Virus record (IMG/VR): IMGVR_UViG_3300030202_002298
Coordinates: 1-49,657 of that record
Direction: 5' to 3' (one strand)
Length of the DNA: 49,657 bases
Source: a virus
This document shows, piece after piece, positions 1 to 49,657 of this stretch. Positions within the stretch are counted from its first letter, which is position 1, and each line of letters begins with the position of its first letter. Made by a program: the position numbers and the translations under genes. Below the pieces are notes generated by a model. The model saw only the letters and a list, made by a program, of their open reading frames with translations. It made no database searches and was not told where the DNA came from.

Positions 1-3000
1 TAGTATATCTTTTAAAGCATTGTTAGTTGCTATGATCCTTTGTGCTTCCATTCGTACAACGGCAAGATCAACTTGGTCATACATATCACGATCAGGAGCG
101 AACATTACTTTAGTGAAAAGAAGATTATGCTCTACTGCTTCAGGTGAATCACCGACAACCTCCTTATACTGTACAGTCTTATTGTTTAAGCTATGAACAG
201 AATCAATTAAGGAATCAGAGTCAACCATCTCCATTGAACTCATCCTCTCACTGACACTGTACTTGTATCCTGAAATCCAGCTTATGTATTTAGGTGCATG
301 ATTACCCGTTAGCATTGCCTCCACTTGGATTCTGAAATAGTCCATTGCAACCTGACCTTCATTCCCGATCATGCGGTGGTAGGCTTGCTTGACTGCTAAG
401 AATAAATCCTTGAAGAACTTTACTATCTTAGTTGCGATATTATTGGCAGTGGTAGGGTCGAACTCATTATTGATTAATGCTTCTGCTAATGCTTCAACAA
501 GTCTTTCTTCCTGTACTGTTTCTTCTGCAACTTCTGCATCAGTTTCGTACTTATACTTACGACCTGGAATCCTTAGTGTGACATCTTTTAATTGAGAGAT
601 CGCCTTAAGTACTCTTGCTCTGTCTCCTTCTAGTAAATCGTTTGTTGCTGCGTGTCCTATCTCATGTAGAAGATCATACAGGTTCTCTACTGTAGGGCTT
701 TCCATAGCGTTCATTGCCAGCACTATGAAAGGTTTACCATTAGCAACACCGAACATCGCCCTTGATTTACTCTCAGCGTTGGCAAATTCCTTCTCGGTAA
801 TCTCTACCTGCACACCAAGGGACTTCATCCTCTCTATAAGGAAGGTGAATATCCTATTTAACTTGGCTTGCGGAACTCTAGGGTATGCATTAGCTGGACG
901 ATCAGGTGCATTCTTATTTGTAGACTGCTGATCTCCCTCAACTAATTCGTCTGTTTCTCGCTGTTCTTTTTCATAAGCTTGGTTGCTTCTTCTTTGTAGG
1001 CTTTCCGCAATTTCTTGAATAGCATTGTCGTTAACAACTCCCTCGATAAAGGCTTCTCTTGTTTGTCCATATTCTTTGAATCCATTTTTTATTCTTTTTT
1101 CTATTAGTTCTGAAAATTTAATTAACTCTTCGCTGGTAACACCAAGTCCTTTAAGTTGATTCCATAAAGCCTCATTAGCTTCTTGTATGTTATCAATGGC
1201 ATCTTCAATAACCTGTTCAGCAGTTAACCCAGAATCCTCCTGCATTCCTACGTCTATAAGGTCATAGATAAATCCTGCTGATTCCTCTGTGAAATACGCT
1301 GCATCCCTTAGATCTGTAACCTCTTTCGCTGGTGCATTTTCAATAAGCTCTTGTGATATAGTCTTACCTATCTCTGGATCTTCTGCTGAATCAACAACAT
1401 CACCACCTGCTCCTCTTGTTACTTCTAGTGTGTCAATTAGGTTTTCTATACTGATCTTACTTGCAGCCTTAAGTGACCCAGCTTGTTTCAGGTATGCAGG
1501 TGTATTGACAACTTGTAGTTTTGTTTCATTAACAAGATCTTTAAATTCCGAGACACTACCTACTTGGTAATTAAATTTTTGTGCAGCTAACTTGAATCTG
1601 ATTGCTGCAAACGGAACAAAGCCTGACTTTAATATCTCTGAAAATTCTAATCCTTGATAAGATGGATCATTTGAATCAGTTAAAGGCGGAGTAACCATCC
1701 ATTTTAAATTGCCTTTACCTCCTCTATGCAATCCTAATACCCAAACTTTTCCATCTGGTGCTTTGAATACTATCTGTCTTCTTGTTCCAGAGGATGTAAG
1801 TTTATCAAAAGAACCTCTGGACAAAACGGTAGCAAGTTCGTTTGCAATCTTATCTTGTTCGGCTTCTGATCCTGCTTCGCTATATTTTTCTAGAATAAAT
1901 GTTGCTTGATTAGAAAATTCAGTTGTGGTGGTTTCTCCTTGGCCAAGTTCACCAAACTCATAATAAGCAGGGCCAGCTTTAACTACGTTGTCTTTATTGC
2001 TAACATCAACATCTATATTCGCAATGCTTAAAGGATTGTTTTCATCCGCATCTCTTGATGCAAGTTCAGCTTCAGCCTTCCTACTTGCTGCTGCTGTATA
2101 ATCATCTAAAACTTTTTTTGTTGCTGCTCCTTGAGGTGTGCTAAGTGTCGCTTCACCTGACTCTACTTCCTCTGCTGTAAACCCTTTTACCTTTGTTTCA
2201 ATTTGAAGTATCGTGTCATCAATTTTTTTAATCTTAGCATCAATCTCAGCTAATGCTTTTTTATGGCCATCTATAAATTTCTGTTTTGGTTTTTCTTGAT
2301 TCTCTTCATCAACAAGTTTTTCTTTTCGTTCTATTCTTTTAGTCCTAAGAGTTTCCTTTTGTGTTTGAAGCCTACGAACTTCACCTAAATTAGACTTAAC
2401 ATTAAGTAACTTGTTTGAATCTTCAGGTGACTGCTCAACTTGCTGCTCGATAACACCAATCTTCTTTTCATTTGTCTCTATACTTTTATTAGCTTTTTCA
2501 ATTACTTGCTGACCTCCTAAGCGGATGGAATTTCTAGCGTTAGCATCATTGTTCTCCGCAGTGCTAAGAGTAGTTTCTTTAGATTTTTCAATTTCCTCTA
2601 TTTGTTTATTTAGAACTTCAATCTCAGTCTCGACTTCCACCATCTTACCAAGCAACTCATCAGTAGGTTCTCCTTTTCCTTCAGCAGCTACAGCTTTCTT
2701 AGTTAAATTAGAAAGAACTAACTGTTTACCAGCTCTCTTCTTTTTAAGACCCCCAGCCGTAGGGAGTATTGCACTTGGTCGTTCCCTTTCCTTAGCAGGT
2801 TGATCCTCCGCTTCTCGTTGCTGTAATGCTGAATATCTTAACTCAATAGGAGAGACATTTGTTCCAACGGCAGTTTCTCTTGCTCTAGCTCTAAAGTCTA
2901 ATGAAGGGTCAGGTGTTTGTTCTATCTCTTGGGGTACTTCCTCTACGACTTCCTCTGCGGGGGCTTCTGTTTCTTCCCCCTCTATTAATGGAACTCCTAG

Positions 3001-4590
3001 TGTTTTAGATAATTGAGATAGTGACGCTCCACCACCTTTACGACCTACAATCTTTTCTGGTTTTTCGACAGCAAGACCTGGAACTGTTTGATCTATTGTT
3101 TTCTCTTCGATTGCAACAGGAGCAAATGGGTCAGCTAAATTCGCTTTAAGTGTGACACTACCCTTCTCTGCTGACTGACGGTGCATCGCTTTAAACAACG
3201 AAGTCCTGTAAACCACATCAGCATTAGGATTACCTGCTACAAGTTTATCGTACTCACTTCTTATCTCGTCACCTTCTTTAGCTCTCAATGAAAGCTCATC
3301 TGCGTTCCTAGGTGTAGCTGAGAGATTATCAACAGTTCTTCTTACTAAATTCTCTATAGCCTCAAGAGTTTTTGGATCATCCTTATATGCTTCTCTGGCT
3401 ACATCGGCTGTAGTTGTAAATAGTTCTTCAACTCTAGGATCTATGTTCCCTTCATCATCAACGTCAGCACCAGTAGTACCCATTGGTTTTTCAGATGAAT
3501 CTAACCTAGACACCTTTCGGTTTATGGCAGATGCAATTAAAGAAAGGACTGCACCTGATACACCACCTGCGGCTGCATCTTCACCTAAGTCTTTAAAGAG
3601 TTCCCTGTCTGGATCGTACTGGACAATATTAGCTGCAATTATATCTCCTGCTGCACCTTGAAACGCTTCCTGTAATGCTTCCTCAAATGTTTCAACAGCG
3701 GCGTTACCAAGGAAATACATGAGCGTACCTCCACTAGCTGTGTCTAATCTGTTAAGCATCCTAGCTAAAGGTATAGCTTCAGATGTACCAACAATGCCGT
3801 TAAGAATATATGATGCTACTGCTTGATCTGGTGTTGCACCATTAGCTAAAGCATCTCTGTATCCACCAGCAGCATTAGCGGCAGCACCTAGCCCTGCAAT
3901 AGTTCCAGTGTTAGCCCTCTGTGCAGCTTCCTTAGCATATTTCTGTGCAGCTTCTACACCCTTGTCCCTAGCCATGTGCTGAACACCAGCTTGAGTCCAA
4001 GGATTAATAGGTGTTTTTTCTAGAGCAGACTTAGCTGTTGATTCCGCAATTCCTCTAGCTTTCTTTTCAACACCTCCTCTTAAAAATGATTGGACTAATT
4101 TACCTGTCGGCCCACCCATACCAATGAAACCAACACCAGAACCTAACGCACCGGGAGCCTTGGTTAACCAGAAGCTATCAGCCATTCTTTCAGCTTTACC
4201 CACTGGAACTTCTGGAGATACATAATCCCCTGCACCCCTAATGCCACCAGCAATCTGGCCCATGTAGGTTTCTCTAAAGTCTCTCTCTCCTATACCAAGT
4301 CTACCCAGAGTCTCAGATTGAAGTATGCCTATCGACTCAGGTATTGATCCTATCGTCCCAGCGACCCCGCCAATCAAAGACTTACCAGCTTGTGCTGCCT
4401 TGTCTCCTGCTGTTAAAGGGAATGCACGATCGTAGATAGCACTATAATCTGCGGCGAAATCAGGGTACGTCTGAAGAAGACTAGGTAGTTCGTCGGAATA
4501 CTGCTCCGCATAATGGAGCGTTATATCTTCGTCAGTAAGTTGTGTGCCAGGATTTTCACTACGATAATGGTCTACTATCTGATTGGGCAT
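1..4590 (-). CDS. Giant polyvalent virion-type protein with HExxH metallopeptidase motif (C-terminus outside window)
   Basis: Open frame from ATG at 4590 to the left edge, 1530 codons with no stop, so the protein is truncated by the window. The N-terminal ~350 residues are Ala/Gly rich with weakly hydrophobic stretches. Residues ~590-800 are a Lys/Glu/Gln-rich coiled coil. Around residue 1309 the motif HEIGH (bases 652-666) matches the HExxH zinc-metallopeptidase signature, in the context DLLHEIGHAATNDLLEG. Giant multidomain proteins at the end of the structural operon are often packaged and ejected with phage DNA (known of polyvalent or ejection proteins in general); that role here is inference. 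It is the last gene of the tail operon and has its own promoter motif at 4603-4613, only 12 bases upstream of the ATG. Confidence 0.75.
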   Translation of the reverse strand, partial: MPNQIVDHYRSENPGTQLTDEDITLHYAEQYSDELPSLLQTYPDFAADYSAIYDRAFPLTAGDKAAQAGKSLIGGVAGTIGSIPESIGILQSETLGRLGIGERDFRETYMGQIAGGIRGAGDYVSPEVPVGKAERMADSFWLTKAPGALGSGVGFIGMGGPTGKLVQSFLRGGVEKKARGIAESTAKSALEKTPINPWTQAGVQHMARDKGVEAAQKYAKEAAQRANTGTIAGLGAAANAAGGYRDALANGATPDQAVASYILNGIVGTSEAIPLARMLNRLDTASGGTLMYFLGNAAVETFEEALQEAFQGAAGDIIAANIVQYDPDRELFKDLGEDAAAGGVSGAVLSLIASAINRKVSRLDSSEKPMGTTGADVDDEGNIDPRVEELFTTTADVAREAYKDDPKTLEAIENLVRRTVDNLSATPRNADELSLRAKEGDEIRSEYDKLVAGNPNADVVYRTSLFKAMHRQSAEKGSVTLKANLADPFAPVAIEEKTIDQTVPGLAVEKPEKIVGRKGGGASLSQLSKTLGVPLIEGEETEAPAEEVVEEVPQEIEQTPDPSLDFRARARETAVGTNVSPIELRYSALQQREAEDQPAKERERPSAILPTAGGLKKKRAGKQLVLSNLTKKAVAAEGKGEPTDELLGKMVEVETEIEVLNKQIEEIEKSKETTLSTAENNDANARNSIRLGGQQVIEKANKSIETNEKKIGVIEQQVEQSPEDSNKLLNVKSNLGEVRRLQTQKETLRTKRIERKEKLVDEENQEKPKQKFIDGHKKALAEIDAKIKKIDDTILQIETKVKGFTAEEVESGEATLSTPQGAATKKVLDDYTAAASRKAEAELASRDADENNPLSIANIDVDVSNKDNVVKAGPAYYEFGELGQGETTTTEFSNQATFILEKYSEAGSEAEQDKIANELATVLSRGSFDKLTSSGTRRQIVFKAPDGKVWVLGLHRGGKGNLKWMVTPPLTDSNDPSYQGLEFSEILKSGFVPFAAIRFKLAAQKFNYQVGSVSEFKDLVNETKLQVVNTPAYLKQAGSLKAASKISIENLIDTLEVTRGAGGDVVDSAEDPEIGKTISQELIENAPAKEVTDLRDAAYFTEESAGFIYDLIDVGMQEDSGLTAEQVIEDAIDNIQEANEALWNQLKGLGVTSEELIKFSELIEKRIKNGFKEYGQTREAFIEGVVNDNAIQEIAESLQRRSNQAYEKEQRETDELVEGDQQSTNKNAPDRPANAYPRVPQAKLNRIFTFLIERMKSLGVQVEITEKEFANAESKSRAMFGVANGKPFIVLAMNAMESPTVENLYDLLHEIGHAATNDLLEGDRARVLKAISQLKDVTLRIPGRKYKYETDAEVAEETVQEERLVEALAEALINNEFDPTTANNIATKIVKFFKDLFLAVKQAYHRMIGNEGQVAMDYFRIQVEAMLTGNHAPKYISWISGYKYSVSERMSSMEMVDSDSLIDSVHSLNNKTVQYKEVVGDSPEAVEHNLLFTKVMFAPDRDMYDQVDLAVVRMEAQRIIATNNALKDIL

Positions 4591-4602
4591 GGTATTACTA
4601 AA

Positions 4603-4613
4603 TTTAGTGTCAC
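4603..4613 (-). promoter_or_regulatory. SP6-like phage promoter motif
   Basis: On the minus strand it reads GTGACACTAAA, followed by TTTAGTAATACC and the ATG of the giant polyvalent protein. It lies in the 24-base gap after the stop of the upstream 606-residue protein. The core is identical to SP6 promoter positions -11 to -1 except one base (-2). It belongs to a family repeated at operon starts across the window. Confidence 0.75.
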
Positions 4614-4614
4614 T

Positions 4615-6435
4615 TTATTGTTTCGAGCCTTGTCCTAATGGGAGCTTTTGCCCTGCCTGTCCTTCTATGGCTTTTCTTAACGTGCTAAGTTGAATACCTA
4701 TATCGTCATACTGTTTAAATAACTGAGGTATCTCAGATTGGTCTGCCTGTAATTGATCTGCACTTTTTCTAATTGTCTTAAGTAACCCTACATCTGAAGG
4801 AGTGCCAATTGGTGCGCCTATGGGACTTGATCCCGTCATAAATTCAGATATAGATATTCCGTCTTCACTTCTAGACCCTCCTCTATTCATCAATTCCCTC
4901 CCTGTATCTTGTTGTTTTTGTTCTAAAAATCTTATTGCCTGATTTACTCTGCCTTGAGGAGAATTATCACCTAACCCTAAGACATTCCCTAATCCTTCTC
5001 TTGCAAATCTACCCATCAAGTTTGCTTCACCTAATACTTTATTTGCTATTTGAAGAGCTGATTCCCCTCCTTGTGGAGCTGTCATTAACTTACCTGAAGC
5101 CCCTTCCACTTTTACATCAGAAGGAAGTGGTGCAGTTGCTCTAGGTGTAGGAGATGGTGTTACAGATGTTTGATCGACACCTAATGCTGCTGGCCTTTGC
5201 CCCGGAAGAGATGGGCGTTTTGGTGTTGGTGTTGATGTTGGTGAAGTTTGACTTGGTAATGGAGTATTATTAATCTGCTCCATGTCAGACAATGCATCTA
5301 TAGCTAAAAGTGACTGCCATCCTTCGGGCAATCCAGCTTTCATAGCTTTGTTCTCTTTAATTAATTCAGGGAGTATTCTAGTGAAAGCGTCTCTAGCATT
5401 TCCAAAGTCTTTAATCTTTGCCTCTTCCCTAAGAAAGTTCAGTGCCTCTTGTTTTTCTGCTCCGGTAGCACCTCTTAATTTTCCTGTTTTATCAGGCACT
5501 TGAAAATCAAAAGCCTTACCCTCAAGCATTGCTCTAGCTTCTATTTTCGCTTGCCCATACATTGAGATTAGCTCAAGTCCTTCTTGAGTAGTTATATTAC
5601 TAACACCTTCTGGAGTGTTGTGATCTCCGAGTCGATAGATGTACGCATCTGGATTCAGAAGAAATGTTTTTTGTTTCTCCTCTGTATCAAGTATCTTTTT
5701 AAATTCTGGTTTATTTTTTAATATAGAATAAGCAGCACCATGACTAATCTTTGCTGATTTATTTCCAGCGGATATTGAAGAGATGGCAGGTGTTAGGAAT
5801 TTATTCACCATCTTCAGGATCTGGGCATCATTTCTTTTTATTTGATCTTGTACCTTTTTGTATCTTGGATTATTACGAATTACATTACTTGCGTCTCTAG
5901 TTTTAATAACATTAAGAAGTGGTTCTATCTTTGCCTTTATCGCTAAGGCTTTATTGGGAGTTAGACTCTGTAACTCTTCCGGTGACATTGCTTTTATTCT
6001 AGATAACTCTGCGGCATCAGCTTCATTCAGACCTTTTAGATCCAGCTTGTCTATATTACCTAACGCTTTTTCTGTTACAAAGAACTGTGTAGCTGGAAGG
6101 TTAGCTTTAAAGTTTCCTAGCTCTGCGTTTAATTCAAATATGTTTTTGTTTTTAAATGGAATTCCATATTGTGCAGCTTCTCTTTTAGCGTTAAATAAAT
6201 TCGTGTAGTCAGTAAGTTTAGTCTCTAGATCGAAACGTAATGAATTCGCTTTTTCCAATGCCCTTGTGCTTCGAGACTCTGCACGTTGTTCTGCCCTAAT
6301 AGCTTCAGCTTCATTAAGTTGTCGGGTTCTTAAATTCTCTTCTCTATCTAGTCTTCGTTTGCGTAGGTCATCATCATGGTCATCGCCCATAGTGCCTAGC
6401 CCCATCATAATACTGTACGGATCGTTAGTAGCCAT
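4615..6435 (-). CDS. Putative internal virion/ejection protein, coiled coil, 606 aa
   Basis: No family recognised. Residues ~20-75 form a highly charged, Arg/Glu-rich helix. The centre (~70-370) is predicted mostly helical from its Lys/Leu/Glu composition. Residues ~390-450 are a Pro/Ser/Thr-rich linker, followed by a Gly/Gln-rich C-terminal part. Its start overlaps the stop of the upstream 329-residue gene by one base, so the two are probably translationally coupled. Its position among tail and ejection genes suggests a virion-associated protein; this is inference from context only. Confidence 0.6.
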   Translation of the reverse strand: MATNDPYSIMMGLGTMGDDHDDDLRKRRLDREENLRTRQLNEAEAIRAEQRAESRSTRALEKANSLRFDLETKLTDYTNLFNAKREAAQYGIPFKNKNIFELNAELGNFKANLPATQFFVTEKALGNIDKLDLKGLNEADAAELSRIKAMSPEELQSLTPNKALAIKAKIEPLLNVIKTRDASNVIRNNPRYKKVQDQIKRNDAQILKMVNKFLTPAISSISAGNKSAKISHGAAYSILKNKPEFKKILDTEEKQKTFLLNPDAYIYRLGDHNTPEGVSNITTQEGLELISMYGQAKIEARAMLEGKAFDFQVPDKTGKLRGATGAEKQEALNFLREEAKIKDFGNARDAFTRILPELIKENKAMKAGLPEGWQSLLAIDALSDMEQINNTPLPSQTSPTSTPTPKRPSLPGQRPAALGVDQTSVTPSPTPRATAPLPSDVKVEGASGKLMTAPQGGESALQIANKVLGEANLMGRFAREGLGNVLGLGDNSPQGRVNQAIRFLEQKQQDTGRELMNRGGSRSEDGISISEFMTGSSPIGAPIGTPSDVGLLKTIRKSADQLQADQSEIPQLFKQYDDIGIQLSTLRKAIEGQAGQKLPLGQGSKQ

Positions 6436-7424
6436 TATTTAAGTTCCTTATTAACTTGTTGTAATTCGTTGTTAACTTTTGCTTCCTTATTTCTAAGGTT
6501 AATTTCTTTTAATTTAGGTAATAGATTAGCGTTATAAAGTTTCAATGCTTCTGGCCCCATAACATACGGAGCTAGATCTGGATCTGTTGTTATATCTAAA
6601 TACTGACCAATGTTAGCTATGTAAACTACAGGTGGGTATGGTTCATTAACGGAATCTAATCTATCAAACTCGGCTGATGCTTGTTCTGCTGTTTCAAACC
6701 TAGCAGGGAGAAGCATTCTATCTGTCGGAATATTATCTATAGTCATAGCTCCAATGTTTGAAAGCTCATCATTGCTTAAGATTAAATTCTCATAACTTTC
6801 AACAGGAGCAGTAACAGGAGCAGTAACAGGAGCAGTAACAGGAGCAGTAACAGGAGCAGTAACAGGAGCAGTAACAGGAGTAGGCATACCGCTTGGTTTA
6901 ACCTGATCTGTGTTCGTGTTAATCTGAGGCATCATCATCTTTACAGCTTTGTTCATCTCTTTAAGAACGTCAGTTAACTCAGAAGCTTTCTTCTCGTTAC
7001 TTTGTTGTGCTGGTGAAGGGGTGGGAACAGGAACTTCAGATGGAAGTGGGCCTTCTCCAGTTCTTCTATCAAAAACTTCTTTTGCAGCGTTAAGGTCTTG
7101 CTCGATTAAAGAATCCATTTCCTCAATCTCTTTAAGCTTTTTATATTCAGGATCGCTTTCTAGATTAGTTTGATAGTTCTTTGCAAAGTCTTGTGCAGCT
7201 ACAATAGGAGCAACAACAGCGGGAGCGGTAGACATTGGAGGAGCAGGTAGTTTAGCTTCATAATTTTTAGCCCTAGGATCTACATACCCAGCCTCAAATA
7301 CTTCTGGCCCTTCAGCTAATGAAGCAAGCTCAGGATTGTAAGAGATATTATCCTCACCTTTTCGGGATTTCCTTCTTGCGGCAAGCTCACCCAACCATGC
7401 CATGTGTCCTTTTTTAAAAGCCAT
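6435..7424 (-). CDS. Putative virion protein with VTAP tandem repeat, 329 aa
   Basis: Unrecognised. Basic N-terminus (~1-25), helical middle, and a low-complexity segment around residues 180-210 made of the tetrapeptide V-T-A-P repeated six times, encoded by a 12-base tandem repeat. The C-terminal ~110 residues look globular (Tyr/Asp/Leu rich) and end in a charged helix. It sits between two other putative ejection proteins with 1-base spacing, so it is probably part of the same virion sub-assembly (inference). Confidence 0.6.
   Translation of the reverse strand: MAFKKGHMAWLGELAARRKSRKGEDNISYNPELASLAEGPEVFEAGYVDPRAKNYEAKLPAPPMSTAPAVVAPIVAAQDFAKNYQTNLESDPEYKKLKEIEEMDSLIEQDLNAAKEVFDRRTGEGPLPSEVPVPTPSPAQQSNEKKASELTDVLKEMNKAVKMMMPQINTNTDQVKPSGMPTPVTAPVTAPVTAPVTAPVTAPVTAPVESYENLILSNDELSNIGAMTIDNIPTDRMLLPARFETAEQASAEFDRLDSVNEPYPPVVYIANIGQYLDITTDPDLAPYVMGPEALKLYNANLLPKLKEINLRNKEAKVNNELQQVNKELK
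6801..6880. repeat. 12-bp tandem repeat (six perfect copies plus a partial one)
   Basis: The unit aacaggagcagt is repeated perfectly six times from 6801 to 6872, with a degenerate seventh copy. It stays in frame with the 329-residue protein and encodes (VTAP)n. Such perfect units can expand or contract by slippage without breaking the frame. Confidence 0.95.
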
Positions 7425-7425
7425 T

Positions 7426-8622
7426 TCAACTTACGCCTGAATAAAAATCTTGATAGATATCTTCCTTTTGACCTGGAAAAATATTCTTAAGTCCATCCGT
7501 TATATCTTGCATACCACCTGTCTGCTTATATGCACCCTTCATTAGATTAGCCATTAACCCTCCCTGCCCTGCGGCTGAAGTGTCAGGTCTAATATTTGTT
7601 AAAGCTGTAGCCATTGGCCCTTGATACCCTCTAATTTTATGTGGTGATAGTATACCTGATCTCATTAACTGTTGTTGTCCAACTTGAGATTGAGGGAACA
7701 CTGAAAAATTAGATGCCATCTGTGCAGTCTGAGTGCCAAGTGACGGGTTCTGTAATTTAATATTCCTTATAGCATCCTTTAACCCTAGCCTTCTTGATTC
7801 TTGCCCTACATTTAAAGCACCTGTTCTGTTTGCCATTCTCTCAGCCGTAGCAAGTTTCATTTGTGCGTCTAATCTTCTTTGACCTAACCCTGTGCTTGCA
7901 GAACCATAGTTAGCTAGGTTTGATGCCCTCATCTGGTTCATTTGATTTGCTCTTTCAGTATCAAACGCATCTTGTACTCCAGCTAATTGATTTAACTCAG
8001 CTTGTTCAACTGCCTCTAGATCTGATAGCTGATCCTGTAACATCTGACCGCTAAATAAATCCTTAACAACCTGACCACCTGCTTGAACTGTTGGATCGTA
8101 CTCTTGCTTGATCGCTTCGGCTCTTGCTTGCATCTCTTCTGGAGTTCCGAATGCATCATAGGCTGCGATTGCATCCCTCCCCATTCTTTCCTCAAAAGGT
8201 TTAACTGCTTCAGGTTCTAGTTGAGCGATTAACTCTTCTCTGTTAAGAACCTGCTTGGCTTTCTTTCTAACTTTAGTCCCACCAAAAAAGCCTGATATAC
8301 CTCCTCGTTTTTTAAGTACAGTATCATATTCAGTTCTGTAAGTAGGGCTAACTCCATATTTATCAGCGACACGAAGCAGTGCCTCATCGCTCATAGAATT
8401 AAGTTGTCCAGGTTTATATTCTCCTTCGCTTAAGTATGTTGCAAAGTTAGCAAACCCAGCATTACCAGCAGCCATTAAGCTCTGAAGCATATTATTATAG
8501 AATGCCATCTGCTGATTCGCTTCGTTCGCAGCTTGAGATACCGTGTTTGCGTTCGCGGCAGATTTCCCCGCTTGGTTTGCCGCATACATTTGCAGCCCCT
8601 TAGATACTAATGCCATTATCAT
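7426..8622 (-). CDS. Putative internal virion protein, 398 aa
   Basis: Not assigned to a family with certainty. The N-terminal ~75 residues are Ala/Asn/Gln rich with a helical, weakly hydrophobic stretch resembling the small internal or ejection proteins of podoviruses. The middle is Gln/Ala/Glu-rich helix (~170-260) and the C-terminus is Gly/Gln rich. ATG at 8622 or, two codons in, ATG at 8616 could be the start; the second lies next to the upstream stop at 8624. Placement directly after fibre and tail-tube genes supports a virion role (inference). Confidence 0.6.
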   Translation of the reverse strand: MIMALVSKGLQMYAANQAGKSAANANTVSQAANEANQQMAFYNNMLQSLMAAGNAGFANFATYLSEGEYKPGQLNSMSDEALLRVADKYGVSPTYRTEYDTVLKKRGGISGFFGGTKVRKKAKQVLNREELIAQLEPEAVKPFEERMGRDAIAAYDAFGTPEEMQARAEAIKQEYDPTVQAGGQVVKDLFSGQMLQDQLSDLEAVEQAELNQLAGVQDAFDTERANQMNQMRASNLANYGSASTGLGQRRLDAQMKLATAERMANRTGALNVGQESRRLGLKDAIRNIKLQNPSLGTQTAQMASNFSVFPQSQVGQQQLMRSGILSPHKIRGYQGPMATALTNIRPDTSAAGQGGLMANLMKGAYKQTGGMQDITDGLKNIFPGQKEDIYQDFYSGVS

Positions 8623-8623
8623 A

Positions 8624-9556
8624 TTAAATAACTCCGTAAACTTCTATGTAATCCAGTTCAGCTTTGTAATCAGCACTGGCTCCTGTTTTATAAAAGTAAA
8701 TTGTTTCTGTTTCAGGATTATTGCCGCCGAACTCAGCAACAAATGTTTGCCAAGGCGCATACTTAATATCTGTTGTAGCAGTTGCCGCTCCTCCTCCGTA
8801 GGTATTGCTAGGCGGGACTTGCATTTGCATAATGTCGTATGAAGGAGCAACACTGACTGTTCCCTTAAAGAATTGTGCTTTTAGATCTACACCATACCCT
8901 GCAATGATCCTTGCTGTGGCCTTAATTATGATCTTTGAATATGAATTACTAGCCAAAGAATAAGAACCAATTTGAGCGGTGTCTGTATTAGAAGTATGAG
9001 TTGATGAATCAGATTCAACAGTAGCAATTTTAAAAATACCAGGATCAGCGGTAGATATATTACTTAACAAATGAAAGACACTGCTACCTGCGTAAACAAC
9101 TGCAATGATCTGTGTGTTTTGTAAATCACCTGTTGCTAGATTCGCTGTGCCATTCTTTTTAATAATTCCAGAAGTTGTAACACTACCTGTAGTTACATTT
9201 ATAGTAACAGAACCCGTGTTTGTTCCATTAACCTTTATATAGAATACACTTCCTACTGCTGGAGCTGCGGTTAATTCACTTACAGATACAGCAAGAGTAT
9301 TAACATCTGTTGCACTGTCTTCGGCATAGAATAAAGCAGATAACTTATCGTACCCAACTGTTCCCGCTGTTAAAGCACTTCCGTTAACTGTTCCCGCAGC
9401 GGTTTTAATATCACCATCAGCATCGTGGGCTACTAGAAACTTTGTGTGATCTCCTGTGATACCTGTTGCTAGGTTGGTGAGGTTGGCATCCATCTCGGTA
9501 GCCGTGAGAGCGGAACCTTTGACTAATCTTTTAACTAGAGTAATTGAACTTGGCAT
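8624..9556 (-). CDS. Putative tail fibre or virion surface protein, 310 aa
   Basis: The N-terminus contains LVKGSALTATEMDANLTNLA, a segment seen widely at the start of tail-fibre-type proteins of aquatic phages (from memory of the family). The rest is Thr/Ser/Gly/Val rich and predicted mostly beta, with short repeats such as NVTTGSVTTSG, and the C-terminal ~120 residues look like a beta-sandwich. No enzyme motif is visible. It overlaps the upstream 641-residue gene by one base. Confidence 0.65.
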   Translation of the reverse strand: MPSSITLVKRLVKGSALTATEMDANLTNLATGITGDHTKFLVAHDADGDIKTAAGTVNGSALTAGTVGYDKLSALFYAEDSATDVNTLAVSVSELTAAPAVGSVFYIKVNGTNTGSVTINVTTGSVTTSGIIKKNGTANLATGDLQNTQIIAVVYAGSSVFHLLSNISTADPGIFKIATVESDSSTHTSNTDTAQIGSYSLASNSYSKIIIKATARIIAGYGVDLKAQFFKGTVSVAPSYDIMQMQVPPSNTYGGGAATATTDIKYAPWQTFVAEFGGNNPETETIYFYKTGASADYKAELDYIEVYGVI

Positions 9557-11481
9557 TAGCTTAAACTTGGTTGTCTTGTTTCACTTGTGCTTTTGACCAT
9601 GCTAACATCGAAAGTCCGAGCAGCTAGTCTTGCATTTTTATATTCTGTTGCTGTCACCTCATCTTGAAACAAGTGGCTTCTAAAGAAACAAGGTACTAAA
9701 TTTCGTGTCGATGGAGTTGTTATCTGAAACCCATTAACTAATGTAGTCGGAGTGCTGTAAGGGTTTGCATATCCATAGATCTTAATTGTTATTATAGCGT
9801 TCTCTTCTTGTTGGCTGGCTAATTGAAGTAAGTAACCTCTGAAATCTTTTTCATTATAAGCATCACCAAAGTTAGCAAGACCACCTTTGATTGTACTTGG
9901 GTAAGCAACTTGTGTAGTGGAATAAGAATTAGTTCTTCTGTAATAGATAGCTTTCTTATTGCTCCATTCAGAAACAGTTTCGTTTGCCAACCCGTATCTA
10001 AATAAAGTTCCTCCTGCTGTTCCCATTACAAACCAATCTTCATTAGTTAATGGTGGCTTCTTAATACTTGCTGCTGCTGTGAATGCCCCTGATGTAGTGG
10101 ATGCTGTTCCGTTTCTGTAATCATAACATATAGCTGAGTCATCTGTTAGTGATGTGAAACAAAACCAAACCTCATTAGTAAGAACATTGTCAGCGGCAAA
10201 TACAGAGTTAGTTGCTGCAATCTCATTCTGTTTATAGAAAATATCCTTAACACTAGCTAAAGCACTTATCTCTTTTGGCCCTCTGCTTGTCAGATCGAAC
10301 GAATAAAAACTGTCACGACCTGCGTAGATATGAGTGTTCTTTACAGAGATTAAAGTGTGCTTGTAATACAAGGCTTGGGTACTAGGTATTGTTATTACCC
10401 TAAACTTAAACGGAATATTAGTGTTACCTGTGTATTGACCAATGAAAATTGATGTGTCCTTGTAGACTACTAAATTATTCTGAAGCGAAGCCATGTGAAC
10501 AATCCCAGATCCATCTCCCATTAAATCTTCAAATCCTATAATACTACCGATCTCACTTGTCTGAACTACAGAGCCATCGCTTACTGTTGTTGAGGCTTCT
10601 GCATCTAGGAATATTGTTTGATTGTTTGTTATCCCTGCAATGTTAGCTGTGAAGTTACCTCCATCAGTTCCAGCACCAACTATAGTAATCTGATCTCCTA
10701 CTTGATACGACTTTGCTGGGTAGCTTAGTGTTAACGTCTGCTCTCCGCTTGAAATACTTCCTGTTGTAGTAGCTGCAAATTTTAAAGGCTCCCTAATCTG
10801 CGACCAAATAAGTCTATTATTAAACTTGGTTGTGTTTGCAGTAACCACTCCGTAAGCAGATCCACCTGACATCCATGTTTTTAAATCATCAATTTGATCT
10901 ATGTCGGCAAGCATTAGGATACCATTATAAGCTGTGATTGATCCTACACTAGCGACACCGTTCTCTCTAAGTTCGTACAAAGGAGTAACCTCCAGGTGTT
11001 CAACTCGATATGAAACAGGCAAGTCAACGCCATTATTTAAAATAGTGTACCCATTTAAATTAACTGCTTGCCACCTGTTACCACTTGAACTGAATCCGCT
11101 TCCTATAGTTATCCAGTTATCAGGTGTATTATCAAAGTAATCTGTAACATAATCACCTGACACATAGGTTACATCATCGCTCTTTTGGTATCTGTAAAGG
11201 TGAGTCTTGGTTCCAACAATGATTGCCACCTCTCCATTAGGGCGGCGTACCATGTGTACTAAATTAATTTCACTGCTAGTAGGAACAGCGTTACCAGTTA
11301 CGTCACTTGATCCTGATGGACTAAAGTAATCGTACCCTTCACGCCTTACCTCTTGATCCAAGTCTCTACGCCAATCGAGCTTCTGAACATAGTTAGCAGG
11401 GCCAGCAAATTCATGGGACAATGCACTAAATAATTGCCCTCCATCAGTTGGCTTTGCCGTTATGTGTTTGTATCTTGCCAC
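9556..11481 (-). CDS. Tail tubular protein B-like / tail stabilisation protein, 641 aa
   Basis: A large, beta-rich protein without low complexity. Its size, its N-terminus built around ALSHEFAGPANYVQ, and its position two genes after the adaptor-like 241-residue protein resemble the tail-nozzle or stabilisation proteins of podoviruses (T7 gp12 type). The function is inferred from context and composition, not from a diagnostic motif. It starts one base inside the stop of the fibre gene upstream. Confidence 0.55.
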   Translation of the reverse strand: MARYKHITAKPTDGGQLFSALSHEFAGPANYVQKLDWRRDLDQEVRREGYDYFSPSGSSDVTGNAVPTSSEINLVHMVRRPNGEVAIIVGTKTHLYRYQKSDDVTYVSGDYVTDYFDNTPDNWITIGSGFSSSGNRWQAVNLNGYTILNNGVDLPVSYRVEHLEVTPLYELRENGVASVGSITAYNGILMLADIDQIDDLKTWMSGGSAYGVVTANTTKFNNRLIWSQIREPLKFAATTTGSISSGEQTLTLSYPAKSYQVGDQITIVGAGTDGGNFTANIAGITNNQTIFLDAEASTTVSDGSVVQTSEIGSIIGFEDLMGDGSGIVHMASLQNNLVVYKDTSIFIGQYTGNTNIPFKFRVITIPSTQALYYKHTLISVKNTHIYAGRDSFYSFDLTSRGPKEISALASVKDIFYKQNEIAATNSVFAADNVLTNEVWFCFTSLTDDSAICYDYRNGTASTTSGAFTAAASIKKPPLTNEDWFVMGTAGGTLFRYGLANETVSEWSNKKAIYYRRTNSYSTTQVAYPSTIKGGLANFGDAYNEKDFRGYLLQLASQQEENAIITIKIYGYANPYSTPTTLVNGFQITTPSTRNLVPCFFRSHLFQDEVTATEYKNARLAARTFDVSMVKSTSETRQPSLS

Positions 11482-13124
11482 TAGCTAATGTCGTAGATTG
11501 CACCCCATCCATCATTACCAGATATAGGGCCATCATCATCAGATTTGTTTCTTTTACCAGCTCCACCAGAGCCGTACCCTTTAGCTGATGTTTGAGTGTT
11601 GGAAGACCCAATAGAACCTAACGCTCCTGCCCCCTTGAATGACGAGCCACCATACCCTCCTAAACTGTTACTCGCCTGTGCGGATTCTCCGTAAAAGGCT
11701 TTTCCTCTGTCGCCACCATTCTGCCCATTAACACTCTTTGTATAAACGCCTCCTGTACCAGCAACTCCTCCAGCCCCCCCTGTTTCTCTTGCACTTCCAG
11801 TTGGTATGGCCCCGCCTAATGCTTCGGCAAGTTTGGTCGTGTTAAGTGATGATCCAGTTGTCCCTGTTAAAGATCTAAATTCAGTATTACCCCCAACGAC
11901 TCCTGCTGTCCAAACAGAACCGCCGTTAGCTACATATCCTCCGTCACCAACAGTAATTTGATAAACTTGATTTGCTGTTACCGTGTGTTCGGACTCTGTG
12001 TAAGCACCAGCCCCACCACCTGCTCCTGCTTGGGTTGAACTGTCCGTAGCTCCACTTGCCCCGCCACCTTGCAAGCATACTTTAATTTTTGTTACCCCAC
12101 TAGGGACAACCCAATGACTTCCAGTATTACCAGACGAAGTTATTTCCAGCATCGGAACCATTGATGTCTCACTCTCGAATGTAGGGGCAGCGTTGTTTCC
12201 ATTAGACTTGAGAACTTTTCCTGCTGAATTAGAGTCTGCTGTAATAGCTGCGGCTGTACCACTAGACCCATACCCTAGTACTCCTGCTGATGAATGCCCT
12301 TTAATGTGAGAAACTTCTACGCCAGCAGATTTAATTGAAAGTGTGCTACTCGATAACTCTAAGGAAGTGGTATCAGCTACGTTAGCGTTAAGCATCGAGC
12401 CTTCAACCGCACTAGCAGCAATTGTAACAGCACCAGTGTTTGCCATGGTGACATCACCAGATAGAGAGGCCGCAGTAAATCCTGTGCCATCCCCAATTAA
12501 TAACTGTGTGTTACCTACAACCTTGTCACTAGCTGAACCAGTGGAGTTTGCATCACGAACTTTAACGGTGTTAGCTGGCATATCTGCCATATTACCGTTG
12601 GAAATGTTTGCACTATTTATCTTAGCAAATGGAATATCACCATCAGCTATAGACAACTTACTGTAAGGTATGCTCCCTGCTAATTTAGCTGCGGTAATAC
12701 TCCCTGCCAGATCAGCGTTAAGAATTGCTCCTGTAAGATTAAGTTTACTGTAAGCAATAGCAGCAGAAGTATTAACCATAGCATTAGTAATAGCATTATT
12801 CGCTACACTTCCTACGGTAACAACACCTGCATTAGTTATGGTAGCATTGCCACTCATTGCGACAGCCGCACCTTTATTACTGGCATTACCTACAACAATC
12901 TTGGAACTGTCTATTGCTATATCATCTAAAGCTACATCACTTTTCTCCTGCCATTTAAGATATGTCCCATCACTTGAAGCGTCTTCGTTCCAGATATAAA
13001 ACTTAGCTTCACCAGAAGTACCCAACCTTCTTATCCAAATATAATCTTTCCATGCCACTGTCTTTGCAGCATCAGGCACGTTTGGACTTCCACTATCCGT
13101 ATCTGTGGTATTAATTAAACTCAT
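11481..13124 (-). CDS. Tail fibre protein with glycine-rich C-terminal domain, 547 aa
   Basis: Residues ~1-55 form a start domain. Residues ~85-320 are short repeats rich in Ala/Ser/Asn/Ile (units like AGSITAAKLAGSIPYSKL), typical of elongated trimeric fibre shafts. Residues ~335-545 contain WVVPSGVTKIKVCLQGGG followed by Gly-rich loops (GAGGGAGAY, VGDGGYV, GGAGGVAGTGG). This is the arrangement of glycine-rich adhesin tips in phage fibres. Receptor binding is inferred. It sits between the two tail-tube-type genes, consistent with a tail appendage. Confidence 0.75.
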   Translation of the reverse strand: MSLINTTDTDSGSPNVPDAAKTVAWKDYIWIRRLGTSGEAKFYIWNEDASSDGTYLKWQEKSDVALDDIAIDSSKIVVGNASNKGAAVAMSGNATITNAGVVTVGSVANNAITNAMVNTSAAIAYSKLNLTGAILNADLAGSITAAKLAGSIPYSKLSIADGDIPFAKINSANISNGNMADMPANTVKVRDANSTGSASDKVVGNTQLLIGDGTGFTAASLSGDVTMANTGAVTIAASAVEGSMLNANVADTTSLELSSSTLSIKSAGVEVSHIKGHSSAGVLGYGSSGTAAAITADSNSAGKVLKSNGNNAAPTFESETSMVPMLEITSSGNTGSHWVVPSGVTKIKVCLQGGGASGATDSSTQAGAGGGAGAYTESEHTVTANQVYQITVGDGGYVANGGSVWTAGVVGGNTEFRSLTGTTGSSLNTTKLAEALGGAIPTGSARETGGAGGVAGTGGVYTKSVNGQNGGDRGKAFYGESAQASNSLGGYGGSSFKGAGALGSIGSSNTQTSAKGYGSGGAGKRNKSDDDGPISGNDGWGAIYDIS

Positions 13125-13130
13125 TGTAAT

Positions 13131-13856
13131 TTACGAGGTAGCACAGGCTAAACTTGTAGACCCCGCTGGAGGGTTGGTTCTTATTGCCTGTCTCCCAAAG
13201 CTATTGATGTAAAGTTCCTGCCTCTTCTTTTGAAATGTTCCATAGTAAGACTGAAACAATTTTAAATCCTTATCCACTTCTCTAGTTACCTTAGCTTTCA
13301 CATATTCCCCCACACATTCAGCCATTGGATCATCGTAAGGAACCGTATCTGAGTCAGCGTGATCTGCTGTGAATCCATCCCAGTGAATCTGAAGTACTTC
13401 GTTCCTATCTAGCTGTGGGTATATGTAGAAATCTCCTGACTTACCTATGGCTATAACAGATGCCCCGTTGCTTATTAAAGGGTGGGCACATATTAAATCA
13501 TTTCTGTTTGAGTAAGGATAATTAACAACAGGTGTACGATTGCACCCTTCATTATCAGTGGAAGGAGTGGCGGCTACCTCTGCTGTTGTATAAAAAATTC
13601 TGTACGCTTCTTGTGGCCTAGCCTCTGATGGTAATTGTCCCAGACTTGAGTTTCCCTCTGTAGTTAAAGGCTGAAATCCATCGGGGCCAGCTAGGTTATA
13701 CTTGGTGATGTTACCTTTAGTGTAATGCTCTACATGAGATAGCACCTCGATAACACCTAGCTTAATCATCCGATCTACATACGAAGTGATACCCTGCCTA
13801 GTACCATCAACGGTAATAAGTTCTTTAACTGCTGTTTTAAATTGTAACCAAGTCAT
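13131..13856 (-). CDS. Tail tubular protein A-like head-tail adaptor, 241 aa
   Basis: The N-terminal helix TWLQFKTAVKELITVDGTRQ, followed by VDRMIKLGVIEVLSHVE, resembles the helical start of podovirus adaptor proteins (T7 gp11 type). The C-terminal half includes the region DDPMAECVGEYVKAKVTREVDKD, which fits the helical hairpin that contacts the portal in that family. The length is in the usual range. It overlaps the upstream 118-residue gene by four bases (ATGA). Confidence 0.6.
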   Translation of the reverse strand: MTWLQFKTAVKELITVDGTRQGITSYVDRMIKLGVIEVLSHVEHYTKGNITKYNLAGPDGFQPLTTEGNSSLGQLPSEARPQEAYRIFYTTAEVAATPSTDNEGCNRTPVVNYPYSNRNDLICAHPLISNGASVIAIGKSGDFYIYPQLDRNEVLQIHWDGFTADHADSDTVPYDDPMAECVGEYVKAKVTREVDKDLKLFQSYYGTFQKKRQELYINSFGRQAIRTNPPAGSTSLACATS

Positions 13857-14209
13857 CTTAATCTTAAAGCTGCGTTCTTCGCTTGTTGTCTACGCCTCCT
13901 CATTGCTGCTTGCCTTTGCTTTATTAAACTAGAATTCATATTAACCTTCCTTCTCTTACCGAAAGGCATTGGCTTCCGTGGTTTTCTAGGTCTGCTCTTT
14001 GGCCCGAATGCTTTATTAACCAAACCAACTAAAGGCTTTGATATTAATTCTTCCGTAACTTTTCCCGGCACTTTAGATACTGGGCCAACGACAGGAAGAT
14101 CTCCTAGTTGTGGTAACTTTGTGCGATCTGCAACTTTACCATAAGCCCAACCCCAAGGGTTAGTAGTAGCTCCGTAAATTTCTGACGCTGCTTTTAATAA
14201 GTTAGCCAT
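13853..14209 (-). CDS. Small very basic protein, 118 aa
   Basis: Unrecognised. The last ~50 residues are extremely Arg/Lys/Gln rich (e.g. KPRKPMPFGKRRK and MRRRRQQAK), suggesting nucleic-acid contact. The first 60 residues are short and Gly/Pro rich. It lies at the head of the tail genes and overlaps its upstream neighbour by one base. A DNA-binding or minor virion role would fit but is not shown. Confidence 0.5.
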   Translation of the reverse strand: MANLLKAASEIYGATTNPWGWAYGKVADRTKLPQLGDLPVVGPVSKVPGKVTEELISKPLVGLVNKAFGPKSRPRKPRKPMPFGKRRKVNMNSSLIKQRQAAMRRRRQQAKNAALRLR

Positions 14210-14430
14210 TATGTTTTAGATTTCTTCCACTTTCTTGCCTTTACCATTAAATCCTCTGCTAACTCTGGGTAATTACGTTGATTGCCAATGGCTGCTGCCT
14301 TGCATTCACTATAAGTTGGGTTGTTTCTTTGTAGAATATCTAACCCATGCTCTCTCCAGAACTTACTTTTAGCTTCTCTCTCTGCATGAGATTCACTTCT
14401 TCTTTGATTTTCTAGATTTAGGTTTAGCAA
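14209..14430 (-). CDS. Small charged hypothetical protein, 73 aa (TTG start)
   Basis: No family recognised; charged and helical. The only start in frame is TTG at 14430, inside the end of the upstream gene. A Shine-Dalgarno-like TTGAGGT lies about 8 bases before it, which favours that start. The overlap with the upstream gene is 38 bases in another frame. The C-terminus (ARKWKKSKT) is basic. Confidence 0.5.
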   Translation of the reverse strand: MLNLNLENQRRSESHAEREAKSKFWREHGLDILQRNNPTYSECKAAAIGNQRNYPELAEDLMVKARKWKKSKT

Positions 14431-14773
14431 CTTGTTTTACCTCAAGTACATCATCTTCATCTTCGATTGACTGCTTGGGAGTTTGACCCTCCACACGATC
14501 CGCAACCTGTTGGTCTGACACGCCTTTCAATTGAGGAGATAAGTTCTGCCTCTCTAATTTTTTTTTTGTGCAATCGTCATACTGCTGCTTAGTAAGAGAA
14601 CTTACCTGACCTTTACTTACTAGCTTATCAAGTGCGGTTTGTTCTGATGGATCGTCTGTTGAGTAAACGCCGTACCAATTTCCAGCGGTTATATCTACTG
14701 CTTCAAAGGTAAAAACATAACCGTCCATAACTTTTCCGCTCGTAGCATTTCCGCTATAGAATTTCGTAGCCAT
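14393..14773 (-). CDS. Small hypothetical protein, first gene of the tail operon, 126 aa
   Basis: Starts at ATG 14773 (MATKFYSG). An in-frame GTG at 14800 is rejected as start because it is the first triplet of the promoter motif. The N-terminal ~60 residues look like a small beta domain; the rest is charged with a Lys/Arg-rich tail (KPKSRKSKKK). It is the first gene after the terminator/promoter pair at 14790-14844, so it heads the tail transcript. Function unknown. Confidence 0.6.
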   Translation of the reverse strand: MATKFYSGNATSGKVMDGYVFTFEAVDITAGNWYGVYSTDDPSEQTALDKLVSKGQVSSLTKQQYDDCTKKKLERQNLSPQLKGVSDQQVADRVEGQTPKQSIEDEDDVLEVKQVAKPKSRKSKKK

Positions 14774-14789
14774 TAATAGAAAAACTAAA

Positions 14790-14800
14790 TTTAGTGTCAC
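14790..14800 (-). promoter_or_regulatory. SP6-like phage promoter motif
   Basis: Minus strand TGTGACACTAAA, located about 11 bases past the T-run of a strong hairpin terminator and 17 bases before the ATG of the 126-residue gene. This terminator-then-promoter arrangement is the best positional evidence in the window that the motif starts transcription. Confidence 0.8.
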
Positions 14801-14811
14801 ACAAAGTCAAA

Positions 14812-14844
14812 GAAAAAGGGGCCAGGGCATGACACCCCGACCCC
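14812..14844 (-). terminator. Rho-independent-type terminator after the head genes
   Basis: On the minus strand GGGGTC and GGGG pair with CCCT and GGCCCC around a 7-base loop, a stem of about ten pairs, followed directly by TTTTTCTTTG. It lies 37 bases downstream of the 183-residue gene and closes the packaging/capsid operon. Confidence 0.85.
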
Positions 14845-14880
14845 AGTAGCAGAGACAGAACAGGTATGGAGCAAAATTAA

Positions 14881-15432
14881 TTACAAAGTAACTGTAGCCC
14901 AAGCCCCTTCTTTAAGAAGTTCGTTCATGTCTACGATTTCCATATAAACTTCTATCTCTCCTGCTGTTAGTTTATCTAGCTTTTCAGCACCAGAACTAAC
15001 AGTTGCGGTGAGTGTTCCGCTCAATATGACATCGGTTGTTGCAATAAAGCCATAACCATCACCGTCACCTTGAGGAGTGTACGCATCCCAAGCACCAGCA
15101 GTTGCTACAGATTGAGAGTCAATGAACTTATCAGTATCACCTGTGATCCCTAAATCAAATACAGCACTAGCCTGATTAGCAATACCAGTAAAAGCTGTCT
15201 TTGTGTAAGCAACTACATCTCTAACAACATATCCTTTTAATAAGCCCTTAGCCTGATCAGAAGCATTCTTAGCTAAAGAAGCATTGACCGCCGCTGTTAA
15301 AGCATCATCAGTTGGAGTGTAATCAGTATGTGACCAAGTGATTTTATGAGTAAAGTTGTGATTCCTTACGCTATTTTTCAGGTCAGAAAATGTAGCACTT
15401 AGTTGTGTTCCAATTAATTTTTCTACTTTCAT
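14881..15432 (-). CDS. Putative capsid-associated (decoration-type) protein, 183 aa
   Basis: Unrecognised. The N-terminal ~60 residues are helical and polar. The C-terminal half is Thr/Ser/Val/Gly rich and looks beta (e.g. GTLTATVSSGAEKL). It directly follows the major capsid gene, separated by a small hairpin, and precedes the operon terminator. That position is typical of head decoration or completion proteins, but the assignment is inference. The leader lacks an obvious Shine-Dalgarno and has TTTAATTTAT instead. Confidence 0.5.
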   Translation of the reverse strand: MKVEKLIGTQLSATFSDLKNSVRNHNFTHKITWSHTDYTPTDDALTAAVNASLAKNASDQAKGLLKGYVVRDVVAYTKTAFTGIANQASAVFDLGITGDTDKFIDSQSVATAGAWDAYTPQGDGDGYGFIATTDVILSGTLTATVSSGAEKLDKLTAGEIEVYMEIVDMNELLKEGAWATVTL

Positions 15433-15452
15433 TGTGATATAAATTAAAGGCA

Positions 15453-15469
15453 GGGGCCATTCAGACCCC
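15453..15469 (-). terminator. Small hairpin between major capsid gene and next gene
   Basis: Minus strand GGGGTC, loop TGAAT, GGCCCC gives six pairs including one G-T, followed by TGCCTTTAATTT. It lies 19 bases after the capsid gene stop. It may be an attenuator that sets a high capsid-to-downstream ratio, or an RNA 3'-end stabiliser. Confidence 0.5.
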
Positions 15470-15487
15470 CACCCTAAGTGTTAACAA

Positions 15488-17377
15488 TTAAGATACAGTC
15501 ACATCAGCTCCAGAGACAGTCACACTAGGTGATGCATCACTGAAGTTTTCGACCATTGCGTGGCGGTTGGTATTACCTACACGAACCTCGAATGTCTTAC
15601 TATTCAACTGATAGTGGGAGACATTTGGCTGGATGACACAGTTATATATATCATCAGCGGTGTTAGTCTGACGCTTAACGCTCGCAGTCTTAAGGACGTT
15701 GATCGCAATATCAGACCAATCAATTAACCAGAGTTGACGGGCTTGATTCTTATTAGTAGTAGAACCATCATTAATACTCATTGAAGCACCGATCTTATCA
15801 TCGAAGAATGTATCAGTGAACACAGCCAAGCTGACACCTTGATCAGGTAAGTCATACTTATTGTACTCAAATACAACTTGTCCATTAAACGAGATCTGTT
15901 GCTTAGGCTGCATGAACAGTGTTAAGTCAGCAGAATATTTGGACTTATAGTACTTGGTCATTAAGTCGCGGATCTTAGCAGCGGTAAAGCGGTCAGTCAT
16001 CGCGTCGATTGTATCAACAGTACCACCTGAATTTTCACGTTCCCGTTTAATCATGTAGCAAGATTCAAACAAGACATCTAGATTCAGGGCATTTCCTTGG
16101 TTATCCCAAGTGCGTGAACACTCAGCTAACTGTGTACGAATACCAAGAGTGTTGGCTTTGTACTCAATTGTTGGAGCAGTAGAACAACCAGCATCATTAT
16201 TAGGATCAAGAACAGTTGGTAGACTTGTGTAAGTTTCAACCTTTTGATTGTCATTGATTCTATCGCCGTAGAACACTGTGTTCATAAAGGCATTCTGGTG
16301 ATATTGCTCTTGTTGCTTGCGTTGTTGAGCGAGTGGCAACTGACGGAACTTCTTAAAGTACTCAGATGTAAGCGGTGCTTGCAAAGCCTTTAAGTATTCT
16401 TCGTTGTACTGGTGAGTCCAGCGTTGGGTTTGCTGCCAGTATTCGATCAAGGTTAGATCGTTGACTGCTGGCCCTTGGTGACACCACTTCTCGTAATCAG
16501 AAACAGAGTTCCCCATTATCATTCCAGAACCTAGAACTAGATTATATCCAGCGTCAGCTTTTTGAGTTGCAGTTGCAGAACCCCATGCTGTTTCAATCGA
16601 GTCACTTGCTGCACTAGAAGCATACTTGGAAGGTGCTACTACGATGCGAGCTTTTTCAACTCCACCAGCGTTAGCATTCTCAGCTGCAAAAACTTTATAC
16701 TGAACATAAGCTATATCAGCACCCGCAGCAGTAGTATTTGTATCATTGCCACCACCTAGTTGCCGTCCATTAGTCATAACAGTTATGTATGAACCAGGAT
16801 GGAAGTATTTCTCAATGTTTTGTACCTGACTTTTATTGAAGTTAGTCTTAGACAAGTTGTTTGCAGCAACAGTAGCGTCACTAGATTGTGAGCCATCTGT
16901 ACCAGCATTCACTGTAAGAATAAGAGCAGAGCTAGGTATGTAACCGTAAGTACCATCAGTTGCATTAAAGCCGCTTATAGCACTTGTAAAATGTGCAGGT
17001 GTAACTGAGCGAGCTTCAACTTGAAAGTAGTTAAAGTTCAAAGTGTTGCGGCGTGGAACCAAAGTAAATGGTGCAATCACAGACTGCGAACCACCACCAG
17101 ATTTCTCACCTAGGGCAACGTGCTTTGAAAGTAACAAGTCATACAGAGATTTTTCGTGCATACCAGCAAGGCGAGCCTCAGCGGTCTGTGCTATTATTCT
17201 GTCCATTCCGACTTCCTTAGCTGCTTGAGCTTCAAAGTCGCTGCGTTTAAAGGCAGTTATATTTGCCCTTGTTAACGTACATCCTTTACTCTCATCAACG
17301 AGGATGTGTCGAGGGGCACAATTGTATACGCGATTATCTGTGCCGTCGCTATCATGTAGTGTAGTATTAGTAGCCAT
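15488..17377 (-). CDS. Major capsid protein (by position and size), 629 aa
   Basis: A large soluble protein immediately after the acidic scaffold and two genes after the portal, preceded by a strong Shine-Dalgarno (TTTTAGGAGT). No sequence motif is diagnostic to me. The E-loop-like Gly/Ser segment (~90-100), long mixed alpha/beta body and beta-rich C-terminus (FEVRVGNTNRHAMVENFSD) are compatible with an HK97-fold capsid protein. At 629 residues it is longer than many. The assignment rests on gene order. Confidence 0.7.
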   Translation of the reverse strand: MATNTTLHDSDGTDNRVYNCAPRHILVDESKGCTLTRANITAFKRSDFEAQAAKEVGMDRIIAQTAEARLAGMHEKSLYDLLLSKHVALGEKSGGGSQSVIAPFTLVPRRNTLNFNYFQVEARSVTPAHFTSAISGFNATDGTYGYIPSSALILTVNAGTDGSQSSDATVAANNLSKTNFNKSQVQNIEKYFHPGSYITVMTNGRQLGGGNDTNTTAAGADIAYVQYKVFAAENANAGGVEKARIVVAPSKYASSAASDSIETAWGSATATQKADAGYNLVLGSGMIMGNSVSDYEKWCHQGPAVNDLTLIEYWQQTQRWTHQYNEEYLKALQAPLTSEYFKKFRQLPLAQQRKQQEQYHQNAFMNTVFYGDRINDNQKVETYTSLPTVLDPNNDAGCSTAPTIEYKANTLGIRTQLAECSRTWDNQGNALNLDVLFESCYMIKRERENSGGTVDTIDAMTDRFTAAKIRDLMTKYYKSKYSADLTLFMQPKQQISFNGQVVFEYNKYDLPDQGVSLAVFTDTFFDDKIGASMSINDGSTTNKNQARQLWLIDWSDIAINVLKTASVKRQTNTADDIYNCVIQPNVSHYQLNSKTFEVRVGNTNRHAMVENFSDASPSVTVSGADVTVS

Positions 17378-17497
17378 ATCAGTACTCCTAAAAGAACAAA
17401 GATATAACTAATTTTAAAATCTCAAAGGAATACAGTGAAATACACTAAAATAAATTAGTTTTAGAGGTGAAGAATTTAATCGTCCAGGTTGACGAAT
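17378..17497 (-). other. Scaffold-capsid intergenic leader with 9-bp inverted repeat
   Basis: A 120-base non-coding gap, long for this genome. AACTAATTT (17406-17414) and AAATTAGTT (17452-17460) form a perfect 9-base inverted repeat with a smaller AGTG/CACT hairpin inside. The capsid ribosome site lies downstream of it. It is a candidate mRNA-stabilising or processing hairpin for the most highly expressed gene; there is no T-run, so a terminator is less likely. Confidence 0.5.
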
Positions 17498-18841
17498 TTA
17501 GAAATCTATACCAAGTCTGTTTAATATATCTTGTCCCGGCGTGTCTACTTCCTCAACACCATCTGAATTGGGAGCAGCTCCGGGGCTTGGACTATTAGTA
17601 GCTTTAGGAGTTCGAGTCGGCTTAACCTCTTCCTTTTTCGCTTTGGTCTGCGATTTATTTTTAGTTTGCCGTGTGAACCCTAGTTTATTAAGGCGTTCTT
17701 CCTCTATTTTTACACTGTCTTTAGCTCTGGTAGAGAAGTAGTTACCCATAATTTCCATTACGTCTTTACTTGTGAATGTCCAGTGCTTGCTAGGATCTGC
17801 ATGGGCGTACTCGGATGGAGGGACAAACGCTTTATTATCTCTTGTTAAATGTTCGCCTCCATGTTTCTGGAAAGCATCTGATTGCTGAGTAACGAAATCA
17901 ATTATCCAAGAATGAAGTGGATCTTCCTGTTCAAAAGTTTTTAATCCATAGAATAAATCTAGATATTCTTTTCCTACCTTCTTGGCAGTGTCCATCTCTT
18001 GACTGTAGATAGATTCAGCTAGTCCGTCCTCTTCTGGTTTTTCTTCTTCTAATAAAGATTCGTACTTTGTGTATTCCTTCTCAGCCTTGGGCCTGTCCTC
18101 AACCTTTCTAATCTTATCCTCAAGTTCATTTTGTTTCTTTTCAAATTCAGACTTAGCCTCACTAATAGCTTGGTCTTTAATCATCTGACGTTCGAGCTTT
18201 CGTTGCTCCGTATTACTCAGTGATGGCTTGTTCCTTTGTATCCACTTAATAAACTCCTCATCGTTCTCGTCGAAAGTTCTATCTGGGTCATCGTTGTTAT
18301 CTACATATTCATCAAGGTCTGTGTAGAATTTTTGAAGATTATTAGCCATCCCTTTGTATTTCTTAGGATCGACTTGCTCTGCGTATCTAGCTAATTCAAT
18401 CTCATCCCGTTGTTCTGGTAAGTAATCATCGAGGTCATCTATTTCCTCTGGTTCTTGAGTAGGTTTTTGAACAGGTTGCTCTGGTAAGGATGGCTTATGT
18501 CTTGCTATCTCATCCTTGATTGTTTGCCTTATATCATCCTTAGATAACTCAGGTTGCTTAACCGAAAACTTCTTCTTAGGTTTAGCTGGTTCTGGTTCTG
18601 GTTCAGGTTCAGTTGAATCCTCTGTAGTTTCTACCTCTGCTTTCGCCTCTGGTTCAGGCTCAGGTTCGGGTTCGGGTTCAGGTTCTTCTTCCTCAACAGG
18701 TGGCGGCTCGATGTCTACACCTAGATCAGTATAAAGAACGTCTAGGAAACCTTCATTGTTCCCTTCTTGTTCTTCTACTTGATGTGTTTCTTCTGCCTGT
18801 GTTTCTACCTGTTCCTGCTCTAGTGTTTCTGTCTCTGCCAT
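17498..18841 (-). CDS. Acidic scaffolding-like protein, 447 aa
   Basis: Strongly acidic and highly charged. Residues ~1-90 are almost wholly Glu/Pro/Thr with a (EP)n run (~50-65). The middle is Asp/Glu/Lys-rich helix with coiled-coil character (~190-250) and the C-terminus is basic and Pro/Ser rich. Acidic, helical proteins between portal and major capsid genes are typically scaffolds in podovirus assembly. The assignment rests on composition and gene order. The EP run is encoded by near-perfect 6-base repeats around 18590-18690. Confidence 0.65.
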   Translation of the reverse strand: MAETETLEQEQVETQAEETHQVEEQEGNNEGFLDVLYTDLGVDIEPPPVEEEEPEPEPEPEPEPEAKAEVETTEDSTEPEPEPEPAKPKKKFSVKQPELSKDDIRQTIKDEIARHKPSLPEQPVQKPTQEPEEIDDLDDYLPEQRDEIELARYAEQVDPKKYKGMANNLQKFYTDLDEYVDNNDDPDRTFDENDEEFIKWIQRNKPSLSNTEQRKLERQMIKDQAISEAKSEFEKKQNELEDKIRKVEDRPKAEKEYTKYESLLEEEKPEEDGLAESIYSQEMDTAKKVGKEYLDLFYGLKTFEQEDPLHSWIIDFVTQQSDAFQKHGGEHLTRDNKAFVPPSEYAHADPSKHWTFTSKDVMEIMGNYFSTRAKDSVKIEEERLNKLGFTRQTKNKSQTKAKKEEVKPTRTPKATNSPSPGAAPNSDGVEEVDTPGQDILNRLGIDF

Positions 18842-18844
18842 AAA

Positions 18845-19108
18845 TTACCAATTATAGTTACACGCCCAGTATCGAGGTGTAGTACGATCTTTAGCCGTTG
18901 AGCAGTTATGTCTGGCCTTGAAGTTAGCTCTGCGTTTCTTGTTCTTATGCTTCAAGAAATCTGAATAACCAACTGCTCCAAAGTGTACGATCCTAACCTT
19001 GCCTGACTTGTCCTTAACATAGACGGTGTACTTCTTACCCTTTGGTGTGACACCTGGAATCTTGCGAGGCTTACCTAGCTTTACATTTTTACCTCTATAC
19101 TCAGCCAT
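18845..19108 (-). CDS. Small basic conserved phage protein, 87 aa
   Basis: A basic protein with the segment ARHNCSTAKDRTTPRYWACNYNW near its end. Similar ARHxCxxxKDxTTPxYWxC endings recur in proteins next to portal or protease genes of marine phages (recalled, not searched). Cys66 and Cys83, roughly, could bind metal. It sits between portal and scaffold genes with a one-base overlap to the portal stop, so it is probably a head-assembly factor. The specific role is unknown. Confidence 0.6.
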   Translation of the reverse strand: MAEYRGKNVKLGKPRKIPGVTPKGKKYTVYVKDKSGKVRIVHFGAVGYSDFLKHKNKKRRANFKARHNCSTAKDRTTPRYWACNYNW

Positions 19109-21474
19109 TATACTATAGGTTCTTGCTGTTGCTGTGGTTGTATCTCGGCTGCTAATGCTTGTGCTGCGGCTTGTTCTTGTGCGGCTTGTCTCTCAAGCAT
19201 AGTCCCGCTTTGAGGATTAGCTTCTCCACCACCACCTAATGCATCTTTGATTGAGTTAATATCAATTGCATTCTGCTCAACAATTCCAGCCATTTGCTCC
19301 ATGACTTGTTGCATCTGCTGGTTTGGCCCTCCTAAGCTATTGTCTTGTCCGGTTCCTATCTCTAGCTTGAGATCAGTGCCAGACTTGCGAGCGATTTCAT
19401 TAACAAGTTCAAAGTATTTATCTTTACCTAATGCTTCCAGAACCACTGGTGATTGGCTCACAATCTGGAACACTTGTATTAAGGCTTGAGCTTGCTGGAG
19501 ATTGGATGCTCTCTCTGATCCGTCTCTACTTGTAAATACATAGTCATGACATAACCCACGTTTACTACCGATGATTGTGTACCTTCTCTCAATGTCAGGG
19601 TCCATCATCTCAGCATCATCTGTGTCTATATCAAAGCCAGCTTTCTGTATTACTGCTGGGATATATCTATTCTTAACAGGTAGATGGATAGTGTTACTTC
19701 CCATTGCTACAATTGATTCATAGATAACCCGCTTCATTGCAGCTCTGCCCTCATCAATAGCTTCACTAATAAATGTATAAACAGATTCAGTTGTGTTAGC
19801 TATTGTTAAGACTTCAGTTGCACTTGTTTCCCTAGGTGATGGTTGTCCTTGTTCTTGTGGACTTAACGCCATTAACCTTTCAGATATAGAAATCAACTCA
19901 GCTATAGATCTAAATATATTTGTTAGCTGTGAGTTAGGTTGGCTTCTGATTATCTTGAATACGTTATCTGGATTTGTGTCTATCCCTAGGTTAGCAAGCT
20001 TTTGAAATGAGGCTTCAAGTACATGGGTAGTGGCATAATAATTCTCACCACTCATAGTCTTCTGAAACTCTTGCCTTAGTTTTAATCCTTCTTCTGTATC
20101 AGGAAAGATGTCCGTATTAAGCACACCTACATTGAACAGGTCAGCCTTCGTAGTCTCTAGTAATTGCGAGAACAGATTAGTCAACTGGTCTTGGTAGCTC
20201 ATAAGTTCGTGAGCCACACTTAAGTTCCTTAATCTAGTATCGTTCTCATTGTAAGAGAATACAGCAGCAGGTGATGAAGGAAGGAACTCTGCAAATATAA
20301 TTGTAGAATCTCCAGCTACCCTCATATGTACCCAAACAGGGTGAGGATAATCCCCAATACCCCACTGGTTAGGTACTAACTTCATAAAGTAATCGGTAAC
20401 AAACACGGAGGTATCACCCATTTCTCCTGAGTACATACCTACGCTGTTCTTCCGATCGTTCCAGCTAGTTAGATCATCCTCTGTGCGAGGGGGAACTATC
20501 TGCGTGTAGTAGTGGTTAAAGTAAGTTGCATACTGAGTAAACAAACCTACTGACGCTGTCGTATAACCAACTGAGTCACGGTTAAAATACATTGGGTTGC
20601 TCATCACATCCCTGTACCTAACCACATCCCAGAACCCTACATATTCCGAGCCTGTATCGGAGTTTAGGGATGTCAAAGGATAGGCATTATCCCAAAAGAC
20701 TCTACTAGGATGGGGGTTGATCCAACTGATCCCTTCCTTTGTGACCTTAGTTTTGGCACGATTGTCGTCGTATTCTGGATTTGCCTTCTCCCATTGAACT
20801 TCCCGTTCCCAAGCAGCTCTAGGAAATGCTACGCTGTGACCGTATAGGAACATATCCCTGACCACCTGCGTTTGAAAGTGTCTGTAATCATACTGGTCAG
20901 ACATGATCTCTACCCTTTGAGATAGAACATCAGCCCTAACCTTTCCTGTAACCCCTGTCGATCTAGGTTCGTACTTAAAGAAAGGGTATAGGTTATTGTA
21001 TTTGTTTACCTGTGCAGCCAGCCTTCTAGTTACAAAGCTACGCACTAGGTTAATGTTAACTTCAAAGAACTTAGGTAAATCTATTTCATCTGGTTGCCCT
21101 GCGGCTCCTCGCTTAACGTACTTGTCAGAAACCTTCAGCTTATCTAGTTCCTTAACACAACTCGACACGTTGATTCTCTTCTGAGCGTACATTACCAATG
21201 GAATAACCCTGCTATTCAGAGGTGTACTATCCCAAGCTAGATCAACAGAACTGTACAGGTGGTGGTTCCTTAGTGAGAAAGTAATAGCCTCAGTTATCCT
21301 ACTGGCTACCAACTTCTCCATCTCTTCCCTCTTGTCGATGTCTTTCTGCAAGGCTTTCACCTCACTCTTTTCCATCTTATCCAGCACCTTTTTTGCTGGG
21401 AGTTTAGCTGATAGGACTTCCCTTAATCTTTCATTGGTAGTCCCGTGGTCTTTGAGTATATCGAAATCAATCAT
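19108..21474 (-). CDS. Portal protein, 788 aa
   Basis: The large protein following the terminase genes; its length and composition fit podovirus-type portals (700-800 residues). The N-terminal ~80 residues are a charged helix. The mid-region is mixed alpha/beta (e.g. EVNINLVRSFVTRRLAAQVNKYNN, RDMFLYGHSVAFPRAAWE) and residues ~450-600 contain long helices typical of the stem/crown. The C-terminal ~60 residues are Gln/Ala rich, as in barrel or crown extensions. It forms the DNA channel at one capsid vertex and docks the terminase. It overlaps the upstream 81-residue gene by 8 bases. Confidence 0.8.
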   Translation of the reverse strand: MIDFDILKDHGTTNERLREVLSAKLPAKKVLDKMEKSEVKALQKDIDKREEMEKLVASRITEAITFSLRNHHLYSSVDLAWDSTPLNSRVIPLVMYAQKRINVSSCVKELDKLKVSDKYVKRGAAGQPDEIDLPKFFEVNINLVRSFVTRRLAAQVNKYNNLYPFFKYEPRSTGVTGKVRADVLSQRVEIMSDQYDYRHFQTQVVRDMFLYGHSVAFPRAAWEREVQWEKANPEYDDNRAKTKVTKEGISWINPHPSRVFWDNAYPLTSLNSDTGSEYVGFWDVVRYRDVMSNPMYFNRDSVGYTTASVGLFTQYATYFNHYYTQIVPPRTEDDLTSWNDRKNSVGMYSGEMGDTSVFVTDYFMKLVPNQWGIGDYPHPVWVHMRVAGDSTIIFAEFLPSSPAAVFSYNENDTRLRNLSVAHELMSYQDQLTNLFSQLLETTKADLFNVGVLNTDIFPDTEEGLKLRQEFQKTMSGENYYATTHVLEASFQKLANLGIDTNPDNVFKIIRSQPNSQLTNIFRSIAELISISERLMALSPQEQGQPSPRETSATEVLTIANTTESVYTFISEAIDEGRAAMKRVIYESIVAMGSNTIHLPVKNRYIPAVIQKAGFDIDTDDAEMMDPDIERRYTIIGSKRGLCHDYVFTSRDGSERASNLQQAQALIQVFQIVSQSPVVLEALGKDKYFELVNEIARKSGTDLKLEIGTGQDNSLGGPNQQMQQVMEQMAGIVEQNAIDINSIKDALGGGGEANPQSGTMLERQAAQEQAAAQALAAEIQPQQQQEPIV

Positions 21475-21712
21475 ATCTTGCCTCTAGTTCCGCTTGTTCC
21501 TGTAGATAAAATAACAATGCTATGTACGGTGGCACTTTGTTTATTTGCATCCATTTCTTTAGCTTTGAATATGGAATACAACTCCGAGCTGCAAGTTCTT
21601 CAACTGTGACATTAAGAAATTTAGCACATCGTTTAACCCTTCTCCTATCCCAGCCTTCTTTAACTCCAGCTTTTCCATGCAGTTGTTCGAGTAGGAATAC
21701 GCTTGCGGTCAA
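21467..21712 (-). CDS. Small helix-turn-helix-like protein, 81 aa
   Basis: Residues ~20-60 (RRVKRCAKFLNVTVEELAARSC then PYSKLKKWMQINKVPP) look like a helix-turn-helix of the Cro/C1 or transposase-linked type, with the C-terminus a helix of Leu/Glu/Ala. It overlaps both neighbours by 4-8 bases inside the terminase-portal interval. A DNA-binding factor here could assist packaging or regulate late genes; both are inference. Confidence 0.5.
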   Translation of the reverse strand: MTASVFLLEQLHGKAGVKEGWDRRRVKRCAKFLNVTVEELAARSCIPYSKLKKWMQINKVPPYIALLFYLQEQAELEARYD

Positions 21713-21984
21713 TAGGATTCAGCCTTGGATTTGTTAGCTGCTGCATCCCCACCCATCATAACAGCAAGAACTGGTGCGGCATCTTCATCAGGTGCATCAG
21801 GCTCAGACTTGCTATGAATAGATACTTCTTTAACAGAGAATACTGCTTGATCGTCAGTCCGGTCATCAAGTACACCTGTCACTGTCATCTTACACTCTTC
21901 ACCAACATCTTTTGCAGCCAAGTAACCAGCAAGTTCGGTATCATCGGTTAAATCCAATACAACCTTATCATTTAAATTTGCCAT
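21709..21984 (-). CDS. Small acidic hypothetical protein, 91 aa
   Basis: Unrecognised. Residues ~1-55 look like a small beta domain (VVLDLTDDTELAGYL, ECKMTVTGVLDDRTDDQAVFSV) and the rest is an acidic, Ala/Pro/Asp-rich tail. First gene after the promoter motif at 22006-22016 and followed by a four-base overlap with the HTH gene. The leader CACACAAGGAAC gives a ribosome site. It may be a head-associated small protein. Confidence 0.5.
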   Translation of the reverse strand: MANLNDKVVLDLTDDTELAGYLAAKDVGEECKMTVTGVLDDRTDDQAVFSVKEVSIHSKSEPDAPDEDAAPVLAVMMGGDAAANKSKAESY

Positions 21985-22005
21985 GTTCCTTGTGTGATAA
22001 CCAAT

Positions 22006-22016
22006 TTTAGTGTCAC
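22006..22016 (-). promoter_or_regulatory. SP6-like phage promoter motif (head genes)
   Basis: Minus strand TGTGACACTAAA followed by ATTGG, lying 3 bases after the terminase stop and 22 bases before the ATG of the 91-residue gene. It would drive portal, scaffold and capsid genes up to the terminator at 14812-14844. Confidence 0.78.
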
Positions 22017-22018
22017 AA

Positions 22019-23524
22019 TCAAGATATTCCGCAATGAATTAGGTTGGCTCTAACGTCCCTTGCCCTTGGTGCATGAGCTTGTCCGTTCAATTCTAGCTTG
22101 AATATAGGATAGGTAACGCTATCAAACTTATGGATGTACCTACTTCTCTTAGGTTTTGTGGGGTCTTTCTTATCTGCTTCCAGTTTCATAAGCATATCAG
22201 TTGTGTTAGGGCATAGTGCTGAAACATAAAACTCATCTTGAAATAACTTACCTGAAAGTAATCTTACCCTAGCCTCCACTGATCCCTGTCCCTTCGGGCA
22301 ACCAATCATTTTTATTCTCCCATTACTGTATCGCTCAAAGTCCCAGCTATCATAGCTTCCCTCCCCACCTGGATGCCATTGGTTGATAGCACTAGAGTCA
22401 GTGATATGTTCATAATGAAACTCATTTTTAATCTTAGTGTTCCAGTAATCCATACGCTGAATGATCTGTTGGCATAGTCGTTTGTATAGATGTCTTTCTC
22501 CTAAGTAATCTACCTCATCAAAGACAGTCCATATGTTCCCTCTCTTTGTGGGTATCATTTGAAGAAAGGTAACAGCAGAATAAACCTGACCTAAATCATA
22601 ACCTATTATTATTGGATGCCCAACCTTCGGCATTAACCCACTCCCCTTTATCTCATCCCCTTTCTTATGAAGTTCGGGTGCGTAGTAATCTCTGAACAAG
22701 GCTTCACCGCTTGGCCTGTCTACCCATTCACCTTCAATTAATCTTCTCCACTCAACTGGATCTGCTTTAAGAATAGACTCAAGGTTATCAACGTACCCTT
22801 CCGGCAAACGCTTAGTATTCTCTTTGATTGGGACATGGTAGACTTTGTACCTAATGTTTCTCTTGCCATTATCTTCTATGATGTCTTCAAAGAACTGCTT
22901 GTAAACCCAGTGGCTTGGCCCTTCAGGGTTGCAGCTTGCAAGGAATTGTTGTGGCCCTCTAATCCCTCGCCTTCTTCCTAACTGTGCCGCTGGGTAACGA
23001 AAGTATTCCACTCCATCACATTGTGTAAGCTCATCAACATAGACACAACTTGGTGCTGGCCCTTTGATCCTAGTTTCTACAGCAGCGGCATATGGAATTG
23101 ATATAAGAAGGATCTTACTCCACCCACCGAATCTATTCTTAACCCATCTATGCCTGTCTTTTGTATTGGGATCTAGCTTGGATGCTGTGTACTCAAGACC
23201 TATGCCCTCCTCCCATTGTGGTAGTATTAGAGTATCTAGGTCATGCCATATACCTTCCGCACCTGTTCGAATACTCGGAGCAATGATCATAACTAAAGCA
23301 TTCTCCTCTTCATAGGCATGGCGTATTAGCTTATGAGCGAAGCCTATAGTTTTACCTGATCCTTTTTCCCCGTAGCCTAGTATAAACCTAGTACCGTCAT
23401 CGAAGATCTTTTGCTGAGTCTTGTTGAGATCAGGATGCCAAGACTTTGATTCTGCTATAGTTGTGGTAGCAGCAGTAGCTAAGGCTTCCACTTCCTCATC
23501 ACTTAGTGGTTCCCTTATTGGCAT
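22019..23524 (-). CDS. terL: Terminase large subunit, 501 aa
   Basis: The packaging motor ATPase/nuclease that docks on the portal. Walker A is GYGEKGSGKT at residues 50-59. Walker B is VYVDE (161-165) with the catalytic Glu. The C-terminal RNase-H-like nuclease domain begins around 300 with IIIGYDLG (Asp310), and a further acidic site lies at HITDSS (Asp376). The length is typical. It overlaps the small subunit by 26 bases and is followed by a promoter for the head genes. Confidence 0.93.
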   Translation of the reverse strand: MPIREPLSDEEVEALATAATTTIAESKSWHPDLNKTQQKIFDDGTRFILGYGEKGSGKTIGFAHKLIRHAYEEENALVMIIAPSIRTGAEGIWHDLDTLILPQWEEGIGLEYTASKLDPNTKDRHRWVKNRFGGWSKILLISIPYAAAVETRIKGPAPSCVYVDELTQCDGVEYFRYPAAQLGRRRGIRGPQQFLASCNPEGPSHWVYKQFFEDIIEDNGKRNIRYKVYHVPIKENTKRLPEGYVDNLESILKADPVEWRRLIEGEWVDRPSGEALFRDYYAPELHKKGDEIKGSGLMPKVGHPIIIGYDLGQVYSAVTFLQMIPTKRGNIWTVFDEVDYLGERHLYKRLCQQIIQRMDYWNTKIKNEFHYEHITDSSAINQWHPGGEGSYDSWDFERYSNGRIKMIGCPKGQGSVEARVRLLSGKLFQDEFYVSALCPNTTDMLMKLEADKKDPTKPKRSRYIHKFDSVTYPIFKLELNGQAHAPRARDVRANLIHCGIS

Positions 23525-24182
23525 CTTTAACTTCTACTTTTGTGGCATCTGTTTGCACGATGATATTATTCATTGGCGAAAATCCAGGCTTACTGGAAGA
23601 CTTCCCGCCCTTCTCATCTTGCTTGGCTTTTATCTGTGCGTCAATGAGTGCCCCTTTTAAAATGTCCCTATTGATTTCATTACGATACTTGACCGTATTA
23701 AACAGGGCTTCATATAAGGTTCGCTCTCTCTCCTCTTCTTGACCCGCAGTTATTTCCTCTTTGATCTCCCCCATGAGAACACCCAACTGTGTGAAGTCTT
23801 TGAGTATTCCTCCCGCTGTGATTTGCCGCATGGCCTGAAGATGTGTACTGCTAAAAGCGGCTGCTGCTATAGCCTCCTCCCTTGCTTTGCCTACAATACC
23901 TACTGCCTCCAGACCATGCGTTAACGCCCGTTCCTCTTCCTTTAATTTCTCGGTGAACTTAAGAGAAGGGTCAGGTCTGTGAACTACCTCTTGTTTAGTC
24001 GGGGGTTCAACAGGGTCTTTGCTCCACCTTGCGTTAAATTCTTCATCATTATATATCAGCTTATAGATATTACCCTTTGGCATATCCAGTAATAGAGCTG
24101 CTTTACTTACATCACCATCAGCTTCTTCCAATGCTAGGTGAATAGCCTTTCGCTCCCCTTTACTGTACTGATTCTTTCTCAA
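23499..24182 (-). CDS. terS: Terminase small subunit (probable), 227 aa
   Basis: An N-terminal helix-turn-helix (GDVSKAALLLDMPKGNIYKL, ~25-45) fits DNA recognition by small terminases. The middle is helical (~90-170) as in the ring-forming oligomerisation region, and the C-terminus is polar. It directly precedes the large subunit with 26 bases of overlap. It starts at TTG 24182, overlapping the integrase stop (TTGA); there is no strong ribosome site, suggesting coupled translation from the integrase gene. Confidence 0.75.
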   Translation of the reverse strand: MRKNQYSKGERKAIHLALEEADGDVSKAALLLDMPKGNIYKLIYNDEEFNARWSKDPVEPPTKQEVVHRPDPSLKFTEKLKEEERALTHGLEAVGIVGKAREEAIAAAAFSSTHLQAMRQITAGGILKDFTQLGVLMGEIKEEITAGQEEERERTLYEALFNTVKYRNEINRDILKGALIDAQIKAKQDEKGGKSSSKPGFSPMNNIIVQTDATKVEVKDANKGTTK

Positions 24183-25009
24183 GTAATATAATGCTTAACA
24201 GTAGTAGAGGATTTAGAGTGAGCCAGATCTTTAGCTATTGTTTCTATATCCTCTCCTGATTTCTTACGCTGACTAGCATGAGTAACCCTAAAGCAATGGA
24301 ATGTTTTATCCTCAATACCAAACCTAATCAGCATTCTTTTAAACGTCTGTTGAAACCATGTCCTACGTCCCGCTCCACCATCATCTGGCAGTAAGTATTT
24401 CTTTCTTTCTTCTGGGAATAAATATGAATCATCCTCTTGTGGCAGACTACCTATTGTCTTACGCAATCTAGCACTCATCTTTAAAGCAACCTTCTTATCC
24501 TTCTTGTCTGTCCACACCTCAACATGAGTTGGGCTAAAGCAATCCCATTCAAGCTGAACGATGTCACCTAAGCGTAACCCTGTCTCGACAGCTATAATTA
24601 CAGCAGATCTCCAGAACCCCTCAGTGTTTGCAATGATATACTTAACCTCAGCAGGTGTGAATGCTTCCTTCTTCTGTGCTTGTCTCTTCTTATGTGGAAC
24701 CTTCCTGATGTTAACCTTTACCAGTGAGGCAGGATTGCCAACCATCCACCCCTTAGCTACACAGTAATTAAAGAATGTCCTCAACGCTGACAGCTTATAC
24801 CTACGAGTAGAAACAGCAGTAATCTTCTTACCGTTATTGATATAATCATTGACGATAAACTCATCTATTTTTTCGGTATGCGTATCTAATAGCTCCTTGT
24901 CCTCCAAGAAGTGAGCGACCTCTCTCCAAGTGTTTTCGGCAGTCTTGTTGGATTTACCTATTGCCTCCATCCACTCCATCATTTTATTCAATGCTTCATT
25001 TGCTTTCAT
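24179..25009 (-). CDS. int: Tyrosine recombinase / integrase, 276 aa
   Basis: A site-specific recombinase of the XerC/D-lambda integrase superfamily. The N-terminal SAM-like core-binding domain is ~5-95. The catalytic domain has Arg146 in TGLRLGD, a Lys-rich beta-hairpin (WTDKKDKK, ~167-173), HxxR at 238-241 (HCFR), His264 in LAHSK and the nucleophile Tyr274. All key residues are present, so it is probably active, although only two residues follow the tyrosine. It lies directly upstream of the terminase genes with 4-base overlaps on both sides, an unusual place for an integrase. Confidence 0.92.
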   Translation of the reverse strand: MKANEALNKMMEWMEAIGKSNKTAENTWREVAHFLEDKELLDTHTEKIDEFIVNDYINNGKKITAVSTRRYKLSALRTFFNYCVAKGWMVGNPASLVKVNIRKVPHKKRQAQKKEAFTPAEVKYIIANTEGFWRSAVIIAVETGLRLGDIVQLEWDCFSPTHVEVWTDKKDKKVALKMSARLRKTIGSLPQEDDSYLFPEERKKYLLPDDGGAGRRTWFQQTFKRMLIRFGIEDKTFHCFRVTHASQRKKSGEDIETIAKDLAHSKSSTTVKHYIT

Positions 25010-25269
25010 TGTATGAATAGTTCTATCTCTTTATCTTTAGTTGCTTTCTTTATGAATTCTTTTCTCATGTCAGCGGTTGCTTTATCCGTAACATCTCCAA
25101 CTATCTTCTCTCTAGTAATGGCTATTGTTAATTTACATTGAACCATTTGAGCCAACAGTCTGTCTATCTTCCCATTGATACGGTCTACGATCTTTAGGTT
25201 AGATTGAATAGCCTTACTCTTGGCACATCGTTCCTCAATTTCCTTCTGATATTCCTCGCTTAACTGCAT
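25006..25269 (-). CDS. Coiled-coil hypothetical protein, 87 aa
   Basis: Almost entirely Lys/Glu/Ile-rich helix (EEYQKEIEERCAKSKAIQ and following), probably a short coiled coil. No family recognised. It overlaps the integrase by four bases and the upstream 132-residue gene by 35, so it belongs to the same transcript. It could be an accessory to integration, but nothing shows this. Confidence 0.5.
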   Translation of the reverse strand: MQLSEEYQKEIEERCAKSKAIQSNLKIVDRINGKIDRLLAQMVQCKLTIAITREKIVGDVTDKATADMRKEFIKKATKDKEIELFIQ

Positions 25270-25633
25270 AACACTGTCTCCATTTCTTTATCAGTGGAAT
25301 ATAGTAGTCATCCCAATCAGGCGTAGTCTTAAGGTATTTAAAACGAATAGGCCGCTTGCGTAGGTAGTCCCTGACATACTTCATACAAGTGGAATCAAGG
25401 AAGTCTACACCGCAAGCACCTGTAAATCTTCTGAACTTCTCAAGGCTTACACCCTTCCAAGAAGTCATCTCTGATATAGTTAGAACTTCATACTCTGATA
25501 GCCCTGACTTATCTGAGATCTCCTTGGTAGACATGGCTGGACCGGGGCGATGCTTGGCCATTAACCTGCATAACACAGGTGGGTAATCATCAACACGTTT
25601 CCAGAATTTTTCTGTGACAGACCAGTGAGTCAC
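25235..25633 (-). CDS. Possible DNA-binding protein heading the integrase operon, 132 aa
   Basis: Residues ~33-60 (AMSTKEISDKSGLSEYEVLTIS) resemble a helix-turn-helix. The C-terminal part is basic with aromatic residues (RKRPIRFKYLKTTPDWDDYY). The frame opens with GTG at 25633, only 3 bases after the promoter motif, so the mRNA would be nearly leaderless. ATG at 25564 (MAKHRPGP) is an alternative. Its position first in the operon with the integrase makes a regulatory role plausible. Confidence 0.5.
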   Translation of the reverse strand: MTHWSVTEKFWKRVDDYPPVLCRLMAKHRPGPAMSTKEISDKSGLSEYEVLTISEMTSWKGVSLEKFRRFTGACGVDFLDSTCMKYVRDYLRKRPIRFKYLKTTPDWDDYYIPLIKKWRQCYAVKRGISEGN

Positions 25634-25636
25634 GGT

Positions 25637-25647
25637 TTTAGTGTCAC
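25637..25647 (-). promoter_or_regulatory. SP6-like phage promoter motif (integrase-packaging operon)
   Basis: Minus strand TGTGACACTAAA followed by ACC and the GTG of the 132-residue gene. It lies 44 bases after the stop of the upstream 143-residue gene. It would drive the integrase and the terminase subunits. Confidence 0.75.
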
Positions 25648-25691
25648 ATAATTTTTCGTCAAGTCAAGGGAATGGCGTGGAGGTTGGGGAA

Positions 25692-26123
25692 TTAATCCTC
25701 CGCTAAATTGAAGACTTCTTCCAACATGCCGCACTCGTGCATAAACAATATCCTTTCAGCAACCGTTCCGTTTTCCCATTCCTCATCAGTTGTGTGGCCA
25801 TCTTGGTCTGGACCTTCATTCCAAAGATCGCGGTTGTTTGCAGTGAGGTAACACTCCCCCATAGAGATAATTGGTTTCCATTCATCGTCCCAGTTTCTAG
25901 CAATAGACAAATCTCCAGTTGTTGATAAACGCCATTCATAATATCCGTTCCTTTCATCATGCTGATAGAAGTCCCACAGTTCGTACTCTTCTCCTATCTC
26001 ATCGCCATCTATCTTTTGGATTTGTAATCGTTGCAAGTCATTACCAAATGTGAGGCGACAACCAAGGTACTCAGTCTGCCACTCGTACTGACCATCACCG
26101 TAAACATTTTTTTCTAATTTCAT
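25692..26123 (-). CDS. Acidic Trp-rich hypothetical protein, 143 aa
   Basis: Start set at ATG 26123 (MKLEKNVYG), one base after the upstream stop and behind AAGTAGGAACTGAT; the frame stays open upstream but only inside the previous gene. The protein is Asp/Glu/Trp rich with repeated beta-like YEWxxxY segments. No family recognised. Last gene before the integrase promoter. Confidence 0.55.
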   Translation of the reverse strand: MKLEKNVYGDGQYEWQTEYLGCRLTFGNDLQRLQIQKIDGDEIGEEYELWDFYQHDERNGYYEWRLSTTGDLSIARNWDDEWKPIISMGECYLTANNRDLWNEGPDQDGHTTDEEWENGTVAERILFMHECGMLEEVFNLAED

Positions 26124-26124
26124 A

Positions 26125-26361
26125 TCAGTTCCTACTTGGATCTCCTGTTTCATCTGCTGCCACCTCGAATGCTGACTCCAACATCTCAGTGATAGATCTA
26201 TTTGCTTCTGCAACTCCAAGCGATTTGATAGCCGCGACACTTTGCCCAAGCATCACTGACCATAACGCTTCCTGTGGTTTGATCTGTAATGACACAGCAA
26301 GTTGATCGAATAACTTATTGATCTTGTCGTGCTGGTCTGCTGTTAATCTCTCTGGGTTCAT
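26125..26361 (-). CDS. Small helical hypothetical protein, 78 aa
   Basis: Helical and soluble, with an N-terminal segment LTADQHDKINKLFDQLAVSL and a body rich in Ala/Glu/Leu. Four-base overlap with the upstream gene (ATGA). No family recognised. Confidence 0.5.
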   Translation of the reverse strand: MNPERLTADQHDKINKLFDQLAVSLQIKPQEALWSVMLGQSVAAIKSLGVAEANRSITEMLESAFEVAADETGDPSRN

Positions 26362-26606
26362 GCTTCTATTTGTGCTTCTATTTGCTTTGCGTAGAATTCT
26401 CCTGCCTCTCTCATTAGTCTAGCTATAGCTTGTGCGTCTACACCTGGATCATCAATGAACGTGGGGTTCTCAATGCTAATGATTGGGGGCTTTATAGTAA
26501 CAACTCCTATAAACCTAGGCTTATGTAGGTGGATAACAAGCTCATCATTATTATCATCATTCGCTATCACGAACTTAGACCAATCGTTATCGTTCCATTC
26601 TTTCAT
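26358..26606 (-). CDS. Small hypothetical protein, 82 aa
   Basis: Start placed at ATG 26606 (MKEWNDND), which gives a 4-base overlap with the upstream stop; the extra Arg-rich upstream frame is only the shadow of that gene. The middle is beta-like (ELVIHLHKPRFIGVVTIKPP) and the C-terminus is a charged helix. Unrecognised. Confidence 0.5.
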   Translation of the reverse strand: MKEWNDNDWSKFVIANDDNNDELVIHLHKPRFIGVVTIKPPIISIENPTFIDDPGVDAQAIARLMREAGEFYAKQIEAQIEA

Positions 26607-26827
26607 GCTTCTTCCTCCTCGTAATTTTCTGCTTCGTATTGCCTTTGCTCTGCCTCCATTACGTTGAAGTTGGAACACTCTTCCGATTTCCAATCTTTGC
26701 CTTGCAGCTCTAGAACTTTTCTTTCTAGGTCGTTCAACTCTGACTCTAGTTCTATGGCCTCGCCTATCTTCTCTTGAATCTCCTCTGACAGCCAAGCCAT
26801 CTGTTCTGCTTTTGTTTCTTCACTCAT
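26603..26827 (-). CDS. Small acidic coiled-coil protein, 74 aa
   Basis: Very Glu-rich helix with a heptad-like pattern (LSEEIQEKIGEAIELESELN) and an acidic tail (NYEEEEA). No family recognised. Acidic phage miniproteins sometimes mimic DNA or bind host factors, but nothing here identifies a target. Confidence 0.5.
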   Translation of the reverse strand: MSEETKAEQMAWLSEEIQEKIGEAIELESELNDLERKVLELQGKDWKSEECSNFNVMEAEQRQYEAENYEEEEA

Positions 26828-26849
26828 TGCTTTCTATTTCTATTATACT

Positions 26850-27158
26850 TTACTTGTCAATTGTATTCCAATCAGGCCAATCAGTACCTTCCACTAACCT
26901 TGCCATCCCTGCACTGTGCAAGTTATCAAGGTCTAATGCTTTCTTGTATTCTGATTTAGCATCTTCTTCAGTCTCAAACATTGCTATGTTGTCTATTGTT
27001 TCTCCGTCATTGAAGAGATCATTTGTAGTAGTAAACACCACATACCATTCCTTCTCCTTCCGCTCCATTGCATTAGCAATTCTATCCAATGCGTCCGTCA
27101 TCTTTGGTAGCGTTCTTTCTATGAGTCGCTTACCCATTACTGTTTCATGTAGTTCCAT
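26850..27158 (-). CDS. Hypothetical protein, 102 aa
   Basis: ATG at 27158 (MELHETVMGK) is chosen because the frame upstream only shadows the previous gene; ATG 27137 is possible. The N-terminal ~40 residues are helical. Residues ~40-100 look like a small alpha/beta domain (KEWYVVFTTTNDLF, IAMFETEEDAKSEYKKAL), reminiscent of small ferredoxin-like domains. Function unknown. Overlaps its upstream neighbour by 14 bases. Confidence 0.45.
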   Translation of the reverse strand: MELHETVMGKRLIERTLPKMTDALDRIANAMERKEKEWYVVFTTTNDLFNDGETIDNIAMFETEEDAKSEYKKALDLDNLHSAGMARLVEGTDWPDWNTIDK

Positions 27159-27372
27159 TTTTTTCTGTCTGTTGTATAGGCCACTTGCCATCGAAGGCGA
27201 ATGACCCAAGCTCTTTGTACTTGTCCTTACCATGTAGCTGTTGCAAGTAAGTTACCTTCCCCGCTGTACCAGCTATGCAATCCATATCTTTCACGGCCAG
27301 CATTGCCATGCGTTTAGTTCCATCAAACTTGGTATCTAATCTAACGTGTGTTGTGTGTCTTGGTGTCTTCAT
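27145..27372 (-). CDS. Small basic hypothetical protein, 75 aa
   Basis: Basic with two Cys-free beta-like segments and no recognised domain. Overlaps the methyltransferase gene by 4 bases upstream, so it is co-translated with it. Confidence 0.45.
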   Translation of the reverse strand: MKTPRHTTHVRLDTKFDGTKRMAMLAVKDMDCIAGTAGKVTYLQQLHGKDKYKELGSFAFDGKWPIQQTEKNGTT

Positions 27373-27959
27373 TTGTTAGCCTCGAAGAATGCTTGAGCAA
27401 AACCTCTTGGTGTCTGGCTCCGCATCTCCTTAGTCCTTTCTGATTTGCCTCCGTACATAGTGTGCATCTTAGACCCTAGCACTGGAGGTAAACTTTTCTT
27501 TTTAGGTTTAGAGAACTTCCCCCATAAGAGAGTGTACTTGGTGTACTGTTCTTCCTCTCTCTCTCCCACTGGCAACCAACCAGCGAACTCATTAGGATGG
27601 AATGCGTACTCTCGAACACCGTACCAGTTCTTCATCCTTCCCACTGGATTCTCTAAGCACCACCACTTTGGGCTGTAGATAACCACTGTCCTCAAGCAAG
27701 CATCCACTACTCCTATGTTGTTCGTAAGTTTCTCAGGAGTATGCTTTGCCTTACCTCTCCAGTGCCTAGCTCCTGACACTGCGAACTCAGTACATGGGGG
27801 AGCCATAAGGATACCGTGTACTTTTTTATTCAGCTTAGGGAACAGTCGAACATCAAACCCTAGCTTAATGTCTACCTGTATTACCTCGTACCCTGCATCT
27901 CTGTAAGGCTGACTCCATCTACCACTGTAATCACATAGGGACAGGATAACCTTACTCAT
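27369..27959 (-). CDS. Small cytosine-C5-methyltransferase-like protein, 196 aa
   Basis: Transfers a methyl group to cytosine if active. The N-terminus (VILSLCDYSGRWSQPYRDAG, then VIQVDI) fits the SAM-binding loop and acidic ribose-binding strand. PPC at residues 54-56 gives the catalytic Cys56 and ENP at 103-105 is the motif VI Glu. At 196 residues it lacks a clear target-recognition domain, as in many short phage Dcm-like proteins. It overlaps the upstream 112-residue gene by 8 bases; together they could modify phage DNA against host restriction (inference). Confidence 0.75.
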   Translation of the reverse strand: MSKVILSLCDYSGRWSQPYRDAGYEVIQVDIKLGFDVRLFPKLNKKVHGILMAPPCTEFAVSGARHWRGKAKHTPEKLTNNIGVVDACLRTVVIYSPKWWCLENPVGRMKNWYGVREYAFHPNEFAGWLPVGEREEEQYTKYTLLWGKFSKPKKKSLPPVLGSKMHTMYGGKSERTKEMRSQTPRGFAQAFFEANK

Positions 27960-28290
27960 TCACTCCCTTTACTGTGACGCAGCCCTCTTCATACTTGAGG
28001 GTGTAATGAGTAAACCCATCAAAGAACTGCTTTATTTCCCAGCCTGTTAAATCAATGACGGGCCTACCTTTTTTTGAAGAAACCTTTCTACGTTCTACAA
28101 TTATATCATCGTCTTCCAGTAACCAGAACTTAACTGACCTACCTCTTCCTCTTTGTATCCATTGAGGTGCATAATAAGAACCGGGAGTGAAGCCAACCTC
28201 TGACAACCTCTTGTTCTCAATCCAGATTCGAGCATGATCCTGCCCTGTCTTCTGGCACTTACCTAATTTGTACTTTTTTACATTGTCCAC
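27952..28290 (-). CDS. SymE/AbrB-like fold candidate, 112 aa
   Basis: The segment RLSEVGFTPGSYYAP, followed by a beta strand and a basic, Lys/Arg-rich loop, resembles the swapped-hairpin core of SymE-type proteins (LxxAGFxxG). This is a weak motif match. GTG start at 28290, inside the end of the zinc-finger gene. Immediately upstream of, and overlapping, the methyltransferase gene, so it may supply the missing DNA-recognition part. Confidence 0.45.
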   Translation of the reverse strand: MDNVKKYKLGKCQKTGQDHARIWIENKRLSEVGFTPGSYYAPQWIQRGRGRSVKFWLLEDDDIIVERRKVSSKKGRPVIDLTGWEIKQFFDGFTHYTLKYEEGCVTVKGVNE

Positions 28291-28444
28291 ATTCTTGCCT
28301 TTCCATTACCTGTTCACCGCACTCTTCACACTCTTCCTCTTCAGGTTCTTCACCACTGCCATAACAATCAGGACAACTGTATGAAAGGGATGATCCCTGC
28401 TCTACATACAGATACCCTTTACCTCTACACCATTTGCATTTCAT
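28259..28444 (-). CDS. DnaJ-type zinc-finger miniprotein, 61 aa
   Basis: Four CxxC pairs at about residues 3/6, 24/27, 39/42 and 52/55. The first two are in CxxCxGxG-like contexts (CKWCRGKGY, CPDCYGSGE), the signature of DnaJ Cys-rich domains that bind two zincs. No J-domain is present. It is the first gene after the promoter at 28496-28506. It may bind zinc and a protein or nucleic acid partner; the substrate is unknown. Confidence 0.7.
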   Translation of the reverse strand: MKCKWCRGKGYLYVEQGSSLSYSCPDCYGSGEEPEEEECEECGEQVMERQECGQCKKVQIR

Positions 28445-28495
28445 TTGTTTATCTTACTCTTTTGTATGGGACATCTACTGTCCGTGATTACCATA
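28445..28495 (-). promoter_or_regulatory. Leader with 5-bp hairpin before the zinc-finger gene
   Basis: The presumed 5' untranslated leader contains GGACA, GTAGA, TGTCC on the minus strand, a 5-pair hairpin with a 5-base loop, about 20 bases from the presumed RNA start. Such 5' hairpins can protect phage RNAs from decay; this is inference. Confidence 0.35.
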
Positions 28496-28506
28496 TTTAG
28501 TGTCAC
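28496..28506 (-). promoter_or_regulatory. SP6-like phage promoter motif
   Basis: Minus strand TGTGACACTAAA followed by TATGG. The TGA inside the motif is also the stop codon of the 65-residue gene upstream, so gene end and promoter share bases. Confidence 0.77.
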
Positions 28507-28700
28507 AAATCCAACGCCAATTCCATTTTGAATTTCATTGCACTCAATACATCCAGCTTTCTTGATGCTTTCCATGTCTCATTGATACCGTACTTGTCAT
28601 GTATCTTACCTATCTCTTTTACTGTCTTGTTGTATTCTTTTTGGAGCTTATCTCTGTCCCAATTGGAATAGTCTCTACCTTCTTCGTGATTGTAACTCAT
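28503..28700 (-). CDS. Small charged helical protein, 65 aa
   Basis: A Lys/Glu/Asp-rich helical protein (RDKLQKEYNKTVKEIGKIHD) without a recognised family. It overlaps the ligase-like gene by 4 bases, and its stop lies within the following promoter motif. Confidence 0.5.
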   Translation of the reverse strand: MSYNHEEGRDYSNWDRDKLQKEYNKTVKEIGKIHDKYGINETWKASRKLDVLSAMKFKMELALDL

Positions 28701-29326
28701 GCTTTAAACCTGTGCTTTATCCAGTACCCATACTTCTCGTTGGGACTGCGTAGTTGTATGTGATATTTACTGTCTGTCTTCTTGGCTACTAGACCCTCGT
28801 AGAACTCACACCCTTGCTTCTCATTGAACTGCTTCATCTCTTCCCAATGAGCATTGACTTCACACTCTGGAAAGTGAGGAGCAATGTAAGCACCAGCCAT
28901 TATACTGAATCCAGTAGGGTTAAGATCTAAAGGGTCAACAGGTCTAAGGCTTTCCATTTCATTGTTCCAGAATGCGAAAGGTAATCGCGTGTCATAAACC
29001 AATCCCTTACGAAACAAGTAGGTCGGGCCTCTTCCTTTCATCGGTGTATCAAACACAATCAAGGAACCTTTCCCAATGTCATGCCTTCTCTCTAATGCTT
29101 CGCAGTCTACCCATTCTAGGTCTGTCTCTTTGAGTTGCATTAAAGCTGTGTCGAACTTGTCTGTAATACTTAGAGGTTCGCCTTGCCTGTTCCACATTCT
29201 GCCTGTTGGTACATGGACTAATGCTCTCCATCCATTGTACTTAGGTTCATACATCCAATCACCATACTTAGATGCTGCCTTATCTACAGGCCCACCGTTA
29301 GTTGGTCTTGCTGGGTACGTTATCAT
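28697..29326 (-). CDS. ATP-dependent DNA ligase-like nucleotidyltransferase, 209 aa
   Basis: Seals nicks by AMP transfer if active. Motif I EPKYNGWR at 27-34 holds the adenylated Lys29. VDCEAL (73-78) matches motif III/IIIa, EGLVAKK (177-183) motif IV and WIKHRF (202-207) motif V. At 209 residues it is a bare catalytic core without the OB-fold domain of full DNA ligases. The start ATG 29326 is chosen because it overlaps the upstream stop (ATGA). A polynucleotide end-adenylating or RNA ligase role is an alternative. Confidence 0.78.
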   Translation of the reverse strand: MITYPARPTNGGPVDKAASKYGDWMYEPKYNGWRALVHVPTGRMWNRQGEPLSITDKFDTALMQLKETDLEWVDCEALERRHDIGKGSLIVFDTPMKGRGPTYLFRKGLVYDTRLPFAFWNNEMESLRPVDPLDLNPTGFSIMAGAYIAPHFPECEVNAHWEEMKQFNEKQGCEFYEGLVAKKTDSKYHIQLRSPNEKYGYWIKHRFKA

Positions 29327-29661
29327 GTCTCTCTCTTCCATATGTCCATCACTTCCTGTATTGGTATGTTGAATTGTTTCTTGAATCTTTTCTGAACCTG
29401 CCACATGTCATCCTTCTCTATGACAACGCCCGTCCAGAAGTCTTTACTTGGGCCTGAATGAAACCAAGCAACTGGCTTGATTCCCCATGCTCTTATGTGC
29501 TGGCTAATCCACATCATGGGATCAATCGCACAGTCATTTCCGTTAATGATGTATGTATCGGGATGGTCTTGAAAGATCTGCCTAACCATCAAGTGTGTGT
29601 CTCTCCCAATGTAAACATCTAGCTGACCAATTCTAACTCGCCTGGTTGTAGTGCTGGGCAT
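29323..29661 (-). CDS. Hypothetical protein, possible SLOG-like fold, 112 aa
   Basis: The pattern VYIGRDTHLMVRQIFQDH, then DTYIINGNDCAIDPMMWISQ, then AWGIKPVAWF resembles nucleotide-binding SLOG/YspA-type proteins (Gly-rich loop then helix and strand), but the glycine loop is atypical, so this is a weak call. It overlaps the upstream gene by 43 bases and the ligase by 4. Confidence 0.4.
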   Translation of the reverse strand: MPSTTTRRVRIGQLDVYIGRDTHLMVRQIFQDHPDTYIINGNDCAIDPMMWISQHIRAWGIKPVAWFHSGPSKDFWTGVVIEKDDMWQVQKRFKKQFNIPIQEVMDIWKRET

Positions 29662-29876
29662 AGTCTTAGTAGGTCATTGAATTGTTCCTTTTGTTGGAAC
29701 TCTTTGTACCACTCCATCAACTTAGGAATCTCCCTGTGCATTTGTAATGCGTCGATGTCTGGGTTGTATGTTAATGTGATCTGTCCTCTCATAACTCCAG
29801 CCAGTAAAGCGTCTTGCTCTTGGCCATTGTCTGTTGCATCACATATCGTATCGTTTATGTAGTCTGTTGCTTTCAT
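29619..29876 (-). CDS. Hypothetical protein, 85 aa
   Basis: Helical and acidic at the N-terminus (INDTICDATDNGQEQDALL) with a Gln/Glu/Phe-rich C-terminal helix. No family recognised. Three bases separate it from the upstream gene. Confidence 0.5.
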   Translation of the reverse strand: MKATDYINDTICDATDNGQEQDALLAGVMRGQITLTYNPDIDALQMHREIPKLMEWYKEFQQKEQFNDLLRLCPALQPGELELVS

Positions 29877-29879
29877 ATT

Positions 29880-30272
29880 CTACCACCAACTGCTGTAGTA
29901 AACTGCTTCACCATTAGCGAATGCTTCTCTAGCTTTACTAATGAACTTCAAGTCATCCTCCTTATCTTCATCAATGCTTTCCCCAAAGAAACAACCCTGT
30001 GTTGGAGGTAGACTGTTACTGTTAACATCAGCTTCCAACTTGTCTATGTCTTCACTTGTTAACTCTAGGTTTGAACAGTTGAAGTCACTGTCCTCCCCCC
30101 CTTTCTCGAAGTATAACTTATGCATCCAACCTTGGAGGTTAGCGTGTTTACGCCAGTAACTTATCTGGTCAGAAACAAATATCTCATCTGCATCTGATAC
30201 ACTTGGATCAAAGTCTACTGGTTTATCTACTGCTCTCTTGTCTACCTTGTATGCGTACTGATCTAGTCCCAT
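29880..30272 (-). CDS. Conserved phage protein of the MGLDxY...SSWW type, 130 aa
   Basis: Begins MGLDQYAYKV, contains ISYWRKHANLQGWMHKLY and ends VYYSSWW. This combination (MGLD-x-Y start, YWRK-x-N-x-x-x-W, aromatic WW end) is a widespread small phage family of unknown function (recalled, not searched). The conserved Trp/Tyr/Lys pattern suggests a ligand pocket. It overlaps nothing; the upstream gene ends at 30274. Confidence 0.6.
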   Translation of the reverse strand: MGLDQYAYKVDKRAVDKPVDFDPSVSDADEIFVSDQISYWRKHANLQGWMHKLYFEKGGEDSDFNCSNLELTSEDIDKLEADVNSNSLPPTQGCFFGESIDEDKEDDLKFISKAREAFANGEAVYYSSWW

Positions 30273-30273
30273 G

Positions 30274-30837
30274 TTAAACCTTTACTTGTATTGTGCATGG
30301 CATGAGGTCGTGTATTTCCATGTTGGTTTCCAGTGAGTACATACTATGCCTCTCCTTGTGGAACCCTTCCTTTGGCTTACACTTCTCAGCTAACTCAAGT
30401 GCATCACTACACTCATACTCCTCGAACAGATCAGCGAGCCTACCTATAAGCTCATCCTGTTTGTCCTTGGGTATGGCATCACTCTTTACCTTAACCTCAA
30501 ACGATTCCTCGAACTGATTAGGTAGAGATGGATCTATGTCTGCCAGTGCTGCTAAGTCTACCTTGCGATAGCTGTTCATCATAATGATCTTACCATGCAC
30601 TGCATCCCATGTGCCTGTTACTCCTTGCTTACCAGACCAATGCTTGTAGTGCATATCAGGTACGCCTTCCTTAATCATCTTGGATGTTGAGTCGTACTGT
30701 TTCCATGCTGGTTTTAATTCAGCTAACAATTTCATGCTATCAACAAGCTCGGCATCCTCAACTACGGGATACTTACTTGTCTTCTTGATTGCTGCTGTTC
30801 CACTTTTCTTTATTCTGTTTAGTGCTGCTATACTCAT
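30274..30837 (-). CDS. Hypothetical protein, 187 aa
   Basis: Start at ATG 30837 (MSIAALNRIKKSG), overlapping the upstream stop by 4 bases. Basic N-terminus, mixed alpha/beta middle and acidic Glu/Lys-rich C-terminal third. No family recognised. Confidence 0.5.
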   Translation of the reverse strand: MSIAALNRIKKSGTAAIKKTSKYPVVEDAELVDSMKLLAELKPAWKQYDSTSKMIKEGVPDMHYKHWSGKQGVTGTWDAVHGKIIMMNSYRKVDLAALADIDPSLPNQFEESFEVKVKSDAIPKDKQDELIGRLADLFEEYECSDALELAEKCKPKEGFHKERHSMYSLETNMEIHDLMPCTIQVKV

Positions 30838-31055
30838 CCTATTATTTCCTCTATGTCTTTTGTTTCCCAATGTATAAGAAAGATTTTATCTGGAGTTGGC
30901 GTGGTGTGGTACCAACCGTCATATCCAACAGTCATTTCTCTAGCCCACTCACCACGAAACCAATCTTCACCTTCACCTAACTTTATACTCGATGGTTCAG
31001 GCTTCCACATGGTTATGTCATCTGAAAAGTTAATACCAAACCATGTTCGCTTCAC
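30834..31055 (-). CDS. Small Trp-rich hypothetical protein, 73 aa
   Basis: Six tryptophans in 73 residues (e.g. DWFRGEWAREM, DGWYHTTP). Soluble and probably beta-rich. It overlaps the RlpA-like gene upstream and the 187-residue gene downstream by 4 bases each. Function unknown. Confidence 0.5.
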   Translation of the reverse strand: MKRTWFGINFSDDITMWKPEPSSIKLGEGEDWFRGEWAREMTVGYDGWYHTTPTPDKIFLIHWETKDIEEIIG

Positions 31056-31468
31056 CTTACGTTTACCTTTCTATACTCTACCTTTGCTACTCCTCTTAGC
31101 CTGTACTCAGGTAACATCTCTCCCTTGTACTCAACTAGGTTTGTGCCTACTAACTTACCCATTAGGTGCGGTGTAACATCTAGCTTCCGTCCCTTCCTAT
31201 ATAGTGAGAACGATGGCCCTCGATCTAGCACAACACCCAACACTCTATTAGTGCCATGCTTTAGTTCGAGCCATGTCCCGAATGGATAATCTAAACTGGC
31301 GATGTATGGTTTATCTGGATCAAACTCTTGACCGCTTGCCATAAGATCACCTTTCTTGTAGCTGTCACCTTCTCCGTAATAACTACACTCAGTTGTCTTG
31401 AATCCCTTGTCTCGACTGCTCGCCCAGATCAGAGGGACTATCACTATCATTAGTATTAGTTTCTTCAT
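31052..31468 (-). CDS. RlpA-like secreted double-psi beta-barrel protein (candidate peptidoglycan lytic enzyme), 138 aa
   Basis: An N-terminal signal peptide (MKKLILMIVIVPLIWAS) is followed by the RlpA/DPBB signature in order: CSYYGEGD (~28-35), ASGQEFDP (~44-51), YPFGTWLEL (~61-69), VVLDRGPSF (~79-87, with the catalytic-type Asp82) and LDVT (~96-99). RlpA proteins are lytic transglycosylases acting on denuded glycan in the periplasm (known of bacterial RlpA). A phage copy with a secretion signal is a candidate endolysin or cell-wall remodeller. Start ATG 31468 lies inside the upstream gene (80-base overlap). Confidence 0.75.
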   Translation of the reverse strand: MKKLILMIVIVPLIWASSRDKGFKTTECSYYGEGDSYKKGDLMASGQEFDPDKPYIASLDYPFGTWLELKHGTNRVLGVVLDRGPSFSLYRKGRKLDVTPHLMGKLVGTNLVEYKGEMLPEYRLRGVAKVEYRKVNVR

Positions 31469-31658
31469 CGTCAAAATATGTGGTCATGCATTGTGTTAGA
31501 TGCCACTCGTTTGTTGCTGCATATATAACTTGCCCATCATTGTATACCCCCACCCTTGGATAGAACTCACTGAGTATCCGCATCATAACTGAATACAATG
31601 CGTAATCTCTTCCGTGTTTAATCAGGTTAATGAGATAGATTTTAATACATTGAATCAT
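31389..31658 (-). CDS. Hypothetical protein overlapping the RlpA-like gene, 89 aa
   Basis: N-terminal ~65 residues are mixed and hydrophobic-leaning (IYLINLIKHGRDYALYSVMM); the C-terminus is acidic and polar (FDDEETNTNDSDSPSD). Its last 80 bases encode the signal peptide of the RlpA-like protein in another frame. A 4-base ATGA overlap upstream supports it as a real gene. Confidence 0.45.
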   Translation of the reverse strand: MIQCIKIYLINLIKHGRDYALYSVMMRILSEFYPRVGVYNDGQVIYAATNEWHLTQCMTTYFDDEETNTNDSDSPSDLGEQSRQGIQDN

Positions 31659-32122
31659 TCTCCTATGGTGTCTGGCATTATTGTGAAACTTTTCTCCTCA
31701 AAGGCTACGATCAGATGTGTCTTACATTTATCTAGCATCCTTTGAATCTCTGATACCTGAACTGTATCCGCTCCATCATCACCGCCCCATGTTGCACGTT
31801 TAAGTTCCCACCAATCATTGAACTCATCTACCTTTGGGTTACATCCCTCGGCGTATGCAATCGGATGAGTATGGCTGACACCGTTCCGGTCTGTTCCTCC
31901 TCCCGTCATAAAGTAAACACCCTGATCTCCAACAATAATAAGCGTTGGGGTTGTTGATGCTTTCTCTTTTAACTCATTCATTGATGGTAGATCGAAGCCG
32001 TTATACCAATCACCTGTATCTCTAGGGTACTTGATTGAATAATCTATAACTGCTTGCACCTCCTCCTTCTTAAACTTGAGGATGTCCGGCTCCGTGTACT
32101 CTCCTCTTATTTCATCTTCCAT
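31655..32122 (-). CDS. DUF3085-like protein, 155 aa
   Basis: The core TLIIVGDQGVYFMTGGG, followed by HPIAYAEGCNP, resembles the plasmid/phage family DUF3085 (recognised from memory; moderate certainty). The family role is unknown; members often lie near antirestriction-type genes. It overlaps the DUF2958-like gene by 16 bases. Confidence 0.55.
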   Translation of the reverse strand: MEDEIRGEYTEPDILKFKKEEVQAVIDYSIKYPRDTGDWYNGFDLPSMNELKEKASTTPTLIIVGDQGVYFMTGGGTDRNGVSHTHPIAYAEGCNPKVDEFNDWWELKRATWGGDDGADTVQVSEIQRMLDKCKTHLIVAFEEKSFTIMPDTIGE

Positions 32123-32520
32123 ACTCTAGTAGTCCTCCTTACTTCTGATAATGGTTTAGGTTTGAAATATATATCACGCTCAACAGGTAGTCCTAACTTA
32201 CCTCTTAACTTCCACAGCATATCCAAGCTGAAGTAGCCCAGCTCTGCCTCGATCCCCTCCACCAATCCAAAGAACTGATCTTCACCATCAAACTCTGTGG
32301 CGTACCAAGTCCAGTTGGAATCAGGTGTGAAATACTTAACCCATACTACGGGATCAGTTACTTCTTCCTGACTATATATAGGTGGAAGTTTCCTTCTTTC
32401 CTTATCAGGTAGTAGATCAAACTTTGTTGGTGCTTTACCTGTCTTTATTGTTCGTCGAAGTTCTGCTATGGCCAAAGCCTTTTCGACATTCGTTAATACT
32501 TCCTTCATCTCTTCACTCAT
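32107..32520 (-). CDS. DUF2958-family protein, 137 aa
   Basis: The segments LPPIYSQEEV, VKYFTPDSNWTWYATEFD, FFGLVEGIEAELGYFSLDML and VERDIYFKPKPLSEV follow, in order, the conserved features of DUF2958, a family common on plasmids and phages whose function is not established. Its C-terminus ends in basic residues. Two bases separate it from the VWA gene. Confidence 0.75.
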   Translation of the reverse strand: MSEEMKEVLTNVEKALAIAELRRTIKTGKAPTKFDLLPDKERRKLPPIYSQEEVTDPVVWVKYFTPDSNWTWYATEFDGEDQFFGLVEGIEAELGYFSLDMLWKLRGKLGLPVERDIYFKPKPLSEVRRTTRVWKMK

Positions 32521-32522
32521 AA

Positions 32523-34535
32523 TTAATTTACCTTTGTTGCTATCTTTCTTAGGAAGGATGTCATCACTCCGATAGATGAAGTAATACCTCCAAGTACAAC
32601 ATTGTTACCTTCGCCATACATCTTCGCTCCTTCCTCCTTTGTGTATGCGTTTGCTATACCTATGCCATACACATCTATCTTGTAGATTGAACGACAGAAG
32701 CTAGTGGTATCAGCAACATGATTTATAGCAGCGTCACCACTGTAATGATGGGCGTGAGGCTCACCATCACTTATAACAAACACGATTCGGTTATCATAAT
32801 ATGGGTAGTCATTCATTAATTTCTTACTAACTTCCTCGATTGCATACCCGTCATAGTTAGCACCCCTATCTCTTATAGCTGGGATACGAACAGTGTCATC
32901 TCTTTGCTGGCTTAGGTACTCATGTATAACTACGCAGCATTCGTTCTTCGTTTTCTTTTTAGAAGGGACAGACTTGATTAGTTTTTCACCATGATTGTTT
33001 TCCCAATCAGCATAGTGTGTGTATATATCAAGACTAATACCTTTAATCTGCTTGAGTGCTTCAGACATAATCACACACACCTTATTAGCTGAGTCCATGC
33101 GAGTGACAGGAGCTTTGTAAGTACTACCCCCAGACTTGTCATAGTTTCCCATCGACCCTGACCTATCAACTAACAGTGCTACCGCAATCTTCTTACCCGA
33201 TATGACTTGCTGCTTCTCAAAGACAGATGGGTTGTCCGTATTGAATGATAACTTATACAAGGACGCAGGATCTAAGTGTCCACTCTTCTGACCGCGAACA
33301 TAACTGCGAGGATCATTGTTAAGGAAGTCTAAGCTATTAACTATTGCCTTGATTGAATCCTTATTATCACTGACCACTTGCTTGTACTTGTTAGACAACT
33401 TAGTAGCTGCTGCTTTCTTTGCAGGTGTAGACAAATCAAACTCATCTTCAACCACCCACTCAACACAAGACGGTGGCTCACCAGCATCAGGTATAGTAGG
33501 AAGCACCAGCTCAGACACATTAGTTGGAGTATCATCCTCACCTGACTTCATCTCATCTCCAAACAAGTGAGCATCAGCCTGACTAGGTAACGGATCACCC
33601 TCACCTTTGTCTTCACTGTTCTCACCTTCGCCTTCGCCCTCATCACTTCCACCTTCAGTCTCACACTCACCTTCCTCTTCTGGTACAGGATTGATAGGAG
33701 TATGTGCATCACCCTCTTCCTCCTCTTCCTCTACCTCGAACAGATCGTTGATGGTTTTCTCTAACAACTGTGCATCTTCAAACCTTTCCCTTGGTTTACC
33801 TGACAGCATGATCTCAGCCGCTTCATTCATTATCTGTTTCATCCTGCCATCATCCATGAATCTGGCATCTATAGGATTAAGTAGATTGTATGCTGTTGTT
33901 ATCGTTGCTGACCTTGCATCTAGCTCAGTTAAGTTGTCCATGTACTCATCATTGACCGTAGTTGAATAGTCACGGTGAGCATCGAAGAAACCTGTGAAGC
34001 CAGACCAGTTATCCAGTACATCCTTACGAGCTACTGCTTGCTCCATAGCTTCCCAGATATACTTAGCTTTACTACGCTCCCTGTTGAATGGCTTCGCCTG
34101 TTTAGCTGCCCTAGGATGAACTGTTCTCTTCATGGTTGAGGCTATCATTGCTAACCCCGACATGATGTCAGTTGCTTCACCAGTTGATTCAGTGTTAGTG
34201 AATATATCTGCTGGCATATATACGGTATCTGACTCGACATCATTAACCGCACCGACTGTTGCAAACCCCAGCTTCAGTGACCTCTCGCCACTAACACTGT
34301 TGTCCAGTACGTTAAGGTTCTTGGCTACAGTTCTCTTGAGCCTATCCTTTTCTACTGTTGATTCATCTGCCTTAGCTACAGATGTCCAACCTCCATACCC
34401 ACCACCATAAGAACCACGCGAGCTACCCCAGTTATCTAGGTAATCAGAAAGGCTAGTGCCATCCCTTCTACTCTCGTATCTACGTTCTTCTGCTGCTGCT
34501 TCATCTACTCTTATTTCCCACAATGGTTTACTCAT
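32523..34535 (-). CDS. CobT-like von Willebrand A domain protein, 670 aa
   Basis: Start ATG 34535 (MSKPLWEIR) behind AGGAG and overlapping the upstream micro-gene stop. Residues ~265-335 are a long Glu/Gly/Asp-rich acidic stretch, as in CobT. KSGHLDPASLYKLS (~417-430) then leads into the VWA domain: ALLVDRSGSMG (MIDAS Asp457-Ser461), DRGANYDGYAIEEV, and IVFVISDGEPH. In cobalt chelatase and MoxR systems such proteins partner an AAA ATPase, present here just upstream. The substrate in phages is unknown; cobalamin synthesis itself is unlikely. Confidence 0.85.
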   Translation of the reverse strand: MSKPLWEIRVDEAAAEERRYESRRDGTSLSDYLDNWGSSRGSYGGGYGGWTSVAKADESTVEKDRLKRTVAKNLNVLDNSVSGERSLKLGFATVGAVNDVESDTVYMPADIFTNTESTGEATDIMSGLAMIASTMKRTVHPRAAKQAKPFNRERSKAKYIWEAMEQAVARKDVLDNWSGFTGFFDAHRDYSTTVNDEYMDNLTELDARSATITTAYNLLNPIDARFMDDGRMKQIMNEAAEIMLSGKPRERFEDAQLLEKTINDLFEVEEEEEEGDAHTPINPVPEEEGECETEGGSDEGEGEGENSEDKGEGDPLPSQADAHLFGDEMKSGEDDTPTNVSELVLPTIPDAGEPPSCVEWVVEDEFDLSTPAKKAAATKLSNKYKQVVSDNKDSIKAIVNSLDFLNNDPRSYVRGQKSGHLDPASLYKLSFNTDNPSVFEKQQVISGKKIAVALLVDRSGSMGNYDKSGGSTYKAPVTRMDSANKVCVIMSEALKQIKGISLDIYTHYADWENNHGEKLIKSVPSKKKTKNECCVVIHEYLSQQRDDTVRIPAIRDRGANYDGYAIEEVSKKLMNDYPYYDNRIVFVISDGEPHAHHYSGDAAINHVADTTSFCRSIYKIDVYGIGIANAYTKEEGAKMYGEGNNVVLGGITSSIGVMTSFLRKIATKVN

Positions 34536-34663
34536 AAATATACTCCTATTAAATACCCTGCAATCAGGGCGATCAGGCAAAGGAATCCTGTTTCCATTAC
34601 CCAGAATTGTCTCTGAGCTTTCTGCCAGTCGGCTATGAACTTTTCTGATTCTTTAAATGTCAT
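34532..34663 (-). CDS. Membrane microprotein between AAA and VWA genes, 43 aa
   Basis: Reads MTFKESEKFIADWQKAQRQF and then a hydrophobic run (VMETGFLCLIALIAGYLIGVYL) that spans a membrane once; the first 20 residues are an amphipathic charged helix. It starts at ATG 34663 and ends in an ATGA overlap with the VWA gene, whose AGGAG ribosome site is inside it. Not recognised as a family. Its conserved-looking coupling suggests it anchors or regulates the AAA-VWA complex (inference). Confidence 0.65.
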   Translation of the reverse strand: MTFKESEKFIADWQKAQRQFWVMETGFLCLIALIAGYLIGVYL

Positions 34664-34671
34664 GGTATTAA

Positions 34672-36057
34672 TTACATTAAACTTACACCTGCAAATAATG
34701 TCAGTGCCTTACTCCTATCTGACTCAGGGCCATCAGCATCGAAGTGATTAAGAATGGTATGCTCGATTGCATCCTTGCCTAACTCGGGCCATAGGAAGCA
34801 ACACTCTTCAGCCTGTCTGTATGTGATCGGCTTGTCATACGAACCAGTACCAACTACGCCACACTTGGATTGCACCTGCTTGACCACCCTAGATAAGTTC
34901 TTAGCGAAGTCTTGATCCACTCCTGTCCTACTCACTAATACCTTAGTCATGTTCGCCTCAGTCAATGGCTGGAAGATTGCTCGTATCTTGAATCGAGATA
35001 GCAATGACTCACACATTCTGAATGTACCTTGGTATTGTGTACCGATGTTAGCTGTCGCAATGAACACAGTGTCTATGCCTATGCGTACCTCACCTAGTTG
35101 ATCAATGTGTGTCCGTCTGTCTTGCAACAGTTCAAGCAATGGATTCTGAATGGAGGGATCAAGACGGTTCAACTCCTCTAACCGTACAACTACACCACCC
35201 ATACTGATAGCCTTCACGAATGCACTATGCTCAAAGAATGTCTTACCATCCCTAGCTTGCATGGTACCGAACCATTGCTGTGCCTCTCGTACAGTTGAAC
35301 AGTTGATCGAGAAGAACTTGCGATTGGTTGCCGCTGCGAATTGCTCTGCTGCCTTGGACTTACCCGATGACGGATCACCTTGAGCTAACACACACGACAT
35401 CCCCCTAATGCTTGCTGCATTGTTAACAGCCTTCCATAACTTCTTATGTTCCTTGCTTACAATGAAGTCACGGTCAACCTCTGGTACTGGTGGACTAAAC
35501 TCACCCATCTCAACAGTCGATGCGGTACTCACTGCTGATTCTAATGTCTTAACACGGGCATTAAGATTGTTCACATGATTCTCCATGTCATCGTATTGCT
35601 GCTTCGCTGCCTCGATACGGAAGTCATTGACCACCTCATGTGGGGCAGACATAAACCGCATAGGATCTGTAAGTACCTGCTCTTTGGTTAATAAAGGAGG
35701 AGGCACAAACACACCGTTACTTTTCATACGATTAGCAGGTGCTACCTCTGCCTCTTCCTCTTCTTGAGGTTCATCTTCGTATGGAGTGAGGTCACTAGTA
35801 GTGATGAAGGTTGCCAGCTTATTGGCTTGCTCTGATATCTCTTTAGACATGGAGACGGAAATGTCAGCGTCGATTGATTTATCTATAGCCCACTCAACCC
35901 AACCGCTGATCGTCTTGAATGTACTTGTCGTGTTATGGTTTATAGACTTCAAGATACATTGCTCTGCCATCTTGTTTATCTTTGCATCACCACTCGTAAT
36001 ACAAACTAACACTGTCTTTAACATACTGCTTACGTCTTGCTTTGTTTCTGTACTCAT
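34672..36057 (-). CDS. CobS/MoxR-like AAA+ ATPase, 461 aa
   Basis: N-terminal ~200 residues are helical with an acidic segment (~90-105) and a coiled coil (~150-180). The AAA core follows: Walker A GDPSSGKS (227-234), Walker B VVRLEELNR (~290-298), sensor-1 FIATANIG (Asn337), and arginine-finger region SLLSRFK (~350). It probably forms a hexamer that remodels a partner protein with the VWA protein downstream. N4-like phages also carry an AAA + VWA pair (known), with unclear function. Confidence 0.85.
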   Translation of the reverse strand: MSTETKQDVSSMLKTVLVCITSGDAKINKMAEQCILKSINHNTTSTFKTISGWVEWAIDKSIDADISVSMSKEISEQANKLATFITTSDLTPYEDEPQEEEEAEVAPANRMKSNGVFVPPPLLTKEQVLTDPMRFMSAPHEVVNDFRIEAAKQQYDDMENHVNNLNARVKTLESAVSTASTVEMGEFSPPVPEVDRDFIVSKEHKKLWKAVNNAASIRGMSCVLAQGDPSSGKSKAAEQFAAATNRKFFSINCSTVREAQQWFGTMQARDGKTFFEHSAFVKAISMGGVVVRLEELNRLDPSIQNPLLELLQDRRTHIDQLGEVRIGIDTVFIATANIGTQYQGTFRMCESLLSRFKIRAIFQPLTEANMTKVLVSRTGVDQDFAKNLSRVVKQVQSKCGVVGTGSYDKPITYRQAEECCFLWPELGKDAIEHTILNHFDADGPESDRSKALTLFAGVSLM

Positions 36058-36063
36058 CTTTAT

Positions 36064-36417
36064 TTATACTGCCTGTAGTTGCTTTCTTAATAATGCCATC
36101 GGACTATCTTCATCCTCTGACTTGACGGTAGGGACAGGCTTACCCTTACCTTTTCTGAACTTGAACTTGGTAGGAGTCTGACAACTGTGACCCCAGTACC
36201 CTTTGTTACCTGATTTCAATGCACGATAACCTGTCTTCTTGATGAACCCGTACTCTCTCAGCTCTTTCTCTGCTGCATCATCGAACCCATCACTTGTTAT
36301 CCAACACCAATCACCATCTTTCTCTATTGCTATACCCTTATTACTTGCCCACTCTATGCAAGTATCTTGACTAACAGGGTTGCGTTTCAGCCATCGCTTT
36401 TTCTTCGTACCACTCAT
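36064..36417 (-). CDS. Basic hypothetical protein, 117 aa
   Basis: Lys/Arg-rich at both ends, with an alpha/beta middle (TCIEWASNKGIAIEKDGDWC, then a helix) and a C-terminal GKGKPVP stretch. It overlaps the upstream 78-residue gene by 47 bases. No family recognised. The region between promoter-like site 36530-36540 and this gene might form its own transcript. Confidence 0.5.
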   Translation of the reverse strand: MSGTKKKRWLKRNPVSQDTCIEWASNKGIAIEKDGDWCWITSDGFDDAAEKELREYGFIKKTGYRALKSGNKGYWGHSCQTPTKFKFRKGKGKPVPTVKSEDEDSPMALLRKQLQAV

Positions 36418-36607
36418 GTCTTCTCTCTTGTATTGTTAACCTATCCTTACTACTACCCTTCCTTCTCCTTGGATTAGAGCAACACACACACTTAGGCTTC
36501 TCGCCTCTATACCTGACTAGCATCTGTATATTAGTGTCACAGTGTGAAGGATGGTATTCTGCGACCTCAAACCTGGGCCGCCATCTCTTGCGTGTAGTTC
36601 TTGCCAT
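36371..36607 (-). CDS. Cys-containing basic hypothetical protein, 78 aa
   Basis: Strongly basic with a CVCC cluster (KPKCVCCSNPRRRKG). Overlaps the 58-residue gene upstream by 41 bases and the 117-residue gene downstream by 47. Both overlaps are longer than usual here, so the true start might be further in; ATG 36607 is used provisionally. Confidence 0.4.
   Translation of the reverse strand: MARTTRKRWRPRFEVAEYHPSHCDTNIQMLVRYRGEKPKCVCCSNPRRRKGSSKDRLTIQERRHEWYEEKAMAETQPC
36530..36540 (-). promoter_or_regulatory. Candidate SP6-like promoter motif inside a gene
   Basis: Minus strand TGTGACACTAATATA, differing from the consensus at one base. It lies within the coding sequence of the 78-residue gene (codons for CDTNI), so coding chance cannot be excluded. 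It is upstream of the 117-residue gene and the AAA-VWA genes. Confidence 0.4.
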
Positions 36608-36743
36608 GCTTTCTGTATCTTTTGTTGTACTTTTTCTTCACTGATCTTACGTCTGATGGAGACATTGATTTCCTATGCCAACTACCTTTACCATCGAAGC
36701 AATCTCTCTCTGATCCGTCCTTACATGGTATCCTTGGACTCAC
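36567..36743 (-). CDS. Small basic hypothetical protein, 58 aa (GTG start)
   Basis: Reads from GTG 36743 (MSPRIPCKDGSERDCFDG, then a Lys/Arg-rich second half KKKYNKRYRKHGKNY). It shares GTGA with the stop of the upstream 61-residue gene, and a perfect GGAGG lies 10 bases before the start. Two cysteines lie in the N-terminal third. Unrecognised; the basic tail suggests nucleic-acid binding. Confidence 0.6.
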   Translation of the reverse strand: MSPRIPCKDGSERDCFDGKGSWHRKSMSPSDVRSVKKKYNKRYRKHGKNYTQEMAAQV

Positions 36744-36925
36744 CACGCTTTTTCCTCCGATAAAGTGTATAGATCGCTAATACTGGAACGAATTTCATCC
36801 CGGTACAGAGCCTTACCACTAAACTCTTTAAGTTGTTCTATGACTTCTTCGTGTTTGTATGTGCCTTTAGGGAGTCGCGCTATATCATATACTTGATCTA
36901 TGAATTCCTGATCTTTCATACTCAT
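36740..36925 (-). CDS. Small acidic hypothetical protein, 61 aa
   Basis: A helical, charged protein (MKDQEFIDQVYDIARLPKGT, then EVIEQLKEFSG). It overlaps the coiled-coil gene upstream and the 58-residue gene downstream by 4 bases each. No family recognised. Confidence 0.5.
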   Translation of the reverse strand: MSMKDQEFIDQVYDIARLPKGTYKHEEVIEQLKEFSGKALYRDEIRSSISDLYTLSEEKAW

Positions 36926-37443
36926 CCTTCTATTGCTGGTGTTGGTTGATAATCCAGAAGCGAGCCATCTATTTTCTCAATAAACTTTATCGCTTCACCT
37001 ACTGTCTCTATACTTAATATTGCTTGCACCTTAATGATGCTCTCATAATCACCTTCATTTTGTTTCTCCAAGGAATCTAACATCTTCCTATGTTCCTTAT
37101 ACTTCTTGAGCTTATCACCCTTCAGATTAATCTTACTCGGCTCCGTGTCCCATCTATAGGAAGTGATTCTATCATCTGCATTAATAGGCTTACACGCACT
37201 CTCCAACAACTGAACATTCAGCTCGTTTATCTCTGCACACTTCTGCTTTATCTGATTCTTTATCTTGTCTGCCCCAATGGATTCCTCATAACGACATTGT
37301 GCTGACTTAGTTTCTATATCAGTCTTATTATTTGCTAGTGTTCGCTTTTCCCTACCTATATCTACCAGTACATCTGATAACTTATTCTTCTCTGATGGGG
37401 TTAGTTTTCTCTCTTGGTTTGTATCTTTTATTATGTCTAACAT
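36922..37443 (-). CDS. Coiled-coil hypothetical protein, 173 aa
   Basis: Largely helical with Lys/Glu/Asn-rich heptad-like segments (KNKLSDVLVDIGREKRTLAN and following). Starts directly after the TAA of the 48-residue gene upstream. Unrecognised. Four-base overlap downstream. Confidence 0.5.
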   Translation of the reverse strand: MLDIIKDTNQERKLTPSEKNKLSDVLVDIGREKRTLANNKTDIETKSAQCRYEESIGADKIKNQIKQKCAEINELNVQLLESACKPINADDRITSYRWDTEPSKINLKGDKLKKYKEHRKMLDSLEKQNEGDYESIIKVQAILSIETVGEAIKFIEKIDGSLLDYQPTPAIEG

Positions 37444-37590
37444 TTATTTACCTTTCTGTTTTGTTGTTACTTGTTTGCTATCTCTCTTCATCTTCTCGAA
37501 CCACCAATCTGCTACCTCTGGTGATGCCTTTGCCCTTCCATCTCTACGGTTAGGCTTAACTCTTATCAGTGTTTGTTGTGTCATAATCAT
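37444..37590 (-). CDS. Basic microprotein, 48 aa
   Basis: Reads MIMTQQTLIRVKPNRRDGRA, then PEVADWWFEKMKRDS and a Lys-rich tail. It starts at ATG 37590 with a 4-base overlap to the upstream stop; its TAA is followed immediately by the next ATG. ATG 37584 is an alternative start. The tight coupling on both sides supports it as a gene. Function unknown; basic with a Trp-Trp pair. Confidence 0.6.
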   Translation of the reverse strand: MIMTQQTLIRVKPNRRDGRAKASPEVADWWFEKMKRDSKQVTTKQKGK

Positions 37591-37943
37591 GATCCCGATC
37601 CCGCATATTCCCCAGAATATCTACTAATAGGAAACGGGATGCCTACGATCCAGCCTTGCCCACAACCATCGCTTCCTACTAAGTATGCCCACGGACACAG
37701 CGACTTGATCCACTTGTCAGCCTTATATCTAGACTCCATGTCTGCCTCAATCCAATCGCCTTCCTTCCATTGGTTCTCCAGATTCCAGTAGTACGGTAGA
37801 TAGTAGAGAGTAAACCCACTATCACCCTCAACGTCATACACAGTCGTATACTTACCTATCTCCTTGAGTACACTGAACTGTGCTTCATGGGACAACTTGC
37901 CATCGTATAGGTTGCCCTCAAACGTAATAACTAGCTTGTTCAC
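37587..37943 (-). CDS. Hypothetical protein, 118 aa
   Basis: Mixed alpha/beta with many aromatics (e.g. TLYYLPYYWNLENQWKEGDW) and Gly/Ser-rich C-terminus with one Cys-Gly-Gln-Gly segment. Four-base overlap with the upstream gene. Unrecognised. Confidence 0.5.
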   Translation of the reverse strand: MNKLVITFEGNLYDGKLSHEAQFSVLKEIGKYTTVYDVEGDSGFTLYYLPYYWNLENQWKEGDWIEADMESRYKADKWIKSLCPWAYLVGSDGCGQGWIVGIPFPISRYSGEYAGSGS

Positions 37944-38146
37944 ATTAACCTCCCGTTACCTACCAGCACATTGCGTAGACAAGACCCTTGCCCTTTGCGT
38001 TTACTGTGTGATTGGTAGTGTTCATACGATTCCTCGGACATGATCTGTATTTCTCCCGCTGTCTTGTGCGAGTAGATCATAGCCCCTTTTCTCCTGCATT
38101 CCTGCCTAGGTTTAACTACCTTTGGCACATACACTCCATGCTTCAT
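37940..38146 (-). CDS. Small basic hypothetical protein, 68 aa
   Basis: Lys/Arg/His rich with two cysteines, no recognised domain. Overlaps the short membrane-protein gene upstream by 4 bases. Confidence 0.5.
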   Translation of the reverse strand: MKHGVYVPKVVKPRQECRRKGAMIYSHKTAGEIQIMSEESYEHYQSHSKRKGQGSCLRNVLVGNGRLM

Positions 38147-38262
38147 AACATCCTTTCTCCTGATATGGTTGGTGATAAAAAATACAGGGCCATCATCAAT
38201 GCGATAGCCCCGTACACAACTAGAGTGAGGACAATAAGCCCCACATTCTTTAATGTTTTCAT
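38143..38262 (-). CDS. Single-pass membrane microprotein, 39 aa
   Basis: Starts at ATG 38262 (MKTLKNVG) and contains one hydrophobic helix (LIVLTLVVYGAIALMMALYFL). The longer open frame upstream crosses the promoter motif and is rejected. The ribosome site AAAGG is about 6 bases upstream. First gene after the promoter at 38275-38285, so it is expected to be well expressed. It might affect the host membrane (inference). Confidence 0.6.
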   Translation of the reverse strand: MKTLKNVGLIVLTLVVYGAIALMMALYFLSPTISGERML

Positions 38263-38274
38263 GTCATTACCTTT

Positions 38275-38285
38275 TTTAGTGTCAC
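38275..38285 (-). promoter_or_regulatory. SP6-like phage promoter motif
   Basis: Minus strand TGTGACACTAAA followed by AAAGGTAATGAC and the ATG of the 39-residue membrane protein. As at 28496-28506, its TGA doubles as the stop of the upstream 111-residue gene. The predicted leader is only about 12 bases. Confidence 0.8.
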
Positions 38286-38617
38286 ATATCCCACCCATTA
38301 ATAGTAGAGAATTTATGATAGAAATACCTAGCTTCTGCACTATCTATCACATATTCCTGTAACAGCATGGCGATCCAGAAACGCATTGCTACCTTGCGTC
38401 CTCCACCTACAGCCTTGCCTTCTGTCCTTGCCTCTGAGCTAGGAACAATACTCTCCATCCATACCAATTCATCACGGTCTTCTGGATCTAGTACAGCCCA
38501 TGTATCAAAGGTATATTGATCAGGTAACTGTCGTTTCACCTCGTTATTACTACACTTCTTAGCCAATGAGTTGATCCCCACTGGCAATGGTCTACGCATT
38601 ACTTCTGTCTGTATCAT
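38282..38617 (-). CDS. Hypothetical protein, 111 aa
   Basis: Mixed helical protein with a charged middle (DTWAVLDPEDRDELVWMES) and Ala/Arg-rich C-terminus. Four-base overlap upstream; its stop is within the promoter motif. Unrecognised. Confidence 0.5.
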   Translation of the reverse strand: MIQTEVMRRPLPVGINSLAKKCSNNEVKRQLPDQYTFDTWAVLDPEDRDELVWMESIVPSSEARTEGKAVGGGRKVAMRFWIAMLLQEYVIDSAEARYFYHKFSTINGWDM

Positions 38618-38814
38618 TTGGTTCCTTTCACTTTTCTATAATCTTCCATCAATCTTGCCGTATCTTTAGCTATTTGTTCTATCTCTCTCTCTTTAAACCA
38701 ACACCACACATAATGGTGAACTGTATATGCTATACTGTATATTGATATTGCTACCAATCCACACATGACAATGATGCCTATATTTAAAGCTAATAACTGA
38801 ATTATATTATCCAT
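38614..38814 (-). CDS. Single-pass membrane protein, 66 aa
   Basis: An N-terminal hydrophobic helix (LLALNIGIIVMCGLVAISIYSI) followed by a charged cytosol-type tail (KEREIEQIAKDTARLMEDYR). Probably an inner-membrane protein. It precedes the 111-residue gene with a 4-base overlap. Unrecognised. Confidence 0.55.
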   Translation of the reverse strand: MDNIIQLLALNIGIIVMCGLVAISIYSIAYTVHHYVWCWFKEREIEQIAKDTARLMEDYRKVKGTK

Positions 38815-38838
38815 TTTATTATTATCCTTTCTATTTGA

Positions 38839-39414
38839 TTAAGAATTAATTAATTGCATTAACATAGATGCTTTTTGTTCTTTGTTTAAAGATGGCATCA
38901 TTTCCCCTAATATTGCCAAGCTATCAACTGGCTTCATAGGTGGAATACTTGCTATAGCTTCCTTCCTAGCTTTGACCAGTGATTTCTTTGTGGGCCTTGC
39001 GTATGTTGGTGCTTCCATGTTTCTTTTCTTGGTACGAAGGCAACTGCTTACAATTTCACCTGTCTTTTTGTTAGTTGTTACATCTAAGTTTACCTGATTG
39101 TTTTGCTCGAATATGTCTTTGATTCTTGCCTCAACTGCTTTGTGTGCTTTGACACTTTCTTCCTTCCAAGCTTTATGTTTCTTGGAGTAGAATTCTTTAT
39201 TCTTTGCTAATCTTACAAGTTTTCCTGATTTATATTCTAAAACAAGTTTACCGTTTGACTCTCTTGCCCACTTCTTCTGATTTAAGTTACAGTATGTCAT
39301 CCAAGACATTGCAGGTGTATCACCACTGTCTTTAATTGCTACTTCCTTATTGCTGATTGTTTCTTTAATAAGGCCACCGTTTTTAACACTAGGAACTACT
39401 TTTTTATTTGTCAT
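38839..39414 (-). CDS. Basic hypothetical protein, 191 aa
   Basis: Start at ATG 39414 (MTNKKVVPS); the frame upstream has only TTG and overlaps no gene. Lys-rich throughout with a helical middle and a more acidic Met/Leu-rich C-terminus (SLNKEQKASMLMQLI). It is the first gene leftward of the non-coding hub. Function unknown. Confidence 0.5.
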   Translation of the reverse strand: MTNKKVVPSVKNGGLIKETISNKEVAIKDSGDTPAMSWMTYCNLNQKKWARESNGKLVLEYKSGKLVRLAKNKEFYSKKHKAWKEESVKAHKAVEARIKDIFEQNNQVNLDVTTNKKTGEIVSSCLRTKKRNMEAPTYARPTKKSLVKARKEAIASIPPMKPVDSLAILGEMMPSLNKEQKASMLMQLINS

Positions 39415-39506
39415 AATATACTTTCTTTTTGCTACTCTGTTTTTATTCAGCCTTGTAACTGACAATTAATTCAACTGTAGAATAATTGGGAACATTAACA
39501 GTGCGG

Positions 39507-39517
39507 TATAGTGTCAT
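39507..39517 (-). promoter_or_regulatory. SP6-like promoter motif, TATA variant
   Basis: Minus strand ATGACACTATA, identical to the SP6 core from -10 to -1. It lies about 93 bases before the ATG of the 191-residue gene and inside the GGTATAG inverted repeat. Confidence 0.6.
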
Positions 39518-40218
39518 TGACTCATATTCATCGAATACTGCTATACCACAAAAGTATCTGTTATTAAGGGGATTGGATGCTGTCACTGTTTGTCGTGCCT
39601 CCTCTCCGGCTCCTCGCCTCAAAGTGTAACCCTATCATCTTCTGATGTTGCTAGTTATCTTCAGCCATTCTCATGCCTATTCTCATGCCCCACTATGTAC
39701 AGCCCTCAGCTTCCATATAGATCTCACACTCGTGAACCGTCTATATTACCCTGAATTCAACTTCTGATTATTTGCTTCATGTATTAAGTTTATTTGATAA
39801 ACAAGGGATGTCATCCAACCCTACAAGATAATCTCTTCTCGAAGTATCTACTGCTAACTAAGTTAAAGATTACGATTGCATATGATTACCTTAATCACTC
39901 GCTCTCACACTTCCATTGCCTAGGTTAGTTAATGCAATGGTTTCTTGTCGCATGGTACTTTGATTGCCTGTCGCATTGGTTCGCTTGTTAACTATTTCAA
40001 GAATAGAAGATTTAGGACTTGAGGAGGGGCATATTATACCGGCCCGTATTTTCTCGCACGACTTACTCGAACTCGCAGTATGTTGGCTGCAAGGTATGTC
40101 AAAGAGCATTAAGTTAACTCTTACACCTATACCTATTGAGTTGTGACCCTATATCAATAGTGTGACACCCCATGTGTGAGATCGAGGGGCGGGGGTGAGG
40201 GGGGAAAGCTTTTTGTCG

Positions 40219-40230
40219 CGACTCACTATA
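40219..40230 (+). promoter_or_regulatory. T7-like promoter core on plus strand
   Basis: CGACTCACTATA on the plus strand is identical to T7 promoter positions -12 to -1, followed by TAC and an ATG rather than GGG. It lies just upstream of the only two plus-strand genes. A 12-base exact match is expected less than once per 100 such windows. Confidence 0.55.
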
Positions 40231-40233
40231 TAC

Positions 40234-40290
40234 ATGTCTCTTCTCAACTTTCTGGCATTTTTCAGATTTCGATTTATGCTTTTTGAGTGA
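40234..40290 (+). CDS. Possible leader peptide, 18 aa
   Basis: ATG TCT ... TGA encodes MSLLNFLAFFRFRFMLFE, a hydrophobic Phe-rich peptide. Its TGA overlaps the GTG start of the next gene (GTGA) and it begins 3 bases after the T7-like core. The gene-like overlap favours translational coupling; the peptide's reality is unproven. Confidence 0.3.
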   Translation: MSLLNFLAFFRFRFMLFE

Positions 40291-40619
40291 GGCTTTTTGG
40301 ATTCAAGATTTGTAGATACCAGGAGTGGTTGACTGTAATTAAAATTGAGTTTGGCAGGGTTACTCTTCGTGACAAAATTAAGCTGTTCGTTACAATGATC
40401 CGATCAATCAAGTGGAGTCGTGATAAGACGTTTAGGAGAAAGTATAGGAGTTGTTATCGCTGTCCTTTGTACCATCGGGATTTACGGCGTTGTCGCCCTT
40501 ATAATGACAGTCCTGCTGGGTGTGGGTGCTATATGCCATTTAAGATCTCGCTTGGTGGAGGGTGTTGGATCAATGAAACTTTTCCAGAAGAGGATTTAGG
40601 TTGGAAAAAAAGAAACTAG
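40287..40619 (+). CDS. Cys-rich putative metal-binding protein, 110 aa
   Basis: GTG start at 40287; ATG 40395 (MIRSIKWSR) is an alternative. The N-terminal ~60 residues are basic and helical. From ~50 the pattern CYRCPLYHRDLRRC, then AGCGCYMPFK and GGCW, spaces six to seven cysteines like a small zinc-binding module found in other phage proteins (recalled, weak). One of only two plus-strand genes. Overlaps the next gene by 19 bases. Confidence 0.55.
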   Translation: MRLFGFKICRYQEWLTVIKIEFGRVTLRDKIKLFVTMIRSIKWSRDKTFRRKYRSCYRCPLYHRDLRRCRPYNDSPAGCGCYMPFKISLGGGCWINETFPEEDLGWKKRN

Positions 40620-40837
40620 AACCGCATTACTATGTATTCGTCTTGGAATTGAATGGCGAGTTTTATGAATGTGGTGCTAGGTGTAGTTCTGAGGAGGATG
40701 GTTTTAATATGAGGATACTAACCAACAGTACATTACCAGAGGAAGAGATCCCTGAGACTGTGGTTGAGGTGATTGATGGGTGGATTGAGGATACTAAGAG
40801 TGCTTATCACCAGAAGTATTTGATGACGCTACCTTAA
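40601..40837 (+). CDS. Small acidic hypothetical protein, 78 aa
   Basis: TTG start at 40601 (MEKKKLEPHYYVFVLELNG). Acidic with two cysteines and a helical C-terminus. It overlaps the first plus-strand gene by 19 bases. Its 3' end overlaps the 3' end of the minus-strand 80-residue gene by 44 bases, so transcripts collide. Function unknown. Confidence 0.5.
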   Translation: MEKKKLEPHYYVFVLELNGEFYECGARCSSEEDGFNMRILTNSTLPEEEIPETVVEVIDGWIEDTKSAYHQKYLMTLP

Positions 40838-41036
40838 GTTCTCTTAGCATAGGTATTTCTTTATATAATTTGTTAATGGTATATTCGGCAGCTGATAGAG
40901 TGACATAAAACTTTTCAACTAAGGCTGTCCCGTCATCGACAAATACCTTTTTGTATGAGATCTCGGGAGGCTTCTCCGGTACTTCTATGCCATGGCAGAA
41001 TTTTCGAGGTTTACAGTTACATCTACAGTTTTTCAT
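40794..41036 (-). CDS. Small protein with Cys-rich N-terminus, 80 aa
   Basis: MKNCRCNCKPRKFC places four cysteines in the first 14 residues; the rest looks like an alpha/beta domain (YKKVFVDDGTALVEKFYVTL, then a helix). Converges with the plus-strand 78-residue gene over 44 bases. Second gene after the promoter at 41160-41170. Confidence 0.5.
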   Translation of the reverse strand: MKNCRCNCKPRKFCHGIEVPEKPPEISYKKVFVDDGTALVEKFYVTLSAAEYTINKLYKEIPMLRELKVASSNTSGDKHS

Positions 41037-41139
41037 TAATCTTTTTTGCCTGATATATGGCGTTTTTTAGTATGCGAATACATTCTATTTGAGTTGTTTG
41101 CCTTAAAGCAGTCTCCAGGTTCTTGATTAGATCAGACAT
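41023..41139 (-). CDS. Microprotein, 38 aa
   Basis: Reads MSDLIKNLETALRQTTQIEC and then IRILKNAIYQAKKINEKL, a single amphipathic helical protein. A strong Shine-Dalgarno (GGAGGCTT before ATG 41139) lies 20 bases after the promoter motif at 41160-41170. It overlaps the next start by 14 bases. Unrecognised. Confidence 0.6.
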   Translation of the reverse strand: MSDLIKNLETALRQTTQIECIRILKNAIYQAKKINEKL

Positions 41140-41159
41140 AAGCCTCCATCTTTATCATT

Positions 41160-41170
41160 TTTAGTGTCAC
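41160..41170 (-). promoter_or_regulatory. SP6-like phage promoter motif
   Basis: Minus strand TGTGACACTAAA followed by AATGATAAAG and GGAGG. It lies 4 bases after the stop of the HU-like gene. Its transcript would run against the plus-strand island. Confidence 0.78.
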
Positions 41171-41174
41171 AAGG

Positions 41175-41480
41175 CTACTTATTCGCTGCTTCTCGGAGTT
41201 TTTCTCTTACGATTCTGCTTGGAACGAACTGCATACGGTAGGTTTTGTCCCATTTTATGCGTTTTCCGTTGAGGTCTGAGCCTAATCTAGCCTTTCTATC
41301 CACCCTATTGAAGCTTCCTAGGTTGTGGATCTGTACAGTTTTGCCATTTGTAACGCTATCAACTATGTAAAACGGTAGACATTCTAGAACATGACGGACA
41401 TCTGTGATTTTTAAGTCGGTTTGTTCTGCGATTATCTCAGCTAAGTCTTTAGTGGTTGTTTTGAGGTGTAATTTCGCCAT
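41175..41480 (-). CDS. HU/IHF-family DNA-binding protein, 101 aa
   Basis: Length and pattern fit the HU/IHF fold. A helical N-terminal half (TKDLAEIIAEQTDLKITDVRHVLECLP), then VTNGKTVQIHNLGSFNRVDRKARLG with the beta-arm, and finally MQFVPSRIVREKL match the conserved G-x-V-x-x-x-x-L-G-x-F and F-x-P-S-x-x-L-R landmarks. It bends DNA and could assist origin firing, recombination or packaging. Probably the last gene of the replication operon. Overlaps the CxxC gene by 32 bases. Confidence 0.85.
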   Translation of the reverse strand: MAKLHLKTTTKDLAEIIAEQTDLKITDVRHVLECLPFYIVDSVTNGKTVQIHNLGSFNRVDRKARLGSDLNGKRIKWDKTYRMQFVPSRIVREKLREAANK

Positions 41481-41682
41481 CGTTAGGGTGTCTTATGCCA
41501 GTGTCTTTGTTGACTAGCGTTTTTTCTGTGTGAACTACGCTATCAAAACAGTCATAACAGACGTTTCCGTACACTGCCCTGTCCCAATAGTAGCACTTTT
41601 TATGCTGTTCGCAGTAGTAGCATTCGTTAACGGCCCCTCTAATATCTTTTGGTAACAGTTTCATGGTGGTATTGAGGGACAT
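41449..41682 (-). CDS. Zinc-ribbon-like protein, 77 aa
   Basis: CYYC at 21-24 and CYDC at 42-45, plus Cys30, form a zinc-binding pattern, with a polar C-terminal tail that overlaps the HU-like gene start. Methionine 7 is an alternative start. Function unknown. Confidence 0.55.
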   Translation of the reverse strand: MSLNTTMKLLPKDIRGAVNECYYCEQHKKCYYWDRAVYGNVCYDCFDSVVHTEKTLVNKDTGIRHPNDGEITPQNNH

Positions 41683-41687
41683 AATTG

Positions 41688-42014
41688 TTATTTCCAGAGT
41701 TCTTGTTCTAGTAATGAGAGGATTAAACCGTAGTTTGCTATATCTCTGGCGTTATCTTTGATGGATTCGTTGTTAGGTTCCCCTTTTGTTTTAATTCTTT
41801 TCTGGAGAAGGTTCATCATACGTTGGACTTTGTCGTTTAACCTGATGGCAACGCCTAACATATTCATATCCCTCTCTTCAAATGAGGCTATGTTCTTAGA
41901 TCCGTAGTCTTGTTGCTTCTTATCAAACAGAAGTACGCAGGACATGGATTCGTGTAGGGCTTTGTTGCCCATATCTGTCTTTAGTTGGTTTTGGTAGTAT
42001 TTTATATCTGTCAT
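41688..42014 (-). CDS. DUF1599 / nucleotide-modification-associated protein, 108 aa
   Basis: Contains DYGSKNIASFEE, then IRLNDKVQRMMNLL and ESIKDNARDIANYG. This is the order of conserved acidic/Lys/Asn motifs in DUF1599, a helical family often found near phage nucleotide-metabolism or DNA-modification genes (known). It resembles MazG-type fold proteins. Four-base overlap upstream. Confidence 0.7.
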   Translation of the reverse strand: MTDIKYYQNQLKTDMGNKALHESMSCVLLFDKKQQDYGSKNIASFEERDMNMLGVAIRLNDKVQRMMNLLQKRIKTKGEPNNESIKDNARDIANYGLILSLLEQELWK

Positions 42015-42331
42015 AACGCTTTTAAAATTGCATCTGAGTCTAACATATTCCCTTCATTATCTTGTAACGCACCAGCTTCTATAACTAATTCAAGTCCATG
42101 ACCGTGGAAGAATGATAGTAGTGAAGTTAGTTCTGATATGTGGTCCATGTTTTTTAGTTTTACTATTTTAGATGTTATAAGTTTTCCGTCACAAATAATG
42201 CCGTGGTGTCTAGCTATCCGATAGTCTTCTACAGCCATTTCGATCATGGCACATAACAATCTCCTTATTCCGTGTTCATCTAGCCACGGGTGATAATGGA
42301 TAAAACCTTGTGTATTCTGGTTTAAATTCAA
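42011..42331 (-). CDS. Hypothetical protein following the helicase, 106 aa
   Basis: The N-terminal helix (GIRRLLCAMIEMAVEDYRIA) and mixed C-terminus are unrecognised. ATG 42331 gives a 56-base overlap with the helicase gene. ATG 42247 (MIEMAVED) would avoid the overlap, but the extra residues look coding. Confidence 0.45.
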   Translation of the reverse strand: MNLNQNTQGFIHYHPWLDEHGIRRLLCAMIEMAVEDYRIARHHGIICDGKLITSKIVKLKNMDHISELTSLLSFFHGHGLELVIEAGALQDNEGNMLDSDAILKAL

Positions 42332-43601
42332 ATTCTACATCCTTTCCATTCGCACCATTCCTGTTCTTTGCTATGTAGAGGTTTATTCTTTTATGTAGTC
42401 CCGTGTATGAGTCATCCTCTGCTGGTTCCCATAGAAACATACAGCAATCTGCATCCTGCTCTATGGAGCCTGAATCTCTTAGATCTGATAGTTGTGGTCG
42501 CCTATTGTCCCTACCCCCTTTTTCTACGTTTCTGTTAAGCTGTGCGGCTGCAATTACGGGAACATTAAGCTCTGCTGCCATAAGTTTAAGAGATCTACTG
42601 ATTTCAGATACAACTTCATACTTACCACCCTTTCTGGATTCTTTGCTGCCTTGAATTAACTGTAGATAATCAACGATAATAACCCTGCATCCATAGTTTT
42701 TTACATACCTTCTAGCCTCTGATCGGAGCATATTAGGTGTTAAGTCGGTCCTGTCATTTACGAACATTGGTAGCAGTCTTACTTCAGATGACTTGGAGAT
42801 CTTAGTGAAGTCTTGTTTTGATAAAGTCCCACGATAAACATAGTTCATATCAATCTCTGCGTGAGCTGCCATTAATCGCATACCTAGTTCTTTTTTAGTC
42901 ATTTCCAGACTGAACATAGCTACTGGGCTACCAGACACTAAAATGTTGTGTGCAATGGACAGAGCCATAGCTGTCTTACCTTGTCCTGGTCTACCTGCTA
43001 CGATGTAAACTCTTCCGTCTTGAAGTCCTCCAAGTGCATTATCTAATTCAGGAAACCCAGTTGGTATTCCCCAAGGAGTATCGGTCTTGTTATTGTACCT
43101 GTCTTCAATCTCCCCGATGATTTCTGGGATGGTTTCCTTTAAAGATTCATCTGTGGTTTTGCCTACATGATCTTGCATATCTAGGACGAAGGTTTGTAGT
43201 CCTGATAACATATCATCTATCTCGCCCACATTAGCCGCTGAGACAGCCTCCTGAGCGTTTTCTAGTTTAACCTTAGTCTGTCGTCGGGTCTTAAGTAAAA
43301 ATAGCTCACGGAGCCAATATGAAGCATTGTGCTTGGTTGGTGCATTGTCTTCCCAAGCTGTTAATGATTGCATACCCCCAATTTTATCCAGAAGGTTTTG
43401 GTTTCTTAATTCATAAACCACCTTTTGAGTATCAATGTCTTCACACCTTTCATGCATTGACTCTAGGATCTCATACACTCTGTGATGTTTAAGTTCGTAG
43501 AACCAAGATCCATCTACACCTGCGGCTATGCATTCTTCTATTCCTCCCAGTAGACAAACTCCAATTAGCCCTTGTTCTGCTTCAAGATTGTATAAGCTCA
43601 T
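42276..43601 (-). CDS. dnaB: Replicative DNA helicase, DnaB family, 441 aa
   Basis: Hexameric helicase that unwinds DNA ahead of the replisome. The N-terminal scaffold domain is ~1-110 (MSLYNLEAEQGLIGVCLLGG is typical). The RecA-type core has Walker A GRPGQGKT (203-210), the SLEM motif (231-234), and Walker B VIIVDYLQL with Asp311. A helicase-loader-like gene overlaps it upstream by 20 bases. The length is typical. Confidence 0.93.
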   Translation of the reverse strand: MSLYNLEAEQGLIGVCLLGGIEECIAAGVDGSWFYELKHHRVYEILESMHERCEDIDTQKVVYELRNQNLLDKIGGMQSLTAWEDNAPTKHNASYWLRELFLLKTRRQTKVKLENAQEAVSAANVGEIDDMLSGLQTFVLDMQDHVGKTTDESLKETIPEIIGEIEDRYNNKTDTPWGIPTGFPELDNALGGLQDGRVYIVAGRPGQGKTAMALSIAHNILVSGSPVAMFSLEMTKKELGMRLMAAHAEIDMNYVYRGTLSKQDFTKISKSSEVRLLPMFVNDRTDLTPNMLRSEARRYVKNYGCRVIIVDYLQLIQGSKESRKGGKYEVVSEISRSLKLMAAELNVPVIAAAQLNRNVEKGGRDNRRPQLSDLRDSGSIEQDADCCMFLWEPAEDDSYTGLHKRINLYIAKNRNGANGKDVEFEFKPEYTRFYPLSPVAR

Positions 43602-44445
43602 TCCTCTTCCTTTCTTCTATCATCTGTCTTCTAAGTTCCTCTGCTCTTGCTGGGTTCTCTATCTGCATTCTCCTGTACTCAGCCATCTTCTCTCTTTTTG
43701 CGTATTCATCCTTGTTTACTGCCCTGTCTAAATTTCTATCAAAGTTGCTTGGTCTGAACAGGCAGGTTGGGTTTAACCACTTTGGTTCATTGGTGGTCCC
43801 TTTAAGTTCCTCAGTCTTATGTTCAATCACTAGGATCATATCCTCCATAGAGTGACCTTCCCTTAGTCTTGCTCGTATGGACTCAAGGTTCTTTGCACCT
43901 CTAAATCTTTTACCTGCTATCGTATTAAACTTATTCAGAACCTCTCTAGCATTCCTATTGATAACCTTGTCAGTCTCAGACTCTTCACTAGAAGCAATTT
44001 TAGATTCAGAATTTCTATTGTTCACATCATCATCTATATATCTTCTTTCTTCTTTCTTCTTGTTAGTGTCCGGCGATGTGTCCGGCAGTGCGTCCGGCGA
44101 TGTGTCCCGCGATGCGTCTGGGTTCTCTTGGTACGATGACCAGTTTAGTACTGATATTACTGTCTTTCTTGCGTACATTTTGCGTCTGATCATTGAGTCC
44201 TTTTCCATCGTGTTAAAAATGTTGTTTACGGTGTCCTTATTTATGTCGAAAAACTCGGCAACTTTACGACAACTGCACACCAAATCACCGGGGCAAAGCG
44301 TCCTGTCTTCGCCAGCGATTCGCATGACATATGGCTTGTGAGATGCTTTAAGCAAAAGGTAACTCCAGACAGCTAGGAAAATATGGTTAGAGGCATTTGG
44401 ATTATCCAACACCTTGCGGAAAATTTTGACATAGCCATTACTCAC
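43582..44445 (-). CDS. Replisome organiser / helicase loader-like protein, 287 aa
   Basis: The N-terminal ~110 residues contain a winged-helix-like domain with the helix-turn-helix KVAEFFDINKDTVNNIFN. A low-complexity DASRDTSPDALPDTSPDT linker follows (~112-130). The C-terminal domain matches the conserved phage replisome-organiser tail (EVLNKFNTIAGKRFRGAKN, IRARLREGHSMEDMILVI, then PTCLFRPSNFD). It probably binds the origin and loads the DnaB helicase downstream. Overlaps it by 20 bases. Confidence 0.8.
   Translation of the reverse strand: MSNGYVKIFRKVLDNPNASNHIFLAVWSYLLLKASHKPYVMRIAGEDRTLCPGDLVCSCRKVAEFFDINKDTVNNIFNTMEKDSMIRRKMYARKTVISVLNWSSYQENPDASRDTSPDALPDTSPDTNKKKEERRYIDDDVNNRNSESKIASSEESETDKVINRNAREVLNKFNTIAGKRFRGAKNLESIRARLREGHSMEDMILVIEHKTEELKGTTNEPKWLNPTCLFRPSNFDRNLDRAVNKDEYAKREKMAEYRRMQIENPARAEELRRQMIEERKRNELIQS
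44066..44113. repeat. 12-bp imperfect tandem repeat in replisome organiser gene
   Basis: Four 12-base units based on gtgtccggcgat with few changes, encoding Asp/Ser/Pro/Thr tetrapeptides of the linker. In frame, so slippage would only change linker length. Confidence 0.85.
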
Positions 44446-44663
44446 CTCTTGTTGAAAATTCTCTGCCAGAAGGTTCTCTTTTTATGCCAATCCTCTTTGT
44501 TTCTTGAGGATCTTCTTGCTGCAATATCTAGTTCCCTATCTGTAAACATAAACTTTTTCTCAATCCCTTTTTCCACCAGGATAACGAATTTATATTTATT
44601 GTTTGCACTAGAACGAGCATCTGTATTTACAGTTTCCGTTAGTTCTCCTATATCGACTTTCAT
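44442..44663 (-). CDS. Small basic hypothetical protein, 73 aa
   Basis: The N-terminal ~45 residues look beta (TVNTDARSSANNKYKFVILV, then EKKFMFTDREL) and the C-terminus is basic (RRSSRNKEDWHKKRTF). It has no Shine-Dalgarno; its leader is CTCCTAATTTATT. Overlaps the replisome organiser by 4 bases. Unrecognised. Confidence 0.5.
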   Translation of the reverse strand: MKVDIGELTETVNTDARSSANNKYKFVILVEKGIEKKFMFTDRELDIAARRSSRNKEDWHKKRTFWQRIFNKR

Positions 44664-44675
44664 AATAAATTAGGA

Positions 44676-44786
44676 GGTCGGGGTGTTAAATGAGAGGCGT
44701 TGACGGGAAAGCAATAAATCCGTCACGGTAGAAAGCACAAACCTTACACCTTGCCCAAGGCTCTCCCTTGGTTCTATTCCCCGACC
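44676..44786 (-). ncRNA. Structured RNA element candidate A
   Basis: In the 128-base gap, minus strand GGTCGGGG (44786-44779) and CCCCGACC (44683-44676) form a perfect 8-pair closing stem. It encloses two hairpins: CCAAGG-GAGAG-CCTTGG and TGACGG/CCGTCA. It ends 13 bases before the next start codon. It could be an RNase-III-type processing site, a terminator or a leader structure. A coding frame without start codon crosses the same bases. Confidence 0.45.
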
Positions 44787-44791
44787 AAATC

Positions 44792-45007
44792 TCATCTGTT
44801 CTCCATATGCCTTTGCACCTCTAATACTGCGAAGCTGGCTGAGTATGAATAGTGCCTCTTCGCTTCAATTGGGTTCATCTTTGATGTTAACGTATAAACC
44901 CAGCTATTTAAGGCTGCTAGTATGGTTCTCTTGCAGTTTGTTTCCATATAGGCCATCTCCTTAGCTATCTCCTTGTAAACGTCTTCAAGGCGTATCCTCG
45001 GCCTCAT
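44792..45007 (-). CDS. Hypothetical protein, 71 aa
   Basis: Start ATG 45007 (MRPRIRLEDVYK) is preferred because AAAAGGAAACACAGA precedes it; ATG 45040 would overlap the upstream gene by 56 bases. A helical, basic protein (AKEMAYMETNCKRTILAALN). No family recognised. Confidence 0.5.
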   Translation of the reverse strand: MRPRIRLEDVYKEIAKEMAYMETNCKRTILAALNSWVYTLTSKMNPIEAKRHYSYSASFAVLEVQRHMENR

Positions 45008-45182
45008 TCTGTGTTTCCTTTTGTTTCTCGTTCCACTCATGGCATTCCACGGCGAACAGGTGTAGTCTTTGATAGAGATTACCTAAGTATTCATCTACCG
45101 AATCAAATCCCAAATCACTCGCAGCTCTGCCTAGGTGTGGAATTTCTTTTTCTCTTATTGGTGTTTCTGGTTTTTTTGCCAT
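44985..45182 (-). CDS. Small charged hypothetical protein, 65 aa
   Basis: A charged helix-rich protein (SDLGFDSVDEYLGNLYQRLH) with an acidic tail. Ribosome site TTGGAG about 10 bases before ATG. Unrecognised. Confidence 0.5.
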   Translation of the reverse strand: MAKKPETPIREKEIPHLGRAASDLGFDSVDEYLGNLYQRLHLFAVECHEWNEKQKETQNEAEDTP

Positions 45183-45233
45183 CGGCTAATTCTCCAATTC
45201 TTATTAATGTAAAGTACCCGTAATTTCCCGGCT

Positions 45234-45554
45234 TCAGAGTAGACTGATCCACCATCTCATCGCCGCCTTGTTGTCCTTGAATAGAGTGCATAATCCTGTT
45301 CCTACTTTTCTTGCTATATCTTCGTCTTTTCTAAAATTGATTGCCACTGAATGATTCAATGCGTGAATACACTCATGCAGAAATGTGTCTGCGATTGCTT
45401 GGTTAGACATTGTTTTACAAATTACAATGATCTGATTGTCATAGTCGCACCACCCATCAGCTTCGGCTGCTTCCCTTTCGGTTGCTTCAACGAACTTTAT
45501 TTTATAAGTGAAATTTAAAATCTTAACTTGTCTGGGGGGTCTTGGTTTATTCAT
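45234..45554 (-). CDS. Small zinc metallopeptidase-like protein, 106 aa
   Basis: HECIH at residues 60-64 gives the HExxH zinc site in a helix (ADTFLHECIHALNH), as in SprT/ImmA-like minimal gluzincins. The first 45 residues form a beta-strand-rich lead-in (FTYKIKFVEATE). A third ligand is not obvious. It could cleave a host repressor or modify host proteins (inference). Overlaps the nuclease gene by 4 bases. Confidence 0.7.
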   Translation of the reverse strand: MNKPRPPRQVKILNFTYKIKFVEATEREAAEADGWCDYDNQIIVICKTMSNQAIADTFLHECIHALNHSVAINFRKDEDIARKVGTGLCTLFKDNKAAMRWWISLL

Positions 45555-45889
45555 AGATGATCTCCTCTTACTAATCTAAAAAAGTCATCACAAGTCATTC
45601 CTATCATCCACGGGTGGCGATCCTTGTGTAAGGCTGCTATTGCAAACTGTTCTGTCTTCTTGTCTCTGATAGCTTGTTCAACAGCATTCCATAGATGTGG
45701 TCTTGCTCCTGCTTTAACTTCAAAATGAAACAAAGGTAATGAAGCACATATGACATCAGGTACTCCTTCGCTTATCGCATTAAAATTGCCAGCCACTTGT
45801 GCAGTCCTATGAGCTGGGTATCCTTCATTGGTGCAAATACTTGCCCACGCTCTTTCATTCACTGCTCCTTTATTCCTAGAATTTATCAT
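45551..45889 (-). CDS. PD-(D/E)xK nuclease, Holliday junction resolvase-like, 112 aa
   Basis: RNKGAVNERAW (5-15) holds the conserved early Lys/Glu. GVPDV with Asp45 and FEVKAG with Glu57 and Lys59 form the PD-ExK active site. The size fits VRR-NUC or resolvase-type endonucleases that act on branched or recombining DNA. It lies in the replication module beside SSB and annealing genes. Confidence 0.8.
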   Translation of the reverse strand: MINSRNKGAVNERAWASICTNEGYPAHRTAQVAGNFNAISEGVPDVICASLPLFHFEVKAGARPHLWNAVEQAIRDKKTEQFAIAALHKDRHPWMIGMTCDDFFRLVRGDHL

Positions 45890-46059
45890 GTGATAACTCT
45901 GTATGTGTTTTCTTTTTCTTTCTCTTTTTCAATGTCTGCAAACCCGTCATTAACCTGTGCCCTAATAGCCTCTAACTCTTGAGTGATTGATTGGTTATCT
46001 AATTCAGTTAATCTCAATTCCAGTTGTAGAATCATTTTGTTAAGTATGTCCTTGTTCAT
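45886..46059 (-). CDS. Coiled-coil microprotein, 57 aa
   Basis: Reads MNKDILNKMILQLELRLTEL, then a Glu/Lys-rich helix ending EKEKEKENTYRVIT. It starts at ATG 46059 and ends in an ATGA overlap with the resolvase-like gene. No Shine-Dalgarno; the leader is GTTTAATTT after a large hairpin. Unrecognised. Confidence 0.6.
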   Translation of the reverse strand: MNKDILNKMILQLELRLTELDNQSITQELEAIRAQVNDGFADIEKEKEKENTYRVIT

Positions 46060-46068
46060 AAATTAAAC

Positions 46069-46136
46069 GTCCCGCCTCATTTTATGTTTACGCCGATAAG
46101 CCCTTGTGGGAAGGGACTTGAAGTTAGAGGCGAGAC
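46069..46136 (-). ncRNA. Structured RNA element candidate B
   Basis: Minus strand GTCTCGCCTC (46136-46127) pairs over ten positions (one G-T) with GAGGCGGGAC (46078-46069). Inside it AAG-CCCTT / AAGGG-CTT forms an 8-pair hairpin with one bulge. The structure lies between the 75-residue membrane protein and the 57-residue gene, ending 9 bases before its ATG. Terminator, processing site or leader element are all possible. Confidence 0.5.
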
Positions 46137-46140
46137 TAAA

Positions 46141-46368
46141 TTATTCATTTTCAACAAATCTCCTTATCGCAAATCTAAAACAAAATAATCCAACCACTAG
46201 CGAGATTAATTGAATAAAAAACCGTAACGCTCCACCTTGTAGAGATTCTTGCATTTGGTACGGATCAGCGAACATCACTGCAAAGATTCCTATGACGATT
46301 CCTATGAGGAACATTATTGCCAATGTTGATACAATAAATACGATGTATGATATAATATATTTACCCAT
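46141..46368 (-). CDS. Two-helix membrane protein, holin candidate, 75 aa
   Basis: Hydrophobic helices at ~6-33 and ~48-66 with a charged C-terminus (RRFVENE) match small class II holins in size and layout. It lies two genes downstream of a candidate spanin pair. Lysis function is inferred. Confidence 0.5.
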   Translation of the reverse strand: MGKYIISYIVFIVSTLAIMFLIGIVIGIFAVMFADPYQMQESLQGGALRFFIQLISLVVGLFCFRFAIRRFVENE

Positions 46369-46391
46369 GTTATTTTTCTAAATTTGTAACT

Positions 46392-46637
46392 CTAACTTTT
46401 CCATGTTTTTAAAAATTCCTCTGGTGTTAATCCGCTCTCCTTGAACTTTCTAATCATAGGCCCATCTCTGTAGTCTGGATCAAATCTCCCTTGTAGAACC
46501 TTTAGTCTTACTTTTTTTGTAATCTGCTGATTAAGTGAAGCTAACCCCTGTATTCTTTTTCCATTAGGGCCAACCGTATCCTTCATTGACTCCAGCCCGT
46601 AGTGACCACTCTCACCGATTTTAGGTATGTCATCCAT
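46392..46637 (-). CDS. Small basic hypothetical protein, 81 aa
   Basis: Soluble, with Lys/Arg-rich middle (QQITKKVRLKVLQGRFDPDY) and a C-terminal helix. It begins one base after the o-spanin-like gene's stop. Unrecognised. Confidence 0.45.
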   Translation of the reverse strand: MDDIPKIGESGHYGLESMKDTVGPNGKRIQGLASLNQQITKKVRLKVLQGRFDPDYRDGPMIRKFKESGLTPEEFLKTWKS

Positions 46638-46847
46638 TTATCTGGACTCCAGCTTCTCTTCTAATTTGTTGATGGTGTGAAGACAGTCCCTTACGAACAC
46701 CTCAGAATCTTTCGACGCTCTTACTGCATCTTGAAATCCTTTAGGGTGTCTCTTTATTAATTCGTGAGCGTTCTCGAACTTCGTCGTTATGCACCCGCTC
46801 GTCATTACCAGCGAGAGCATTAGCGATAGCGTCATCCACCATTGCAT
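46638..46847 (-). CDS. Lipoprotein, o-spanin (Rz1-like) candidate, 69 aa
   Basis: Start ATG 46847 behind AGGAGG. An N-terminal hydrophobic signal (WWMTLSLMLSLVMTSGC) ends in a lipobox-type TSGC around residue 19, giving a lipid-anchored protein of ~50 residues with a C-terminal charged helix. It overlaps the upstream small protein by 107 bases in another frame, as Rz/Rz1 pairs do. Role in outer-membrane disruption is inferred. Confidence 0.6.
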   Translation of the reverse strand: MQWWMTLSLMLSLVMTSGCITTKFENAHELIKRHPKGFQDAVRASKDSEVFVRDCLHTINKLEEKLESR

Positions 46848-46959
46848 CCTTCTTTTTCCTCCTGACCTCTGCATTTGATTTTTTAACTTTTTGTTCAAAG
46901 AACTTTACGATCTTACTTAGTAAAGGGACTGCCTTCATAAAGGCCCATAGCCAGTTCAT
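46741..46959 (-). CDS. Membrane-associated protein, i-spanin (Rz-like) candidate, 72 aa
   Basis: The N-terminal ~20 residues are hydrophobic (NWLWAFMKAVPLLSKIVKFF), then a Lys/Arg/Glu-rich helix to the end. Overlap with the lipoprotein gene resembles Rz with nested Rz1. However, two lysines interrupt the hydrophobic segment, so it could instead be a peripheral membrane protein. Starts at the SSB stop. Confidence 0.45.
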   Translation of the reverse strand: MNWLWAFMKAVPLLSKIVKFFEQKVKKSNAEVRRKKKDAMVDDAIANALAGNDERVHNDEVRERSRINKETP

Positions 46960-47333
46960 TAGAAACCGCCTGTGTCAGTGGGTGCAGGTTTAGGTGCGGA
47001 GTCAGCTTTACTTCCACAGAAACCACAGCTCTCAACGTGAATTATATTCTTAGACCGATTATCACCTGACTGTTTGTCTACCCACTTCTCCGTTCTTGTC
47101 TTACCTCTGAACCAGATCTGCTTACCTTTCTCAAAGTGCTTTTGGATAAACTCAGCATTCTTTCCAAACGCTTTAGCTTCTTGAAACGTAGGATCGTCTA
47201 CCCAGTTATCTCCTTCTTTTTTCTGCTCATTGATTGCAATGGAGAAGGAAGTAATACTAAACCCATCTTTTTCGATAGTCTCAGGATCTCTAGTTAAGTT
47301 CCCCATCATGTGGGTCGAATTTAATGTTGCCAT
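46959..47333 (-). CDS. ssb: Single-stranded DNA-binding protein, 124 aa
   Basis: An OB-fold SSB: MMGNLTRDPETIEKDG matches the N-terminal signature, FSIAINEQ and the aromatic-rich strands follow, and the tail is short with a DTGGF ending in place of the acidic DDDIPF tip. Coats single-stranded DNA during replication. Next to RecB-like nuclease and annealing proteins. Confidence 0.85.
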   Translation of the reverse strand: MATLNSTHMMGNLTRDPETIEKDGFSITSFSIAINEQKKEGDNWVDDPTFQEAKAFGKNAEFIQKHFEKGKQIWFRGKTRTEKWVDKQSGDNRSKNIIHVESCGFCGSKADSAPKPAPTDTGGF

Positions 47334-47338
47334 ATCTG

Positions 47339-48220
47339 TTATTTTATTAGTTTTTTCTTACACTGAAGCCGATAAAACGACTCTCCCCGCTTCATTATTT
47401 TTTCTGCGGGAAATTCCTTACCTGAAAATATCTTGCGTAGTTTGCTTGATGATACCGTACAGGCTTCTAAAAATTTTTCTTTAGCTTTCTTACCGTACTC
47501 TTTTTCAAGTGCAGGTTTACAAGCCAGCCATGCTTCCTTTAAGTCAGGAGCAATTTCTCTTCCTCTACATTTAGAATGTTTATAGTTGGGCAACTCGTTT
47601 CCAGCTTTAATGTGTGCCACTCCAAGCTCTTTAACTTTCTTACTCCAGACTGAAACTAGATCTCCAATAATCATTGCCTTACTAAGATCTTCAGATGATT
47701 CAAATTTAGTGGGCAACCCAGAGGAAACTATTGAAACTATTTCGTGATTAACTGCTTCACACTCAGCGAGATTCTTGCACCATTGGCAGTTCTTATTTGC
47801 TCTTGGCTTCACACCTGGCGTAAGTCTCTTTGCTAGGATCTCCATGATCTTCGCTTTAGCTTTATCGTATGTAGTGTTCCAAGTGTAGTGGTACTTCTGA
47901 TCTTCCCAAACTAAATGAAGTGTAGCGTTATTGTGATCTGTTATTCTTGGCCACTTACCATCTCTAGCTTCATCTAGTAACGCTAAAGCATATCCCTCTT
48001 GCTGGGCTATGTGATCTTCATTAGATCCCCACCCTGTCTTAAGATCCGAAACATGAAGTTGTCCATCAACCGATCCATGAAAATCAACGTGACCGAAGTA
48101 TAAATCTTGAAAGCCAGCTTGTGATTCACAGTGAATGAATTCATCACCGTAAATACTATTAAGAGTATCAACAGAAAATTGTAACTCTTCGTCAGTTACT
48201 ACTTTTAGTCCCGTCTTCAT
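47339..48220 (-). CDS. RecB/DUF2800-like PD-(D/E)xK nuclease, C-terminal part, 293 aa
   Basis: GHVDFHGSVD (Asp46 region) and VSDLKTG with Asp59-Lys61 give the PD-(D/E)xK core, with Cys145, Cys148 and Cys154 (CQWCKNLAEC) resembling a Cys cluster. The expected N-terminal SPS...C...RGTxxH part is in the preceding small frame. It starts at ATG 48220 with AAGGAG 10 bases upstream. Probably processes DNA ends for recombination with the annealing protein. Confidence 0.75.
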   Translation of the reverse strand: MKTGLKVVTDEELQFSVDTLNSIYGDEFIHCESQAGFQDLYFGHVDFHGSVDGQLHVSDLKTGWGSNEDHIAQQEGYALALLDEARDGKWPRITDHNNATLHLVWEDQKYHYTWNTTYDKAKAKIMEILAKRLTPGVKPRANKNCQWCKNLAECEAVNHEIVSIVSSGLPTKFESSEDLSKAMIIGDLVSVWSKKVKELGVAHIKAGNELPNYKHSKCRGREIAPDLKEAWLACKPALEKEYGKKAKEKFLEACTVSSSKLRKIFSGKEFPAEKIMKRGESFYRLQCKKKLIK

Positions 48221-48404
48221 TAAAACCCAGCTCCTTGTTTCTTTGGGTGATTACTCTTTCTAAAAGCTCATGCCGCTGTGTTCCCCTTTCAGCAGCTTCA
48301 CTAGTTCCTCCCCTGTTTGTGAACAATGCACAGAGTTCCCACTTACCAAAGTTACTAGGACTTTGTGGATGATGTGGTCTTTCTCTGTGCTGTGTATCAG
48401 GCAT
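48192..48404 (-). CDS. DUF2800-like N-terminal part, 70 aa
   Basis: SPSNFGKWELCALFTN followed by AAERGTQRHELLER is the typical start of DUF2800/RecB-type nucleases (conserved Cys and RGT-x-x-H-x-x-x-E). The frame ends shortly after, overlapping the next gene by 29 bases in the +1 frame. Together with the downstream frame it would form one full-length protein, so it is a natural split, programmed frameshift or mutation. Confidence 0.65.
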   Translation of the reverse strand: MPDTQHRERPHHPQSPSNFGKWELCALFTNRGGTSEAAERGTQRHELLERVITQRNKELGFNEDGTKSSN

Positions 48405-48412
48405 TGCTTTTG

Positions 48413-48646
48413 CTAAAAAATTTGTCCTGTTGTTTGTGCGATCTCTACAACTTGAGCAGCATTAAGAGGTTTCAATTCTTCGCAGTGTCTTTTAACAACA
48501 ACACATGACCTTATGCCAATTTGATTAAGAATATCTGTAAGTATTTCATTTACCATTTTAGTAGATGGCTTAACTCCATTCTCTCTCATCTCTTTTCTGA
48601 TTTCTAATTTGAGAGCCTGTTTGTTTATGAAATTATTAGGATGCAC
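48413..48646 (-). CDS. Small basic hypothetical protein, 77 aa
   Basis: A helical protein (KLEIRKEMRENGVKPSTKMV, then a long hydrophobic-patterned helix with KPLNAAQVVEIAQ near the end). Helix lengths recall a histone-fold but not enough for a call. Overlaps its upstream neighbour by 11 bases. Confidence 0.45.
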   Translation of the reverse strand: MHPNNFINKQALKLEIRKEMRENGVKPSTKMVNEILTDILNQIGIRSCVVVKRHCEELKPLNAAQVVEIAQTTGQIF

Positions 48647-48827
48647 TAAATTGCCTCTCTCTTCTTTTGGCTTTGGCTTGATCTAACTTGTCACTTGTCT
48701 TAAGCCTGTCTTTCATTTCGTAGTATCCTAACTTCTTGTTGAGATTCTTGATTTCTCTTTTGAGTGCTTTAATTTCAGCCTGACAAGCATCTCCATACTC
48801 CATTATTATATCCCTAGTGTCTTGCAT
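48636..48827 (-). CDS. Small coiled-coil protein, 63 aa
   Basis: A Lys/Glu-rich amphipathic coiled coil (EIKALKREIKNLNKKLGYYE). Starts inside the end of the annealing protein gene (22-base overlap). Unrecognised. Confidence 0.5.
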   Translation of the reverse strand: MQDTRDIIMEYGDACQAEIKALKREIKNLNKKLGYYEMKDRLKTSDKLDQAKAKRRERQFSAS

Positions 48828-49459
48828 ACTGCCTCTATGTTGTTGATTAATAATTGACGCTCATTGTCCTTAAGATCTCTGAAAGTTTGGCCTTGCTTGA
48901 TGTAGCCTTTGCCTATGCAATACTTGTTAACTTTATCCTCTTTAGTACCAAATCTAAGCTGGCAGCTAACTACCCAAGCTGGAGGTGAAACCTTCTGAGG
49001 TGTAACATGAGCAGTAGTTCGAGACTCTTGAGGTTCTTCTGGGGCAGTATCAGGCAGATCCTCTCCTGCGTAGATGTAATGACCGAGTCCGAACAATGCT
49101 AAACACTTTACTAAACACCGCATTGTAGTGTCGCTAACCTGTCTTGAATTAGGATTCTTAATCGGGTTATTGCGATTATCCATTACAGGTAGCCACATTA
49201 ACCTCCGAACATTCTCAATAATTACCTCTACCCATACGGTTGCAGTCCCATCAGGAAGGATCTCATACGGATACATCTTTGTTGCATTGCTTGGGTCTGA
49301 GAAATACTTAACGTCAAACTCTGTGTCGGGATAATTCTCCATAGCGATACCCCATGCCCATGCCCATGACAGGTATTTAAGCCCCATCTTCTTATCAATC
49401 TGATCGGTGCAATCAATTTTACTCAATTTACCCCATATATCTTTGTGTTTTGTTTCCAT
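48806..49459 (-). CDS. Single-strand annealing protein, DUF1071/Sak3-type, 217 aa
   Basis: Start ATG 49459 behind CAGGA; a longer frame (ATG 49513) would overlap the excisionase-like gene. KYLSWAWAWGIAMENYPDTEF, then WLPVMDNRNNPIKNP, and finally MRCLVKCLALFGLGHYIYAGEDLP match the conserved blocks of DUF1071/Sak-family annealing proteins. These pair homologous single strands in phage recombination. Confidence 0.85.
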   Translation of the reverse strand: METKHKDIWGKLSKIDCTDQIDKKMGLKYLSWAWAWGIAMENYPDTEFDVKYFSDPSNATKMYPYEILPDGTATVWVEVIIENVRRLMWLPVMDNRNNPIKNPNSRQVSDTTMRCLVKCLALFGLGHYIYAGEDLPDTAPEEPQESRTTAHVTPQKVSPPAWVVSCQLRFGTKEDKVNKYCIGKGYIKQGQTFRDLKDNERQLLINNIEAVCKTLGI

Positions 49460-49460
49460 T

Positions 49461-49637
49461 TTATCCTGTGTATTTGCGTATATGATCTGGCCTAAACCGT
49501 AGAGTAGATCCAATTTTGTAGCCTTTAAGATTTCCTTTATCCAAATGCCTATATAAAGCGGATTGTGATATATTAAGAAATTTACAGACTTGCTTTGCTG
49601 TCATCATAGGCTCTGGTTCTGTACTGAAAGTGGTCAT
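49461..49637 (-). CDS. Excisionase/AlpA-like helix-turn-helix protein, 58 aa
   Basis: Reads from ATG 49637; MMTAKQVCKFLNISQSALYR, then HLDKGNLKGYKIGSTLRFRP, is the winged HTH layout of excisionase-family (MerR-like HTH_17) proteins. It could be the directionality factor for the integrase 25 kb away, or a transcription regulator. Its TAA lies one base before the ATG of the annealing protein. Confidence 0.7.
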   Translation of the reverse strand: MTTFSTEPEPMMTAKQVCKFLNISQSALYRHLDKGNLKGYKIGSTLRFRPDHIRKYTG

Positions 49638-49657
49638 TCTTCAAAATACTTTCTTAC

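Follow-up and report, generated by a model that had tools for sequence, protein, structure and literature searches.

Clade-specific, oriented sites at gene starts across an uncultured phage family as putative operators of a phage regulator

A repeated element in a closed phage genome

The stretch of DNA analyzed here, referred to as the window, comprises bases 1–49657 of a virus record of 70,722 bp. The record's two ends share a 177-bp overlap (98.3% identity), which yields a circle of about 70.5 kb, and the genome is effectively complete. Searches with Pfam (ORFs) and PHROGs (larger ORFs) identified TerL, a tyrosine integrase, DnaB, a DnaD-like loader, a Sak annealing protein, SSB, an AAA/vWA pair, and HU. 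The tyrosine integrase found with Pfam (window 24179–25009) lies between the regulator candidate discussed below and TerS, in a late-gene core that is conserved in all clades; a second recombinase-like ORF on the plus strand (record 51437–52825) was recognized by eye and has no Pfam match. The AAA (MoxR-like) ATPase is encoded beside the vWA/CobT-like protein (window 32523–36057), an arrangement resembling cobalt-chelatase pairs. An ORF of 3155 residues with a HEIGH metalloprotease-like motif spans the record join (window 1–4590 and record 65668–70722) and probably encodes an internal virion protein; no database relative of this protein was found. The record contains undetermined bases at 49630–49968, visible as X residues in a translated ORF.

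The initial annotation reported seven exact minus-strand copies of the motif GTGACACTAAA in the window, and all seven were found (Table 1), compared with 0.04 copies expected from dinucleotide shuffles; none of 100 shuffles reached seven. All seven copies are oriented on the coding strand, the exact 11-mer is absent from the plus strand, and, as had been described, the exact copies are all located in gaps or at stop codons. Two variants had been listed in addition. The one at 36530, GTGACACTAAT, has one mismatch and is a good eighth copy, but the one at 39507, ATGACACTATA, has two mismatches and was dropped because matches of this quality are barely above chance (31 vs 18.7 expected). Outside the window, GTGACACTAAT recurs at record 54371–54381 and GTCACACTAAA occurs at record 65649–65659.

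Judged by eye, the likely start codon lies 13 to 35 nt from the motif's first base, the site at 28496 being ambiguous (13 or 63 nt). An automatic gene caller placed a start 8 to 45 nt downstream at five of the 12 sense-strand matches to the version of the window's clade, clade A (expected fraction 0.049; P = 1.7e-4); few called starts lie near the motif because the gene caller favors longer alternative starts. The motif is a genuine repeated and oriented regulatory element that marks genes and operons at their 5′ ends. This part of the earlier proposal, in which a promoter family sets the operon map, stands, whereas the SP6-type polymerase that came with it is not supported, as detailed later.

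Table 1. Motif copies, neighboring signals, and candidate factors in the window.
Feature	Position	Strand	Context
Motif GTGACACTAAA	4603–4613	−	Giant virion-protein gene (ATG 4590) begins 12 nt downstream
Motif	14790–14800	−	Directly behind intrinsic terminator, before ATG of capsid-region gene 14393–14773
−35-like box TTGACT	14805–14810	−	With TAGTTT (14782–14787; spacer 17), brackets the 14790 motif
Intrinsic terminator GGGGTCGGGGTGTCATGCCCTGGCCCC-TTTTT	14818–14844	−	Just upstream of the 14790 site
Alternative candidate factor, small helix-turn-helix-like protein	21467–21712	−	Recognized by eye; no Pfam test passed
Second half TCAC of 22006 site	21994–21997	−	Total 23 bp
Motif	22006–22016	−	Between TerL stop and gene 21709–21984
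TTGATT	22017–22022	−	Directly upstream of the 22006 motif
Candidate trans-acting factor, 132 aa, Cro/CI (XRE)-like helix-turn-helix	25235–25633	−	Conserved in clades A–F
Motif	25637–25647	−	At start of candidate regulator gene; second half TCAC within coding sequence
TTGACT	25662–25667	−	Near the 25637 motif
Motif	28496–28506	−	Overlaps stop codon of ORF 28503–28700; second half TCAC at 23 bp
Motif variant GTGACACTAAT	36530–36540	−	ATG 18 nt after motif's first base
Motif	38275–38285	−	Overlaps stop of ORF 38282–38617
Head-to-head pair GTCACACTATT/GTGACCCTATA	40143–40166		C-rich non-coding region
Motif	41160–41170	−	Between HU-like ORF 41175–41480 and small ORF 41023–41139

Pairs equivalent to the head-to-head pair occur in the related contigs G001 (11007) and G003 (16665), and the arrangement is found in non-coding DNA of three clades. 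The surrounding region (window 39500–40290), which is mostly non-coding and contains the C-rich tract along with the pair, has equivalents in clades B and D and is a possible replication or control region.

Clade-specific versions of the element

A search with TerL retrieved 41 IMG/VR loci, with 51 to 100% identity, and no cultured phage above about 29% identity. The element is kept at orthologous places in relatives, namely after TerL, before a small helix-turn-helix gene, and behind the capsid-gene terminator, and its sequence varies by clade (GTGACACTAAA, GTAACACTAAA, GTTACCCTAAA, GT(C/A)ACCTTAAA, and GTTACCTAAC). In the four best-sampled clades, the versions found behind the TerL stop are GTGACACTAAA (clade A, with the window), GTAACACTA (clade B), GTTACCCTAAA (clade C), and GT(C/T)ACCTTAA (clade D). 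Each of these clades has its own version recurring elsewhere in the same genomes, for example, before the homologue of the 25235–25633 gene and in the gap following the capsid gene. The occurrence of an altered version at orthologous loci, combined with its recurrence within the genomes of clades A–D, points to co-evolution with one trans-acting factor.

Two further clades, E and F, were found via the 25235–25633 protein and carry TATAC(A/C)CTT-like and G(T/A/C)TACCTAAC elements, respectively, at the corresponding loci. Four sense copies are present in one F contig, and visible start codons follow closely after three of them; in clade E and the remaining F contigs, the element was observed at only one or a few loci.

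Site anatomy and promoter context

The anatomy of the site was derived from a set of 43 non-redundant sites. The motif is preceded by T in 34 of these, and a second, inverted half-box, (T)NAC, is located at a fixed distance from it. This inverted partner of the motif's first bases gives a total length of 23 in clades A and B (z = 5.1 and 5.6) and of 25 in clade C (z = 9.1), where the z scores are relative to shuffled flanks and are uncorrected for the common descent of orthologous sites. All 10 clade C sites end in AAC, and several clade A sites have a weak second half-site or none. At the candidate regulator gene of clades A–C, the coding sequence contains the second half. The sites are repeated, oriented, and clade-specific, and they have a second half.

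A TTGA box occurs within 26 bp upstream of 25 of the 43 sites, compared with 5.3 expected, a count that is uncorrected for shared ancestry. Its offset is constant within an orthologous group and differs between groups, being about −20 before 25235–25633, −10 behind the capsid gene, −6 behind TerL, and −15 at record 54371; coding constraint on the upstream gene may account for part of this pattern. The TTGACT/TAGTTT bracket around the 14790-type site is found in the same arrangement in clades A–C, and because a strong terminator directly precedes the 14790 site, transcription has to begin at this point. The 25235–25633 homologue of clades E and F is preceded by TTGACA, 16 bp, and TAGGTT or TANNNT, and the spacer contains the clade's element; TTGACA-N16-TAGGTT in these distant relatives is a consensus host promoter that encloses the element. 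Placement that varies relative to a host-type promoter would be expected if the element is a regulator site but not if it is a polymerase-specific promoter. The second half-box and the varying offset to a host-like TTGA(C) box are likewise more in keeping with a regulator site than with a polymerase promoter. Several observations count against reading the sites as operators: a recognizable −35 box is present at only about half of them, consensus promoters were not enriched in the window, the second half-site is poor or absent at several clade A sites, and start codons 13 to 18 nt after the motif's first base would make the mRNAs nearly leaderless.

Candidate readers of the element

On balance, we lean toward the view that the motif copies are putative sites to which a phage regulator binds at host-type promoters. 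The motif would be the main half of a two-part site of about 23 to 25 bp (TGTGACACTAAA-N8-TCACA in clade A), read by a sequence-specific phage DNA-binding protein for which the Cro/CI-like 25235–25633 product is a candidate. About ten oriented copies, which overlap or adjoin host-type promoters where lytic genes and operons begin, would thereby allow one phage protein to control the whole programme, and the site at the start of the 25235–25633 gene would entail autoregulation. We infer that the site is bound by a dimer, that 25235–25633 encodes the factor, and that the factor represses rather than activates.

The 25235–25633 protein is conserved alongside the integrase, TerS, TerL, and the portal protein and is present in every motif-bearing clade; it has no match in cultured phages and none in Pfam. 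The structural model is confident (pLDDT 86) and helical with an XRE-like part, and a Foldseek search with this model returned C.Esp1396I, C.AhdI, and HipB on top (probability 0.9–0.99, E 0.2 or worse), as well as phage Cro/CI proteins. In clades A–D, a site is located at the start of the homologue's own gene. In the alignment, clades A and B have an almost identical presumed recognition helix (SEYEVL), which reads DVLEVM in clade C and SEGQVV in clade D; these differences run in step with motif bases 6–7 (AC, CC, and CT). The alternative candidate, 21467–21712, is as widely conserved (clades A–F), which counts against the assignment, as do the poor Foldseek E values and the lack of a Pfam match. 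Among the candidates, the 25235–25633 product is the most likely reader of the motif. Two plus-strand ORFs (40287–40619 and 40601–40837) were considered for a lysogeny repressor and rejected, since neither appears helix-turn-helix-like by eye; 40287–40619 also lacks a Pfam match.

The main rival is a host RNA polymerase re-targeted by the phage. The motif would then be a promoter core, recognized with the help of a sigma-like or sigma-appropriating phage factor, possibly 25235–25633, and transcripts would start just after it. We regard this as possible but doubtful. It would explain initiation behind the terminator at the 14790 site, the single orientation of sites at the 5′ ends of transcription units, and the many sites that have no −35 box, and an extended −10 reading (TG-N-NANNNT) fits the invariant T−1, G1, A4, and T8. 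However, the second half-box is kept even within the regulator's coding sequence, a full host promoter surrounds the element in distant relatives, and the Pfam and PHROGs matches of the scanned proteins, which for one Pfam scan are the best 25 of 45 families, include no polymerase or sigma factor. The more specific version, in which a small XRE-like phage protein re-targets the host RNA polymerase to a clade-specific promoter core, seems rather unlikely; if true, a phage family without a polymerase of its own would have T7-like private promoters that diverge with their reader.

The partly complementary arms of the site and its constant proximity to start codons could also suggest an RNA element, that is, a hairpin in short leaders bound by a phage translational regulator. 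This is improbable, as base 3 often fails to pair although the neighboring letters are conserved, and the spacing does not vary. The hairpin was rejected because the letters are conserved and the pairing is not; unpaired base 3 and the rigid spacing favor protein–DNA recognition.

The initial annotation had placed a single-subunit RNA polymerase outside the window, reading the motif as an SP6-like promoter. We consider it very unlikely that the sites are SP6/T7-type promoters served by such an enzyme, whether hidden in the genome (e.g., in the 3155-residue virion protein) or supplied by another phage. The motif indeed differs from the SP6 core by one base, and if transcription began at motif position 12, the 5′ leader would be 1 to 23 nt long at every site. 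Phage N4 offers a precedent for a polymerase in a virion protein, and related phages of the T7 group are known to differ in promoter specificity. Yet no recognizable T7/SP6-type polymerase gene was found in the rest of the genome. Pfam RNA_pol had no match in the closed genome, in twelve related contigs, or in seven more distant contigs (20 records), and the SP6 polymerase, as a positive control, scored 2.6e-93 in the same search. A motif scan of ORFs over 60 aa did not find the polymerase motif order. Only the giant virion-type ORF is big enough for a polymerase among the unassigned ORFs, and its product has no PDB profile match. A model of the central 1195 residues, which is largely helical and of low confidence (pLDDT 64.5), gave no meaningful fold match and no polymerase match, which is weak evidence of absence. 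A polymerase hidden in this protein was rejected, the profile search, motif scan, structure model, and fold search all being empty, and a multi-subunit-like DxDGD signature is likewise absent. Transcripts of the SP6 type start with G, whereas the base after the motif core (+1) in clade A is A at seven sites and T at three, with no G, and is G at only three of the 51 sites collected overall. The convergent, overlapping pair at 40143–40166 also argues against such promoters.

Sites for a host regulator, conceivable for a phage with no host assigned (a GTDB search for a host via a prophage gave a single match, a 4.3-kb contig binned as Proteobacteria, which was not informative), are likewise very unlikely, as the motif versions track the phage clades at the same loci while TerL is still 80 to 90% identical.

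The putative operators may be compared with known systems. The genomes of L5-type phages contain more than 20 repressor sites that are oriented and subcluster-specific and lie in promoters and in small gaps between genes, and in Cluster A, the site consensus varies by subcluster together with the repressor (PMC6550527, PMC9283540). The present sites resemble these operators/stoperators in being numerous, oriented, located in promoters and intergenic gaps, and clade-specific in consensus. Unlike the L5 sites, which are asymmetric, 13 bp long, present at 20 to 30 per genome, and bound by a monomer of the gp71-type repressor, the present ones number about 10 to 12, each with a second inverted half-box, and Pfam revealed no sequence link of the candidate regulator to the L5 repressor. 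The system may work in a manner comparable to the L5-type system, to which we do not assign it. The candidate regulator's top structural matches are restriction-modification C proteins such as C.Esp1396I, which are small, autoregulated XRE proteins acting at promoters; however, sequence identity is 11 to 17% (Foldseek E about 0.2), the sites are genome-wide here, and no restriction-modification genes were noticed near the candidate. With the promoter of Zindervirus SP6, the element shares an eleven-base core that is one base apart and an oriented position before genes, but it differs in the lack of a polymerase gene, the lack of a +1 G in clade A, the downstream half-box, and the nearby host −35 boxes. 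An SP6-like motif alone is a poor ground for inferring a phage RNA polymerase.

If the sites are operators of a phage regulator, they would form a natural series of six co-diverged site versions, along with candidate readers, all at the same genes, in a family of uncultured phages for which no cultured relative was found. The evolution of regulator–operator specificity would thereby become directly testable outside mycobacteriophages.
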